64,000 bases of DNA from Adenophora triphylla var. japonica (Eukaryota; Streptophyta; Magnoliopsida; Asterales; Campanulaceae). This document shows, piece by piece, positions 1 through 64,000 of this stretch (its first letter is position 1; each line of letters starts with the position of its first letter). Where the stretch lies: assembly GCA_022495995.1 (NCBI GenBank), contig JAFEMH010000168.1:434001-498000 (forward strand), read 5' to 3'. The notes beneath the pieces are model-generated. The model saw nothing but the letters and a program-made list of their open reading frames with translations, ran no database searches and was not told the origin of the DNA. Made by a program: the position numbers and the translations under genes.

Positions 1-72
1 CCGGGCGAGAGAGAGAGAAAAATTCCTCCATTGTTAACCAAAATCAAAAAATTTTTGCTTGAATTTCTTGCC

Positions 73-3052
73 ATGGCTGAAGGATCTCGAAGGAGTCGTC
101 GTCAACGCAGTCAAGAGGTGGTTGAGCAGCGAATGGAGCTTCAAAGGAATTGGACTTCGTTCGTTCCATCTTCGAAGAACCCGGATGTTTTGTATCCGAA
201 TCCGGAGGTGCATAATCGTCGCTCCATGAACGTTGGGGAGGTAAGAAATCTGCTTCGTTTTGATTTCCTGCTCGAATTTTTGAATGCTAGAACTAGGTTT
301 TAGTTTTTCGCATTTTTGAATTTTTTTTTTTTTATTTTATGCCTTTTTTGTGAAATTCTTGATGAATCGTTGAAAATGGACATGTAAAAATTGTGGGTAT
401 GTGTATTTTGTGCAGAAATGTGTAGATTAGCTCTTATTTGTGAAAATAAAGTGCCTATCTAGTGAATTGCATGCTTTGGTGTTTTGTACCGTATGCTGTT
501 TATGTATGTACATTATGAGAAAAATTATCGTGTAGTGATAATTTTTTGTGGAAAAATGTGACATGTGCCGTGTTTTGTGACGGGTTTTGTCTAAAAGTAT
601 GTGCCGTGTAGGGACGGATTTTTTTGAAAAATGTGTTATGCATATGTGTCGTGCCGTGTGTGCCATGTTCTTGGGTGACGGACTTTGTGGGGAAAATATG
701 TGCCGTGTTTTTGTGACGGGTTATATGTGCCTTTGCCATGTTGGGACGGACTTTCTTTTGAAAATGTGTCGTGTAGGGTTTAATTCCCCCCCCCCTTTTT
801 TCTTTTGAGAAAATGTGTACAGTGTGTGCCGTGTTTTTGTGACGGACTGCATGGGGAAAAATTATATGCATGATATATGTGAAAATTATGTGCATTGTGT
901 GCCGTGTTTTGTGACGGGTTACATGGAAAAATTATATGTATAATGTATGTGAAAATTATGTGCAATATGTGCCGTGTTTTGTGACGGGTTATATGTGCCT
1001 TTATATTAAATCTTGTGATTGACGTACCTTTCTTTGTGTTTACTGCGGGATGCGGGGCTTATGGCGGGAAGGCCAAGAGGATGAAGACTCGGGGATCGCT
1101 CGAGGCATTGTTGAGCTATGGCGGCGGATGCACGATATTTCCGTGGGCGGTAGGCCGAGTCCCCGGAGGCTGGTTTATGCTTCGGCCTAGGTGTGTTTGT
1201 TGAGAACACAGTGGAGTGTCGACACGAGGAAGAACAAGAGTGTCTTCCTGGGCCTTTACGAGTATGCGGTGGGATACCACCCACACCTTCCACACGAGTG
1301 GGGCGAGGTGACGGTGGCGCCTACCGATTTTCTTTGCGATCACCGGGCTTTCCTTGAAAGGAGAGCCGGTGCGGTGGAAGACGATCTACGATGATGTGTG
1401 GCCGAGCTGCTGGGCTTTGAGCCTCGTCCTCGCGAGGGCACAGGGATCTTTGTACGGCGACGTGGAGATGAGGATCACGGCCGGTATTGGGGCCTACATC
1501 CAAAGTACCGGCCGAGGTGGCAATGGAGCTTGATTGGCGCGCTCCTTCTTGTGGTATGCACTTGTCAGAGACTTTGTTCTCGAACCACGCGACCGCAGCT
1601 CCCTTTGCTGTTGGAGAGCTTGGCCCGATCTGGATAGGGTGCACGACATTGCTTGGGGCGAGGAGCTTGGGCGAGCTCTACTTCTCCTTGGACCGGTTTA
1701 GCCAGAGGGTGGCCTTGATTCGTTGGCTTTGTTTGACTTCGCTTTGGAGGTATGAGTTTATTCTTTGTTTTTTTTTTTTTGATTTAGCAACTTGTCTTTT
1801 CTCCGTTGTCTTTTGCACCGAGCTTTCTGTTTTTGTCACGGGTGTGGTTTTATGAGGTTTTCCGGTGCTTCCCGTGGGATAGAGATCAGGGCATTGCTGC
1901 GTACCTGCTATCTTTGGGATGGGCTCGTACGGCGAGGAAGAGGAGGACCGGCCAGGGGAAGCTCACCATCGCCTACGGGGATGTGCGGGAGCGTTTGGAG
2001 CGGGATAGCCGTGAGGGTTCGTTCTGTTCCCGTGGGCTCGGTATGAGGATGAGTTCGAGGGCTCCCGAGGTGACAGCGGCGGAAGATGCTTTGCGAGGCT
2101 TGACTTGTGACGCCATGTACTTGGGGAGCGAGTCTTACAGCGACATGGCCCCGGTGTGCTTCCCGTGGCTCCGGGACCCTCCCTTTGGGATGCTTGATTC
2201 CGGGACATGGACGTGCTCGATTTCGAGAGATACCTTGGCGGTGTCGGGGCCGAGGAGTTCATCTGTATGGAGAGGAGTACGGGGCCTTCGTGAGGAGGAA
2301 GGCGAGGACGCCCAGTGCGCGCGGAGAGAGAGGCGCCCGCGAGCTCCCGAGAGGTTCCGATGCGGGACCGGATTTCACGTACGTCCGCGGGGACGGGTCG
2401 AGGAGGAGGGTGTATGCATGCCGTTCGGAGCGAGCTCCTGCTGCATATCGAGTGGATCCCGACGGATCGGTGAGTGTCTTGACTCTTTTCCATCTTGGCA
2501 TTTTTACGCATTTTTCTTTTTTGTTGTTGAGTATAAGCGTATTTGATGAGCGTTTCCTTGGCTTCTTGTTGGTGCGAGTCCCGGGAGAGCCTACGATATG
2601 TGACTTCGCCGTTACGTGGCGATGCGCTCCTTCGCTAAGAAGATGGCGTCGAAGGTGTCTGTCGGTCTTCGCGTCGTGTGCCGGCGTACGAGCCTATGCC
2701 TTCGAGGCATTACGTGGGCGTTCCTCCGCCTAGAGCCGAGCGGAGCCGCAGCGGGAGGGGCCTTTGAGGGCGGCATAGCATGGATCTTTGGGGCGTCCTC
2801 GGGAGGCTGCGGGGCCTTCGAGGAGCGGCCCTTTTATCGGTTCATGCCTCCGCACGGCGCACGGGGTGAGGGTTCCTCGAGCCTTCTTTCTTTGATCCTT
2901 TCGCCGGATTTGATCCTTGAGTACTTCTCGTGGGAGCCTCGGGCGGGTGCTCGGTATTAGACGAGGAGGATGTGACGGGCGAGTTATTTGGGATGCCCGA
3001 CTTTTCTTTGGAGGATCTTGGCGAGGAGGATGATGATGAGGATTACGAGTAG
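73..3052 (+). pseudogene. PMD-C gene of element A, degenerate (antisense to pol)
   Basis: This is a degenerate homologue of the intact four-exon plant-mobile-domain gene of element Y. Exon 1 is clear: ATG at 73, 56 codons rich in Arg and Gln, ending at 240 with the donor GTAAGAAAT, in the same phase 0 as in Y and D. A repeat-rich intron of about 800 bp follows. The exon 2 match is visible near 1220-1340 (plus-strand peptides such as HLPHEWGEVTVAPTDF, the FHLSWGEL-like core of the domain) and near 1650-1750 (GELYFSLDRFSQ). Frame changes occur every 100-200 bp, and no usable acceptor is evident before exon 2. The reading frame at the end gives an acidic tail (EEDDDEDYE) and a TAG at 3050-3052, matching the acidic tails in Y and D. 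It probably encodes no functional protein now. Confidence 0.72.
241..1045 (+). repeat. Intron 1 of A PMD-C with imperfect tandem repeats
   Basis: AT-rich intron between exon 1 and the exon 2 homology. From about 540 to 1010 it contains degenerate repeats built around TGTGCCGTGTTTTGTGACGG and GTGAAAATTATGTGCA, roughly 60-100 bp apart. Intron 1 of the homologous gene in D also contains a tandem array, but of a different sequence. Confidence 0.6.
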
Positions 3053-3561
3053 TATTCATTTGCTTTCCCTCTTTTCATATCCCTCTCTCTTTTTTTTTTT
3101 TTGTTTTAGCAACGAGACATTTTTGGGTACTGTAATAAAACACATGTATTTGCATGGCAAACAGTATTTTATTTTAAGATGTAATGTCATTTGTTTTTGT
3201 GATTCCCGGGAATTGTCCTAGAAATTGTTGCTATTATTATTTTTATTTTTGTACATGCCACGTGAGCTGAGAGTGCGTTTGTGGGTAGTGTTGGTTTGCC
3301 GGAAATGGCTTTGGCCAGTGTTTGGGCTTGTTTGGAGCAAGGTTTTCTGAGGACGGTGGTTTTATCTTGTTTTAAGGGAAATGGGTTACGTTTGCAAGGA
3401 GGTCCGTACGGACATATTTAGCATGCAAAGAGGTCCGTACGGACCAACCTTGCTTTGGGAAGGACATAAATGCTTTCCGGTGCTGGTTCTTCCTCATTTC
3501 CCCATTTGCGGCCATTTTCGAGCTTTCTTCCCCATTTTCTCTAGGAACCTCCATTTTTGCC
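3053..3561 (+). promoter_or_regulatory. Intergenic promoter region of A PMD-B with two LTR-type palindromes
   Basis: Between the two antisense genes. It holds GGTCCGTACGGAC (3401-3413) and the perfect 14-bp palindrome GGTCCGTACGGACC (3432-3445). The second lies in GCATGCAAAGAGGTCCGTAC, a context repeated on the same strand in the A LTR near 14434-14456. A weak TATA-like ACATAAATG follows at 3464-3472, 18 bp after the palindrome, and the PMD-B ATG is at 3562. The spacing resembles that in the LTR promoters. Promoter activity is inferred. Confidence 0.6.
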
Positions 3562-5111
3562 ATGGATTCTTCGTATGTCCCTAGAATTTTGCCGAGGCTT
3601 TCGCAGGAGAGGCAAGCACACTTCCTTGAGCAGTTGAAAATGTGGATGCGGCGCCGTATGAGGCATCAGAGACGGGCTTTCGAGGTAAGGTTTCGTCTTT
3701 GCTCGGTTTGGTCTTTTAAGGAGTTGGTTCTGATTGGGATTTGTTGCGGGGCTGCCGCGAAGTTGCAGGATGTGAGGAGGCACGTGTCTTGTTTCTCCTA
3801 CAATGAAATGGTGCCCACTTTTGAGGATTTTCGGGCTTTGATTGGAGGGCCGGAGGTGGAGGCCATCTCGCTTCCTTTGGTTGGTGGTCTTTGCGGTGAG
3901 CGTGAAGCTTGCGGACTTTCTTCGTACTTCGTTGGAAGAAGTGCGGGGCATGATCCTTGATTCGGGTCATATCGACATTTACGAGCTGCCGGAGCGGTTC
4001 ATGGTTGATGATGAGTGCCGTCTCTTGGGATGTATTTGCCGTGTGTACGATAGCGACGCTCTTTACAGTCGGCTCCTTGGCATTTGTGATGGCGCTTTGC
4101 TAGATGCGGTAGAGACGCTGCTTTGGAGAGGATATTGTCCCGTTGGTCTTTGGGGAGACTCTTCATGGTATCGGCCGTCGCGGCCCAGGGATCGTTTTAT
4201 GAGAGGGAAGCCCGCTTTGCTCACCTTGTGGGCTGCGAGAGAGACTTCGAGCCATGCCCAGAGGCTCAGCGTCGTTTAGCCCGTGGTCATTTGCTCGCGA
4301 CCTCTTGTGTTGGATATGGATCGATCCACTTTGGGAGAGATGGATGGCACGGCTTGGTACGCATCGAGATCAGGTGGGTTCCGCTGGAGGATTGAGACCG
4401 GGAGGATCTTGCGGGAAGGGTCCTACGTTGTCGAGTTCCGGGTTTGTCTTGGTCCTCCTTCTATATTCCGTCGCTTGTTTCCGGCGGTTTGGGATGAAGC
4501 GGGAGCCTTTGTTGGGGCAGGATGACCTTGCTCTGCGGAGGTAGTTCCTCTTTGTATGGCGGCTCAGTGCCTTCTTGTATTGTACGAGGGTATGGAAGTA
4601 TTCCGCTTTCCCTCTGTGGTACTCCTTAGACGTCGGGAGAGCGTTGTATTGACGACTCGGTATACGGCACTTTGGTATGAGCGGCGTGTTGGGCGATCCC
4701 AAGTGGTCTTGGAAACGGAGCGTGTAGCGATTACAGGACCCGGTTGCCGTAGTAGCTATTGCCTTAGGAGTGCGAAGCACAGTCGACCCTTTGGATGTGA
4801 CGGGAGACACTTTGTTTGACTACGAGACTAGGGTTGACCGGCGACGGGGAGAGGTCCTCTTTACGGACTCGCGGGGAGGAGATCCGAGCCGAAGCACGGG
4901 CGAATGAAGCCACGAGAGCTCTTTGGATTATTTGACTCTACGGGGAGGACCCCGGATCTCGGGCGAGAGACGCGAGTTGGTTCACGTGGAGCGAAAGAAG
5001 ACTCGCCGGGGACGAGGAAGAAAGGGAAGAATGGCGAGGGACAAGCGCGAGATGGCGCGGAATGACCTCCTAGGTATCCATTCATTGCATTGCAAACACA
5101 TTATTAGTTAA
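3562..5111 (+). pseudogene. PMD-B gene of element A, frameshifted (antisense to pol)
   Basis: Homologue of the first antisense gene in D and Y. The N-terminal frame from ATG 3562 contains DVRRHVSCFSYNEMVPTF and EDFRALIGGPEVEAI (about 3767-3875), the signature shared by all three copies. The match then jumps between frames: IDIYELPERF near 3975, ALLTLWAARE near 4215, and a basic C-terminus KKTRRGRGRKGR near 4996-5035. The conserved basic tail suggests nuclear or nucleic-acid association, but that is inference. The domain resembles plant-mobile-domain or retroelement-associated DUF families; I cannot name the family with certainty. Several frameshifts make it a pseudogene. Its 3' end faces the integrase gene of A. 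Confidence 0.68.
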
Positions 5112-5147
5112 ATGTATTAAATTTGTCTTTTAGCATGTTGTGAACTT

Positions 5148-5178
5148 GAGAGTAGACCGTGCTTGAACTCATCAAGAA
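5148..5178 (+). promoter_or_regulatory. Conserved ~30-nt block downstream of PMD-B (A copy)
   Basis: A block containing GTAGACCGTGCTTGAACTC and CATCAAGAA. It recurs almost unchanged at 46681-46710 in Y and, on the minus strand, at 29431-29458 in D, always just after the PMD-B stop. It may be a 3'-end or polyadenylation signal for the antisense transcript. The function is unknown. Confidence 0.6.
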
Positions 5179-5514
5179 ATGTTGTAACCGTTAGTGATTT
5201 GTGATTTACTTTTAAAGCTTTGTCGAGACACAAGATCTCTTGTTTGCCTTTGCTTCTGTTGTGCACTTTGTCGGCGTCCATCTTTGGACTTTTACATTTG
5301 CATCTGCGGGCGAAACGATGCAGGCCAGACGGCAATCCCCTTTGCTGAGGCTTTGTGTTTGGCTGAGAGGTTGAATGCTCCCTTGACAAGTCGTTTTGAC
5401 GGTCTTTTTCGTAGCTTCCTTGCCGCTTGTTGGCGTCGGGCTCTTGACCTCAATTTTGCAGCTTCTGCTTGAGCTTCCTTTTTTTTTATTTTTTTTTTGT
5501 GAGCCCTTGCTCGA

Positions 5515-5549
<35 letters not shown>

Positions 5550-5854
5550 AAGCGCGTGAGGGCGAAGACAAGCCCTGGCTTGGAAGTAGACATGAGTCGG
5601 TCGTTTGATCTTTGAGTGACCCTCGGATGTCCTTTGATGTTGCCGCCGTCGTTTGACTTGGTCAAGGTGGCTGGCTGGGCGTGTTCTTGAAAAGTGCGGA
5701 GCTTGATGGAGGTCTTGATTGACATTCAAACTTTTGACTTTTTGTGTATTTTTAGACCAGGACCAATTAAGGTTGCCTACGTTCCCCAGGACTAGAGGGC
5801 TCAGTCTGCGTAGTTCGACACTACATGGAGTGCCAAGAGATGCACGGTTGTTCT
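5179..5854. other. Convergent 3' region between PMD-B and integrase of A
   Basis: Noncoding. It contains a run of about 30 T (from about 5519) and, at 5771-5818, the conserved GCCTACGTTCCCC...GTAGTTC motif that also follows integrase in D and Y. CTACG and CGTAG arms can pair. No coding potential is visible. Confidence 0.55.
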
Positions 5855-7128
5855 TCTTCGGGCGAAGTATCTGCGAAGTTTGCTTCCGTTATTTGGATTC
5901 ATGAAGGGATTGCCGTCTAGGTACGGTAGCTTCATGGCGCCTCGGAGAAGATCTTTTGAACCACGAAAGGGCCGATCCATGTGGGTTCCCATTTTCCCGA
6001 TGGGTTGGTTCGAGTGGGAGGCTTTTCTTTGAGTACAAGGTCACCTTCCACGATGTCTCGGGATTTGACTTTCTTGTCGAAAGCTCTAGCCATCCTGCTT
6101 TGATAGGCTCGGACGTGTTCCATGGCCTTTAGTCGTCGCTCGTCTAGCGAGCCAATTCGTCGTGTCGGCTTCGGAGCCATTCAACTTCGTTGATGTCATT
6201 TTCAGCGGCACTCGGAGTGAGGGAATTTCTAGCTCGATGGGAAGGGCTGCTTCCATCCCGTATGTCGGGGCAAATGGGGTTTCTCCCGTGGTATTACGGC
6301 GATGTGCGGTAGCCCCAAAGTGCAAGGTGCGGCTTCTCGGGCCAATCTCGTCCTCGGGTGGTCATTTTCGGATGATCCGTTCGAGGTTTTGTTTCTTTGC
6401 TTCCACGGCGCCGTTTGTTTGTGGCGGTAGGGAGAAGATTTGTGGCGTGTGATCTTGAATTCAGCCGGCGGTCTGTCGAATTCTCCTTGAAGTGTGAGCC
6501 GTTATGCGATATGACCTCATTTGGGATGCCGTATCGGCATATGATGTTTTCCTTGAGGAAATGTGCGACCTTCTTGGAGGTGAGTACCTTGTAGGACTTG
6601 GCTTCGACCCATTTGGTGAAGTAGTCGATGGCTACTAAGATGAACTTCGTGGCCAGATTCTTTGCTGACGGAGCGATTTTCCCGATGACGTCGATTCCCC
6701 AAGTGGCAAAGGGCCAAGGTGTAGTCATGCGGTAGAGATCGTGGGGCGGTAGATGATTGAGGTTGGAGAACCGTTGGCACTTGTCGCGGCTTCGGACAAA
6801 GTGGATGCAATGCTGCCTCCATGGAGATCCGGTAGTAGCCCATCCACGAGAATGATTTGCATCGGGGCCACGGCGTTCATGTGGGGACCGCAAGCCCCAT
6901 TGTGGACTTCGTTCATGAACTTGTCTCGCTTCTTCTTGGGCGACGCGGCGTAGGAGTGGCCCGTAGTAGCGTTTCTTGTATAACATATCCCCGAGGATGA
7001 CGAAGTGAGAGGCAAGGCGTTTTAGGGCCATGATGCTCTTGGTTTTGACCCCTTACGTGTGTTGTCCTTCCTTGTTCATGAAGGCGGTTTCCCGTTCTTG
7101 AGGTATTGGAAGATGCGGTTTGTACCAT
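5855..7128 (-). pseudogene. Integrase of element A, frameshifted
   Basis: Retroviral-type integrase that would insert the cDNA. Visible parts, in minus order: MALKRLASHFVILGDMLYKK, an HHCC zinc-binding region broken by frameshifts (7000-6790), the catalytic core from WGIDVIGKIAPSAKN through VAIDYFTKWVEAKSYKV, and the distal IELEIPSLRV and KWEPTWIGPFVVQKIF segments. The second catalytic Asp is changed: the motif reads ISHNGSHF where B and D have ISDNGSHF or ISDNGNHF. With the frameshifts, this gene cannot make active integrase. The stop codon after KLRRYF, present in D and Y, has been lost. Confidence 0.8.
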
Positions 7129-7249
7129 GGCTCATTGACGGGCTTAGGTTACAGTTCGATCTCACAACGGTGGCGGGAATTTCCTTTCGTCCGACTTTGA
7201 AGGGTTTGATTGCTTTTCCTTCGGGGATTTCCACAAGGGAGGCCAAGGT

Positions 7250-8250
7250 GGCTAAGGCATCTGCAAACTGTTTCGGTCTCTTGGCAAGTAATGGAAGGTG
7301 ACCTCTTCGAATTGTGTGATGAGGTCCTCTATGCGAGCATGGTATTTTTGCAAGCCGGGTCTATGGTTTTCCACTTGTTGGAGACTTGGTTGATGATCAA
7401 GGTGAGTCCCCATAAACTTCGAGTTTACGGACATTCCTCTCGAGTGCGGCTTGTAGTCCGGCGGCGCGAGCTTCATATTCGGCGGCATTGTTGGTTACCT
7501 CGAAATTGAGCTTTATAGCAATTGGGGTGTGCTCGTCCTTGGGATCCACCAAGAGCATACCGATGCCGTTTCCCTTTTGGTTGGCCGCTCCGTCGAAGAA
7601 CGGTTGCCATCGGTTTTCGCCTTCGATTGCGAAAGATTCCCTCGTGCTGGAAATTGTGGTTCGGGGCCTCGAGCCTCGTCGGTTGGGAAATCGGCCGGTT
7701 GTTCGGCCATGGCCCGTCCCTTGATTGATTTTTGGTTTACGTACTTGATGTCAAATTCCGCCGGGAAGAAAGACCATTTGGCGAGCCTCATTGACAGAGA
7801 TGGTTTGTCGAAGAGGTACTTGGCCAGGTCCATTTTGGAAACCAAGTGTGCGTGTGCGGCTTGCATGTAGTGTCGTAGTTTCCCGACAACCCATACCAGA
7901 GGCTGCGCGAGTTTTCTCGAGGCTGAGTAAGTGAGTTGTTGCCTTGAAACTTTCGGCGACGAAGTAGATGGCGTTTTGGACCCGTGACTCTTTCTTTTCT
8001 TGACGAGCATGGCTCCAAGCTGCGGTGTCGGTCACGATTAGGTATAGCAACAGTGGCTTTTCCTCGTGGGGAGGACGAGAGAATCGGAGGACTCACAAGG
8101 TATGCTTTTATTTTTCAAAGGCATCTTGGCATTCGAGTTCCATTCGATGTCGGCGTTCTTCTTCATCGGCTTGAAGATTGGCTCGCACATAGAGGTCAAT
8201 TGGTTGACGAAGCGGGCGATATATTGCGGGCGGCCCATGAAGCTTTTCAC
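7250..8250 (-). pseudogene. RNase H of element A, frameshifted
   Basis: Continues from RT (KSFMGRPQYIARFVNQLTSM near 8240) into the Ty3-type RNase H. Recognisable pieces are IYFVAESF, LFDKPSLSMRLAKWSFFPAE (about 7820-7760), KSIKGRAMAEQPADFP, and remnants of the NAAEYEA region near 7490. The frame changes at least four times, so it is inactive as read. Confidence 0.75.
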
Positions 8251-8990
8251 CTCATGCGAGTTTGCGGTGGTCTCATTTCGATGATAGCTTTGATCTTTTG
8301 AGGATCCACCTCGATGCCTCTCTCGGTGACCATGTATCCCAAAACCTTGCCTCGGCTAACCCCAAATGTGCATTTGGCGGGGTTAAGCCTCATTGAGTGT
8401 TTTCGGAGGCGATTGAAGAATTTTCTCGGAGTACGCGAGGTGTTGTCCGTCGATCCCTTTGAGTGAACGATCATGTCATCGACGTACACTTCGATCTCTT
8501 TGTGGATCATATCGTGGAAGAGGGCGGTTCTTTGCCCGTTGGTAGAGTAGCCCCGAGCGTTCTTTAGTCCGAACGGCATTGCGTGTAGCATAGGTTCCCC
8601 AGGGGTTGTGAAAATTTGTCTTTTCTTGGTCTTCTTCGGCCATCTTGATCGATTGTAGCCGGCAAAACCGTCCACGAAGGACTTGACTTGAAATTGGGCT
8701 GTAGTGTCCACCAACATGTCGATGTTGGGTAGTGGAAAATCGTCCTTGGGACTTGCTTTGTTGAGATCTCGGAAGTCCACGCAACGGCGTACTTTTCCAT
8801 TGGCCTTGGTGACCGTGACAATATTGGAGAGCCATGTGGGGTACTCGATCACCACGATGAAGCCGACGCGGAGCATTTTTTCGATCTCCTCTTTGACTTG
8901 TAAAGACCATTACGGCTTGATTCGGCGTAGCTTTTGCTTGATGGGCTTAGCCTCGGGATTTAAGGAATCCGGTGCTCTACAATGTTAGGA
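8247..8990 (-). pseudogene. Reverse transcriptase of element A, frameshifted
   Basis: Ty3/gypsy RT that would copy the element RNA. It shows EYPTWLSNIVTVTKANGK, VDFRDLNKASPKDDFPLPNI, MPFGLKNA and the intact active-site motif EVYVDDMIVHSK. A stretch between GFAGYN and MPFGLKNA is frameshifted (the usual IKMAEEDQ reads RSRWPKKT). The palm motifs place it in the Tat lineage, close to B and Y. The frameshifts make it defective. Confidence 0.82.
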
Positions 8991-9520
8991 TCTAATCCGG
9001 GCATGTCTCGGTAAGACCAAGCGAACACGTCCACGAACTCTTTGAGCTTGATGCGGTCAATGCGTCTTGCTCTGTGCCGGTGAAGAAACTTCCGATTTGC
9101 GTCTCTTTTGGCTCTTGGCGGTTCCCAAATTCACTTTGGTTAAAACCTCCTCGGCGGCTTGGGCCCGGTTTTCTCTCGTTTGACAACATGCTTAAAGATG
9201 TGCTTAATGTATTGTTCGTTTAATGTGTCTGCTTCTTTATCAAGTGAATCGTTATTAAGCTTGTTTGTGTGTTAGTTAATTTATCGGTTGTTAAAGATGC
9301 AATGAGAGGATACTCGGAAAGATCGAAGCATTCATTAAGAGCATACGGGAATACATTATTGGCAATGAGTTCGTAATCTTCGGCGTGAGGCCATCGAGAT
9401 GACTCGAGAGACTCAAATTCAAAGCTAATGGACTCGGGATGAGTTTTGACACTAGACTCTAGGACTCGAGGGGTCGAGACCAAGTTGTTCGATCATGTCC
9501 TTTTTCTTTGGCGGTAGGTC
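8991..9520 (-). pseudogene. Protease-RT linker of element A
   Basis: Degenerate version of the acidic linker that precedes RT in B and Y. Pieces such as LNECFDLSEYPLIASLTTDK (near 9345-9290) and QIGSFFTGTEQDAL match the corresponding B segments. It has no catalytic motif of its own, and the frame is broken. Confidence 0.6.
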
Positions 9521-9635
9521 CGGAGAATGTGGCCCGGTTATTGAGTGGCAATGAGCTTGATAGGAGATGGGGTTTGAAAGGCTTTATGTCACCGTTCCCG
9601 ATCATTGCTATCACGAGTTATCGAAACAAAATCGA

Positions 9636-10325
9636 TTAGATACGGCATCTCGATTTCTTCTTTGAAGAAGCGAGTGTAGCGGTGGTTCGTCCCAAGCATC
9701 GTCTGCGGAGTCTCTTGCTTTTGTCTTGGGCATTGCTAGCTCGAATGCAAACTCGTCCCGCTTGTTGAAGGCGGGAGTGTTGACAGAGAGTTTTCGAGTT
9801 CTTCCGCCAAAGAGGGGTTTTCCCGAACCAAAATTCGCTGTGAATAGTGGTGGTTGTGGATCCGGCGGGCGGTGTGTCGAGAATGCTCTTCGGACGGGAT
9901 TTGGCTTGAGGCCTACTGAATCTTGCCGAGGTTACTGCTGGAGCTTGTCCATGGTTGTCGGCCGGCTTTGTTTGGCGGCGATCGGCTCTGTTCCCTTTTA
10001 CGGATCTTCTTCCAAGTTGCCGGCCTTCCTTGTGAAGTACTTGGTCATGTCGAAGGCTGTAAGGACGAAGATCGGAGATTGCGTGCAAGCCTCTTTTGTT
10101 ATACGTGGAGCGTTTACGTGCGGCTCGCTTGTCCTCCGCAATGTGTTCGGGAGTAGGAGAGTATCCCGGGCCGTGCGGGGTATTACATTCTTTGATATTG
10201 ATGATACATTGAGTGCCACGATGGCGTTTTCCCAAACCGAGCCCCGGGATGTAGTTCATGTGCTTCATCATTTTCATCGGGGAGGGATCTTGTCCCAAAT
10301 CAAAGGCGGAGTCGATGTGGCACAC
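9636..10325 (-). pseudogene. G-patch-like domain region after protease, element A
   Basis: One open stretch containing MKMMKHMNYIPGLGLGKRHR followed by NTPHGPGYSP (about 10277-10150). Its spaced glycines and GLGLG core fit a G-patch, a small nucleic-acid-binding module also known next to the protease of some retroviruses. The same module follows protease in Y, but I do not see it in B. The rest of the stretch is Arg/Lys-rich and probably out of frame. Confidence 0.6.
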
Positions 10326-10372
10326 TTGGGCCTTTGGGCTTTCGATGGTGAACCACTGTTAACATCATGCCA

Positions 10373-10888
10373 TCATCGTCGGGTTTGATTTCTAAGACCG
10401 GGACGCCGTTGGTATCGGTCCTTTCGGTGACTATCTTTGTCGCCGTAGATGATGGTCATATCTGTTCCTTGGACGAACTTTACGCCGATGGAGAGTGGAT
10501 GCCACCCCATTGATACGATGTAGCCGAGGGCGTCCCAAAATGGCAGATGAATGTGATCGGGATGTCGATGACTTGGAAGTCTGTCGGGACCATTTGTTTT
10601 CCAAACCAAAGGTTCAAGGTGGCTATTCCCAGGCGGGCGGGATGTTGAGTCGTATGCCTTGATTGCACGAGTCGAGGGTTTTAGATCGGTTGCTTTGATC
10701 CCTAGCAAATCCATCATTTTGGGTGGAAGGACGTTCATGGATGATCCCCCATCTACCAACACACGAGGGAGACGGCGCTCGTCCGGTTGAGCTGTTATGT
10801 AGAGAGGCTCGTTGTGAGTCGGCCCAAATTTTGGAAGATCGAGCTGTGAAGGTGATGATATTGCTTTGTAATTGACGTTGCCAATCAT
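10373..10888 (-). pseudogene. Aspartic protease of element A
   Basis: Pepsin-like retroviral protease that would mature the polyprotein. It contains NEPLYITAQPDERRLPRVL and the active-site region VLVDGGSSMNVLPPKMMDLL (Asp-Gly-Gly-Ser in place of the common Asp-Thr-Gly), then IKAYDSTSR. The frame is lost around 10650-10500, so the downstream LLGRPW-type end of the fold is scrambled. Confidence 0.72.
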
Positions 10889-11279
10889 ACGGCTGCTTCA
10901 TCGAGTGTCCTTGTGATGGGAACCATGGTGCAGGCCGAGCTTTCTTCCAACTTGAGCTTGTGCGGATAAGATGAAGTGAGTAAGGACCAGTGAGATGTTA
11001 GCTGAGGTGCGCTTGAGCTGTGTCAAGACGGGATCTTCGACCTTTGGGTCCAAGGTTTCGGCTTCTTTGGCGTAGGGTCCCTTTTCGGTTCGTGGCTCGG
11101 GTATGGCTGGCCTTTTGTACGTCCGTGGAGGATTCAGGATTTGGCCAGGAACGTGTCGAGAACATTCACCTCTGGACTTGTGGTTTTGCTTGTCTCTCCC
11201 GTTTACGGAGTGGGAGGAGCACGATTGGCGTAAGGCCGGCTAACGCATTTCAATTCGTTCCTTTGTCATGGCTTTCTTG

Positions 11280-12090
11280 AGGCATCAATAGTGGCTTTGA
11301 GATCTTCCCAAGACAGGGGTTGGATTATACTGGACCTTCGGGCCTTCGGTGGCGGTGCGAAGCTCGTCCCGGTGATCATGGAGCAAACATTGCCGTGGCC
11401 TGTGCGAGAACTAGAGGCAGGGAGATTTCTTTGGAGTAGATGACATAGTAGTCAAACTTTCTGAGGGTTCTCCGAGGGTTCCGGCGTGGGATCACCCAGA
11501 TTCGTACCTCTTTTCGGCTTTTGTTGAGAAGATAGCTTCTTCTTTCGTCGAGGACGGCCCTCGTTCATTGCATCCTGGAATTCCATTTCCGGACAAGCAC
11601 TTCTGTCGCAGCGTCCCACGAGATGTGTTCGTTGTTCGGCGGTGGTGCGGGACCTCGGGAGGCTGGATGGGCAAGCTTTCCCTGGAAGGTCTTGTGGCCT
11701 TACGTCATAAGCTTGCATGGCTCGTACGAGGTAACGGGTTGACTTACGGGAGACAATGAGAGACGTTAGAGGTTTGTAGGAGCCGTCATGACTTAGGAAG
11801 CCCGGGTAGTTGGGTGGCTAAGGTTCCGAAGTGGTGCATGGCACCTTCGATCGAGCTTGTTGCTCACCTTGACGTTTCTCAATAGCCATGAGGACACGAA
11901 CTTCTTCCGGTGTTGGGAAATTTCTTGGGGGTAAGGTCCCGTTCTCATCCTTGTTATCCTTGACTTGGCCATAGGGGATTTGTGGTGTCTGGTGACGGAG
12001 GTGGGAAGGAGGTAGGACCTTCTTTGTTTTGACAGGAGACGGGTTCCGGGTACTCTTGACCACTCTACGTTAGGCTGGAGGGTGATGGGC
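11280..12090 (-). pseudogene. Gag-position ORF remnant of element A
   Basis: Homologous to the first ORF of B. Matching pieces are a Gln/Glu-rich helix (EEVRVLMAIEKRQGEQQAR, near 11914-11855), HHFGTLA-like residues near 11835, and RRKKKLSSQQKPK near 11545. I find no capsid signature and no zinc knuckle, in agreement with B. Numerous frameshifts. Confidence 0.5.
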
Positions 12091-12139
12091 AAGGTTTAGA
12101 CACGGGAGTGGCCTAACGGGATAAAAGGGGAAAGCTCAC

Positions 12140-13271
12140 GTGGCATGCGGTTTCCGTTTCTTTTATTTTCTGATTTTTTTGTTGTTTTAATTTACTTAAA
12201 ACATGTTTTCTCGAGAATCCTAGGTAGGTTGGAAAAGATTGCTCTTCTTTTTCGCAACTATGCTAGATCTGGGTCGATGGAGACCATACGTGCGGCTATA
12301 AGCCCCTCGTTTTGCACTGTATTTCGACATCCCGGGGTGGACGGCCCGGGCGAGGGTCCTATAGTGCAAGCGGTTTCCACCGGCCTAAAGAAAAATCGAA
12401 CCTAAGGACCGAGCTTTGTCATGTTCGTTTTGATGCGTTAGCCATGTGAATAGTGAACCGAGCCGGCCACCGAGTCAAGATCGAGTCAAGAGTTCGGCAT
12501 GACCTCTCTTTACCTTGCTTGCGCAAGGGATACGTGACGTTAGGCGTTGGTGGGTCATATTGTCATGGGCGACGTATCAAAGGCGTGATGACATGGTGTC
12601 ATGCGAGCATGGATGTATATCGGGACGGAACATCGTGCAGGTGTAGCTTCGGAAATCAAGATCGAGTCAAGATTTTAGCATGACCTTTCATCGCTTTGCT
12701 TGCGCGAGGATCTTGAGTTAGAGCCTTGACTCGAGAAAAATGGCCGGCATGGTATATGTATCCGGGCGTATGACACGGGCTGGTAAAAACCAGCCGAGTT
12801 TGGACGAGTGTGACTCAAGACTCAAACGTGCGGGGTTGACGCTTGGCTAGGATGGGATGTTTGGAATGATCCGTGCGCGCCCAAGAGGCCTAGGAAGACC
12901 AAACGGACTGCAAGCGAGACCACTCCGGGTTAAGGGTTGTAGTGTGCGGTGTATCCGGCGGCGGTGCGCATAGTGTGCGGTGTAACCGAGGCGGCGGTGT
13001 GAGTAGAGTGCGGTGTAACCGAGGCGGCGGTGCGCGTAGTGTGCGGTCTCTAAAATTCTTTTTCGAGTAAAATAGAAAATTTTGAAGAATTTTAAATGTA
13101 TGCACGAGATGTATATTGATGCATTTTTTTTTGTATTTTTATTTTTTTGTAAAATAAAAACGAAGCACGTGCACACACACACAATGTTAAAGGAAGGGGT
13201 AAAATGAAAGTTTGACCCTCATCATCGTTTAAAAATCTTTTGTTTTGTTTAAAAGTTTTTAAAACAAAATG
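12140..13271 (-). other. 5' leader of element A
   Basis: Noncoding leader between PBS and gag. Two blocks are shared with other elements: 12185-12405 (TTTACTTAAAACATGTTTTC, TTGGAAAAGATTGCTCTTC, CTATAAGCCCCTCG, GGGCGAGGGTCCTATA) and about 12785-12945 (GGGATGTTTGGAATGATCCG). Such conservation between otherwise diverged elements suggests packaging, translation or dimerisation roles, which is inference. Confidence 0.6.
12935..13045 (-). repeat. 33-bp tandem repeat in A leader
   Basis: About three copies of a unit containing GTGCGGTGTAACCGAGGCGG. Related GTGCGCGTAGTGTGCGGT sequence occurs at the same place in the leaders of B, C and Y. Confidence 0.7.
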
Positions 13272-13286
13272 TCCCCGGAGTCGCCA
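13272..13286 (-). promoter_or_regulatory. Primer-binding site of element A (tRNA-Arg type, 3-bp deletion)
   Basis: Plus-strand TCCCCGGAGTCGCCA. It is the 18-bp PBS of the other elements (TCCCCAGCGGAGTCGCCA) lacking three internal bases. The full version equals the 3' end of a plant tRNA-Arg plus CCA as I recall it. Confidence 0.75.
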
Positions 13287-13287
13287 G

Positions 13288-14760
13288 CGAAATTACCCGG
13301 GATCCGGCTCGCGCGCGAGGGCCCCGTGCATCTCGCAATTCGTCGGCCGTTCGGGAAGTCGCCCGGATCCGAGAGGCAGCACAATCGCGCCCGGCATCCG
13401 GCTTATTCCGTTTTAGCGTTTGCGAGGTTGGAGGTGTCTCGCCGTTTTGCTTTCGCATTTTGTAGAGTCGCCACGCCGTTTTTATTAAGCCCAAAACATT
13501 GAAAAAGGGCATCGGTTTAAAGATAAATTTTAAAGCTGTTTTTGTGTGATGAGATTTTGAGTTCGGAGGTCGAGATGACTCCTCGGGAAGAGAATATTAG
13601 AATATTAGAGCTCACCCGTAGCCTCGTAAACGAGTCTTTCGGATACCCCTAATATCCTTTAAAAAGTTGTGTGTGTGTGTGTGCTTTTAAAAATGCATGC
13701 TTTGTATCGGATGTCTACATTGTATTGAAATGTATTGAAATAGAATAGGAAGGAAGCCTTACCAATGTTGGTTCGTGTCTGTCTTCCGCGAGGGAATAGT
13801 GTTTGAGGTCGGAGTAGCGTTCGGATTGCTTGGGGATGCCGGTTGTCCGCGGACGAGTTTCGCGTGAGTTGAGGTTGTAGGCTGCGTTTGGGCGAAGGTT
13901 CGGCGTGCGTGGGGATCGTCGGGATCGGTCGGGCGAGAGGTTCGGCGTGCGTTGGAATCGTTGGTTGGATTCGGGCGAGAGGTTCGGCAAGGTTTGGGAT
14001 CGCCGGTTTGACTCGGAAAGAGCCGGGACAGGTGGGAAAGACCGAGGCAAGGCCTCGGAGTACCACGAGGGGCCTCGGAGTACCTCGAGAGTGCCTCGGG
14101 GCGGCGCGGGAGCGTCTCGGGAGCGCTCGGAGAGGCTTCGGAGCACCTCGAGGGGGCTCGGAAGGCCTCGGAAGGATCCGAAGGGGCGGGAATGCCTCGA
14201 AAGGTCTTAGAAGGGGAGCCGAAGGCTTAGGGAGGAAGAGAGAAGTGGGAGGTGTGAAAAAATGAGGAGGGGAAGCCCTCTATTTATAGTAAAAATTTCG
14301 GAGCAAAGAGGTCCGTACGGACCTTCTTGGTTATCCGAATTTTGGATTTCCTCGATTTGAGGAATGCAATGATGGAGAATATTTGGGAATGATGATGTCC
14401 CCCATGTACAATAAGGTCGTACGGACCATCTTGCATGCAAAGAGGTCGTACGGACCAACTGCGCATGGAAGTCATCATTTCTTAGGGATTTGAGGGAATA
14501 TTGTGGACTTTAAGGGGATTTAGTAATCATTGAAACAAAGAGGTCCGTACGGACCTTAATTGCTTTTCTGATTTCCTGAAAATTCCCAAAAGGTCCTTTT
14601 GTCCCTTTTTATCCCAGAAAGGCTCCTCCCCTGGTTTGGTTGGGGGTTTGAGAGGGTTTTGAGAGGGTTTTGAGTGAGAGAGGTCTCTGAGACTGCGTGG
14701 ATGAGTCTGCGGTGTTTCCCGTGTGTTTGAAAGGGAGTGATCCAGATTGGGGTACTTACA
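13288..14760 (-). repeat. 5' LTR of element A
   Basis: 1473 bp. On the minus strand it begins TGTAAGTACCCCAATCTGG at 14760 and ends next to the PBS at about 13288; the expected final TGA/TCA is altered (CGAAATTACCCGGG in plus). A TATA box CTATAAATAG lies at 14289-14280. Four copies of an AAAGAGGTCC(G)TACGGACC motif lie upstream of it. The related C LTR is about 660 bp longer. Confidence 0.85.
14310..14555 (-). promoter_or_regulatory. Four palindromes upstream of the A LTR TATA box
   Basis: GGTCCGTACGGACC at 14310-14323 and 14542-14555 (perfect 14-bp palindromes), and one-base-shorter GGTCGTACGGACC at 14415-14427 and 14444-14456. The nearest copy is 20 bp upstream of the TATA box (14280-14289). 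The same motif occurs upstream of the A PMD-B gene at 3401-3445. Confidence 0.8.
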
Positions 14761-16005
14761 CATCCTTCCTTGGTAAGCTCGGATATATTCCATGGCTCTC
14801 AATCGGCGTTCATCTAGCAAGGCCAACTCATCATGGCGACTCTGAAGCCATTCGACCTCGTTGATCTGGCTTTCCAACAGCACACGTAGTGAGGGGATTT
14901 CTAGCTCGATTGGGAGTACGGCTTCCATTCCGTAGGTGAGGGCAAACGGTGTTTCCCCAGTTGTCATTCTAACGGATGTTCTGTAGCCCCAGAGAGCAAG
15001 GTGAAGCTTCTCGGGCCAATCTCGACCTCGGACAGCCATTTTCCGAATGATGTTTTCCAAAGTCTTGTTTGCTGCTTCGACGGCTCCGTTGGTTTGGGGC
15101 CTATAGGGAGATGACTTGTGACGGGTTATTCTGAATTCTGCCAGCAGTCTGTCGCATTCCCCTTCAAAGTGGGATCCATTATCTGAAATGATTTCGGCTG
15201 GCAACCCGTATCTGCATATGATGTTCTCTTTGATGAAGAGGGATACTTTCTTTGAGTTGAGGATTTTGTAGGATTTGGCTTCAACCCACTTGGTGAAATA
15301 ATCCACTGCTACCAGGACGAACTCATGGCCGTTGCTGCCTGATTGTGTAATTTTGCCTATTACATCAATTCCCCATGAGACGAAAGGCCAAGGGGTTGTC
15401 ATGTAATATAGCTCGTGAGGAGGCAAATGATTGAGATTCGAGTACCGCTGGCATTTGTCGCAGCTTCTGTCGAACTGGATGCAGTCAGCTTCTATGGAGA
15501 TCCAAAAGTACCCCATTCTTAGTATGATTTGCATTAGAGCCCGAGCATTCATGTGGGGGCCGCAGGTACCACCATGTACTTCTTTCATGAGTTCGGTAGC
15601 CTCTTGTTTGCCGATACATCGCAAGAGGGGGCCTTGATAGCGCTTCTTGTACAACATGTTTCCCAAAAGAACATAGTGGGATGCGAGTCGCTTCAGGGCT
15701 GAGAGGCCTTTTGCTTTGATTCCTTCTTTATATTCCCCATCTTCATTTTTGAAAGAGGTTTCGCCATTCTTCAAGTACTGATAGATCTGGGTATACCATG
15801 GATCACTGGCCAGTTCGGCCTCCGCTTCGATTTCAAAGCAATAAGCGGGGTTTTCTCTTCTCCCGAATCTGAATGGTTTGATAGACTTTCCTTCGGGTAT
15901 TTCAACAAGAGAGGCTAGTGTTGCCAGAGCATCTACGAATCTATTGCGATCTCTGGGCAAGTAATGGAAGCTGATTTCCTTGAATTGAGTTACTAGCTCT
16001 TCCAT
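14761..16005 (-). pseudogene. Integrase of element B, truncated by A
   Basis: Open from 16005 to the A insertion. In order: tether and HHCC zinc region (HGGTCGPHMNARALM ... CDKCQRY, about 15590-15430), catalytic core with Asp in WGIDVIG, Asp in ISDNGSHFEG and Glu in NGAVEAANK, then the C-terminal GETPFALTYGMEAVLPIE and ELEIPSLRVLL segments. All three catalytic acids are present. The protein is cut after RAYQGRM, where LTR A begins (CKYPNLD is LTR sequence read in frame), so the last part of the C-terminal domain is missing here. A stop codon replaces the Tyr codon just upstream of MEELV, separating it from RNase H. Confidence 0.9.
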
Positions 16006-16770
16006 TTAAGTGTGATATTTCTGCAGACCCGGGTCCACGGTCTTCCATTTGTTAGAGACCTGATTGATGATGAGGGCAGAGTCACCATACACTTCCAATT
16101 CTTTGATATTTCTTTTAAGGGCGGCCTCCAACCCGGCTATGCAAGCTTCATATTCAGCAGCGTTGTTGGTGACCTCGAAGTTCAACTTTACTGCTATGGA
16201 AGTGTGCTCGTCAGTAGGATCGACCAGAAGCATTCCTATTCCGTTCCCCCTTTTGTTTGACGCCCCATCGAAGAAGAGTTGCCAGCGATTTTCTCCTTCT
16301 AGAGCAAAGATTCCTTCATCAGGGAATTGGGGTTCAGGTCCTCGGGACTCATCACTTGGGAAATCGGCCAACTGTTCTGCCATTATACGCCCTTTCACGG
16401 ATTTCCTCGTCACATATGTGATGTCGTATTCAGCCAAAAAGAACGACCATTTTGCCAACCTCATGGAGATGGAAGGTTTGTCGAACAGATATTTGATGGG
16501 GTCTAACTTTGAGACGAGATGTATCGGGTGAGACTGGATGTAGTGTTTCAACTTTCCTTCTACCCAGACCAGGCCCGTGCAAGTCTTTTCACAAGCAGAG
16601 TAATTGAGTTCGCTCCCTTGAAGCTTTCTGCTCACGAAATAGATGGCGTTTTCGACCTTGGAATCTTTCTTCTCTTGAGCTAACATAGCCCCAATTGCTG
16701 TATCCGTGATAGTTAGATATAGCAACAGTGGCTTTTGCTGATGTGGCGGGCAAAGAATCGGGGGATTCAC
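16006..16770 (-). CDS. RNase H domain of element B
   Basis: Open for 254 codons, from the thumb/tether (LLLYLTITDTAIGAMLAQEK) through the Ty3-type RNase H. It has WQLFFDGASNKRGNGIG (first Asp), NAAEYEACIAGLEAAL (Glu), YGDSALI (Asp) and PQFPDEG in the linker. It removes RNA from the RNA-DNA hybrid. It should be fused to RT upstream and integrase downstream. A one-base loss near 16943 and a TAA near 16818 separate it from RT, and a TAA at about 16015 separates it from integrase. Confidence 0.88.
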   Translation of the reverse strand: MNPPILCPPHQQKPLLLYLTITDTAIGAMLAQEKKDSKVENAIYFVSRKLQGSELNYSACEKTCTGLVWVEGKLKHYIQSHPIHLVSKLDPIKYLFDKPSISMRLAKWSFFLAEYDITYVTRKSVKGRIMAEQLADFPSDESRGPEPQFPDEGIFALEGENRWQLFFDGASNKRGNGIGMLLVDPTDEHTSIAVKLNFEVTNNAAEYEACIAGLEAALKRNIKELEVYGDSALIINQVSNKWKTVDPGLQKYHT

Positions 16771-16931
16771 AAGGTACGCCTTGATCTTTTCAAAAGCGAG
16801 CTGGCATTCTGGAGTCCATTATGTGTAGGCACTTTTCCTCATCAACTTGAAGATTGGCTCGCAGATCGAGGTCAACTGATTTACAAAACGGCTTATGTAT
16901 TGCAGTCTTCCCATGAAGGATTTTACTTCTG

Positions 16932-19016
16932 TCAGCGTCCGGGTGGTTTCATTTCGACGATAGTCTTGATTTTCTGGGGGTCTACTTCAATTCCCCGTTC
17001 CGTTACCATATATCCTAGCACCTTGCCTCGTCTTACACCGAATGTGCATTTGGCTGGATTCAGTCTCATACTGTGGTCTCGGAGGCGGCCGAAGAATTTT
17101 CTCAGATCAACAAAGTGCTGGCCATCTGACCCTTTGGAGTGTATTATCATGTCGTCCACATAGACCTCAATTTCTTTGTGGATCATGTCATGGAATAGGG
17201 CTGTAGCTGCCCTCTGGTACGTAGCCCCAGCATTCTTTAGTCTGAATGGCATAACCGTATAGCAGTATGTGCCCCAAGGGGTTGTGAAGGATGTCTTGGC
17301 TTGATCTTCTTCCGCCATTTTGATTTGGTTATAACCAGCAAAACCGTCGACGAAGGATTTAACCTCATGGTTGGCCGTGGAATCTACCAGGATGTCGATG
17401 TTTGGCAGGGGGAAATCGTCTTTTGGACTAGCTTTGTTCAAGTCTCTGAAATCTACGCAGCATCGGATCTTCCCGTTGGCCTTGGTCACCGTCACTATGT
17501 TGGAAAGCCATGTAGGATATTCAATGACCCTGATGAACCCTGCTCTGAGCATCTTTTCTATCTCTTCTTTCACTTGTAGAGACCATTCGGGCTTAATTCT
17601 TCTTAGTTTCTGCTTTACTGGCTTGACTTCTGGGTCGAGCGGTATTCGGTGTTCAACTATGGAAGGGTCGAGGCCTGGCATATCTTTATAGGACCATGCG
17701 AACACATCCACGAATTCTCTTAGAAGCTCAATCAGAGTGTCTCTTTCAGCTCCTTCAAAGAAACTACCAATCTGCGTCTCTTTAGGCTCTTCTGCAGTTC
17801 CCAGATTCACACTTGTCAAAATCTCTTCGGCAGCTTGGGCTCGATTTTCCTCTTTCCGAACAACCTGCTTAAAGATTTCTTTGATATATTGTTCGTTTAA
17901 TGTGTCTGCTTCTTTATCTAGTGAATCATTATTAACTGTTTTTAAGTTATTAGTTAATTTATCATTAGTTAAAGTGGCAATCAGGGGATACTCAGAAAGG
18001 TCCATCATTTCATTGAGAACAAAGGGAAATACAGCATTGGCTACAATTTCGTAGTCTTCAGGCGTGAGGCCATCGGACGACTCGAGAGACTCAAACTCAA
18101 CGATGAGAGACTCGGAGGACTTTACATAGGTTGACACAAAGGGACGGGGGACTAATCCAAGCTTGGTGATCATTTCCTCCTTGGTCGCGGACGGGCCTGA
18201 GAGAGTTTCCCAATTCTTCAATGGCATTGCTGTCGGTGGCCTCATGACTCGGGAATTGCATTGTTTCTGTCCTCCTTCCTCGATCATTGCTACCATCTCT
18301 TTGTCTGAACCAGAATCAGTCAGGTCTGGCACCTGAAAACTGAGCATATGAATGTAGGGATCTTCTTGCGGATCTGCCGCATCCTCGACTCTGGAGAGTT
18401 CTAACCCGTCGCTGTCTGTCCGCTCAATCCAGATGTAAGGATGTCTTGAATCTTGCTGTTCTGCTGGAGCTGCTAAGAAAACCTCATGCCCCATACTCGA
18501 GAGGAAGGGTTTAGTGGGTAATTCCTCTTGTAAGACATCCCACACAACTGTCATGCATTCAATACGAGTATGCCGGTGCTTGTCGACCTTTACCACGAAG
18601 ATTTCCTTACATGGCGGGGCCGGAGAGTTGACTTGAAGAATGCTGACAAATCTTTGATTGGAGACCGGGGGTTTATGTGCCCGCATCATGGCGATGCTCA
18701 GTGTTTCTTTCCAGTCTGCCTCCAAATGTTGGAAGCGGCAATTGAACTTGACGTATCGGACTGTTTCAGGATCTACCTCCTCGAGTAAGCTGACATAGTT
18801 AGCATCACTGAACTCTGAAGGATTTTGATGAGACTTGCCTCGATAGTCCCTTGATCGATTTGAGGGATGTAGCCCCGGTGTCTGGCTGCGAGCACGCTTG
18901 GCCACCGTCTCGGCTTCGTTCCCTATGAGGAAACTATCCCCTCGGATGACTTCAAGATCTCCCTGCCGGTTAATGAATTTGACGCATTGATGGAGGGTGG
19001 AAGCTATGGCTTTCAT
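16932..19016 (-). CDS. Protease-RT linker and reverse transcriptase of element B
   Basis: Open for 694 codons. The first ~380 residues form an acidic linker, including ECMTVVWDVLQEELPTKPF, EVFLAAP and MPLKNWETLSGP. RT follows: YPTWLSNIVTVTKANGK, VDFRDLNKASPKDDFPL, DGFAGYNQIKMAEEDQ, TPWGTYCYTVMPF, and the active site EVYVDDMIIHSK. RT motifs are complete except MPFRLKNAG, where Arg replaces the usual Gly. It overlaps protease by 4 bp in another frame; loss of one G near 19036 explains the split. The ECM...PFLS...EVFL linker module has a relative in the gag position of Y. Confidence 0.9.
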   Translation of the reverse strand: MKAIASTLHQCVKFINRQGDLEVIRGDSFLIGNEAETVAKRARSQTPGLHPSNRSRDYRGKSHQNPSEFSDANYVSLLEEVDPETVRYVKFNCRFQHLEADWKETLSIAMMRAHKPPVSNQRFVSILQVNSPAPPCKEIFVVKVDKHRHTRIECMTVVWDVLQEELPTKPFLSSMGHEVFLAAPAEQQDSRHPYIWIERTDSDGLELSRVEDAADPQEDPYIHMLSFQVPDLTDSGSDKEMVAMIEEGGQKQCNSRVMRPPTAMPLKNWETLSGPSATKEEMITKLGLVPRPFVSTYVKSSESLIVEFESLESSDGLTPEDYEIVANAVFPFVLNEMMDLSEYPLIATLTNDKLTNNLKTVNNDSLDKEADTLNEQYIKEIFKQVVRKEENRAQAAEEILTSVNLGTAEEPKETQIGSFFEGAERDTLIELLREFVDVFAWSYKDMPGLDPSIVEHRIPLDPEVKPVKQKLRRIKPEWSLQVKEEIEKMLRAGFIRVIEYPTWLSNIVTVTKANGKIRCCVDFRDLNKASPKDDFPLPNIDILVDSTANHEVKSFVDGFAGYNQIKMAEEDQAKTSFTTPWGTYCYTVMPFRLKNAGATYQRAATALFHDMIHKEIEVYVDDMIIHSKGSDGQHFVDLRKFFGRLRDHSMRLNPAKCTFGVRRGKVLGYMVTERGIEVDPQKIKTIVEMKPPGR

Positions 19017-19591
19017 GTGATGTAGCCATGGGCGTCCAACAGAGCTGTGAATTCGGACTGAATGTCCATCACGTGGAATTTTGCTGGCACCATTTGAGTT
19101 TCGAACCAGAGCTCCAGAGTCACCATCCCCAAGATGGGGCGAGACGTGCCGTCGTAGGCCTTGATAGTCCGGGTAGATGGGATCACGTACCTTTCATTGA
19201 TGCGTAGGGCCCGCATCATGCTGAGAGGAAGGACGTTAACGGCTGATCCGTTGTCCACCAATACTCCAGGGAGTGATACGGTGTTGAGCCGGAGAGTGAT
19301 GTACAGGGCTTCTTTGTGTCCGGAGGCATCTCTTGGCAGGTCTTCGTCGCAGAAGGTGATCATACTACCATATAGTCGGGGATCGTAGATTTGGTCTCTA
19401 TCTGGCGAAAGAGAGCCATCAAACCGTCTGTTTCCTGTCTTTCTTTTGCGAGGTAAAGCTTTTGCTGAAGCCTCAGGGTTGTGTCGAGGCTGTTGATAGC
19501 AGTTGCCACCCTGGGTCAGCACATTGACTGAGTGCGAGCGCCAAACTGGTTTTGATCTTTCTTTGCCGGTACGTGTTTGGAAGCTGGACAA
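19013..19591 (-). CDS. Aspartic protease of element B
   Basis: Open for 192 codons. It contains EALYITLRLNTVSLPGVLV, the active-site motif VLVDNGSAVNVLPLSMMRAL (Asp-Asn-Gly-Ser, as in many Tat elements), IKAYDGTSRPILGM and VMDIQSEFTALL. The frame ends in HGYIT because of the single-base loss near 19036; the neighbouring frame continues as the expected tryptophan-containing end of the fold. Role: cleavage of the Gag-Pol precursor. No G-patch follows, unlike A and Y. Confidence 0.85.
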   Translation of the reverse strand: MSSFQTRTGKERSKPVWRSHSVNVLTQGGNCYQQPRHNPEASAKALPRKRKTGNRRFDGSLSPDRDQIYDPRLYGSMITFCDEDLPRDASGHKEALYITLRLNTVSLPGVLVDNGSAVNVLPLSMMRALRINERYVIPSTRTIKAYDGTSRPILGMVTLELWFETQMVPAKFHVMDIQSEFTALLDAHGYIT

Positions 19592-19603
19592 ATTGAACCT
19601 TGG

Positions 19604-20893
19604 CTAATCCCGCAGGGGATTAGGCTTCTGACTGGCAGTGAAATTTCCCAGATCTGAGGTGCTCTTGTGTCCCAAGGTCTGAACTCTGTTGTCAGCAGGA
19701 CTTTTCGGCCTTCTAGCCCCTGTTTGTTCTAGAGCGGCATGGCCTGGAGGAAGGGAGGACTGGCTGGAGTAGAGTACGTAGTAATCGAACCCTCCGGATG
19801 GCTCTCCAAGTGTACCCACACTGGTATCACCGGCTTCGAACCTTTCTTTCAATTTTTGCTGGGAGGAAGCTTTCTTCTTCTTAGGAGGACGGTCCTCGCT
19901 TATCCAATCCTGGTAGTCCCTTTCAAGACAGTCGAGGCAGTCACAGATATCCCACCAAATGTGCTCAATAACTGGCGGCAGGTTTGGGACCTCGGTTTGA
20001 GCCGTGCTAGAATGACTCTGAGTTGGACTAGTCTGGGGAGACTGGCTGTTGGGCTCACTGGGGAGCAAAGGGTCGGATTCTGCCGAGTAACGAGAGGCAT
20101 TAGGAGCCGGGAAAACAGGCACATATTTGTCCTTCAGGGGAGCCCCAGTTAGTTGGGGGATTGCTAATGTTCCGAAATGACGTGTGGCCTCTTCGATCCA
20201 GGCATGCTGTTTATTCTGACGTTCTTCAAGAGCCCTGATGGCTAACCATATTTCCTCCGTTGTTTCCCAGTCTCCGTTCCCCTTACTGATTTCTGCGGGA
20301 CCGGTATCACTCTGAGAGGGGACACCTGACGGCTGTTGAGGCATGTCGAACTGTTCCATCCCTGACTGCTGTTGGAATGGCGGTACTTTGAATTGCTGCT
20401 TGGGGGCTAGCTGGCCTGTCAATCGACGGGCAGGAGTTCCGGCGGTGGATACATAGGAATCTGGTGAAGGCATCTTGACATATCCGGGACTATTGAGAGT
20501 GGGGGGAGGATTTTCTTCATTCTTCACGGTAAAAGTGCCATCGGGATTGGGGCTGGCGGCCAAACCATGGCTCTTAATAGCCTCCATAAGGCTATTCAGC
20601 TGTGCTTCTTGTCGCAGTCTCATCTGTTCGGCTAACTGATTCCATTGCTGTTCTGTTTGAGGAGTCCCAGGAGGCGGAGTGGTGTTGTCCCCATCGTTAC
20701 CAGCTGATGTAGACATTCTGAAACCCGGAGTCGGAACAAACGGTGAAGCTGACGATGCGCTTGACTCTTCCCAACTGATCAAACGGTGACCCGGTGCCCG
20801 AAACCAAGCTTTGTGCGGAGCTGCGGGGGGAAAGACACGAGGGTTCATATGTTTGGGAATGAAGGAGGGTAGGTGTTTGGGCTTTGGGTTCAT
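19604..20893 (-). CDS. Gag-position ORF of element B, no recognisable capsid
   Basis: 429 codons, rich in Pro, Gln and Ser. Visible parts: GTPQTEQQWNQLAEQMRLRQ and EIWLAIRALEERQNKQHAW (helical), WWDICDCLDCLERDYQDWI, a basic patch RPPKKKKASSQQKLKER, and FDYYVLYSSQSSLPPGHA. I see no Retrotrans_gag-type capsid region (such as occurs in X) and no C-x2-H or CCHC zinc finger. Homologous pieces occur in A and at the N-terminus in C (MSSSPRNHDGNGTPPP against MSTSAGNDGDNTTPPP), so the ORF is a lineage feature. Another in-frame Met lies at MSTSAGN, and the alignment with C suggests that is the true start. Function unknown. Confidence 0.75.
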   Translation of the reverse strand: MNPKPKHLPSFIPKHMNPRVFPPAAPHKAWFRAPGHRLISWEESSASSASPFVPTPGFRMSTSAGNDGDNTTPPPGTPQTEQQWNQLAEQMRLRQEAQLNSLMEAIKSHGLAASPNPDGTFTVKNEENPPPTLNSPGYVKMPSPDSYVSTAGTPARRLTGQLAPKQQFKVPPFQQQSGMEQFDMPQQPSGVPSQSDTGPAEISKGNGDWETTEEIWLAIRALEERQNKQHAWIEEATRHFGTLAIPQLTGAPLKDKYVPVFPAPNASRYSAESDPLLPSEPNSQSPQTSPTQSHSSTAQTEVPNLPPVIEHIWWDICDCLDCLERDYQDWISEDRPPKKKKASSQQKLKERFEAGDTSVGTLGEPSGGFDYYVLYSSQSSLPPGHAALEQTGARRPKSPADNRVQTLGHKSTSDLGNFTASQKPNPLRD

Positions 20894-22077
20894 GCAACAT
20901 GCAGTTATTTGTTCTAGTTTACTTAAAACATGTTTTATTAACCTAATCGGTTGGAAAAGATTGCTCTTCTTTTTCGTAAACTACTCTGGATCCTGGATCA
21001 GTGGGCCCCATCACTACGCCTGCGGACCCTCAACCTGTAACCTCGAACAAGGGTTCCGTAGGGCAAGCAGGTCCCACCGACCGAAAAGAAAAACGATCCT
21101 AAAGTCTGGCGGGTAATCGAGTCTTAACGAGCATTCGATGTAAATTACGGACAAAGCTGACGTCAAAGGTCAAGATCATGTCCGAGAGCTCGACGAAAAG
21201 TCGGCATGGTTTTGACTGATAAATGTCCATAATTGATCTTGATCCGTCGTCAGTTAGGCCGTAAATAGGCATGGAATGATCGTTAATTCTTGATGACTCA
21301 GTGTCATGCTGGGAGTCAGTGTATAATTTGTGCCAGTCAGAGTCAAAGTCAAGGCGCCAGTCAATATCTGGTCAAAGCCCGTGACGGAAAACCGGCAGGA
21401 CTTCGACTGATTAGGGTCCCGAAAGATATCGACTTGGTAGGCCGACTAAGGCTTTGAAAGGAAAGGTCTATACACAGACAGGGCATGACACAGACCAGAC
21501 TAAAAACCAACCGGGTCTCGGACAAAGTGTGTCACGGACAAGTGCATGGTCGACACGAGGCTCCATGGGATGTTTGGGTAGTCCCGTGCTCGCACCGAGA
21601 GGCGTAATAAGGCCAAACGGGCTGCTACTGGGATTTCCCCGGGTTAAGGACGTAGTGTGCAGTGTAAGGCCAAGTGCGCGTAGTGTGCAAGCAGTCTATC
21701 TTCTTTTTCTGAGTAAAATAGGAATTTTCATGTTTCTTAAAAAGTATGATGCATGCACAAAATTTGAAAATGATTTTTTTTTTTGAAAATTTTTTTTTGG
21801 AAATATTTTTGAAAATCTTTTTTTTTTTGAAAATCTTTTTTTTTTTTTGAAATTTTTTTTGAAAGTAAATGAACACATAAGCACATAAGCACATAATTCA
21901 AAATTCAAGTCAACGGGTCCGATAGTCAAAATTTTGACTTTTTCGAGGCGGCCAAAACAACACGAAATGTGCAAAACCAACACACACACAGTACAAATGA
22001 TTTCAAATGCCGGGACGGAAGCTTGACCCACAAAAGTTTTTCCTCCTTTTTTTTTTGAAAAGATAAAACTTATTTAT
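20894..22077 (-). other. 5' leader of element B
   Basis: Noncoding. It holds the conserved leader block (about 20915-21100: TTTACTTAAAACATGTTTTA, GGTTGGAAAAGATTGCTCTT) and the second block (about 21505-21700: CATGGGATGTTTGGGTAGTC, GTGCGCGTAGTGTGCAA). A T-rich stretch 21770-21850 follows. No gene seen. Confidence 0.6.
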
Positions 22078-22095
22078 TCCCCAGCGGAGTCGCCA
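22078..22095 (-). promoter_or_regulatory. Primer-binding site of element B (tRNA-Arg type)
   Basis: Plus-strand TCCCCAGCGGAGTCGCCA. It is identical to the 3' end of a plant tRNA-Arg (TCCCCAGCGGAGTCG plus CCA) as I recall it, and lies one base from the LTR end. It is identical in C, X and Y. Confidence 0.85.
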
Positions 22096-22096
22096 C

Positions 22097-23820
22097 TGTA
22101 ACGATGTGCCACCGGAAAAGATTTTTCTCTTTGTTTTTTTGAAAATCAAAACATGGAGTCGCCACGCCATTTTTATTTTAAGGGCCAAAACTTTGAAAAA
22201 TACCCGAGATTAGAGATTTGGGTTCGGAGGTCACGTTACACGCCGGGAAGAACGTTAGGGTTCACCCGGAATGCCTCGTAAAACGAGTCTTCCAAGCTTA
22301 AAAACCATTTGTGTGTGTGTGTGTGTGAGTGAGTGTGTTTCTTTGGCCAAAATAAATTCAAACTAAGAAAACTAAAAATTGGTAACTCTTTGTAAGACAT
22401 TAAAAAAGTCCCATGATTTTTGGTGTAATTTTAGGGTTGAGTTTTGGTACTCAAAAGACTCCTTGAAGTTGAAAGTCATTTCTGCCAGAATGAAAAAGGC
22501 AGTGGACACTTGATTTTAAAATGGATTTAAGAGCTTTAAAACTTCAAAATCTGGGGAAAGTTCAAGAATGAAAGTTGTTCAAAACATCTTAAATAAGGTA
22601 ACTACAAAAGACTTTTTCATTTAGAGATGATTTGATTTACCAAAACCTTATGGAAATCTCAGATGTGAGATCTGGATTTCCAGAGACTGTTGAACTGACC
22701 TTTGGAAAATAATTTTAAAAAGGGAGTTATACTCACGAAAAAAATAAAGTAAAAATATGTATGGAATTCTACGGATGTTGGCTACAAAAAGTATTTTGTA
22801 GTCAACACCCAATTCCAAGTTCTTCTGTGTCCAAAAAATTAGACAATGGACTGAGGTCTTAGAACAATGCTACTGGACAGCAAGATGTTCTTGAAGGAAA
22901 ATGTGATTTTAAAGGGGGTTTTGCATCCATGCTTGTCCCCATTTCCTTAGACTTTGATTAGTGATCACTAGACATTTTAGTGGTGATCTACTATATCAAG
23001 CCATCCTTAGGGTACATTAGGACTTAAAGCACTTCATTTGCTTGGGAAGGGGGAGATTTAACTTTGAAATCAAGATTTTATGTATGAAAATGATTTTGGA
23101 AAACACTTTTAAGTGAATGATTTTGAGGAAAAACACTTTTAAGTGAGTAAGAAGTAATTTGGACCTTTTAAATGGTCATCCATGGAAATTTATTCCAAGG
23201 TGACTACATTTTTAGGTCAAGCAAAGGATGAACACCAAGTTGATGAACAAACTACATCTTTGAAGTTTGAAATGCATGCATGGATGAAGGAGTTTAGGGT
23301 AAGGAGAAGGAGGGTTTACCAATCTTCTTTGTGTTTGTGTTTGAGGCTTGAATTTGAGAGTGATTAGTGAATGAAATTTGGGAAAATAATCAAAAGAAAA
23401 AGGTGGCAATTCAAGAGAATTCCCACTGTTTTCTCTAGTATTTTCGCCAAGGTGCTGTGAGTGAATTGTTGTGGCTCTTTTGTTTCTGAGACTGAGGGGC
23501 TCAATTTATAGGCCTCTGAAAAAATCAAAGTCATCCGCGCGGATATGTACTGCAGCGTGCACTGTTCATTTAATGCAGCTGCAGGCTTTGGACCAAAGGA
23601 ATATTTTCAAAAATATTCAAACAGTTTGTGTTCCAGCCACTTCCATTTTGGGTTTTTCTCTTTTTTTAAGATTCTTTTCTTGGTTTAACTTTAAATAGCA
23701 ATGCCTAATCTACCCTTGCTTTGTTAGAAAAGTTAGGAATTGTTAGAAATGTTAGGAATGTTAGGGCTTTCATTAATTTTCTAACGAAAATACTAACAAC
23801 TCAAAATTGGAGCACTTACA
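22097..23820 (-). repeat. 5' LTR of element B
   Basis: 1724 bp. Minus-strand start TGTAAGTGCTCCAATTTTG at 23820; end ...CATCGTTACA at 22097. TATA-like CCTATAAATT at 23512-23503. The perfect 12-bp palindrome ATCCGCGCGGAT lies at 23533-23544, 20 bp upstream. The sequence GGAGTCGCCACGCCA at 22155-22169 repeats the first ten PBS bases inside the LTR. Confidence 0.88.
23533..23544 (-). promoter_or_regulatory. ATCCGCGCGGAT palindrome in B LTR
   Basis: Perfect palindrome with the CCG-NN-CGG core, 20 bp upstream of the TATA-like box of the B LTR. Neighbouring GCAGCTGC (about 23575-23582) is also palindromic. Confidence 0.7.
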
Positions 23821-23985
23821 GATAGCTGCTATACCTCTCTCATTCAGAAGCTGTGCCACGAAATTCTGCTGATCTTCTTTCTGCCTTTTGTGCACCTCAC
23901 AGGCCCGGATGGCCTCTTCCAATGTCATATCTATTACCGGTGGCGGGGTTCCGTTCCCGTCATGATTTCTTGGTGAGCTTGACAA
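23821..23985 (-). pseudogene. N-terminus of gag-position ORF of element C, cut by B
   Basis: 55 codons starting MSSSPRNHDGNGTPPPVIDM and running through EEAIRACEVHKRQKEDQQNF to NERGIAAI, where the B LTR starts. The opening residues and the following Gln/Glu-rich helix match the B ORF from its internal MSTSAGN, which supports that Met as the start in the family. The rest of the ORF lies left of the window. Confidence 0.72.
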
Positions 23986-25282
23986 GTCGGAGAGTCTGGC
24001 TGAAGGAACTGAGGGAACCGAAGAACTGTCTGATGTGGCCGTAACTGCGATTCAGGCGAGGCACTGACCCGAAATTCTGAACCACTTTCTGCTCGCTGTA
24101 GGGAATGAAAGGTAGGGTTTAGGATTCGGAAAGGGTATTTGGCTCAGGGTTTTGGGCTTGTGCAATGTGCAGTTACCGATTAATGTTTACTTAAAACGTA
24201 CTTTCTCAGAGTCCTAATCGGTTGAAAAAGATCGTGTGTTCTTTTTCGCAACTAACCTAAGGCTCGAATCAGTGGATCTCGTCACTACATTTATAAGCCC
24301 CTCGTTTTTCACCTGTAAATCATCTTCCCGGGATGGACAATCCTGAGCGAGGGTCCTATAAGGCAAGCGTTTCACCGATAAAGGAAAAAGTGAACTTAAG
24401 GCTAGCTGGTCACACGAACTTACAATGTATGTGACACGTGGGCCACGCGCGAAGTCAACTTCCTTAAGTTAAGGCAGAAATCGTGCTGAAATTTTGGCAT
24501 GACCTCTCCTGACTCGCTTGCGCGAGGGGCCTTAGCTTTTGGCGTTGGCCAAGTTGTGGCTGGCACGGTGCATACGTTGAGGGTTTGGTGACACGGTGTC
24601 ACATTGAACCTTCGGGTATGTTTTTCGGCATGGCTCCGCGTCAAAGTAAAGGATGAAAAAGCTAAGACTTCGGGTCGGGAATGACCTTCGGTCTTGACTT
24701 TTAAGTTTGACTTGTGAGGGAGACCGGCGTAAAAAACATACACTTGGGCTTTATGACACGTACTAAGCCAAAACCAACCGGGGTCTTAGACGAAGTGTGA
24801 CACAAAGAGTGCATGGCTTACACGGGCTAGGATGGGCTGTTTGGGACGACCCAGTGCGTCCTCGAAAGGGTCTGGCAGACCAACCGAGCTGCAACTGAAC
24901 GGTCATCCCGGGTTACGGGTCGTAGTGTGCAGTGTACCGAGGCAGCAAGTGCGCGTAGTGTGCGGTGTACCGAGGCAGCAGTACAAGTAGTGTGTGGTCA
25001 CTATATTCTTCTTTTTTTTTTGTAAAACAGAATTTTTCAGAATGTGTTTTAAAGAATTTATGCGCAGTTCAAAATGTAGCATGAAAATCAAGTATGAATG
25101 GGAATGCACGAACATGTTATGATTTTGGATGCAAATGCAACACACATTTTCCTTTTCATTTCGAAATCCGTTCGATTTTTTTTTGAACAACACTCGCGCA
25201 TAAAAATGAGGAAGGGTAAACGAAAGTTTGACCCACGGAATGCTTTTTGAAAACGACGGCAGTTTTGAAAAAGTATCCTTAA
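23986..25282 (-). other. 5' leader of element C
   Basis: Noncoding. Conserved block 24182-24395 (TTTACTTAAAACGTACTTTC, TTATAAGCCCCTCG, GAGCGAGGGTCCTATAAGGC) and second block about 24775-25005, including two copies of GTGCGGTGTACCGAGGCAGC-like sequence. No gene seen. Confidence 0.6.
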
Positions 25283-25300
25283 TCCCCAGCGGAGTCGCCA
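25283..25300 (-). promoter_or_regulatory. Primer-binding site of element C (tRNA-Arg type)
   Basis: TCCCCAGCGGAGTCGCCA in plus, identical to B, X and Y. Two bases (AC) separate it from the LTR end. Confidence 0.85.
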
Positions 25301-25396
25301 ACTGAAATTACCCGGGATCGCGCGCGCGGAAACGTGGCGAGCGGTTTCTTTCGCATGCTTGGGACCTCGCTTTCGGGAAGGAGAGGAGTCGCCACG

Positions 25397-25725
25397 CGGT
25401 TTTGTATTTTGAGCCCAAACGTTGGAAATGGCTTTGAAAATGTGTCGTTTTGTATTTTGAGCCCAAAGTTTGGAAATGGCTTTGAAAATGTGTCGTTTTG
25501 TATTTTGAGCCCAAACTTTGGAAATAGCTTTTAAAATGTGTCGTTTTGTATTTTGAGCCCAAACTTTGGAAATGGCTTTTAAAATGTGTCGTTTTGTACT
25601 TTGAGCCCAAACTTTGGAAATGACTTTTAAAATGTGTTGTTTTGTATTTTGAGCCCAAACTTTGGAAATGGCTTTTAAAATGTGTCATTTTGTATTTTGA
25701 GCCCAAACTTTGGAAATGGCTTTTT
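25397..25725 (-). repeat. 48-bp tandem repeat array in C LTR
   Basis: About seven copies of a 48-bp unit containing GTTTTGTATTTTGAGCCCAA and GGAAATGGCTTTTAAAATGT. Because 48 is a multiple of three, it creates a spurious long open frame on the minus strand. The array lies downstream of the TATA box, in the transcribed part. Confidence 0.88.
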
Positions 25726-26224
25726 TAAGACCAGAGATTGTTCGGTTTGGAGGTCACGTTACGTTTCGGGAAGAGTGTACGGAGGTCACCCGAAATGCCT
25801 CGTATGACGAGTCTTTCTACCTTTCTCGAAATTGTGTGCGTGTGTGTGTGTATTGCATTTTTGAAAAGGGGGGCTTGAATGACAAGCTTAATCTTGGTTT
25901 GAATGTCAAACGTTGATTTATGAAAAAAGCTAGCGTTTGAAGGACAAACGTCGGTTTTGAGATTTTTTTAGGAAAAGGGCGTGAGGGACAGGTTTAAATC
26001 TTTAGTTTGAGTATCAAATGCTGATTTTAAGGAAAAGAGTGTTTGAATGTCAAACGTCGATTTTTGAGTTGAAAATGAGTGTTTGGATGCCAAACGTCAC
26101 TTTTGCGCGTTTTGAAAAGGAGTTTGAATGTCGAACTCCGGTTTTAAACCGGGCATTACATTGTTACCAATTTTATGAAAAAAGGCTTTAAATGACATGC
26201 GATCTACGAGTCGTTTTGCGACTC

Positions 26225-26490
26225 GGACTTTGATAAATAAATACTATCACAAGCCAAACGGCTCGGACTGGTGAATGACAGTATTTAAAGTACGATATCG
26301 ACGGAATCAAACGATCCGGACAGTAAAGGTGCGATCGACGAGCCAAACGGCTCGGAGTTGTAAAAGTGCATAATTTAAATGGCGGTATCGACGGATCAAA
26401 CGATCCGGATTTTGTAAATGACTATCACGAACCGAACGGTTCGGACTGTAAAGTTGCGATCGACGAGCCAAACGGCTCGGACTGTAAATA
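26225..26490 (-). repeat. Array of short hairpins with matched stem changes in C LTR
   Basis: At least five units of stem-loop form: GAGCC-AAAC-GGCTC (about 26340 and 26465), GGATC-AAAC-GATCC (about 26391), GAACC-GAAC-GGTTC (about 26428) and GAATC-AAAC-GATCC (about 26310). The stems differ between units while pairing is kept in most. The array lies in the transcribed leader side of the LTR. Confidence 0.7.
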
Positions 26491-26926
26491 ACGTAAACGT
26501 AAAAAAACGGGGTCGGGACGCCGTTTTAACCCGAAATTACTTCTCTTACGGGAGAGAAGATGATTTTGGGGTAAAACATATCGGGTTACGTCTACATTTT
26601 AATAATTTTTACATAAACGATTATGGGGTTTGAAGCGTAAATCGAGGCGAAACGAGTGTTTAGAGAGAGAGTGTGTTTCCTATGGCTAGGGGTTGACTCT
26701 TTGACTCGGTGGATGTATACGGGATACGGTTTGGTGTTTGGAAGGGTGTTTTGAGTTTGTTTGGTTCGTGTTTGGTCGAAAAATGAGGTTTTCATGCAAA
26801 TCGAGACAAAACGGGGCTCGGGAGAGGGTAGATCAGCCTAGGACGGTTGGGTTTGTGAAGAGAGATTATATTTTTTTTCTCAAATGTTTTGACAGCCCTT
26901 GTATTTATAGGGTGAAAATGCAGAAC

Positions 26927-27033
26927 AGTCCGGACGGACTCTTATTCATTTTGGGGAGGTTTTTTGATATTTTGGAAAGTTGGAGGACTTGTTGGCAATT
27001 TTGGCTTTTCAAGCAAAACAGTCTAGACGGACA
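26927..27033 (-). promoter_or_regulatory. Palindromes upstream of the C LTR TATA box
   Basis: AGTCCGGACGGACT at 26927-26940 (6-bp arms, 2-bp centre), 16 bp upstream of the TATA box, and a decayed copy AGTCTAGACGGACA at 27020-27033. Confidence 0.7.
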
Positions 27034-27436
27034 GTCATTCAATTTCAGGAGCATTTTGGTCTTTTCACATTGGAATTTGATTGATGTTGATTTGTGGGCT
27101 TTGGCATGCGTGCCACGTGCCCCTGTGACTCACCTAGGCTAGGGTTTTTGTTCCGTTATTCCCAGTTTTGTCCGTTTTTTAAATAACTGTCCGGAAAATG
27201 TTCGAAAAGCCCCCGAAAAGTGCCGGAAAGTGCGTTTTTCGAGAAAAGTCATACTTTTACGTGTGATAACGTGTGTTGAGTACGCTTTGACGTCGTGATG
27301 CATGGGGCAGTCCCGGGATGTCTCGTTGGCTTGAGAACGGGAAGCTTAACGGGTTCCGATTAACCTGGAAAGGGCCAGTTAACGGATTTCGGTTAACTTT
27401 TAACGGATTTTGACGATCCGGATTTAGGTACTTACA

Positions 27437-29109
27437 CATAGCCATAAAGTTGAACTTCAAAGTAACCAACAACGCGGCAGAATATGAAGCATGCGTACCC
27501 GGTTTGGAAGCCGCTCTTGAAGGCAACATCAAAATATTGGAAGTGTATGGAGACTCGGCACTGATCATCAATCAAGTATCCAACAGATGGAAGACAATAG
27601 ACCCTGGCCTACAGAAGTACCATGCCTACATGGAAGAGCTCATCGCTCAGTTCAAGGAAATCTCTTTCTACTACTTGTCGAGAGACAGGAACTGCTTCGC
27701 CGATGCCCTGGCCACTCTAGCCTCTCTTGTTGAAATTCCCGAGGGGAAATCTGTAAAGTCATTCAGAGTAGGGAGACGGGAGACCCCAGCCTACTGTTGT
27801 GAGATCGAAGTTGAACATGAACCGATCGACGAACCCTGGTACAACCAAATCTACCAGTACCTCAAAATTGGAGAAACCTCTTTCACAAATGAAGACGGAA
27901 ACTACAAAGATGGCATCAATGCCAAAAGCATGGTGGCTCTAAAATGCCTGGCATCCCACTTTGTCATTCTGGGGGGTATGTTATACAAGAAGCGTCACCA
28001 AGGACCACTCCTTCGATGTGTGAGCAAATAAAAAGTCATCGAGTTAATGAACAAAATTCACAATGGAGCCTGCGGCCCCAACATGAACGCCCGAGCATTG
28101 ATATAGATCATCCTTCGTATGGGCTATTACCGGGTATCAATGGAAACAAACTGCATCCAGTTCGTCAGAAGCTGTGACAAATGTCAACGGTTTTCCAACC
28201 TCAATCATATTCCTCCTCACAAGCTCTATTGCATGACTACACCATGGCCTTTGGCCACATGGGGAATCGACGTCATCGGCAAAATTACTCCACCCGGGAG
28301 AAACGGCCATGAGTTCATATTAGTCGTTGTCGACCACTTCACCAAATGGGTTGAAGCCAGATCATACAAAGTACTGAATTCCAGGAAAGTGGCTGAGTTC
28401 ATCAAGGAGAACATCATGTGCAGATACGGAGTGCCCAACGAGATCATATCTGATAATGGGAACCACTTCGAAGGAGATTGCGACCAGCTGTTAACCGAGT
28501 TCAGAGTTACACGCCACAAGTTTTCTCCCTACAGACCACATACTAACGGTGCAGTAGATGCAGCAAACAAGACTCTTTCAAGAATAATAAAAAAAGATGG
28601 ACGTACAAGGACGAGATTGGCCCGAAAAGATGCACTTGGCACTTTGGGGTTACCGAACATCAGTCAAAACCACTACAGGGGAGACTCTTTTCGCACTGAC
28701 ATACGGAATGGAAGCAATGCTACCAGTTGAACTAGAAATCCCCTCCTTGCGAGTCTTCTTGAAAAATGGGATCAACGAGGTTGAATGGCTTCAAAGCCGT
28801 CATGACGAACTGGCTCTACTCGACGAGCGAAGATTGAAAGCCATGGAACATACTCGTGCCTACCAAAGAAGAATGGCCCGAGCATTTGATAAGAAAGTCA
28901 AGACTTGAGACATCAGAGAAGGCGACTTGGTTCTTAAAGAAAAACCTCTTACACAAACCAATCCCCTCGAAAAGTGGGAACCTACCTGGATAGGCCCGTT
29001 CGTGGTACAGAAAATCTTCTCTAGAGAGGCAATGAAGCTAGTCGATTTGAATGGAAACCCTTTCGTCAACCCAGTAAACGGAAGCAAGCTCCGCAGATAC
29101 TTCGTTTGA
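27437..29109 (+). pseudogene. RNase H end and integrase of element D
   Basis: Begins mid-RNase H at AIKLNFKVTNNAAEYEACVP and continues through YGDSALIINQVSNRWKT, MEELIAQFKEISFYYL, the HHCC region (HNGACGPNMNARA ... CDKCQRF, about 28055-28190) and the catalytic core (WGIDVIGKITPPG, ISDNGNHFEGD). The third catalytic residue reads NGAVDAANK, Asp replacing Glu. Stops occur after CVSK (about 28029), at ALI*IIL (about 28105) and after KVKT (about 28906); each is one C-to-T change from the codon in B or A. There is also a frameshift near 28590. The C-terminus WEPTWIGPFVVQKIF ... KLRRYFV ends at 29109. Confidence 0.87.
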
Positions 29110-29493
29110 GGAAGAACTCGAGTCAACTCTCTCTCCCCATATTTCCCCAATCAGTAAAATCAAAGTGCTAAAAGAGTAATACCCAACTAGATACATCCTC
29201 AAAATGATCTAGGTAAAAATCAGGGTCGCACTTTTTATCCCACTTCTACTTTCTCAAAAGTGTCAAACTACGGTGACCTGAGCCCCTTAGTCCATTTGTA
29301 AAAGGGGAACGTAGGCAGCCATCATTGGTTCGGTCTCAAAAACAAATAAATTGTCAAATTCAACACCAATCACTTGTGTTTCGAAAAACTCTTAAATTAA
29401 CCCACAAATTCATTACGGTTAAAACACTTTTTGATGAGTTCAAGCACGGTATACTCTTGACTCACTACATGCTTACAAAGCAAAATAAAACAG
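29110..29493. other. Convergent 3' region between integrase and PMD-B of D
   Basis: Noncoding. It contains the CTACG...CGTAG motif at 29264-29323 (AACTACGGTGACCTGAGCCC, AAAGGGGAACGTAGGCAGCC), as after integrase in A and Y. It also has the ~30-nt PMD-B downstream block at 29431-29458 (one mismatch to the A and Y copies). Confidence 0.65.
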
Positions 29494-30960
29494 TTAATTA
29501 AACTTAATGTGTCTGCAATGACAATGGGTGGATATTCCGAACTGCAAGGTCAATCTAGCCACTCGTGCTCGGTCCTTCATCTTTCCCTCCCTTCCCTTCC
29601 CTTTTCCACGGCGGGTATTATTCGTCTTCGTAGGAAATATCCCTGTCAATCTCCTGCCTGGCTCTAGGACCCTTCCCACCAATCTCTTGCCTGGCTCTGG
29701 GACCCTTCCCGACGCCTCTGTCAAACCTGTTGCCGCCAATGCAGCCCTTTCCCTAGCTCTACTACGAGCTGCCTCTCTTTGAGCCACCATATCTGTGCTC
29801 ATGTCGGCCAACCGACTAGCGTTGACCTCATAGTCAGCCATATCATTCCCCGTACTATCTTGAGGGTTAGCCATTGCCTCAGCCCTCCTCAATGTTGAGC
29901 TGTCACGGCGGTTAAGACCCAATAGCTCACTTCATCTCCACAGAAGTGCCATTTATGTCTCCCCTATACACTCCTCATACCAGTTCAAGTAGCCAGTAGA
30001 CAGAACAGTTCCCCCTCTCCGGTGAAAGAGAACCCTGAAAGGAAAAGATGCATATTGCCACAACCGCATGAAAAGCAAGAACGTCGAAGGATCATCCATG
30101 GAAAGCGATCCCACCTCAAAGGTAGAGGCATCACTCAAGCACATCAAAGGAACCTGCTCCATCCCGAACGGCCGTAGCACCAGAGACGGGATATAAAAAG
30201 AAGACTGGGAATGCCCCGAAAATCTGACAACGAGAAGACCATCCTGAACGGTCTGACACGTCTGCAGTTTCCAGTGAGGAACCCACCATCGCAAACAATG
30301 TGTACGGAGTTTAGCCATCCAAAGCGCCCAGTCAGCCTGACTGCCTCCTATCTCCAAGGGTCGTCGAGAGAAGAACCAAGGATCATACGTCACTAGAACC
30401 TCGGGCATAACTTGCAACCTCTCCCTTAGCCACAGAGTGAGAATAGCAGGACTTTCTCCCCACATGTACCCGCTACCAGTCGCCATCCGATCAATACCAT
30501 GGAATATTTCGCCTAAGATCAAGGGCACGATATCTTCTCCGCTCCGGCACTGCCTCACCAGGTCCAAAATACTGTGATGACACACTCCCAAGGACGTAAA
30601 CATGAATAGAGTGTCTATCACGCACAGAGCAAAAGCGTCCCACTCATCAACGCTACAGTCAGCACTCGCGAACCTATCCGGCATCCCCGAGATGTCAATA
30701 TAGTCAGTGTGAGGTATTAGCATCCTGTAAGCTTCTTCAACCGAAATGCCAAGAAGAGACGTCAACTTCTCAACGGTCGTCATTCCTCCCGTCAAAGGAA
30801 GAGCAACCTGCTCCACCTCAGGTCCTCCAAGGATAGCTCTAAAATCTTCGAAATTGGGAATGATCTCATTGTACGAGAAGCTATAAACATGCCTTCTCCC
30901 ATCCCAGAAATGAGCCACAGCTCTCAGAAGATCCCAATCAGGTGAAAGCTCCGTTTGAAC
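29494..30960 (-). pseudogene. PMD-B gene of element D (antisense to pol), near-complete
   Basis: The longest readable copy of this gene: 321 codons without interruption (30918-29953), showing that the region is intronless. Signature HFWDGRRHVYSFSYNEIIPN and FEDFRAILGGPEVEQVALP, then IDISGMPDRF, GEIFHGIDRMATGSGYMW, SPAILTLWLRERL, RWWVPHWKLQ and RVLFHRRGGTVLSTGYLNWY. After a frame break, 29922-29494 gives RADM/AQREAARSRARERAAL (helical, charged) and the basic RRGKGKGREGKMKDRAR. In-frame PDWDLLRAVA extends the match upstream to about 30950; the original start is lost. It belongs with plant-mobile-domain-like retroelement proteins; the precise family is uncertain. Confidence 0.75.
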
Positions 30961-31474
30961 CAGTCATTTCCATCTTCAAGAATCAATGGAAACAAGTTTA
31001 AGACTTCTGAAATCTGCAAAAACTGGACTGCAATTTAAGGAAGTCGAAACTGAAGATCTTGCCAGCCGACCTGTCTTTCAGTTTGACCCAGTCAACCTGC
31101 AACCTTGCTGCACCAATGTTCCTTGTCCATTCCAAGATGCACCCTGTTCATCCTTGTCCAAATCAGCCAAACGCCCGTGACTCATTTACATGTTGCAAAT
31201 ACCAAATCCATTCCGGGCTTGTGTGACAGTGCAAGTAATAATTAACCGTGCATAATAGCGATAAATTTTACATGTTATTCAGTGCATTTTTCCGTTATTA
31301 TTTATTTTTAATCAATCTACTTGCTTATCTGGTTCTGATAAATGCCAAGAGTAAGTAAAACAGCAATCATGATAAATACAATGTACAAAGTTTCACCCCC
31401 AAATTAAAGCATCTCGAGTACAAATAATGTCTAAGACAAGTAGTATATACAACTGTCTAAAGATATCAACAGGG
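30961..31474 (-). promoter_or_regulatory. Promoter region of D PMD-B with LTR-like segment
   Basis: At 31052-31086 the sequence GAAGATCTTGCCAGCCGACC followed by TTTCAGTTTGACCC resembles, on the same strand, the segment just upstream of the TATA box of the D LTR at 62577-62612 (GAAGATCTGGCCAGACGGCC, CTTCAGTTTGACAG). A TATA-like CCTTAAATTG lies at 31040-31031, about 19 bp away in the direction of PMD-B. The rest is AT-rich with no gene. Confidence 0.55.
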
Positions 31475-33395
31475 CTACTCTGAATCTTGCTCGTCATCCG
31501 AGCACTCGACATACCATGCCGCCGCAACAAAATCTGTGGCGAACAGGTAACTCAGGAAGTCATCTACTCTGGAATATGAGGAATGACGGCCCTGCGCCTG
31601 TGCTCTCGAAGATTCCCCATGCTCGAATCCCGAATACAAAGAATGACGGGCCCCAAATCCAGAAGTCTCACCAGAAGACTGACCAAAGCTCTGCCCCGCA
31701 TCTATCCCGCCAGTCGTGGAAACAGATGAGTCCCTAGCCATAGACGGCCTGGAAGGCATAGGCTCATGAACAGCTGCACTTCTCCTGGAACTACACCGCA
31801 AGTAGTCAAGAAGCCGCCGAGCAAAACCAGTCACCCCATCCAGACGTCTGACAATCAGATTGTGGGTATGTCCAGAAACCAGCAAATCAGGCAAGCCATC
31901 AAATGTCAAAAAAAAACAACACAGATGCAACATATGCAGAAAGAAAATACAGTACATGAAATCGACAGGATACTCACAAAAGCACTGGGATCGACTCTAT
32001 ATCAAGGCCTCGCCTGCTCAGGAATTGGAATCATCAGCCACCAACGGCCTCATATGTAAAGCGAGTGCGGGGGATCGGAGGATCTCTGGGACGTGCAGGG
32101 TCCTCACCCTCCCTAGCCAGCACCTGCGGGCTCCTCAGCCTCATCCTCCGGAAGATATCATAATCAACATCCTCGAGGACATTCTCGGCAAAAGGCACTC
32201 CTAGCCTGCACCAGAGCAACTCATCCATGTCCATAAGCAATGGATGCAACATGAAGACAGGAGGATCCTTAGGAACCGTGGGACCTGATCCCGGAACACA
32301 CTAGCAAGTCACTCTCTCGCCCAGATATAGGATATCGGAATAAAGCCCCACCAGCAGCTTCCTCTGGCTTGTCACCTCCCTGGCAGCATCAACAACCACC
32401 TGATCAAGCCGGCTCCACCATGTCAAGTTCACCCTCGACGAGAAGTCCCGCTTCAGAGCCACGGACACCTCCTCATAAGTCACCCTGGTGCTTTCCCTCG
32501 ACCTTACCGATTTCCTAGAATCCTTCTGCCAGGTCAGCATAGCAGGAATGGGAGAGCATACTCTTCCTTGATACTCCACCGCTGTGGATGGAACACCCTC
32601 AAAGCACCATACCTGAAAGGCGACAGGAAAGATATGTCAACTGCAAAACAGATGCAGACAAATAAAAGAGAGACAAGGAAGAGAAAAAGAGAGCTCACAT
32701 CCAATGCAAACTGGAAACAGCAAAGCGAGTTCTCCTCCCCCCGGGAATACTTGTCCAAGGCAAAGAAAAGCTCGGCCAAGCCAGCTACTCCCCAGGCGAA
32801 TCCTCTCACCGCCTCCAAATCAGTCAAAGAGACGAGCAAGGCAAATTGGCACTTCATATCAGCGTTGGGGAAGATGGTTGCTAACAGAGCAAACCACAAG
32901 AATGCCCGAGCCAGTCGATGGGCTGTCATTCTCTCGGAGCCAGCCAGATAGGCGTCTATGCCTCTTCTCAAATTTGCCTCCATCGGACCATACAAAATAC
33001 CGGTGCCCCTGGCATCCGTGATATCAAATCCAAGCAGATCCGTAAACTGCTCCACGGTGAACTCCTCGAACCACCCTATGGGATTTCCCCGAAATGACAA
33101 CCCGATGATCGCTGCGAAGTTAGTAGGAGTAATCGATTCTTCCCCCACCTGAAGTGAAAAGTGTTGGTCGTATCCCACAAGTACTCGCTCAAAGCCACAT
33201 GAACATCCTTGACCCTCTGCGTCGATGCCACCACAGCCACTGCGCTAATAAAGCCCCCCAGACCAAAATCCAACACCAGCTGCCGCGGACTTCTCTCTCC
33301 ACCCCGAGTCACGTCCGGGAACATTTCCCACAGCGTACTTACAGCCTCAACATTTCCCTACTCTTGGTAGTGGACAAATCAATCGGCCCTCACCC
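31475..33395 (-). pseudogene. PMD-C gene of element D, exons 2-4
   Basis: Exon 2 (33395-32699, acceptor TTACCTCCAG, donor GTGAGC) reads ALSEYLWDTTNTFHFRWG, then after a frameshift TNFAAIIGLSFRGNPIGWF, RLARAFLWFALLATIFPNAD and GVAGLAELFFALDKYSRGE. Exon 3 starts at 32612 (acceptor TTTCAG) with VWCFEGVPSTAVEYQGR and includes VGLYSDILYLGERVTC; a stop and frame change follow near 32300. Exon 4 (about 31880-31475) ends in the acidic ECSDDEQDSE. Exon borders and phase match the intact Y gene. Exon 1 is at 60722-60880; X separates them. Confidence 0.8.
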
Positions 33396-33717
33396 CTGGA
33401 GGTAAGACACAGTAGAGGTATGTTAATACCAAATAACGTACGCAAAAATGTACATGCCATGTCAAAATCACACAAATATATCATCACAAAGATATAATCC
33501 GATTATTTTCCTAAAAATATTTCCATCCCAAGTCGGAGTATTTACGGTTCAAATTTCAAAATTCCCGTTTCTTTAACGGTCCATTTTCCTAAAAATATTT
33601 CCGTCCCAAGTCGGTGTATTTACGGTTCAAATTTCAAAAATCCTGTTTCATTAACGGTCCATTTCCTAAAATATATCTGTCTCATGTCAGAATATTAACG
33701 GTTCAACTTTCAAAAAT
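33396..33717 (-). repeat. Intron 1 of D PMD-C, part beyond X, with ~77-bp repeats
   Basis: Copies of a unit containing TTTCCTAAAAATATTTCCGT, CCCAAGTCGG and TATTTACGGTTCAA. The array continues at 59869 on the far side of X. Confidence 0.8.
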
Positions 33718-33722
33718 CCCGT
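33718..33722. other. Target-site duplication of X, left copy (CCCGT)
   Basis: CCCGT directly left of the X 3' LTR. The same five bases follow the X 5' LTR at 59864-59868. Confidence 0.9.
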
Positions 33723-34773
33723 TGTAGCGATGCGTGAATTTTCAACATCTCGGAGTCGCCACTTATTATTTATTTAGGAAAACAATAAGAAAAACCTTTT
33801 TGATTTAAAAGAGATTTGAGGGTTCGGGGGTTAAGTTATGGAATGGGAAGGTCGAGGAGCACCCATTCCACCCAATCCGAAGATCAGTCTTGCCAATTGA
33901 GTATTATCAATCTTTTCAATAAATAAGAACAAGAAAACCCTAATCAATTTCTTGATTAGGAATGTCGGATTGTATGCTTCGAGATCACCTTCATCGATTG
34001 AAGGGATTCTAGGCTAATCCTTTTGATGGGATGACACTACTCTAAAAGCCAATAGAGGGGTTGAGAAGAAGAATAAAAGTATAGGATTTTACCTAGTTTA
34101 GGGAGTATTTGATTTAGAACGTGGTTCTAAGATGTCTTCTTGGTCGAGAAGTGATTCGGGCAGAGTTTCGACTCAATATGAGAGTCAAATCTTGATGCGG
34201 ACAGAGCTTCGCCTCAATCCTTGATTCGGGCTTTGATGTTTATTAATCAACAAGGTTGATAAACAAACTTTGGGTGATTTTGGGGGGATTTTAGGGTGAT
34301 TTTATAGGAATCTTTCAGGGAGAGAAACCAACAAAATGTGTGTGTTGTGTTTTTTATCGTGGATCAGGGACCTTTGAAATACTGGAAGTCACCAAGTATT
34401 TATAGGGGTTTAAGAGGTAAAGGTGGAGAGGTAAACCACTCCTAGGAAGGTTTCAGAACTCAAATATGATTGGAGAACCGGATGGGATAAGATTTTATCA
34501 AGAAAAGAGATTGAAACGGAAAAGGAGAGTGATTCTGCACATCCTGTCGAGGGGTTGTCTCGCGCGAGACACGTATGTCTCGTGCGAGACAACTAGTCGG
34601 TTGACTATTTTGTCCTCTTCAGTTTATTTCGTTAGTCAGTTAAGTCCAAAACTAACGAGGTTAGTTAGAAACTTAACGAAACATGACGGAACTAATATGC
34701 TTTCATTAAAACACGAAAGAAAGATGAAGAGTAGTGTAATCATGAATTATTGGTTCAGAATGGGGTGTCTACA
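33723..34773 (-). repeat. 3' LTR of element X
   Basis: 1051 bp, minus start TGTAGACACCCCATTCTG at 34773, end ...CACGCATCGCTACA at 33723. TATA box CTATAAATA near 34406-34397. Palindromes GTCTCGCGCGAGAC (34557-34570) and GTCTCGTGCGAGAC (34577-34590) lie about 150 bp upstream. GGAGTCGCCA at 33752-33761 repeats the PBS start. Confidence 0.92.
34557..34590 (-). promoter_or_regulatory. Paired GTCTCGCGCGAGAC palindromes in X LTR
   Basis: One perfect 14-bp palindrome and one with a single mismatch, 6 bp apart. Related sequences occur inside X at about 35850 (CTCGTGCGAG), 57440-57475 (TCTCGCGTGAGAC) and 58619. The copy in the 5' LTR is at about 59647-59680. Confidence 0.75.
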
Positions 34774-34915
34774 GAGTCCCTCGGCGACAAGACTTATGGA
34801 AAAAGTCATGTCGTCGATAGAAAGACATCATTCTGAACATTGGGATGTTCGTGCCGCACAGCTACCTACGTATCTCTAAGAGAGAATCAGAGCAAACGTA
34901 GTTCGACTCCAAAAC
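34774..34915 (-). promoter_or_regulatory. Polypurine tract and stem motif next to X 3' LTR
   Basis: On the minus strand GTCGCCGAGGGACTC abuts the LTR, matching the GAGGGGCT-type tracts of Y and D, which would prime plus-strand synthesis. At 34861-34912 GCTACCTACGTATCTC ... CGTAGTTCGAC can form a CTACG/CGTAG stem, as in Y. Confidence 0.65.
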
Positions 34916-35059
34916 ACTAAAAAGGCTATTTTAGGTATTTTGAAAAGCATTTTTGAAAAGCAATTTTGAAAGAGAGAAAGGTAAGATCGTATTGAGCAAT
35001 CAAGGACTTGACCCAATTCTGATGATACCCGGTTTGTTGATGAAGTTGTTGAAGTTCGC

Positions 35060-35500
35060 CGCCCGAGGTTACTGACGTTGCCATTATTGCTGAGGTCACG
35101 GACTTGATTGTCGCTGCTGCCGTCGCAGACTTTGCTGATGCTGAGGTCACAGACTTGAAGTTTGATGCCGTCACAGACTTTGAAGTTGTTGCCGAGGTCA
35201 CGGACTTGAAGTTTGCTGCCGTCACAGACTTTGAAGTTGTTGCCGAGGTCACGGACTTGAAGTTTTCTGCCATCACAGACTTTGCTGGTGTTGCTGAGGT
35301 CACGGACTTGAAGTTTGCTGCCGTCACAGACTTTGCTGGTGTCGCCGAGGTCATGGGCTTGAAGTTTGCTGCCGTCACAGACTTTGCTGGTGTCGCCGAG
35401 GTCACGGGCTTGATGTTTGCTGCCATCACAGACTCTTGTTGTGGTTGCCGAGGTCACGGACTTTGAAGTTTGCTGCCGTCACAGACTTTGAAGTTTTCGG
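35060..35500. repeat. 51-bp minisatellite in X
   Basis: About eight imperfect copies of a 51-bp unit containing GCCGTCACAGACTTTG and GAGGTCACGGACTTGAAG. Since 51 is 17 codons, both strands stay open (17-residue repeats such as AAVTDFAGVAEVTDLKF on plus). I regard these frames as by-products of the repeat. Confidence 0.85.
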
Positions 35501-37448
35501 TTGAGGTGGAGGTTCTGTTGGCTCCTGTAATGCAAGGATATATGCATGATGGTCTCGGATGGACCAGAAATATTCTTACCTTTGTGTACATGTCACTACA
35601 TAAAGATTCCAAGTAGATTTTTTCAAATTTTAGTTGTTTAACTGGACTTACGTGATGGTGCTCACGTCTGTTCGTGTAAATGGCCGTTTGGTCATTTTAG
35701 TGGTGAGTTTATGTATGAGTATAGGGTATATGGAAATGTAGGGACATTTGTATGGATTTATATTTGAGATGGATGAACTATGTGAGTGAACTTGTGTTTG
35801 ACAAGTTGGGACCAAATCAGGTTTTGCAGAATCTGTTGCTAGTCAGTGAGGCTGTCTCGTGCGAGAGTATTGTAATGTTTTTTTCATTGTTGTAGAATTT
35901 TGATGAGTAACCTTGTGTGAACACATCTAGGCTTGTTGCGAATCTTCATTCTTAATTCTCCATTGAGTCGTGTCTTTAGGAGGCAAACAACTACGAATCT
36001 GTCGACTGTCGTAATGGCTTTATGTCCAAGGCCCTTTGATGTCTCAAGACCCAAGATGCTTGAAAGTGGTAGATGACTTTGTGAACAGGCTTGTGAGGCT
36101 GCTCTCTTGATTTGAAGATGATCGAAGAAGACTATCCTTGTTGATTTGATTTGAAGAGGGTTGAAGAAGGTTGAAGAATACTCTCTCTTTGTCCTTGATT
36201 TTTTTCTTAGTGACGCACCCTGGTTTTTGCCTAGACCGCCCTTTCGGGTTTTCAATCTAGCGGGCATCTCTTTTGCGTCTTTTATTTTTGTGCTCTAACT
36301 TTTGTCTAGGCCGCTCTTTATGAGTTTTCAACCTAGCGAGCCATTTTTTTTTTTTGAAAAGTATGTGTACTCGAAGAGGACTCAGAGGAGAGAACCTTAT
36401 TGAGGAGAGAGAGATGAGATCTCAAGTTAGTTGAGGAGAGACGGACTCTATTCTTTGGAAGGTAATCCAAACATTGATTCTTTGGGGAAGTGGACTCTTT
36501 AATGATGAGAGGGAGAAGCAAAGAGGAAAGCCCCTAATGCAGATTTGATTATTTTGAAGAGTTGAAGTAGAGATTGACTGGGGGAGGAAAGGTTAGGAAG
36601 CCCCAGTTTTGATGCTTGGATTTCAAGAGTGTGTATGAAAGTGGCTAACAGGAAGCCCCTAGACTCAACAAGAAACGTTACTTGGCTTAAGGATCTAGAA
36701 AAAAATTTCTACCTTTTAATGAATCGTGCATCATCTAGAAGTTTCTAAATAAGTTTGAGGAAAAAGCCAATCATTAGTATGACTTAAGGGTAAACATTTT
36801 TCTTGATACTGAAAGTCTTCTTCGCTTGTTGTACGAGGATGCTGAGTAATCTTCATTTCTTTTGTTGGTATCACTTGACTCTTCTTCTTTGTGGGAGAGT
36901 CCTTCATGTATTTGAATTTTCACCTTTGTTGTGGGGGTGATGAAAGCTTGAGAGTAGTTTTTTTTTTTTTGTACTCTCAAAGCTTTGAATTGAGTAGCCC
37001 CACTCTTCTTGGAATGATAGCAGCACCTTTGGCTTTCTTCTTTTGTTGACCTCTTTGACTTTCAGTAGGGGTAATGTTTAGCCCTTAAGCTTCCTAAGGA
37101 TAACTTTCTTCTTAAACTCGCTTAAAAGTCTCTATTTTTGCGACGATTTAGGGAATGGAGGATCCATTATTTTCTATGAATTAAATGATATTTATGAGGT
37201 AGAACAACCATAGGGAAAGTGTTTAGGAAAATAAAATTACTTTGATTAATTGAGAAATTTATGAACAGACTCGATAGTTTAGACAACACAAACTAGAGGA
37301 GGTGAGGAGTACTAGAAAGACAGAATGACTCTTCAAGTTCATACTTGGAAATTTAAAACCTAATCTACTTCTATCAAAGGAGAAAGGGAGAGGATAGTTG
37401 TAGCCCCAAAGTGGTAAGTGCAGATTCCTTCTCGGAGCTTCATCTTTT
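35501..37448 (-). other. Noncoding interior of X in the pol position
   Basis: No protease, RT, RNase H or integrase motif is seen in any frame. At 36228-36265 and 36308-36345 there are two copies of a CCTAGACCGCCCTTTCGGG-like motif; Y has it at 46998-47040 after integrase. A CTCGTGCGAG motif lies at about 35850. The rest is AT-rich. Confidence 0.6.
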
Positions 37449-38812
37449 TCATGGATTACGAGGGAGAGGATTGTTGATGACGTTGGGACGTTCTAGATCT
37501 CCATTGTCAAAGAGGTCTTGTATGATGTCCTTAAAGTGGTGGCAAGTGTTGGTGTTGTGACCGGTGAAGTTGTGGTACTTGCAGAATAAGTGATGAGCGT
37601 GATTAGGACCCATATCCTTAGGAGGACCACCTTCCCTTGGTTTGATCTTTTCATTCTGGACAAGCACATCGAAGAGTTTTCTTGACTGATTCCTTCAATT
37701 TCGTCATAGTGTCTCTTTTTCTTTTCGGGAGGAGGAACAGCAGAATACTTGCCAGTGTTGGGGCGGTTGAACGCAATAGCATTGACTGAAGCATCCTTAC
37801 TTGTGGTAGGCTTGTTGTAGCGGAAAGTACTTTCCTTCTTTTTGCTTTTTAGGAAGTCATCAATCCTAATTTCGGACTCGTGGAGTTCATTGAAACTAGG
37901 AAAGTAGTTGCCGGCGAGCTTCTCTTGAAATTCATCACGGAGGCATTGAAGGAAGATGTGGATTTGTTCTTTGAGAGTAGGCCTTTCGACAATTTCAGTG
38001 AGTTTGAGTCTCCATCTTCTAGCAAATTCAGCAAAAGACTCATTGTCTTGTTCTTTGGTTTATTCAAGATCCCTCCTAGTAGGGCGGTAGGTGGAGTTGT
38101 CTTCAAATTGCCTTTGGAAGACTAAATATGCAGACGACCAATCAAGCCTTGTAGTCGTAGGAAGAGACATGTACAAATCCCTTGCAGCACCCTTCAAGGT
38201 TTGAGGAAAGCATTGGACTAAGATTGTGTTATCAACGCCCATTGGAAGCATAGCCCAAGTGTAGATCTCAACATGAGCTCAAGGACAGGTAGTGCCATTG
38301 AACTTGGGAATGTCGGGTGTCTTGTACTTGCGAGGGAACTTGGTAATGGATTGTTGAAGAGCATCGGGATCAAATAGAATGAATGACCCTTTTGAAGTGT
38401 CAAGGGTTGCAAGTTTCTTCTCAAGGTAGTTCTTAGTAACATGGTCACCAAGTTTAGTAGTTTCACCACTGCCTTCTTTCTTGGTTTTAGCACCCTTGGA
38501 GGTATGTCCCTCATCATCGGAGGAGGATGAGGAAGAGGAGGAATCGGATTCTTCCTTTTTCTTGCTTGACTTCTTGGGCATCTTATTCTTTTTGGTGTAG
38601 GATTCCTCTTCATCGGAGGAGGACTCCACTTTCTGCTTTTGCTTTTTGCCTTTCTTAACTTTCAAATCGTTGAGTTCTTTCATGAGGGCAGCCATTTGAG
38701 CATTTTGCTCATCGATTTGCTTACTTTGTTCATCCAACATAAGCATGGCTTCGAGGAGTTGGGCCTTAGTATCGTTGATTTCGGCCTCGGTGGTAGGAGG
38801 AGAAGCAGACAT
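37449..38812 (-). pseudogene. Gag of element X (capsid-type region and zinc finger), decayed
   Basis: Starts at ATG 38812 (MSASPPTTEAEINDTKAQLL), with a predicted coiled coil (LDEQSKQIDEQNAQMAALMK), a Lys/Ser-rich acidic stretch (38680-38480), and YKTPDIPKFNGTT. The capsid-type core follows: AMLPMGVDNTILVQCFPQTL, KGAARDLYMSLPTT, and AEFARRWRLKLTEIVERPTL. At the end, after a frameshift, is the zinc finger HLFCKYHNFTGHNTNTCHHF (C-x2-H-x4-H-x4-C type, about 37580). In-frame stops at about 38280 (TGA in an Arg position) and 38060 fit C-to-T changes. Gag would form the particle. Y is inserted 80 bp upstream of the start. Confidence 0.83.
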
Positions 38813-38891
38813 CGTGTTGAGCTTTGGCGAAAAACCTAGACGTGTAGCAACCATGTTAAACCATGATCGAGTTCCAACAAGTCGGCTGAAT

Positions 38892-38896
38892 AGGGT
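38892..38896. other. Target-site duplication of Y, left copy (AGGGT)
   Basis: AGGGT immediately left of the Y 3' LTR, repeated at 57375-57379 after the Y 5' LTR. Confidence 0.9.
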
Positions 38897-39589
38897 TGTG
38901 AATGTGTGCCCCAAATTTTGTGTATTGGAAATTCACGCTAGTTTGAAGACATCCGGTTTAATTTGAAAAACGGAGTCGCCACGCCATTTTGATTACCTTA
39001 AAACTTTGAAAAAAAGGTTTTATGGGTTCGGAGGTTAAGTTACCCCTTGGGAAGAACGGATCGTCGTTCACCCAAGGTGCCTTGCCGGAGCAAGTCTCCC
39101 AAGAGTTCATTAATTGTGCTTGCTTGCGTGCTTTCGTGTGTGCATGTGTTTGAAAATAAAGGGGGGGGGGAATGTCCCAAGTTGTCTTCCGGACGTACAA
39201 ACCATTTATTGGTTGTCGCTCGGGATTTCTTGGATTTTATGTATTCGGGATTTTGATCCCGTCCTCATCTTGGACTTGTGATCATTGCATTTTTAACCTC
39301 GGGACTTGCATGATCGAGAGAATGACTCCCTTTTATAGTCACAAAATGAGGTTCTTTAGGAAAGAATGTCCTTAGCCCATCAATCCTACACTTTAAGACA
39401 GTCGAGCTCATATAGATGCTTCATACTCGTCTTAAGTGATAATCGGAGATATAGGGTTCAAGGTTGTCCCTTTCTAAAGAAATTATGAAACCTTTTATGG
39501 AAGGAACGATGTAAAGATAGGATCTTTTACACCGGTCCGTTCCAAGGTTGCTAATGGGGACATGGGGGAATGCATGTAAAAATGACATT

Positions 39590-39990
39590 TTTAGTGAAAA
39601 GATGACATTTTGGGTTGCAAAGGATGCATTTGATTTAAAGAAGTGATCTTTATTTGCAAAGGATGCATAAAGACATGATTTTTATGCAAAGGATGCATGT
39701 TTATGAAGAAATTGGGATTCAAATATGCAAGGGATGCATAAAGATTATATTTTTAAGAAGCAAGGGATGCTAATTTAGGATAAAGATATGATCTTTAATG
39801 CAAAGGATGCTTGAAAAAGGATTTCATGTGCAAAGGATGCATTTTTATCATAAAGATTGGATTTTTATATGCAAAGGATGCATGAAGGTGGCATTTTTAT
39901 GTAAAAATAGGGTTTTTAGGTGCAAAGGATGCACCTTTGATTCAAAAGATTACATCTTTAATGGCAAGGGATGCCTAATGCATGTAAAAG
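39590..39990 (-). repeat. GCAAAGGATGCAT repeats in Y LTR
   Basis: Irregular repeats, about 30-40 bp apart, of GCAAAGGATGCAT followed by an A/T-rich spacer, in the transcribed part of the LTR. The same array is at about 56340-56740 in the 5' LTR. A single relative (GCAAAGGATGC) sits in intron 1 of Y PMD-C near 42580. Confidence 0.8.
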
Positions 39991-40345
39991 GGGGAAAGGG
40001 GGTATAAAGATATGATCTTTAACTATGAATGACAAGTCCCAAGCAAAGATAATAACAATATATGAAATGCAATGAGCAATTAAATCATATAGAGCAATTA
40101 GGATGCAATTTTAGGGAGTGAGAGGTTACCAATGGTGGCCTCTTCTTCTTTGGGTAGAGTTAGGTGGAAGGACCAACTTTTAGATCTTCAAGGGGGAGGG
40201 TGGAGGCTTCTTGGCACCCTTTTGGCTTCCTAACTTCGCAGCATTTGCTTGAGTATAGTGTATTGTGTAGTGGTTGATGATCTTGTGTCTATGAAATGGG
40301 TAGAGGAGGGCTCTATTTATAGGCGTACTGAAAATAGCTAATGAG

Positions 40346-40386
40346 GCCGTGCGGCTGGAGGTCCTTGGCTAATGCAGCCGTGCGGC
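40346..40386 (-). promoter_or_regulatory. Two GCCGTGCGGC palindromes upstream of Y LTR TATA box
   Basis: At 40346-40355 (in AATGAGGCCGTGCGGCT) and 40377-40386 (in ATGCAGCCGTGCGGCAT). The nearer lies 23 bp upstream of the TATA box at 40313-40322. Both are preserved in the 5' LTR at 57095-57104 and 57126-57135. Confidence 0.8.
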
Positions 40387-40625
40387 ATTATCCCTTGTGA
40401 CTCAGCATGTTTCTAGAATCATGCAAGGTGGCAAATTCTAGAACATTTCCTAATTAAGAAAAACGTGTTTCTTAATTAGGAAGCTTCCCCTTCAGCCCTT
40501 AATTGTTTTGGAACAGTTCCGGAATATTTCCGGAAAACTAGGAAGGTCCGGGGAATTACCGGGAAACTTACCGAAATTGTCAGGAAATTTAACCGGAAGG
40601 CATGAGCCAGATTTGGGTACTTACA

Positions 40626-41090
40626 GAAGCCCCTCGGCAACGTCACTTGCAGGGCAAGTGGGGTTGTCGATAGAAAAGGATCCGATCTGGCGAATGCCGA
40701 GACGGATTGAGAGACCGAGGTGGTCGAGTGGCTAAACCTCTAGAAGGCTACCTACGTATCCCGAGTGGGAATCAAGCCAGGCCGTGGTTCGGAATAGGGT
40801 CCGCTGAGGAATGGGGAAGAGAAACTGGTCTCTTGCTGGGGAAGTAGAAGAGAAAATGACCTAAGAGGTCAAGCAATTAATCCTACTGGGGATATGCTAG
40901 AAGTGACCGATGTGGTCGGATATCTAGACCTCTATGAGGGGTTACTTCATCACTGATGAGTGACGAAGGAACAGGGTAACCAAAGTGGTCGGATGGCTGG
41001 ACCTTTTTATGAAAGGCTACCTACGTATCCCATAGGAATCAAGCCTTGATCATAGTTCAAGCATCACTAGATAGTTAGGAACGATGTCTA
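40626..41090 (-). promoter_or_regulatory. Polypurine tract and two stem motifs next to Y 3' LTR
   Basis: On the minus strand GTGACGTTGCCGAGGGGCTTC abuts the LTR. GGCTACCTACGTATCCC ... GTGGTTCGG (40744-40795) and a second copy (41018-41065) are the CTACG-type motif found near the 3' LTR of X. No gene seen in this stretch. Confidence 0.6.
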
Positions 41091-41149
41091 GGATCCTTGA
41101 GGTTTTGACAATTAATGGAGGTTGTCACCTGATTGACAATTAATGGAGG

Positions 41150-41580
41150 TTGTCACCTGAAGAAACTAGAGCTTACGTCACTATCTGTGATAGAGGTAGC
41201 TGAAGTTGAGAAAACTGAAGCATACTTCACTATCGAGGAGATAGAGGTAGCTAAAGTTGAGAAAACTAAAGCATACTTCACTATCGAGGAGATAGAGGTA
41301 GCTTAAGTTTAGAAGAACTTGAGCGTACGTCACTATCTGTGATAGAGGTAGCTGAAGTTTAGAAGAACTTGAGCATACTTCACTATTCGTGATAGAGGTA
41401 GCTTAAGTTTAGAAGAACTTGAGCGTACGTCACTATCTGTGATAGAGGTAGCTGAAGTTTGGGATAACTTGAGCATACTTCACTATTCGGGATAGAGGTA
41501 GCTTAAGTTTAGAAGAACTTGAGCATACTTCACTATTCGTGATAAAGGTAGCTTAAGTTTAGAGTTCTGACAATTCGGAG
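41150..41580. repeat. 50-bp tandem repeats near the Y 3' LTR
   Basis: About eight copies of a 50-bp unit containing GCTTAAGTTTAGAAGAACTT and CACTATCTGTGATAGAGGTA. It occupies the same place as the 51-bp array of X and the arrays of D near the 3' LTR, but the sequence differs. Confidence 0.85.
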
Positions 41581-41766
41581 GTTGTCACCTAGCGTTATCC
41601 CGTTATAACGGAATTAACGGAGGTGACTGGGAAGAAAGCTTAATTGCTTAGGCGATAAGGGATATCTTCTGAAAAGGGTGTTATCTTAGTTAAAGGATAA
41701 CGGGAATTGTAGGCCCAAGTGGAAAGTCCAGGGGCAAAATTGTAATTTCTGCTCAGAGCGAATGAG

Positions 41767-41837
41767 GCCGCCCGGCATGAGAGGGAGGAAAAAGAAGCCG
41801 TACGGCTAAAAGATTAATTTTTCCAGATTATTTAAAA
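41767..41837 (+). promoter_or_regulatory. Promoter of Y PMD-C with two LTR-type palindromes
   Basis: GCCGCCCGGC at 41767-41776 within AATGAGGCCGCCCGGC (the same AATGAGGCCG start as in the LTR) and the perfect palindrome AGCCGTACGGCT at 41796-41807. TATA-like TTATTTAAAA lies at 41828-41837, 20 bp downstream, and the ATG is at 41951 after a GAGAGAGAGA-rich leader also seen in A and D. Confidence 0.65.
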
Positions 41838-41950
41838 TCTGATTTGAACGAGCATTTGGCATTGTTGCCGCCCAAGAACACGCCGAGGAAGAGAGAGAGA
41901 GGAGAGAAAATTCGAAAATTCTTCAATTCCCTTGCTTCCTTTGGTCAAGA

Positions 41951-44553
41951 ATGGATCTGGAGGGTAATCCTATGCCGAGACAAGCTAGAAGAAACATCTC
42001 CGCGGCCGCTCAAAGGAGGAGGAAGGAACTCGTTCGAACGGAGAGGAAGTACGACTTTCTTACGCCTCCATCGGAGCTCTATCCGGGGAGAAGAGAGCAC
42101 AAATCGACGAACCCGCGATCGGTTGGGGTAAGCATTCTTATTTGGCTCAATTCCGTCGATTTTGATTGAGTATTGATTGATTTAGGGCTTGACCCGAATT
42201 TTAAGAATTTTCTAGGATTTTCCTAGGATTTTGGATGATTTTGAGACATTGATGAATAACCTATGAGGCTAAGAACATGCATGTGCAATTTATTTGACAA
42301 AAATAATGGGAATGACCCACTTTTTTCTCGAAAGTAAAGTAAGAATGATAATTGTGTAAAGTGAGACGAAGCCCTTGCATGTGCTAGAACTAGGTCAAAA
42401 TTTTGATTATCAATGAGAAAACAGGATTTTGGAAGATGAAAAGGATTCATGCATGCCACTTTGTTGAAAAATAATGCTTATGTGCAAAGATTTTTGAAAA
42501 TTGTGATTTTGTGCTTTAGGAAAGCAATATGATTTGACATGACGTGTTTCAAGTGATGAAAGACGCTTTTTTGATGCAAAGGATGCTAGAAAGATTTTAT
42601 GAATGATTTTCTTTTGAAAACATGTGCACTTTTTGAATATATGCATGGTTTTGAAAATGATGAAGGACTGACACATTTCTTTATTGTGTTCTTCCTACAG
42701 GAGAACAAATCCAGGGGACCTTCTGAGATAGCAGTCAGGCTTTGGCAGAGGATGCCAAATTTTGAGAAAGACGGGGTGAATCCCAAGGAGTTGGTGAGAG
42801 CTACCGGCCTAGATCTTTTCATTGAGGCTATCGGCAGGGGGATTCATATCACTTCTAAGAGCAAGGGCTTGGTCCAGGCCCTTTCAGAGTTTTGGTGGGA
42901 CACCACTCATAGCTTCCATCTGAGCTGGGGAGAGTTGATGGTGACTCCCGCTGATTTCACAGCTATCACTGGCCTACAGTTCACTGGGAGGCCTGTGACT
43001 TGGAGGGACCACATCACAATGAGGAATTTAACTGTTGGGTTTGAGTTGATTCCCAAGGGGCTATGGATGGAGACGCGGAACATCGAGGTGGCAGTCCAGA
43101 ACTGCATACGGGACTTTGCCGTTAGTGAGGTGACTGCCCACCAGCTTGCTAGAGCTTTTGTGTGGTTGATGCTGTCGGTCACTATCTTCGCAAATTCTGG
43201 GACTCTGGCCATGACTTGCCTTCTCGACTCTTTGGAGGATGTAGATGGGATAGGGACGGTCTCTTGGGGAGAGGCCGGATTGGCGGAGCTCTACTTCTCT
43301 CTGGACATGTACAGCCGGAACAAAGGTGCTTCTATGGATTGCTTTTCATTTGCTCTTGAGGTAGTCCCTCTTTCTTTTCTCTTTCTTTTCCTGTCTTGAG
43401 ACTTTTATGAGAGAGAAATGACCTTTTTGATGTTTTGAACATGCAGGTCTGGTTCTGTGAGGTGATCGGGTTCTTTCATTGGAACCAACAGAGCGATATC
43501 ACCATCTTTCCCGCTATGGTTCGCTGGAGAGGAGATGCGAGAGATAAGTTCACGGGGAAGACCTGGATAACCTTTGACTATAAGATGGTGAGGTCGGTCA
43601 TCAACAGGGATGGACATGACGGAGTGGACTTCTACCCGTGGGGCAGGTATCAGGAGATTTTGCTAGGAGAGGCCATTGAGGCGACGAGGCAGAGGAGATG
43701 GCTGACTGGGCTGACATGTGATGTCATCTATTTGGGGGAAAGATTTTCTAGGCAGCATGGCCATGTCCCTTCATTGGATGCCATTACTCCCCATGATCCT
43801 CCAGCACGGATGCTACAGCCCAGGGATTGGCAGGCAGATGAGATCGCTAGATATCAGGCAGGCGTGGCCGCCGAGGAGTACTTTGATATGGATACCCCCT
43901 ACGCTGTGTTTGTGGAGCAGCGCCTGAGGACGCCACAGAAGCTGATGAAGCTGGCGGTCACTCAGAGATATGGGGAGGACGAGCCTTCTGACCCGCCGAT
44001 CCCTCCTGCGCATATTTCATACGTGGTCCACGGATTTCCGAGGAGGATGAGGATACCTGTCCCCGACACCAGGGAGCCCCAGTATACCCTGCCGCCTGAC
44101 AGCACTGTAAGTATACTTTTAGGGTCTTTCCCTTTTTCAGCTTTCTTTGCTTTTTGCAATTCTGAGATTTTTCTGAGATTTTTCTCCTCTTTTTCTCAGG
44201 TTCCAGCTCGCACTTATGACAGACTGGTTAGGCAGAATAGGGGCTGGAAAGACATGTGCCGGTCCCTTCTGAGGAAGCTGGCCTGCACTTCAAAGGCGGC
44301 AGCGGACGCACAGGAGCCCGGGCGCAAGAGAAGGCATGTCGGGGGCACAGCGTCTACCTCATCGGCCTCGGAGTACTCTTCCAGTGCCATGCCTCGGGGA
44401 CGGGGACCCAATGCTGACATTCTGGAGCAGCTGGCTGAGTATGGGCACGATAATGTCCATCTGTCTGATGTGAGCGATCGGGAGGACTTGATGAGGGAGG
44501 CTAGCGTCTACGAGCTGAGCAGCGATGAAGAAGAAGAAGAATTGGAGGCCTAG
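41951..44553 (+). CDS. Intact four-exon plant-mobile-domain (PMD-C) gene of element Y, antisense to pol
   Basis: Exons 41951-42127, 42701-43360, 43447-44106 and 44200-44553; introns GTAAGC...CCTACAG, GTAGTC...ATGCAG and GTAAGT...TTCTCAG, all phase 0. The product would be 616 residues. Residues 1-59 are Arg-rich. A plant mobile domain spans roughly 85-400, with SEFWWDTTHSFHLSWGEL (about 121-138), TPADFTAITGLQF and GEAGLAELYFSLDMYSRN. Exon 3 starts VWFCEVIGFFHW. The C-terminus is Ser-rich then acidic (SSDEEEEELEA). Plant mobile domains occur in MAIN/MAIL1-type nuclear proteins needed for silencing and genome stability, and in transposons. That this protein acts on element expression is inference. 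It is the only fully intact gene I see in Y. Confidence 0.87.
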
Positions 44554-45082
44554 GAGGTCTCTAGAGTGGATTAGGAACAAAAACAAACAATGAACACGTT
44601 TTTATGCACACTTTGTTTATTTTTTGCTTTATTCAGGCGCCAATGGGGCGAAAACAATGTATTACTGTTTTATTTGCTTTTCTATTTATGCTTTTATTAA
44701 TTTGCATATTACTTGAGCCTCGGGGCAGTTTTTTGCTTGGAATTGGGGCTGAAACTGGGCCAAAATGATATATAATGATATATAAATGCTTGGATGGTCT
44801 TTGAACATGTTTTTGTACAGGTTTTGGTTGAGAAAGTGGGGTGAAAACTCCCTTGGGCAGCAACTTTGGTTGCTGCAGATTTTTTCTGCAGATGGCAACT
44901 GTAGCCGTGCGGCATGGACCTGAGGGCAAATGAGGCCGTGCGGCTCACAGTTCTGTCTGGACTGGTTATTTTCTGAATAAAAGCAAGGCTTGGCCATTTC
45001 ATTTCATTTTCACTCTAGACTTGTCCCAATCGTTCCCAGAGCACATATTGGACTTAAAGACACCATCTTTGGTCATTTTGCA
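44554..45082 (+). promoter_or_regulatory. Intergenic region and promoter of Y PMD-B
   Basis: Two GCCGTGCGGC palindromes, 44904-44913 (GTAGCCGTGCGGCATGG) and 44935-44944 (within AATGAGGCCGTGCGGCT, identical over 17 bases to the LTR copy and on the same strand). A TATA-like TGAATAAAAG is at 44974-44983 and the ATG at 45083. The upstream half is T-rich and presumably holds the 3' UTR of PMD-C. Confidence 0.65.
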
Positions 45083-46577
45083 ATGGAGAAACCCGTCAGA
45101 TTGCAAAGGGGGAAGCGAGACCGTTTTCTGTCCGATCTTCAATCTTGGGTGAAACACAACTTCAAATTTCACAAGGGGCTGCTTGATTCTTCTTTCAAGA
45201 TCAAGTCTTTATGGCATTTGAGGGATCTCCCGCCCGATTGGGACCTTTTGAGAGCAGCAGCAAGGTTTTGGGACGTCCGGAGACACGTTTACTGCTTTTC
45301 TTACAATGAGATTGTCCCAACGCATGAAGACTTCCGAGCCTTGATTGGGGGTCCCGAAATTGAGGCTATATCTATTCCGCTGATCGAAGACGTGCCGGTG
45401 GCGACAAAGCTTGCATCTTTTCTGCAGATTTCTCTGGGAGAGGCTGAGGGGATGACGATAGCCCCGGACAGGATTGACCTTTCTGATATCCCGGGCAGGT
45501 TTGGGTCTCCGGCTATGGCTGCGACCACGGTAGCTATGGATGCCTTTATTCTCTGCATATTTTCTGCTCTATTCACCGCTGAGTCCGTGGGGATCTGTCA
45601 TGGTGGTCTCTTGGACATGGTCGAGACTGCGGTGGCCGGGAAGGACATTGTCCCACCGGTTTTGGGAGAGACATTGCATGGTATTGACAGGATGGCTAGG
45701 GAGACCATTTCATGAGGTCTCGGGAGTCCACCGTGGCCGACTTTATGGCTGCAGAGAGGCTCGGGGCTTTGCTGTGGCTTTGCCAACTCGGTGCCCTTGG
45801 GTGATTTCTCGGAGAGGTGCACCAAGGCAACAGGACCAGGTAGCCGGGAGCCGATGATGGCTAGGCTATCCACTTCGGACATCCGTTGGTGGATACCTCA
45901 CCGGAGGCTGCGGCACCAAGAGGATATTTCAGAGTCCTATGCCGCGAGGGTTCCAGTGGTTCTCGCCGGTCATCCTTCTACATTCCCCGCTTGGTATCCA
46001 GCAGCTTGGGGCCTTACAGAGCCATCGAGCGATTGGGAGGACATTCGACCATGGAGGTGATGCCATTGGATATGAGGGATCCAAACCTTTCTCATTCTTC
46101 TCGAGGGCTTGGACATACACCGCTTTCCCACCTGTGGCTATCTTCAGAGCAGAAGAGTACCATCTTGACCACCGTCTACTTGGACTCGGTACGAGAGGGA
46201 AATGGGAGTGACTCAGTCATTCTCGGGGAGAGACGTCAGCTTTATTGGGGGCTGACTGCAACTCGAGTAGGACTCTGAGGGAGACTGAGGCTAAGGCGAG
46301 TCGCCATAACCAGTCGGGTGACCTGATCAGAGATATGGAGGCTCGATACAAGAGATTGTCCGAGGTTGGTCCTTTGACTGAGGCTCAGAGGGAGGAAGTG
46401 CAGATTCGTGCTCGTGTAGAGAGGGCACTTATTGACACGGGTTTGGTGGAGGCTCCAGTGAGGACACCGGAGATCGGAATGAGGGATACCGACATTATAG
46501 AGAAGAAGAGAAAGAAAACTCGACGGGGTCGAGGTAAAGGGAAGAAGACCAAAGAGGACTCAGCGAATGACGACTGA
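45083..46577 (+). pseudogene. PMD-B gene of element Y, frameshifted
   Basis: The first 211 codons are open from ATG 45083: MEKPVRLQRGKRDRFLSDLQ, PPDWDLLRAAARFWDVRRHV, YCFSYNEIVPTHEDFRALIG, GPEIEAISIPL, IDLSDIPGRF and LGETLHGIDRMAR. A frameshift near 45700 ends the frame, and the homology continues in other frames (STVADFMAAERL, DIRWWIPHRRL near 45870) to an open 3' part (46245-46577). That part has a charged helix (DMEARYKRLSEVGPLTEAQR) and the basic tail KKRKKTRRGRGKGKKTKE. The order matches D. Basic tail here versus acidic tail in PMD-C suggests the two products could interact, but that is inference. Confidence 0.78.
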
Positions 46578-47082
46578 CAAATATTTTCTTAGGATTCTCT
46601 TATTGCCATTTTGCAAACACATTAGTTTATTTAGGCATTTTTTTTGTATTTTAGATCTTTGTAGCAGGTTAGCAGAATCAAGAGTAGACCGTGCTTGAAC
46701 TCATCAAGAAGTTTTTAACTTGTAATGGACAAGAAATATTATCTTAGAAATTAATCAAGACACATTTCATGGAAATTCAAATGTCTTATTGTTTGGGACC
46801 CGTTTTATGAAAACTGAAATGTCCTTTATTTTTATTTATTGTTTAGGACGCACTTCATGGAAGCTTGATTGCCCTTTTTTATTGTTTAGACCAAACTATA
46901 AATGGCTGCCTACGTTCCCCTTTTACAAGAAAGACTAAGGGGCTCAGGTCTTCGTAGTTCATTCTGGTGAACTATTTTTTTATGTGCAGCCCTGTTTTTT
47001 TCCTAGACCGCCCGTTTTGGGGTTTTTAGCCTAGCTGGGTATTACTCTTTTTGCACTAAGATTTTTTTCTTTTTTCTTTTTT
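46578..47082. other. Convergent 3' region between PMD-B and integrase of Y
   Basis: Noncoding. It contains the conserved block at 46681-46710, the CTACG/CGTAG motif at 46903-46960 and the CCTAGACCGCCC motif at about 46998-47040 that recurs twice in X. Confidence 0.65.
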
Positions 47083-48320
47083 TTAGACATAGTATCTTCT
47101 GAGCTTATCACTGTTGACTGGGTGGACAAAGGGATTGCCGTCCGTGTCCGCAAGCTTCATGGCTCCTCCCGATAGTATCTTCTCGCACCACATACGGGCC
47201 GATCCAAACGGGTTCCCATTTTCCTGTGGGGTCGCTCTCTGGGTAGGGGGCTTCACTTTCAACACTAAGTCACCCTCTTTGATGTCTCCGGCTTTGACCT
47301 TTTTGTCAAATGCTCGCCATTCGCCCGATAGGCTCGGGTGTGCTCCATGGCTTTTAGCCTTCTCTCATCAAGCAGACCAACTCATCATGCCGGCTACGCA
47401 ACCATTCTACTTCATTGACACTCGTTTTCCAGAGGACCCTTAATGACGGGATTTCCAACTCCACCGGTAACACCGCTTCCATCCCGTAGGTTAGGGCAAA
47501 AGGAGTTTCTCCCGTAGCCGTTCCGACAGACGTTATGTAGCCCCGCAGTGCCAAGTGCAGCCTTTTCGGGCCAATCACGACCACGGGTGGCCATTTTCCG
47601 AATGATCCGTTCGAGCGTCTTGTTAGCAGCCTTCCACGGCTCCGTTAGTCCGAGGTCCGTACGGGGATGACTTATGGCGAGTGATTTCGAACTCGACAAG
47701 AACCTATCGCAGCCTTCCTTCAAAGTGCGACCCATTATCGGAAATGATCTCATTGGGCACCCCATATCGCACATTATGTTTTCTTTGATGAATTGGGCCA
47801 CTTTTCTGGAAGTGAGAACCTTGTAGGACTTGGCCTCTACCCACTTGGTGAAGTAGTCGATGGCTACTAGCCCAAATTCATGCCCATTGCTTCTGCCGGG
47901 CTATTTTCCCTATCACATCAATACCCCAAGGTTGCAAACGGCCAAGGAGTCGTCATGCACAGTGTCATGAGGCGGGAGATGGTTGAGGTTGGCAAACCGC
48001 CGGCACTTGTCGCATGCTCGGACGTGCCGGACACACCGTTTCCATGGAAATCCAAGAGTAACCCATTCCGAGGATGACTTGCATCGTGGCTCGCATTCAT
48101 ATGAGGACCGCAGTGGACCATTGTGGACTTCGGTCATCAACTCTTTGGCCCTTTCTTGAGTGACGCACAAGAGGAGTGGTCCTTGGTACCGCTTCTTGTA
48201 CAGGTTGCCTCCTAGAATGACAAAATGGGAGGCCAACCTTTTCAAGGCTTGCAAGCTCTCGCTCGACACCTTCTTTTGGTCTACCTTCTTCGTCTCTCGA
48301 AAGCCGACTCTCCATCTTTG
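47083..48320 (-). pseudogene. Integrase of element Y, frameshifted
   Basis: Pieces in several frames: LQALKRLASHFVILGGNLYK, CGPHMNASHDA (zinc region), AQFIKENIMC, SKSLAISHPR, AANKTLERIIRKMATRGRDW, ATGETPFALTYGMEAVLPVE and the end NSDKLRRYYV with stop at 47083. Catalytic positions are scrambled by one- and two-base losses. It is inactive as read although the element inserted recently. Confidence 0.8.
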
Positions 48321-48479
48321 AGGAACCGGTAAATTTGATTGTACCAGGTTCCTTTATAGGCTCGGGTCCCGTGTCTACTTCACAAATGTAAAGCCGAGGC
48401 TTCTCTTCTACCCACTCAAGGGTTTTATGGCTTTTCCCTGTGGATCTCTACCAATGAGGCTAGAGTAGCTAGGGCATCT

Positions 48480-49111
48480 CGCGAAATCCGTTATTTTCCC
48501 TTGGCAAGTAGTGGAAGATCACTTCTCCGAACTTTCCAAATAACTCCTCCATACGGGCATGATACCGCTGAAGATTAGGGTCCACAGCCTTCCATTTGTT
48601 GGATACATGGTTGATGATCGTGGCCGAGTCTCCATAAACTTCAAGCTCTTTGACATTCCTTTCTAAGGCAGCTCTTCCAAACCAAAGAATGCAAAGCCGT
48701 ACGCGACATTGTTCGTGGCGTGGAAGTTCAACTTGAGGGCTATTGGCGTGTGCTCATCTTTCGGATCGACCAAGCAGCATCCCGACGCCGTTTCCTCTTT
48801 TGTTAGCGGCCTCAAAGAATAATCACACCGGTTCTCGGGCTCAACTGAAGATCCCTTCATCTCTGGGAATTGTGGTTCGTGCCCTCTCGTCCTCACATCG
48901 GGGAAGTTCGCCAGTGGTCTCGACAATGCTTGGCCTTTGATGGCTTTTCTCGGTCACATAGTTGATGTCGTACTCGCTAAGAAGAATGACCACTTTGCCG
49001 CACGCATCGAGAGGGAAGGCTTATCAAAGATGTGCTTGATGGGGTCCATTTTTGAGACCAAATTCACAGGTGGGCTTGCATATAATGCTTCAACTTGCCG
49101 ACTACCTGCAC
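48480..49111 (-). pseudogene. RNase H of element Y, distal part, frameshifted
   Basis: Remnants of ANFPDVRTRGHEPQFP, VDPKDEHTPIALKLNFHATN and the YGDS region near 48630. It corresponds to the RNase H core in B, with multiple small losses. Confidence 0.7.
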
Positions 49112-50053
49112 TCAGCCTCCCGCACAGTGTCTTTTCACATGCCGAGTAATTGAGCTCACTTCCCGCAGCCTTCCTACGACAAAGTAAATGGCATTCTTTA
49201 CCCGAGAGTCTTTCTTCTCCCGAGCAAGCATAGCCCCAACCGCCGTATCAAAGGACAAAGTGAGATAGAGCAGAAGAGGTTTCTGTCTATGTGGGGGACA
49301 TAGTACCGGAGGATGTACTAAGTATGCTTTGATCTGATCGAAAGCATCCTGGCATTCTTCGGTCCATTCTGTGTCTACATTCTTCTTCATGAGCTTGAAG
49401 ATGGGCTCGCACATAGTGGTCAACTGATTGACGAAACGGCTGATGTACTGCAACTTCCCCATAAAGCTCTTGACTTCTGTCTGAGTTTGAGGTGGCCTTA
49501 TGTCCATAATGGCTTTGATCTTTCGGGGGTCAACTTCGATACCTCGCTCCGTGACCATATACCCAAGCACTTTTCCCCTTGTCACTCCGAAGGTGCATTT
49601 AGCAGGGTTTAGTCTCATGGAATGTTGTCTCAGCCTCTCAAAGAACTTCCGCAGGTCAACAAAGTGCTGCCCATCCTCGCCTTTGGAGTGGATTATCATG
49701 TCGTCTACGTAGACCTCAATCTCCTTGTGGATCATGTCATGGAAAAGCGCGGTCGCTGCCCTTTGATAAGTAGCCCCGGCGTTCTTGAGCCCAAATGGCA
49801 TCACTGTATAACAGTAAGTTCCCCACGGTGTGGTGAAGGCTGTCTTTTCTTGGTCTTCTTCGGCCATCTTGATCTGGTTGTAGCCTGCGAAGCCGTCAAC
49901 GAAGGATTTTACTTCGTAGTTAGCGGTGGAGTCCACCAGGATGTCTATGTTTGGCAAAGAGTAATCGTCCTTGGGGCTGGCCTTGTTCGTATCTCTAAAT
50001 CCACACATGCCAAATAACGCACCTTCCCATCGGCTTTGGTTACTGGGCCACAA
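49112..50053 (-). pseudogene. Reverse transcriptase and start of RNase H of element Y
   Basis: Open for 313 codons. RT motifs NKASPKDDYSLPNIDILVDS, DGFAGYNQIKMAEEDQEKTA, TPWGTYCYTVMPFGLKNAG and the active site EVYVDDMIIHSKGEDG are intact. Then comes the thumb (FMGKLQYISRFVNQLTTM) and the first RNase H residues (LLLYLTLSFDTAVGAMLA). Upstream, the YPTWLSNIVTV segment (about 50110-50060) is frameshifted. Without the N-terminal fingers it cannot be a complete RT. Confidence 0.85.
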
Positions 50054-50228
50054 TATTGGACAACCATGTCGGATATTCGATGACTACGATGAATCCTACC
50101 CGCAAAGTAGCTTCCTCAATTTCTTCTTTGACTCAGAGACCATTACTGGTTTGATTTTCCTCAATTTCTCGCGATCAAGCTTAGCATCTCGGTGCTAGAG
50201 GGATTCTCGTGCTCTACTATCGAACCGT

Positions 50229-50880
50229 CTAGCCTCGCATATCCCTCGTATGACCATGAAAACACGTCGACGTATTCTCCGAGCAGATCGATCGCCTGTC
50301 CCGTTCAACCCCCTGGAAGAAGTTTCCAATCTGTGTCTCTTTAGGTTCCTCGATAGTACCCAAGTTCACATTTGTCAAAACCTCCTCGGCAGCTTGGGCC
50401 CGGTTTTCCTCTTTTTCTGAAACCTGCTTAAAGATTTCTTTAATGTATTGTTCATTTAGTGTGTTTGCATCTTGTTCAAATGATTCATTATTAATTGTTG
50501 TTAAGTTGGTAATAAGAGGATACTCAGAAAGATCTGTCATTTCATTCAAAATAAGGGGAAAGATGACATCGATTACATTTTGATAATCCTCAGGCGTGAG
50601 GCGTGAGGCCTTCGGATGACTCAGAGGACTGGAATTCAAAGATTCCTGACTCAACTGTATAGACGACAGGGTGTTTGACACGACTGGGTTGAGAAGGACG
50701 AGGTACCAATCCAAGCTCCGCGATCATTTGATGTCGGCTGGCTATCGGCCCTGAGAACGTCTCCCAATTCTTCAACGGCATCTCTGTCTTAGTTACCAAA
50801 GTGCGGGGATCAAAAGGATTTTCACCACCGTCTCCAATTACGGCAACTATCTCATCATCTGAGCTGAAGTCGATCAAATC
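50229..50880 (-). pseudogene. Protease-RT linker of element Y
   Basis: Matches the B linker: MPLKNWETFSGPIASRHQMI, AELGLVPRP, LILNEMTDLSEYPLI, NTLNEQYIKEIFKQVSEKEE and KETQIGNFFQGVERD. Two overlapping frames indicate a frameshift near 50620. Confidence 0.72.
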
Positions 50881-50935
50881 TGGGATCTGTGCTTCTTCGT
50901 CAAACTATTCTTGCAAACCCCACTCACCGTCTTCA

Positions 50936-52042
50936 CTACCGGCGCACTTCTATCCGTCGATCTTCGGAAGAGCTAACTCGAAGGCGGAGAAATCCATTAC
51001 CCTGGATGCCGACTCTTTGACGCCGTCCGAGTTTCCTTTGAAGACGTACTCGTTCAACGGTAGTGGTAGCCCCAGGAATGTACGGCAAGTCAAGGAACAT
51101 TCTTCGAACAGATTGGTGGCTTTCCCTCACTTTCTCAAGGTTTTCCAGATGGGTTTTCTGCAAGGAGATCTGGCGATCACTTTCATCGTATTGTGTCCCG
51201 CCTTTTGTAAAGTAATAGGTCAGAGACAAACTGTAAGGATGGAGGTGGACCCCTTTGCCTTGTTTTCCTGGAACTATGCCTTTAGATTTTATGTCATCCC
51301 GAGAGTTCGGTTTGTACCCCAAGCCGTATCTGGTAGTCTGTTCCTTTACATCAATGATGGTATTGCGACCCTGAAGTCTTCTACCTAATCCAAGTCCCGG
51401 AAGATAACCCATTTTTCTCATCATTCTCATGGCAGGAGGGATTTTATCGAAAGTAGTGGTGAGGTCAGTGCAACACACTTGTGCTTTGGAAGAAGCTACA
51501 GAGAATTCGGTCAATTCCAACCCTTCATCATCATGCTTGATCTCCAATACCGGGATATCTCCAGTGCAGGTTCCTTCTACCGTGACACTGTCTCCGTAAA
51601 TGGTGGTGATAGTACCATCATTTGATTGAAATTTGATGCACTGGTGCAAAGTAGAGGCTACCCCATTTATCTGGTGGATCCAAGGCCGTCCCAGCAGAGC
51701 AGTAAATGAAATCGGAATATCAATCACTTGAAAATCAACGTCCATGACCTTTTTTCCGAACCACAACTTGAGAGTAGCAATCCCCAAAACTGATCGTGCA
51801 GTGGAGTCATAGGCCTTAATAGTCTGACTAGAAGGCTTCAAATCTGTTGGTTTCAGGTCCAATAAGTCCATCATCTTGGGCGCGGGACATTCATTGCGAG
51901 ACCTTCCATCGACTAATACCCGTGGCAATCGACGCTCTGCTAACTGGACTGTGATGTAAAGAGGTTCGTTATGACTAGCCCCATACTTTGGCGTGTCCAA
52001 GTCGAGTGAAGGTAATGATGTTTCCGTAATGGATACTTCCAA
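50936..52042 (-). pseudogene. Protease with G-patch domain of element Y
   Basis: Open for 368 codons. Protease part: NEPLYITVQLAERRLPRVLV, then an altered active site (VDGRSRNECPAPKMM where A reads VDGGSSMNVLPPKMM, explained by a local frame change), IKAYDSTARSVLGIATLKLW, and the intact end TALLGRPWIHQINGVASTLH. A G-patch-like module follows at residues ~205-245 (about 51430-51307): MRMMRKMGYLPGLGLGRRLQ ... RYGLGYKP. It is shared with A and not visible in B. A G-patch here would contact nucleic acid or an RNA helicase, by analogy with other G-patch proteins. Confidence 0.78.
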
Positions 52043-52099
52043 TCATTTGGACGACCTCATGCGGGGTGACATCTATGGGCACCATGGTCTTGGCCAAAC

Positions 52100-53860
52100 T
52101 TTCTTCTAGCTTCAACTTATGAGGGTATGAAGAGGTTAACGAAGGGACCACAAGGAGATATTGGCCTGGGTACATTTCAACCGAGTCAACACCGGATCCT
52201 CTTTGTCGAGTCCGGTTTTTACGCTTCCGCTTATAAGGCCTCTTATCTGTCTTCGGCTCCGAGACGGCATTCCTTTGTCACCCTTAGGCCGCTCAATACT
52301 CATCTGTCCGCACCGAGTCATCACATAGACATTAGACTTCTCCGGGTCATCATTCCCTCTTGGAGGATTCATTAGCTCTTTCAAAGTCGAGGCGGGCTCT
52401 TGCGGCGTATGGCCAATTCCCGCTGATTAATCCGATTGGACAAACGTTGCTAGAGGCATAGGCGGCTTCCCAAATCGACCCGGGTTATCGGCTTTCGACC
52501 TTTTCGAGTTCCGACTCTCTAATTGGCTTAGCAATTGGTGGTTTCAGCCTTCACCTTCTCTCGTTTAGAGCCTTCACAGCCTCATTCAAACTTTTCAAAG
52601 TCAGCATGCAACAGGAGTTATCACTTTCGGGGTTTGGAGCCTGGCGAATGGCTTTCTCATCCGGACCTAACAATTTTTTCAACAGAGTGGGATCACATTC
52701 CTCATCACTGTCAAGCATGTTCCTTCTTTCTCTAGGGGTCAGCCTTCTGACGGCATCTTTGACGTTGGCCAAACACTTTCTGAAGTGGGAAATTCCATCA
52801 TCAATAAGGATTTCTGCGGGGTCAAACCTCATGGCGGGTTCCTTTCTTTACTGTCGGGAAGGTTTTCTGGGCTTTTTGGCTTCTGGGCTAACCACTCCTC
52901 TACTGTTCCTTCCGGCACTTCGACTGTGTCTTCATCAGTATCACTACAGTAACTCTCGTGGGAACTTTCGTCTTGACTTTGATGAACAATAAGGGCAAAA
53001 GCAGGTCGGGATACTTGACGCCATATAAGAGGTGTCTTGGACTCCTCCTCTGACTTGGGAATTACCAAGAAAACATCGTTGTCATCATAGGACATAAAGG
53101 GGACTGGGGTCGCCTCGAGACTTAAGACCCTTTCCAGGGCATCCATACACTCTTCTTCAGACCAGGTTTCAGGAGTGACTATTAACACCGTAACAGAGTC
53201 TACTCTTCCTGATGAGGGTTTGGCTTCAGCGACGCTTACGTGTTCCAGATCGGCGGGTGGAGCCCACTTCCCTCTTTCAGCTAAAGCTTCAATTAAGTCC
53301 CTCCATTCATCGACCAAATCTTTGTAAGGAGTATCAAACTCTAGGATGTAGGATTCATACGCTGCCTCATCTGAGCTAGCATCCTTTTCCTTTCCCAAGC
53401 CTTCACACAGGCTGCAGATACACTTTGAAGTGATTCCATCCCCTATTCCAGGTTTATGGTTTTCTACCTCATCTTGCCCTTTGGGTTTCACTTCCGCTAA
53501 CTCCAAGTCCATTCCTTCTACTGAACTGTCATCATCACTGTAAATCCATCCATTCCTATTCTCATTTCCGACTGATTCTTCACTACCACTGTCTGGGAGA
53601 TAGGCAAATTCACAGGCGTTGACGAAATTAGAGAGGTCAGCCGGTACCGAGATTCCGGGGTAAGGAGATTTGGATTAGGTGAAAGGAGGGAAAGAGTCCC
53701 ATCGGGAATGCAAAGGCCGCGAGGGTGTCGGGACCACGACGGCTTGGGATATTAGGGGAAGGCGAAAAGGGACGAGTCTTTGGCAATGGATTATATGAGG
53801 ATGGGGAGGGCATTGGCTATAGGCTAGCTTTTCTTCCCTAGTCATCTGGTTACCCAAACC
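52100..53860 (-). pseudogene. Gag-position ORFs of element Y, no recognisable capsid
   Basis: The largest frame (53512-52829, 227 codons) contains a CICSLCEGLG cysteine pair, EFDTPYKDLVDEWRDLIEAL, and a module ECMDALERVLSLEATPVPFM ... NDVFLVIP ... LIW that resembles a module in the protease-RT linker of B. A following frame (52832-52551) reads DDGISHFRKCLANVKDAVRR. Upstream 53860-53640 is Pro/Ser-rich in one frame. There is no capsid core or CCHC-type finger. Function unknown. Confidence 0.55.
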
Positions 53861-53899
53861 GCATCTTGTTCTCTGTCGGATCGGACATTCTCGACTCTC

Positions 53900-55621
53900 C
53901 GGACGACCAAACCGAGGATTCTCGCGAACCTGTCGAGAATTCCCGCGCTAACAAGTTGTCGACTCGGTGTTCTCACCCACTTCTTTCTCGCTGCGGGAAA
54001 GGGATAGGAAAGGTTTAGACTCGGGGTAGGTGTTTAGGCTGAAGGCTCAGGCAATATGCAAATTAGAATCTTCCAGTTTACTTAAAACAGTGTCTTTTAT
54101 TAATATCTATTTGGTTGGAAAAGGGGGTTTTCCCTTCTTTTTCACAACTACTCTAGATCCTGGATCAGTGGGTTCCGTCACTACGTCTATAAGCCCCTCG
54201 TATTTCACATGTATTTCGACCTCCCAGGGTGGACAGCCCCGGGCGAGGGTCCTATAGGGCACGCGGATCCCACCGACCGAGAGTAAAGAACACTCCTAAC
54301 GGGTCTAGCGGGTCATAGGACCTTTTAACGCACGAGCGATGCGAATTATGGTCAAGGCAATATCGGGAAAGTCTCGTCTTTCTGCCTTAACGAAATTTTG
54401 GCAGAGTTTCGCTTGAGCGAATGACGTTTTGACTTTCGGTAATGTCCGAGAAGATAATAGGCATGGGTCGGGCGGCAAAAGCCGGACGACACAGTGTCAC
54501 ATTGAACCTCGTTGCATACGCCGGGCGTGAGTCAGAATCGAAGTCAATGCGGGTCAAGATCTTGCCAATTTTTACTTGTCGGAATTTTAACAGAGCTTCG
54601 CTTGAGCGAAAGATCTTTTGATTTGTTGGCAAAGACTCGGTCTCGACTCTTACGCATTCCGTGCGGGTCAAGGTCAAAGTCAATGTCGGAGTCAAGATCC
54701 TACCAATTTTTCCTTGTCGGAATTTTGGCAGAGTTCCGCTTGAGCGAAAATCTTGGCTTCCGTTATGAACTAAGGCTTGACCTTTACGAGGGTATGCAAC
54801 TGGGCTATATGACATGGACTAGACCAAAAACCAACCAAAAAAGTCACGGTTTTTTGAAACGTGTGACACGGACTGTGCATTGGTCGACACTGGCTGCCAT
54901 GGGGAGGTTGGAATGATTCCGTGCGCGCCGGGAGCATCGTAAGGCCGTCCGTGACTGCACTGGAACCACCCGTGTTTGAAGGACGTGCGTGCAAAGTGTA
55001 CAGGATATATCAGGTGCGCGTAGTGTGCGGTCTCCTAAAAATGTTCCTTTTTTGAGTTAAAACAGAAATTTTCATAAATGTGTTTTAAAGGAATGATTTT
55101 TCGGGACGGGGAGAATGCAGCACGTAAGCACGTAAATTTTCTGGGAGCCCCAGTCAGTCATGGAGCTGAGTAGCCCCAAGCTGCTAGGACTGCCAGATTA
55201 ACCATGATTTTTCCTGGTGGAATTGCCACTGAGGCCGCCCGGTCAGAATCCAGGGAGGATTGAGTCGTACGACTGCATGGATCAATTTTCCAGGTTCCAC
55301 TCCTTTGCTATTTTTCGGGTTGTTTCCCGTTCAAAGTATGCACAGATTCCAAGATGCAAATGATGCAATGCAAGGTAAAGAAAGCAAGCAAGATTAATGA
55401 AATCAGTGACGGGAGTCTAACCCGCTCAAAGGGAAAAGCTTTCTTTTATTTTTTCAAAAAAAAAAAAAATTCGAAAAGGGATACTGGTACGTGGGATTGT
55501 TAAACCACCGGTTATCCCAAGCCCCGGGTTAGGGAGCGATACAGGAAGGTTAAGTGGTTTCCACCTATATACCGAGTATCGATTTTTTGTTTTGAAAATA
55601 AAATTTTTCTCCTTTGGGATG
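53900..55621 (-). other. 5' leader of element Y
   Basis: Noncoding. Conserved block 54075-54300 (TTTACTTAAAACAGTGTCTT, CTATAAGCCCCTCG, GGGCGAGGGTCCTATAGGGC), second block about 54830-55045 (GTGCGCGTAGTGTGCGGTCT), and two further palindrome-type sites, GGCCGCCCGG (about 55233) and GTCGTACGAC (about 55264). Confidence 0.6.
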
Positions 55622-55639
55622 TCCCCAGCGGAGTCGCCA
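55622..55639 (-). promoter_or_regulatory. Primer-binding site of element Y (tRNA-Arg type)
   Basis: TCCCCAGCGGAGTCGCCA in plus, three bases from the LTR end at 55643. Confidence 0.87.
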
Positions 55640-55642
55640 AAC

Positions 55643-57374
55643 TGTGAATGTGTGCCCCAAATTTTGTGTATTGGAAATTCACGCTAGTTTGAAGACATCC
55701 GGTTTAATTTGAAAAACGGAGTCGCCACATCATTTTGATTACCTCAAAACTTTGAAAAAAAGGTTTTATGGGTTCGGAGGTTAAGTTACCCCTTGGGAAG
55801 AACAGATCGTCGTTCACCCAAGGTGCCTTGCCGGAGCAAGTCTCCCAAGATTTCATTAATTGTGCTTGCTTGCGTGCTTTCGTGTGTGCATGTGTTTGAA
55901 AATAAAGGGGGGGGGGGAGAATGTCCCAAGTTGTCTTCCGGACGTACAAACCATTTATTGGTTGTCACTCGGGATTTCTTGGATTTTATGTATTCGGGAT
56001 TATGATCCCGTCCTCATCTTGGACTTGTGATCATTGCATTTTTAACCTCGGGACTTGCATGATCGAGAGAATGACTCCCTTTTATAGTCACAAAATGAGG
56101 TTCTTTAGGAAGGAATGTCCTTAGCCCATCAATCCTACACTTTAAGACGGTCGAGCTCATATAGATGCTTCATACTCGTCTTAAGTGATAATCGGAGATA
56201 TAGGGTTCAAGGTTGTCCCTTTCTAAAGAAATTATGAAACCTTTTATGGAAGGAACGATGTAAAGATAGGATCTTTTCCACCGGTCCGTTCCAAGGTTGC
56301 TAATGGGGACATGGGGGAATGCATGTAAAAATGACATTTTTAGTGAAAAGATGACATTTTGGGTTGCAAAGGATGCATTTGATTTAAAGAAGTGATCTTT
56401 ATTTACAAAGGATGCATAAAGACATGATTTTTATGCAAATGATGCATGTTTATGAAGAAATTGGGATTCAAATATGCAAGGGATACATAAAGATTGTATT
56501 TTTAAGAACCAAGGGATGCTAATTTAGGATAAAGATATGATCTTTAATGCAAAGGATGCTTGAAAAAGGATTTCATGTGCAAATGATGCATTTTTATCAT
56601 AAAGATTGGATTTTTATATGCAAAGGATGCATGAAGGTGGCATTTTTATGTAAAAATAGGGTTTTTAGGTGCAAAGGATGCACCTTTGATTCAAAAGATT
56701 ACATCTTTAATGGCAAGGGATGCCTAATGCATGTAAAAGGGGAAAAGGGGGTATAAAGATATGATCTTTAACTATGAATGACAAGTCCCAAGCAAAGATA
56801 ATAACAATATATGAAATGCAATGAGCAATTAAATCATATAGAGCAATTAGGATGCAAGTTTAGGGAGTGAGAGGTTAACAATGGTGGCCTCTTCTTCTTT
56901 GGGTGGAGCTAGGTGGAAGGACCAACTTCTAGATCTTCAAGGGGGAGGGTGGAGGCTTCTTGGCACCCTTTTGGCTTCCTAACTTCGCAGCATTTGCTTG
57001 AGTATAGTGTATTGTGTAGTGGTTGATGATCTTGTGTCTATGAAATGGGTAGAGGAGGGCTCTACTTATAGGCGTTCTGAAAATAGCTAATGAGGCCGTG
57101 CGGCTGGAGGTCCTTGGCTAATGCAGCCGTGCGGCATTATCCCTTGTGACTCAGCATGTTTCTAGAATCATGCAAGGTGGCAAATTCTAGAACATTTCCT
57201 AATTAAGAAAAACGTGTTTCTTAATTAGGAAGCTTCCCCTTCAGCCCTTAATTGTTTTGAAACAGTTCCGGAATATTTCCGAAACACTAGGAAGGTCCGG
57301 GGAATTACCGGGAAACTTACCGAAATTGTCGGGAAATTTAACCGGAAGGCATGAGCCAGATTTGGGTACTTACA
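55643..57374 (-). repeat. 5' LTR of element Y
   Basis: 1732 bp, matching 38897-40625 base for base apart from about 28 substitutions and a 3-bp length difference in the G-run near 55915. The TATA box is altered to CTATAAGTAG. The GCCGTGCGGC sites are intact. Confidence 0.94.
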
Positions 57375-57379
57375 AGGGT
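57375..57379. other. Target-site duplication of Y, right copy (AGGGT)
   Basis: Pairs with 38892-38896. Confidence 0.9.
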
Positions 57380-58795
57380 GTATGAAGGCTTTGAAGGTTT
57401 TAAAGTTTTTGGTCAAAACACGAAAAGACCGAACACTTATCTCGCACGGGACAAGTAGTCTCGCGTGAGACAACACCACGAAAAGTCACGATTTTTCAGA
57501 TTTTAATCCTAATTTTGGTCGGACGGAAAATCCGTTTTGGGGGTTTCTAATATTCATTACCCAAACCTAGGGACCTAGGGTTCGAAGTCATCCCAAGTAA
57601 CATCAAGTTTTGTGCAATAAATTTGGTGAGAAATTTTTCTCTTTTTAGAGGCAAATCCGAAGGGACAGTTATAGGGACATTTCCGAAGCGACAATTTTTT
57701 GATTTCTTTGCACAAAAAATGATTTTGACAAGCGATTACAAATACTCCAAGATCAAACCGACCAGTCACAGAGTGTCCTAAAAAGTCAATCTACATGATA
57801 TGTGGCGATGCAGGGCTGAAAGGCTAGACTCCCCGCGATATGACAATCTAGATGGATTGAATACGCGGAGTGGGATGATCCAACTTTGGAGAGACCGGCG
57901 ACTAGGTGGTTACCGTCATCCGTCCTTAGTGTGGGTCCCGGGTTAATCAGGGTATGTAGTGCAATGACAGTTATAATATGAGTGCGCGTGTGTGAGAGTC
58001 AATCTAGGTGATAGAGTAAAATAGAAAGTTTTTTTTTTTGAAAACTAAAAGAAAAACAGATAGTGGCCGCACCAAGTGGTTGCCTACGTTTCTCCCAAAT
58101 TAGGAAGACTCAGGCCATCGTAGTTCCACTTAAAGAGAGAGAGAGAGCGAGAGAATAAATAAACTAATTTATTACAAAGCCCGAGTCAACCAATGACCGA
58201 TAAAAAATTAAAATAATTCGATCGCACGCGGTTATATAGTTCGAGTAATTAAAATTATTCTACCCTGCAAAATAAAGTTAATACAAGCAAAATAGAAATA
58301 ACATTTATTTTTGATTTTTCTGAATTTTCTTTTTTGAAAGTTTTTTGAAACTGTTTTTTTATTTTTTTTTGAAATGGTCAACCTGAAAGTCAAACCTGTC
58401 AAGTATTTTTTTGTGAGGTTAAAACGTGGAGCCCCTTTTTTTTTTTTTTTTTTTTGAAAGGGACAACCTTTTAATAACCAATCAACATTTTTTTATTATT
58501 ATTATTATTTGTTTGGTTAACATTAGAAAAAGTTCAGCTAAGGTTTAAAACCCCCCTTTTTTTTTTTTTAAGAAACAACGCCGCTGCCAAACAAGCAAAG
58601 ATTCTTGCCGCATACTAATCTCGCGCGAATTACTTTATCCCGCGCTGGACAAGCATTCGTACAGTAAAATTTTTTTTTTGATAAAAACAGTGCCAAAAAA
58701 TTCCAAAAAATCCAGAAAAATTAAATTTTAATCAGAAAATTGAAAAGATCAATAACACTCAATTGTAACGCAAGTCTAACCCTCTTAATTAATTG
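57380..58795 (-). other. 5' leader of element X
   Basis: Noncoding, T- and A-rich. It has TCTCGCACGGGAC/TCTCGCGTGAGAC motifs (57437-57475), a second leader block (about 57850-57970: GGGATGATCCAACTTTGG) and, at 58076-58128, the GCCTACGTTTCTCC ... CGTAGTTCC motif that lies after integrase in A, D and Y. Long homopolymers near 58430 and 58560. Confidence 0.6.
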
Positions 58796-58813
58796 TCCCC
58801 AGCGGAGTCGCCA
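58796..58813 (-). promoter_or_regulatory. Primer-binding site of element X (tRNA-Arg type)
   Basis: TCCCCAGCGGAGTCGCCA, one base from the LTR end, identical to the PBS of B, C and Y. Confidence 0.87.
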
Positions 58814-58814
58814 C

Positions 58815-59863
58815 TGTAGCGATGCGTGAATTTTCAACATCTCGGAATCGCCACTTATTATTTATTTAGGAAAACAATAAGAAAAACCTTTTTGATTTAA
58901 AAGAGATTTGAGGGTTCTGGGGTTAAGTTATGGAATGGGAAGGTCGAGGAGCACCCATTCCACCCAATCCGAAGACCGGTCTTGCCAATTGAGTATTATC
59001 AATCTTTTCAATAAATAAGAACAAGAAAACCCTAATCAATTTCTTGATTATGAATGTCGGATTGTATGCTTCGAGATCACCTTCATCGATTGAAGGGATT
59101 CTAGGCTAATCCTTTTGATGGGATTACACTACTCTAAAAGCCAATAGAGGGGTTGAGAAGAAGAATAAAAGTATAGCAGTTTACCAAGTTTAGGAAGTAT
59201 TTGATTTAGAACGTGGTTCTAAGATGTCTTCTTGGTCGAGAAGTGATTCGGGCAGAGTTTCGACTCTATATAAGAGTCAAATCTTGATGCGGATAGAGCT
59301 TCGCCTCAATCCTTGATTCAGGCTTTGATGTTTATTGATCAACAAGGTTGATAAACAAACTTTGGGTATTTTGGGGGGATTTTAGGGTATTTTTTAGGAA
59401 TCTTTCAGGGAGAGAAACCAACAATATGTGTGTGTTGTGTTTTTGATCGTGGATCGGGGACCTCTGAAATACTGGAAGTCACCAAGTATTTATAGGGATT
59501 TAAGAGGTAAAGGTGGAGAGGTAAACCACTCCTAGGAAGGTTTCAGAACTCAAATATGATTGGAGAACAGGATGGGATAAGATTTTATCAAGAAAAGAGA
59601 TTGAAACAGAGAAGGAGAGTGATTCTGCACATCCTGTCGAGGGGTTGTCTCGCGCGAGACACGTATGTCTCGTGCGAGACAACTAGTCGGTTGACTATTT
59701 TGTCATCTTCAGTTTATTTCGTTAGTCAGTTAAGTCCAAAACTAACGAGGTTAGTTAGAAATTTAACGAAACATGACGAAACTAATATGCTTTCATCAAA
59801 ACACAAAAGAAAAACGAAGAGTAGTGTAATCATGAATTATTGGTTCAGAATGGGGTGTCTACA
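58815..59863 (-). repeat. 5' LTR of element X
   Basis: 1049 bp, minus start TGTAGACACCCCATTCTG at 59863. It differs from the 3' LTR at roughly 35-40 positions by eye, including small indels near 59370-59390. Confidence 0.92.
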
Positions 59864-59868
59864 CCCGT
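59864..59868. other. Target-site duplication of X, right copy (CCCGT)
   Basis: Pairs with 33718-33722. Confidence 0.9.
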
Positions 59869-60721
59869 TTCATTAATGGTCCATTTTCCTAAAAATATTT
59901 CCATCCCAAGTCGGAGTATTTACGGTTCAAATTTCAAAAATCACGTTTCATTAATGGTCCATTTTCCTAAAATATCTTCGTCCCATGTCGAAATATTAAC
60001 GGTTCAACTTTCAAAATTCCCGTTTCATTAACGGTCCATTTCCTAAAATATCTCCGTCCCATGTCGGAATATTAACGGTTCAACTTTCAAAAATCCCGTT
60101 TCATTAACGGTCCATTTTCCTAAAAATATTTCCGTCCCAAGTCAGAGTATTTACGGTTCAACTTTCAAAAATTCCCGTTTCATTAACGGTCCATTTTCCT
60201 AAAATATCTCCATCCCAAGTCAGTGTATTTACGGTTCAACTTTCAAAATTCCCATTTCATTAACGACCATTTTCCTAAAAATATCTTCGTCCCATTTTGA
60301 AATATTAACGGTCCATTTCCTAAAATATTTTCATTTCAAAATATTTACGAACCATTTCAAAGCTTCCGTTTCAGTTCGGAATTAGTTCAAATCTTTTCAT
60401 CTCATTTCAAAAAAAAAAAATCCATCAAATCCGGAAACTTTTTCATATCGATCCGGAAACTTTTTCATATCGATTCAAAATTGCTCCGTTCCAAATTAAC
60501 ACAGTTTAATTTTGGAAAACATAGCTAGGCATGAAATTTTCCTACCAAATTTTCTACAATATCTACCCATAACCTCAATTGCACCAAACAATAATCAATT
60601 TCGATAAAGGGGCATAACAAGATCAAAAGCCCCAAATTGAGCAACAAGAACCCTAAGTCAATTCAAATCCATTCCAAAAAAATCAAGAATTCAAAATTCA
60701 CGCAAGTCAAAGAATACTTAC
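59869..60721 (-). repeat. Intron 1 of D PMD-C, part adjoining exon 1, with ~77-bp repeats
   Basis: About six copies (59869-60330) of the unit also found at 33420-33717, containing CCGTTTCATTAACGGTCCAT and TTTACGGTTCAACTTTC. Joining both sides of X gives an intron of about 1.18 kb. Confidence 0.82.
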
Positions 60722-60880
60722 CTTCCTCGCAATCCCCTCCATGGATTTGTGACTATCCCGAGCTTTGTAAAACTCGGTCGGATCCAAAGGAAGCTCGATC
60801 GCTCGCGTTGTCCTCCTAGGCTTTTTCCTCTCATTCTCGGTCCTCCTATATCGACCCCTTCGTCCTAATCCCGCTTTCAT
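60722..60880 (-). pseudogene. Exon 1 of D PMD-C
   Basis: ATG at 60880, 53 codons, starting MKAGLGRRGRYRRTENERKK and ending at the perfect donor GTAAGTATTC (60721). Arg-rich like exon 1 in A and Y, with the same phase-0 end, and preceded by a GAGAGAAAAATTC-like leader that all three copies share. It is separated from exon 2 by intron 1 with the 26-kb X insertion. Confidence 0.75.
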
Positions 60881-61060
60881 AGCGTTAATCTTTCAAAGTT
60901 TCAACAAAGAATCGAAGAAAATCGCGAATTTTTCTCTCTTTTCTCTCTTTCTCTCGGCCAAAACTCTCAATTTTCTCTCCTTCTTCCTTTCTGGCCGACG
61001 ACTGTTTAAATCATGCCAAATTGAAGAAGTGGTTGTCCGGCCTGTTTTACAGGATGGGCC
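60881..61060 (-). promoter_or_regulatory. Promoter region of D PMD-C
   Basis: GTCCGGCCTGTTTTACAGGA at 61035-61054 resembles, on the same strand, GTCCAGCCTATTCTTCATGA in the D LTR (62507-62526). A TATA-like GATTTAAACAG (61012-61002) lies about 24 bp downstream on the minus strand, followed by the GA-rich leader. Confidence 0.5.
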
Positions 61061-61124
61061 ATTTTGGCCCAAATGACCAATCAACCCCTCATCTTTTCAA
61101 ATTTGATGCTTTTGCTCAAAAGTT

Positions 61125-61345
61125 ATCAAAATTCCCAGTTAGACATCTCTAACGCTCCTCTCCCGTGGTTAAATTTCCAGTTAGACATCTCTAACGCCCC
61201 TCTCCCGAGGTTAAATTTCCCAGTTAGACATCTCTAACGTCCCTCTCCCGAGGTTAAATTCCCAGTTAGACATCTCTAACGACTCTCTCCCGAGTTTAAA
61301 TTTCCCAGTTAGACATCTCAACGCCCCTCTCCCGAGGTTAAATTT
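61125..61345. repeat. ~43-bp tandem repeats in D
   Basis: Five copies containing CAGTTAGACATCTCTAACG and CTCTCCCGAGGTTAAATT. No coding potential. Confidence 0.85.
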
Positions 61346-61554
61346 TGGCCGTTATCGTAAGCCCGACCATCTCATTTCAATGGCAATCATTGTAAGCCCA
61401 TACAATAATCCCTCCTCGGCCATCATCGTAAGTCCGAACATTCCTCCCCAGCAGGATCATAGGACCATCCTTTTAAGGAACATCAATCACCTCCTCAATT
61501 TCTAACTGCCTTTATTAGAACTCCGGACGCTTTTCCCCATCAATGTACCATCCT

Positions 61555-61940
61555 CTCCCGAGGTTAAAATCCGTTCCTAACCCCGTCATTAGAACGCCAA
61601 TCCTTCCTTCAAACTCAGACCGTGTTGTTAAAAATGCCAGTTTGACAAAACCGTTCTTGTCATTTCGTTCCTAACCCCGTCGTTAGAACGTCAATCCTTC
61701 TTTAAAACTCAGACCATGTTGTTAAAAAGGCCAGTTTAACACAACAGTTCCTGTCATTCCATTCCTAACCCCGTCGTTAGAACGTCAATCCTTCTTTCAA
61801 ACTCAGACCGTGTTGTTAAAAACGTCAGTTTAACACAACCATTCCTATCATTCCGTTTCTAACCGCGTCGTTAGAACGTCAATCCTTCCTTTAAACTCAG
61901 ATCGTGTTGTTAAAAGCACCAGTTTAACACAACCGTTCAA
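61555..61940. repeat. ~95-bp tandem repeats in D
   Basis: Four copies containing CTAACCCCGTCGTTAGAACG, CTTTCAAACTCAGACCGTGT and CAGTTTAACACAACCGTTC. Confidence 0.85.
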
Positions 61941-62141
61941 GATCTCGTGACCCAGCGTCAGTGTGTTAAGTCCCTTATACTTAACAGACAAGAACTATGA
62001 TCGGCTTAATTCTCCCGTGAATGCATAGGAATCCTTGCTTTAGGGTCCAGCCATTTGACCATCCAGGTCTCTCCATAAGGCATCCCCCAATTTGGATCCT
62101 TATCTTTTTTCGACGACCCCACTTTCTCCGTAAGTGACGTC

Positions 62142-62154
62142 GCTGAGGGGCTAC
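62142..62154 (+). promoter_or_regulatory. Polypurine tract of element D
   Basis: GCTGAGGGGCTAC directly before the LTR start TGTAAG. The preceding GTGACGTC and the GAGGGGCT core match Y. Confidence 0.75.
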
Positions 62155-62694
62155 TGTAAGTACCCAAATCTGGATCGTTACAATCCGTTAACTCACATCC
62201 AAGTTAACGAGACTTTCCAGAACTGCCTCGCGCATTCAAAAAAATCAAAGTGTATTCAACACACGTTCGCACACGTGAAAATACCACTTTTCTCGAAATA
62301 CGCAATTTTCGGGACTTTTCGAGAGTGTTCTGACATTTATTCAGACAGATTATTAAAAAACAGTCAAAACTCGGCCCGACGGAGCAAAAGTGGCTTTCTT
62401 AGTGACTAAGCTGGACACATGGCACACATGTAAGGGCCCTCTAGTCACATCAATCCAATCCAAGGCTGGAAAAGACCAAAATACCCTCAAACTGAAGGAG
62501 CGGCCGTCCAGCCTATTCTTCATGATCACCCATCAGTCTCAGGAAATCTCCAAATACCCAAAAAGCCCTCAAATTTGAAGATCTGGCCAGACGGCCTATT
62601 CTTCAGTTTGACAGCTTATAAATACAGCCCTTCCCATTCAGTAAAGAAAGAAGTTTTTTTAACCCTCCTGCCCATTCACCTCCGTTAGTGTTGG
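62155..62694 (+). repeat. 3' LTR of element D, first 540 bp
   Basis: Starts TGTAAGTACCCAAATCTGG. Palindrome-type sites GGCCGTCCAGCC (62502-62513) and GGCCAGACGGCC (62585-62596), then TATAAATA at 62617-62624. The sequence seems to be interrupted at 62695. Confidence 0.8.
62502..62596 (+). promoter_or_regulatory. Palindrome-type sites upstream of D LTR TATA box
   Basis: GGCCGTCCAGCC and GGCCAGACGGCC are decayed forms of a CCG-NN-CGG palindrome. The second is 20 bp before the TATA box. Confidence 0.6.
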
Positions 62695-64000
62695 TGTAAT
62701 ACCCTAGGAATTTAGATATATTTGACTTATAACTTAATATTGTTATGTAATCGTCTTTACCGTTTATTATAGAGAATGTTTATTTGGTTTATTATATGTT
62801 TTGCATGTTTATTATAATAACCTGTTGTCCCTAGTTATTGTGAATAACTAGTATAAGTTGGTAATGGATAATCATAGAGATGATTATATGTATGGGATGC
62901 ACATTACACTTATGGGTACTTGTTAGAGAACAAGGTAATGGACATGACCTACCTATGAGATTTATGACATGGTCTATAGTCATATATGTCATGATTAAAT
63001 CTCATGATAGTCGTGTCATTAGAATCCTTTGTACCTGAGATTATCATCGTCTTCCACATAATGAACGTTGTGCTTGATGTAGTCTAACACTATCTTTAAT
63101 AGGATAGCAATAAGGGATATGTTAGCATGATTGGATTCATGTAGGGTTGCTTGTGCCCCTTGATGAATGGTGTTGATGAAATGTGTGGCCACACTCAAGA
63201 GATTTGATAGAGATCAAATGCACTTGGATTATCAACATATTCGGAGTCGAGAAAGGATTGAACAATGTGAGTTGACGTGGACCATGACTCATGTTCAATA
63301 GGACATCGTGGACAAAGGGATTGTGACAATGATCTATCAAGGAATCAAGCTTTGATGTTATATTAATTGGGAGGAGATAATGGCTTGCTAGAAACCATTT
63401 ATGTCTTGTGAGGATCGATGTTTCGACTCACTACCAACATAAATATAATTTCTAATGGGTCACACACAAAGAAAGAATTGGAAAATGGCTCAATATGTGA
63501 ATTTTGGGATCTGGCATGACTCGTTCCTAGAGTCACGACTCGTGACTTTAAGCAGTACGACTGTTGGGGATGACTCTGCGGCTGAAAAGTCCGTACGCGT
63601 TTGTTTCCTGATTGAATTAGTTTATGGCTTGGACTAGGGTTCTCCCTAAGTGTTAGGGATTTATATTGAGTATAAATATAACCCTTCTCCTCAGCCATAA
63701 ATACATTGTTTTAGAGTTTTGGAAACACTAAAAACATTGATTTTGATTGAGAATCAAAGATAAAAACACCCAAAATCAATTCCACAAACAGTCATTGATT
63801 GTTGAATAATGATTCAACAATCGGGATCATCTAGCAATCCTACAAGATACAAGATCTTGGTTCGTTCGCGTGTGGATTATCGATAGAGGGTGATTCCGTT
63901 ATCACATAAAGCTTGAAGATCAATTCTTCACAGGGAAGAACATGAGAAGATCAAAGGTTCATCAACGGTTCAAAGTTTGAATCTAAGATTCGTTTTTTGA
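62695..64000 (+). mobile_element. Possible start of an unrelated LTR element inserted in the D LTR
   Basis: At 62695 the sequence changes to TGTAATACCCTAGG... with different base composition and no resemblance to the other LTRs. A TATA-like TATAAATATA lies at about 63672, roughly 980 bp in, as expected for an LTR promoter. No terminal CA with a PBS and no coding match are visible before the window ends, so this is a guess from context. Confidence 0.4.

Follow-up and report, generated by a model that had tools for sequence, protein, structure and literature searches.

The window, a 64-kb stretch of contig C168, contains nested Ty3 (Tat/Ogre-type) retrotransposons of families A, B, C, D and Y, together with an element X (Table 1). 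The elements come with two antisense genes, PMD-C (PF10536) and PMD-B (DUF7745-like), and an antisense PMD gene lies between pol and the 3' LTR in Y, A, B and D. A Pfam scan of B recovered RVT_1, RT_RNaseH together with RNase_H/RVT_3, an integrase zinc domain and an integrase core, the last at 30.3 bits, slightly below its cut-off of 32.6; a pol of this make-up, in which RNase H appears twice beside reverse transcriptase and integrase, points to a Ty3 element of the Tat type, of which a dual RNase H is described as a mark (PMC9289625). In Y, A and B, TGGCGACTCCG stands at or near the LTR end and is a candidate for the tRNA-Arg primer binding site of this group. X gave no match to PMD queries by tblastn, and one putative gag-like ORF was recognized in it by eye.

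Table 1. Features of the window (window coordinates unless prefixed C168, the contig that contains it).
Feature	Position	Strand	Remarks
A PMD-C gene, decayed, several pieces	73..2216	+	promoter pair outside window, C168:433869/433898
A PMD-B upstream: two A-type palindromes, 31 bp apart	3402..3445	+	CATAAA box ~20 bp past second 12-mer
A PMD-B gene, broken in this copy	3562..4699	+	tblastn to Y and D PMD-B, several pieces; start is first ATG of frame
A element 5' LTR	13289..14759	-	3' LTR at C168:430139-431600, outside window; 95.0% match, 1490 columns
A LTR proximal palindrome AGGTCCGTACGGACCT	14309..14324	-	TATAAATA 24 bp past core
A LTR middle pair	14415..14456	-	each site one base short in this copy
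A LTR distal palindrome	14541..14556	-	
B element 5' LTR	22097..23826	-	3' LTR at C168:421213-422937; 97.3%, 1731 columns
B LTR palindrome ATCCGCGCGGAT	23533..23544	-	TATAAA 24 bp past core; 12,110 genome copies
C LTR palindrome AGTCCGTCCGGACT	26927..26940	-	TATAAA 20 bp past core
D PMD-B gene (DUF7745), antisense to D	29953..30951	-	PF24924 4.5e-06, 26.4 bits vs cut-off 26
D PMD-B upstream site	31051..31088	+	resembles D LTR site including flanks; gene on minus strand
D PMD-C gene, antisense	31909..33357	-	tblastn 33-38% to Y PMD-C; X insertion separates gene from promoter
Y element 3' LTR	38897..40625	-	98.2% to 55643-57374 (Y 5' LTR)
Y 3' LTR palindrome pair, 31 bp apart	40346..40386	-	TATAAA 25 bp past proximal core
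Y PMD-C upstream: two Y-type sites, 30 bp apart	41766..41807	+	cores CCGCCCGG, CCGTACGG
Y PMD-C gene (PF10536)	42599..44550	+	open exons 42599-43363, 43435-44550; Pfam 3.6e-20
Y PMD-B upstream: two Y-type palindromes, 31 bp apart	44904..44944	+	
Y PMD-B gene (DUF7745-like)	44981..45982	+	PF24924 1e-4, below cut-off
Y 5' LTR, same palindrome pair	57095..57135	-	
D PMD-C upstream site, decayed	61020..61050	+	ungapped score 20; mostly flanks still D-LTR-like
D LTR second site, decayed	62502	+	
D LTR site GGCCAGACGGCC, imperfect core	62585..62596	+	TATAAA 22 bp past core

The antisense genes of family Y, as judged by dN/dS between Y and a second Y-type copy (Y2), are under purifying selection, with values of 0.12 and 0.30 for PMD-C and 0.26 for PMD-B. 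The PMD-B frame is open to 45712 and contains one in-frame stop (or intron) within the stretch resembling D PMD-B; inspection by eye places the first PMD-C exon probably near 41.95 kb.

The LTRs of A, B, C and Y share a dyad, CCG-NN-CGG bounded by family-specific symmetric outer bases, of which D carries an imperfect form. All six LTR palindromes of the original prediction, together with the A and Y pairs ahead of the antisense genes, were found where it had placed them or no more than about 2 bp away. Its pairing of the dyad with a nearby TATA box stands for A, B, C and Y, whose cores end 24, 24, 20 and 25 bp, respectively, from TATAAA (20-25 bp overall), and in part for D, which has a similar distance (22 bp) and an imperfect core; X is rejected as a member of the group, its palindrome GTCTCGCGCGAGAC containing no CCGNNCGG and sitting ~150 bp away from TATA. 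The A LTR contains four sites rather than two, and several other copies have kept all four whole. A one-sided TTTGCA-like flank makes the site bipartite. By eye, a TGCA-containing flank can be seen beside the A, B, C and Y dyads. Within the window, CCGNNCGG occurs 25 times, against a mean of 8.2 and a maximum of 14 in 100 dinucleotide shuffles, and 8 times when two symmetric bases per side are added, against 0.51 and a maximum of 3 in the shuffles.

Upstream of the antisense genes, the sites predicted at 3402/3432 (A PMD-B), 44904/44935 (Y PMD-B) and 41767/41796 (Y PMD-C) are present, and their flanking bases agree with those of the LTR sites on the same strand, as had been proposed. For family D the prediction held only partially: the PMD-B site matches 11 of 14 motif bases (ungapped score of 26 against the D LTR site including flanks), and at PMD-C the D motif is not the best match. 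Family D backs the pattern weakly. Paired sites in A and Y are spaced 29-31 bp apart, or about three helical turns, and the layout upstream of A PMD-B is repeated in another copy, L016. Because the flanks keep to one strand, they face opposite ways relative to transcription: in the LTR they point towards TATA, at the antisense genes the other way. A simple promoter element would have no need of such an orientation, fixed per element strand, and this counts against the operator reading given below.

Walking along C168 beyond the window, we found the exact family dyad at A PMD-C and B PMD-B and a dyad with one mismatch at B PMD-C, 1,080 bases ahead of the point where PMD-C homology becomes recognizable, such that the rule is kept in all three genes; it is kept likewise in both genes of Y2, which carries Y-type pairs at its LTR and PMD-B and a pair lacking one core base at PMD-C. 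For a comparison of the five family LTR motifs, upstream regions were cut by protein homology rather than by motif. The own-family motif was the single best of the five in nine of the ten promoters from the window and the C168 walk, which involved no motif search, with a thin margin for Y PMD-C, Y2 PMD-C and D PMD-B, where three mismatches in 14 do not improve on the top score among 60 symmetric shuffles. It was also best in 7/7 promoters on contig C1, reached via A-motif matches; since six of these were the matches themselves, they add little. Antisense promoters were looked for and not found for family C, for which the evidence is from the LTR, or for the LTR at C50:308472, and CCGNNCGG is absent from the 10 kb of L034, a locus elsewhere with a PMD-C-like fragment. 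As read from these comparisons, it is well supported that one operator type would be common to the LTR and both antisense promoters, different between families and symmetric in each. The regulon originally proposed accordingly stands at the DNA level, as a shared, family-specific and symmetric operator type that recurs in DNA unseen by the prediction; its PMD binder is a matter of inference.

Across the 2.48-Gb genome, the A motif occurs 47,555 times (reversed control, 0), the B motif 12,110 times (316) and Y pairs 7,002 times (0), demonstrating genome-wide amplification of the A, B and Y motifs; the D motif is not so amplified (148 copies of the LTR 12-mer versus 36). Among symmetric sites of the window and the C168 walk, TATAAA lies 20-25 bp from the core in 7 of 31 and at no other distance below 56, and in all fetched DNA it lies at that distance in 26 of 115, against ~0.85 expected by position. 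Seven of the 20 B sites fetched have TATAAA at one identical distance; all 20, like the fetched A copies on C1, were selected through the motif. The sites, their positions, their spacing and their family specificity are direct observations.

We consider it somewhat probable that these dyads form a family-private operator for a dimeric regulator that would act on all three promoters in a VANC-like manner; the likeliest candidate is the family's own PMD-B or PMD-C protein. Each family would possess a private dyad (outer bases-CCG-NN-CGG-symmetric outer bases, plus the one-sided TTTGCA-like flank) that precedes the LTR TATA by 20-25 bp and recurs upstream of PMD-C and PMD-B. By binding there, the regulator would switch the element as a unit, activating or un-silencing both the LTR and its own gene, as VANC does in VANDAL elements. 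What we infer is that binding takes place, which protein binds, and that the effect is activation as opposed to repression. On the protein side, the original suggestion of a PMD protein as one possible binder, and of co-evolution between protein and site, may find an echo in the clustering of PMD-B segments by motif type (five A-type copies are 70-93% identical mutually and 44-60% to other families), a grouping that is also the grouping by family, so that common descent alone would give the same pattern. The predicted PMD-C structure was unusable (mean pLDDT of 39), and a sequence search returned no solved relative. The broader proposition, that Tat/Ogre elements encode a dimeric sequence-specific regulator (PMD-B or PMD-C) of one LTR/antisense regulon, whose specificity has changed repeatedly along with the operator halves, strikes us as close to an even call.

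One or more host transcription factors that recognize YCCG-N2-CGGR might instead drive the LTR and antisense promoters, the elements having tuned their sites; such an arrangement would account for a core architecture and TATA distance common to five families (strictly A, B, C and Y, nearly D), and Arabidopsis PMD proteins may themselves act via another factor (PMC7156037, PMC9899485). The outer bases, however, vary by family, are symmetric within clean sites and are repeated among the promoters of the same element, a behavior that a single host specificity does not predict, and we judge this explanation unlikely. Nor is any plant factor known to recognize sites of the CCG-N2-CGG type, which counts against it as well.

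It is quite improbable that the internal sites are functionless copies of an LTR promoter piece, duplicated by template switching or gene conversion. Same-strand agreement of the flanks would fit such copying, and conversion is hinted at by one A copy in which both members of the LTR pair carry the same change within each LTR. Of 100 Y pairs listed, however, 94 keep a spacing of 31 bp and 98 one of 30-31 bp even though the spacers differ, and a comparison of 14 A LTR pieces gives 90-100% identity at the sites versus 76.5% in their surroundings, an upper estimate as the copies were motif-chosen. The fixed distance of TATAAA from the LTR sites, and a pattern that is separately true of A, B and Y, likewise speak against passive copying.

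We give little credence to the idea that the palindromes serve the sense RNA, forming hairpins or kissing loops that promote its packaging or dimerization: although the flanks have a single orientation on the sense strand and the LTR sites of A, C and D outdo their shuffles in folding (z of -2.3, -2.7 and -2.2), the LTR site of B and each of the four Y-type sites folded show no such advantage (z of -0.89 to +0.80), so that a stable hairpin is not common to all families, and the fixed TATA distance would be left unexplained. Very doubtful too is a host repressor or silencing factor that targets the dyads, for instance one drawn to CpG-rich palindromes such as the strict CCGNNCGG core with its two CpG, as an element would presumably gain nothing from several perfect repressor sites in its own promoters, and a symmetric outer-base change would presumably mean escape, yet the core is retained.

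An element-encoded regulator acting through a family-private operator would matter beyond this locus. Few accessory genes are as common in plant Ty3 elements as PMD genes (PMC9289625, PMC6317226), and a family-specific dyad in each element's promoters is a concrete candidate for the DNA target of their products. Such a system could help explain how giant LTR families hold their promoters active, and would give natural protein/operator specificity pairs; if true, LTR elements would harbor an arms race between protein and operator, a counterpart to VANC in DNA transposons. The related host proteins MAIN and MAIL1 act in silencing.

Precedents exist for parts of this scheme. In HTLV-1, Tax (a retroviral transactivator) and HBZ (an antisense gene) act at the LTR through host factors; the likeness lies in element-encoded regulators of the LTR and in a gene on the antisense strand, and the difference in that no homology of these to PMD genes is known. 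In the maize element Grande, an accessory nuclear protein reportedly has a dedicated promoter. Among plant Ty3 elements, antisense PMD genes are found in 57% of Ogre (PMC6317226), and Retand has an antisense ORF, TRP28, with a suggested regulatory, DNA-binding role, in a paper that mentions HBZ as well (PMC11963269). Like the genes described here, such ORFs are antisense to gag-pol and located between pol and the 3' LTR, with tandem repeats in the same region; unlike here, the available part of the Retand paper describes no operator common to LTR and antisense promoters, palindromes and promoters figuring only in its reference list (PMC11963269).

In Arabidopsis, genes whose promoters carry a 'DOWN' motif depend for their expression on MAIN and MAIL1 (PMD-C) (PMC7156037), an analogy that favors the operator reading; the MORC1 copy of the motif is CATGCAGTTT (PMC9899485). 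Domain (PF10536), a short promoter motif and a role in transposon silencing are the points of likeness to our system, and direct DNA binding is putative in both (PMC7156037, PMC9899485); in contrast, MAIN and MAIL1 are host genes, and CATGCAGTTT has no CCG-N2-CGG dyad, resembling our sites only in its TGCA-containing flank.

The closest functional parallel is with the VANC anti-silencing proteins of the Mu-like VANDAL DNA transposons of Arabidopsis (PMC5735166, PMC10398659, review PMC13317346). The elements studied here are of LTR type with a Ty3-type pol, and not VANDAL or Mu-like, which rejects membership of the VANC group itself and still permits VANC-like working. The VANC motif, YAGTATTAY, is not called a palindrome in the part of the report consulted (PMC5735166), and it forms high-density tandem arrays, as opposed to one or two sites at a fixed TATA distance; VANC binding and demethylation are moreover experimental results, whereas the present system is known from its DNA. 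In both cases, nonetheless, a short family-specific motif lies in the non-coding regions of a transposon family, recognized in VANDAL elements by a protein of that same family; related VANDAL families have different motifs, arrayed in a single orientation, and a family-specific non-coding motif that differs between related families is what we find in A, B and Y.

Inspection of the LTR promoters confirmed that the palindromes of the original prediction, together with the paired sites of elements A and Y, are present in the sequence. Each LTR dyad has symmetric outer bases and two variable central ones; what stays constant is thus a pair of inverted CGG half-sites with two bases between them, and what distinguishes the families is the one to three bases that border this core on either side. 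A TTTGCA-like flank lies about 3-5 bases after the dyad on the sense strand (see table). Among the 28 sites with a TATAAA to just one side, 20 show the flank pattern exclusively on that side, eight lack it on both sides and none has it on the opposite side. In the antisense promoters the flank keeps the strand that it has in the LTR, and is there therefore directed away from the gene. TGCA(T) often lies within the flank of the A, B, C and Y dyads, where it resembles the DOWN motif CATGCAGTTT, which one report ties to Arabidopsis PMD-C proteins (PMC9899485).

Self-comparison and domain searches identified Ty3 elements in the window, whose nesting order, as tabulated, is our own reading of the self-comparison and domain matches. 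Two antisense genes, PMD-C (PF10536) and PMD-B, the latter so named in the original prediction, lie between pol and the 3' LTR in Y, A, B and D; the DUF7745 match of PMD-B stands above the Pfam cut-off in D and below it in Y. The Y PMD-C exons are open, as is Y PMD-B to 45712, where one in-frame stop or an intron follows; the window's A copies of both genes are broken. Y, D and A each have tandem repeats in the stretch from the 3' LTR to PMD-C, and Y encodes a G-patch protein (PF01585, 1.1e-11), a domain also described for type D retroviruses and for other Ty3 elements of plants (PMC9289625). The A LTRs (5' LTR 13289-14759) are more diverged than those of B (95.0% versus 97.3% alike), though A appears nested in B, an arrangement from which the opposite age order would be expected.

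Elements, dyads and associated features (plain numbers, window positions; C168, contig JAFEMH010000168.1, of which the window is C168:434001-498000; C50, another contig; Y2, second Y-type copy on C168; L034, a stretch outside the window; LTR dyads read along the element's sense strand, centred on the 8-bp core)
Feature	Position	Strand	Setting or content	LTR dyad	Bases to TATAAA	Flank
Element A	outside window to 14759	minus	inside B	ggt CCGTACGG acc	24	ctcTTTGCt
Element B	LTR 22097-23826; partner LTR C168:421213-422937, outside window		seemingly inside C	at CCGCGCGG at	24	accTTTGCA (several copies)
Element C	LTR promoter near 26.9 kb			agt CCGTCCGG act	20	gttcTGCA
Element D	from about 27.4 kb, continuing at 60.3 kb	plus	interrupted by X	gg CCAGACGG cc	22	
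Element X			inserted in D; itself interrupted by Y			
Element Y	LTRs 38897-40625 and 55643-57374		LTRs 98.2% alike	g CCGCACGG c	25	ctcATTAGC
Y G-patch gene	50936-52042	sense to element				
Tandem repeat	41159-41613		period about 50			
Tandem repeat	61128-61344		period about 42			
Tandem repeat	61570-61938		period about 94			
Tandem repeat	C168:431875-432864		period about 42			
A LTR pair, 5' LTR	14415-14456					
A LTR pair, 3' LTR	C168:431264-431305					
A PMD-C promoter	C168:433869/433898		A dyad twice, 29 bp apart			
B 3' LTR	C168:422644		ATCCGCGCGGAT			
B PMD-B	C168:427689		ATCCGCGCGGAT, exact			
B PMD-C	C168:424342		ATCCGCGCGGAT, one mismatch			
Y2	within C168:404001-414000		Y-type			
Y2 LTR	C168:410609/410640		Y dyads, 31 bp apart			
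Y2 PMD-B	C168:406048/406079		Y dyads, 31 bp apart			
Y2 PMD-C	C168:409217		CCGGGCGG			
X LTR palindrome and near copy	34557-34590, 57439-57471		GTCTCGCGCGAGAC			
X leader palindromes	35854		pair			
LTR-like promoter	C50:308472 (L035 8472)		GTCCGTTCGGAC / AGTCCGTTCGGACT			TTTTGCA
PMD-C-like fragment	L034 8267-8731					

The core CCGNNCGG occurs 25 times in the window against 8.2 expected, and eight times together with two symmetric flanking bases against 0.51 expected. Across the genome (2.48 Gb, 8432 contigs), which its plant mobile domain genes and element types suggest is a plant's, the A 14-mer is found 47,555 times and its reversed control not once; the corresponding counts are 12,110 versus 316 for the B 12-mer, 7,002 (3,532 + 3,470) versus 0 for the Y pair, and 148 versus 36 for the D 12-mer on both strands. 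L030-L035, six stretches of 10 kb taken without regard to the motif, hold three CCGNNCGG in total, one of them in the tabulated LTR-like promoter on C50.

Position relative to TATAAA was scored at the 31 symmetric sites of the window and the C168 walk lying far enough from a sequence end: the box stands 20 bases from the core at one site, 24 at four and 25 at two, and 56 bases away twice, each time from the second site of a pair. Over 115 sites from all DNA examined, mostly copies chosen by motif, the distances are 20 (two sites), 23 (four), 24 (18), 25 (two) and 56 (two), compared with a chance expectation of TATAAA at 18-26 bases for about 0.74% of positions; since many of the 115 are related copies, these events are not independent. 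Neighbouring symmetric sites in the window and C168 walk are separated by 29 (one), 30 (two), 31 (six), 98 (one) or 106 (one) bp, with no other spacing up to 130 bp, and inclusion of copies from another contig, C1, gives 29 (one), 30 (nine), 31 (15), 97-100 (11) and 106-107 bp (12). A genome-wide search permitting 24-40 bp between Y sites listed 100 of the 7,002 pairs, of which 94 are spaced by 31 bp, four by 30, and one each by 32 and 35, with several quite different spacers among them. At about three helical turns, such a separation would put two dimers on the same side of the double helix. In B, mostly single sites were seen.

Alignment of 14 A LTR promoter pieces gave pairwise identities of 0.92, 0.90, 0.90 and 1.00 at the four sites versus 0.765 in other columns, an upper estimate because a copy had to contain at least one exact site to be selected, and one row is badly aligned. 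Both members of the A pair are short of one base in the 5' LTR, and both show TA changed to TG (plus-strand reading) in the 3' LTR; such shared changes would follow from conversion between the two sites, which lie 30 bp from each other, or from a systematic error of sequencing at palindromes rich in CpG. For B, the sites at 20 of 50 distinct listed places (from 12,110) were examined: seven have TATAAA at one identical distance, while of the other 13, judged by eye, nine resemble antisense-promoter sites whose opposite side bears a TTAAT-like box, and four are unplaced.

To compare antisense promoters between families, the regions upstream of the genes, placed by protein homology and 500 bases long for PMD-B or about 1500 for PMD-C, were searched with the five LTR 14-mers. 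The own-family motif matched best in four of five window promoters and in all five on the C168 walk, ten promoters reached without a motif search. The sole miss was D PMD-C, where the C motif fits best; D, decayed and with its motif not amplified, was rejected as a clean example. Three own-motif matches (Y PMD-C, Y2 PMD-C and D PMD-B) have 3 mismatches in 14, a score that the best-matching one among 60 symmetric shuffles also attained. Seven further A-type promoters on C1 all match their own motif best; having been reached through the A motif, and with six of the seven containing a listed match, they show repetition of the layout only, and the overall count of 16 of 17 is partly circular.

Further left on C168, Y2 (L038) is 88% alike to Y over 8.2 kb, and its tabulated PMD-C site is accompanied, 29 bp off, by another whose core is altered at one base. 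The B PMD-C site lies 1,080 bases ahead of the first recognisable PMD-C homology. Examination of C168:385001-395000 for antisense promoters of family C returned no match to the PMD queries or the window and no CCGNNCGG. The LTR-like promoter on C50, which has TATAAA as well as another site (AGTCCGTCCAGACT) 93 bp upstream, perhaps represents a further family like C; C50:316001-325500 holds neither antisense genes nor sites for this LTR. The PMD-C-like fragment of L034, a stretch chosen regardless of motif with no CCGNNCGG in its 10 kb, is 26-29% alike to Y PMD-C and may be a host gene, an old copy or a piece of some other kind of element.

Compared with Y2, the two PMD-C exons of Y have dN/dS values of 0.12 and 0.30, and PMD-B one of 0.26. 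The dS values are unequal (0.69 and 0.41 for PMD-C exons 1 and 2, 0.20 for PMD-B), which hints at recombination between elements. PMD-B segments cluster by dyad type, with five A-type copies (the window's own left out) 70-93% alike and 44-60% alike to others, and with Y and Y2 at 94%; this grouping would also follow from descent. Protein searches found three relatives in all and no solved structure related by sequence, and the predicted structure of PMD-C exon 1, from a four-sequence alignment, has a mean pLDDT of 39.

The X palindrome, listed with the other LTR palindromes in the original prediction, does not belong with them: it lacks the CCGNNCGG core, lies about 150 bp from TATA, and X gave no match to PMD queries. 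Only a gag-like ORF was seen there, by eye. Its LTR palindrome has a near copy 20 bp on, and two similar palindromes stand 19-20 bp from each other in its leader; X may carry a separate operator of this general type. Folding of B and Y lent no support to an RNA hairpin.

On balance, we lean towards the dyads being a family-specific operator for a dimeric, probably element-encoded regulator. An operator common to one element's promoters, amplified with the element and differing between families yet symmetric, calls for a dimeric factor of family-differing specificity as its candidate ligand. The economical candidate would be a protein that the element itself encodes under this operator, PMD-B or PMD-C. 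As the element retains several perfect sites, such a regulator would be expected to activate or un-silence it rather than repress it.

A literature search, mostly of papers outside subscription, found no description of a palindrome common to LTR and antisense promoters. In Arabidopsis, silencing and the expression of genes that carry a promoter motif are reported to require PMD-C proteins (PMC7156037, PMC9899485). The closest working model is provided by the VANC proteins of VANDAL transposons, which are described as binding a short motif of their own family and undoing silencing; the VANC motif is arrayed in one orientation (PMC5735166), and orientation is constant here too.
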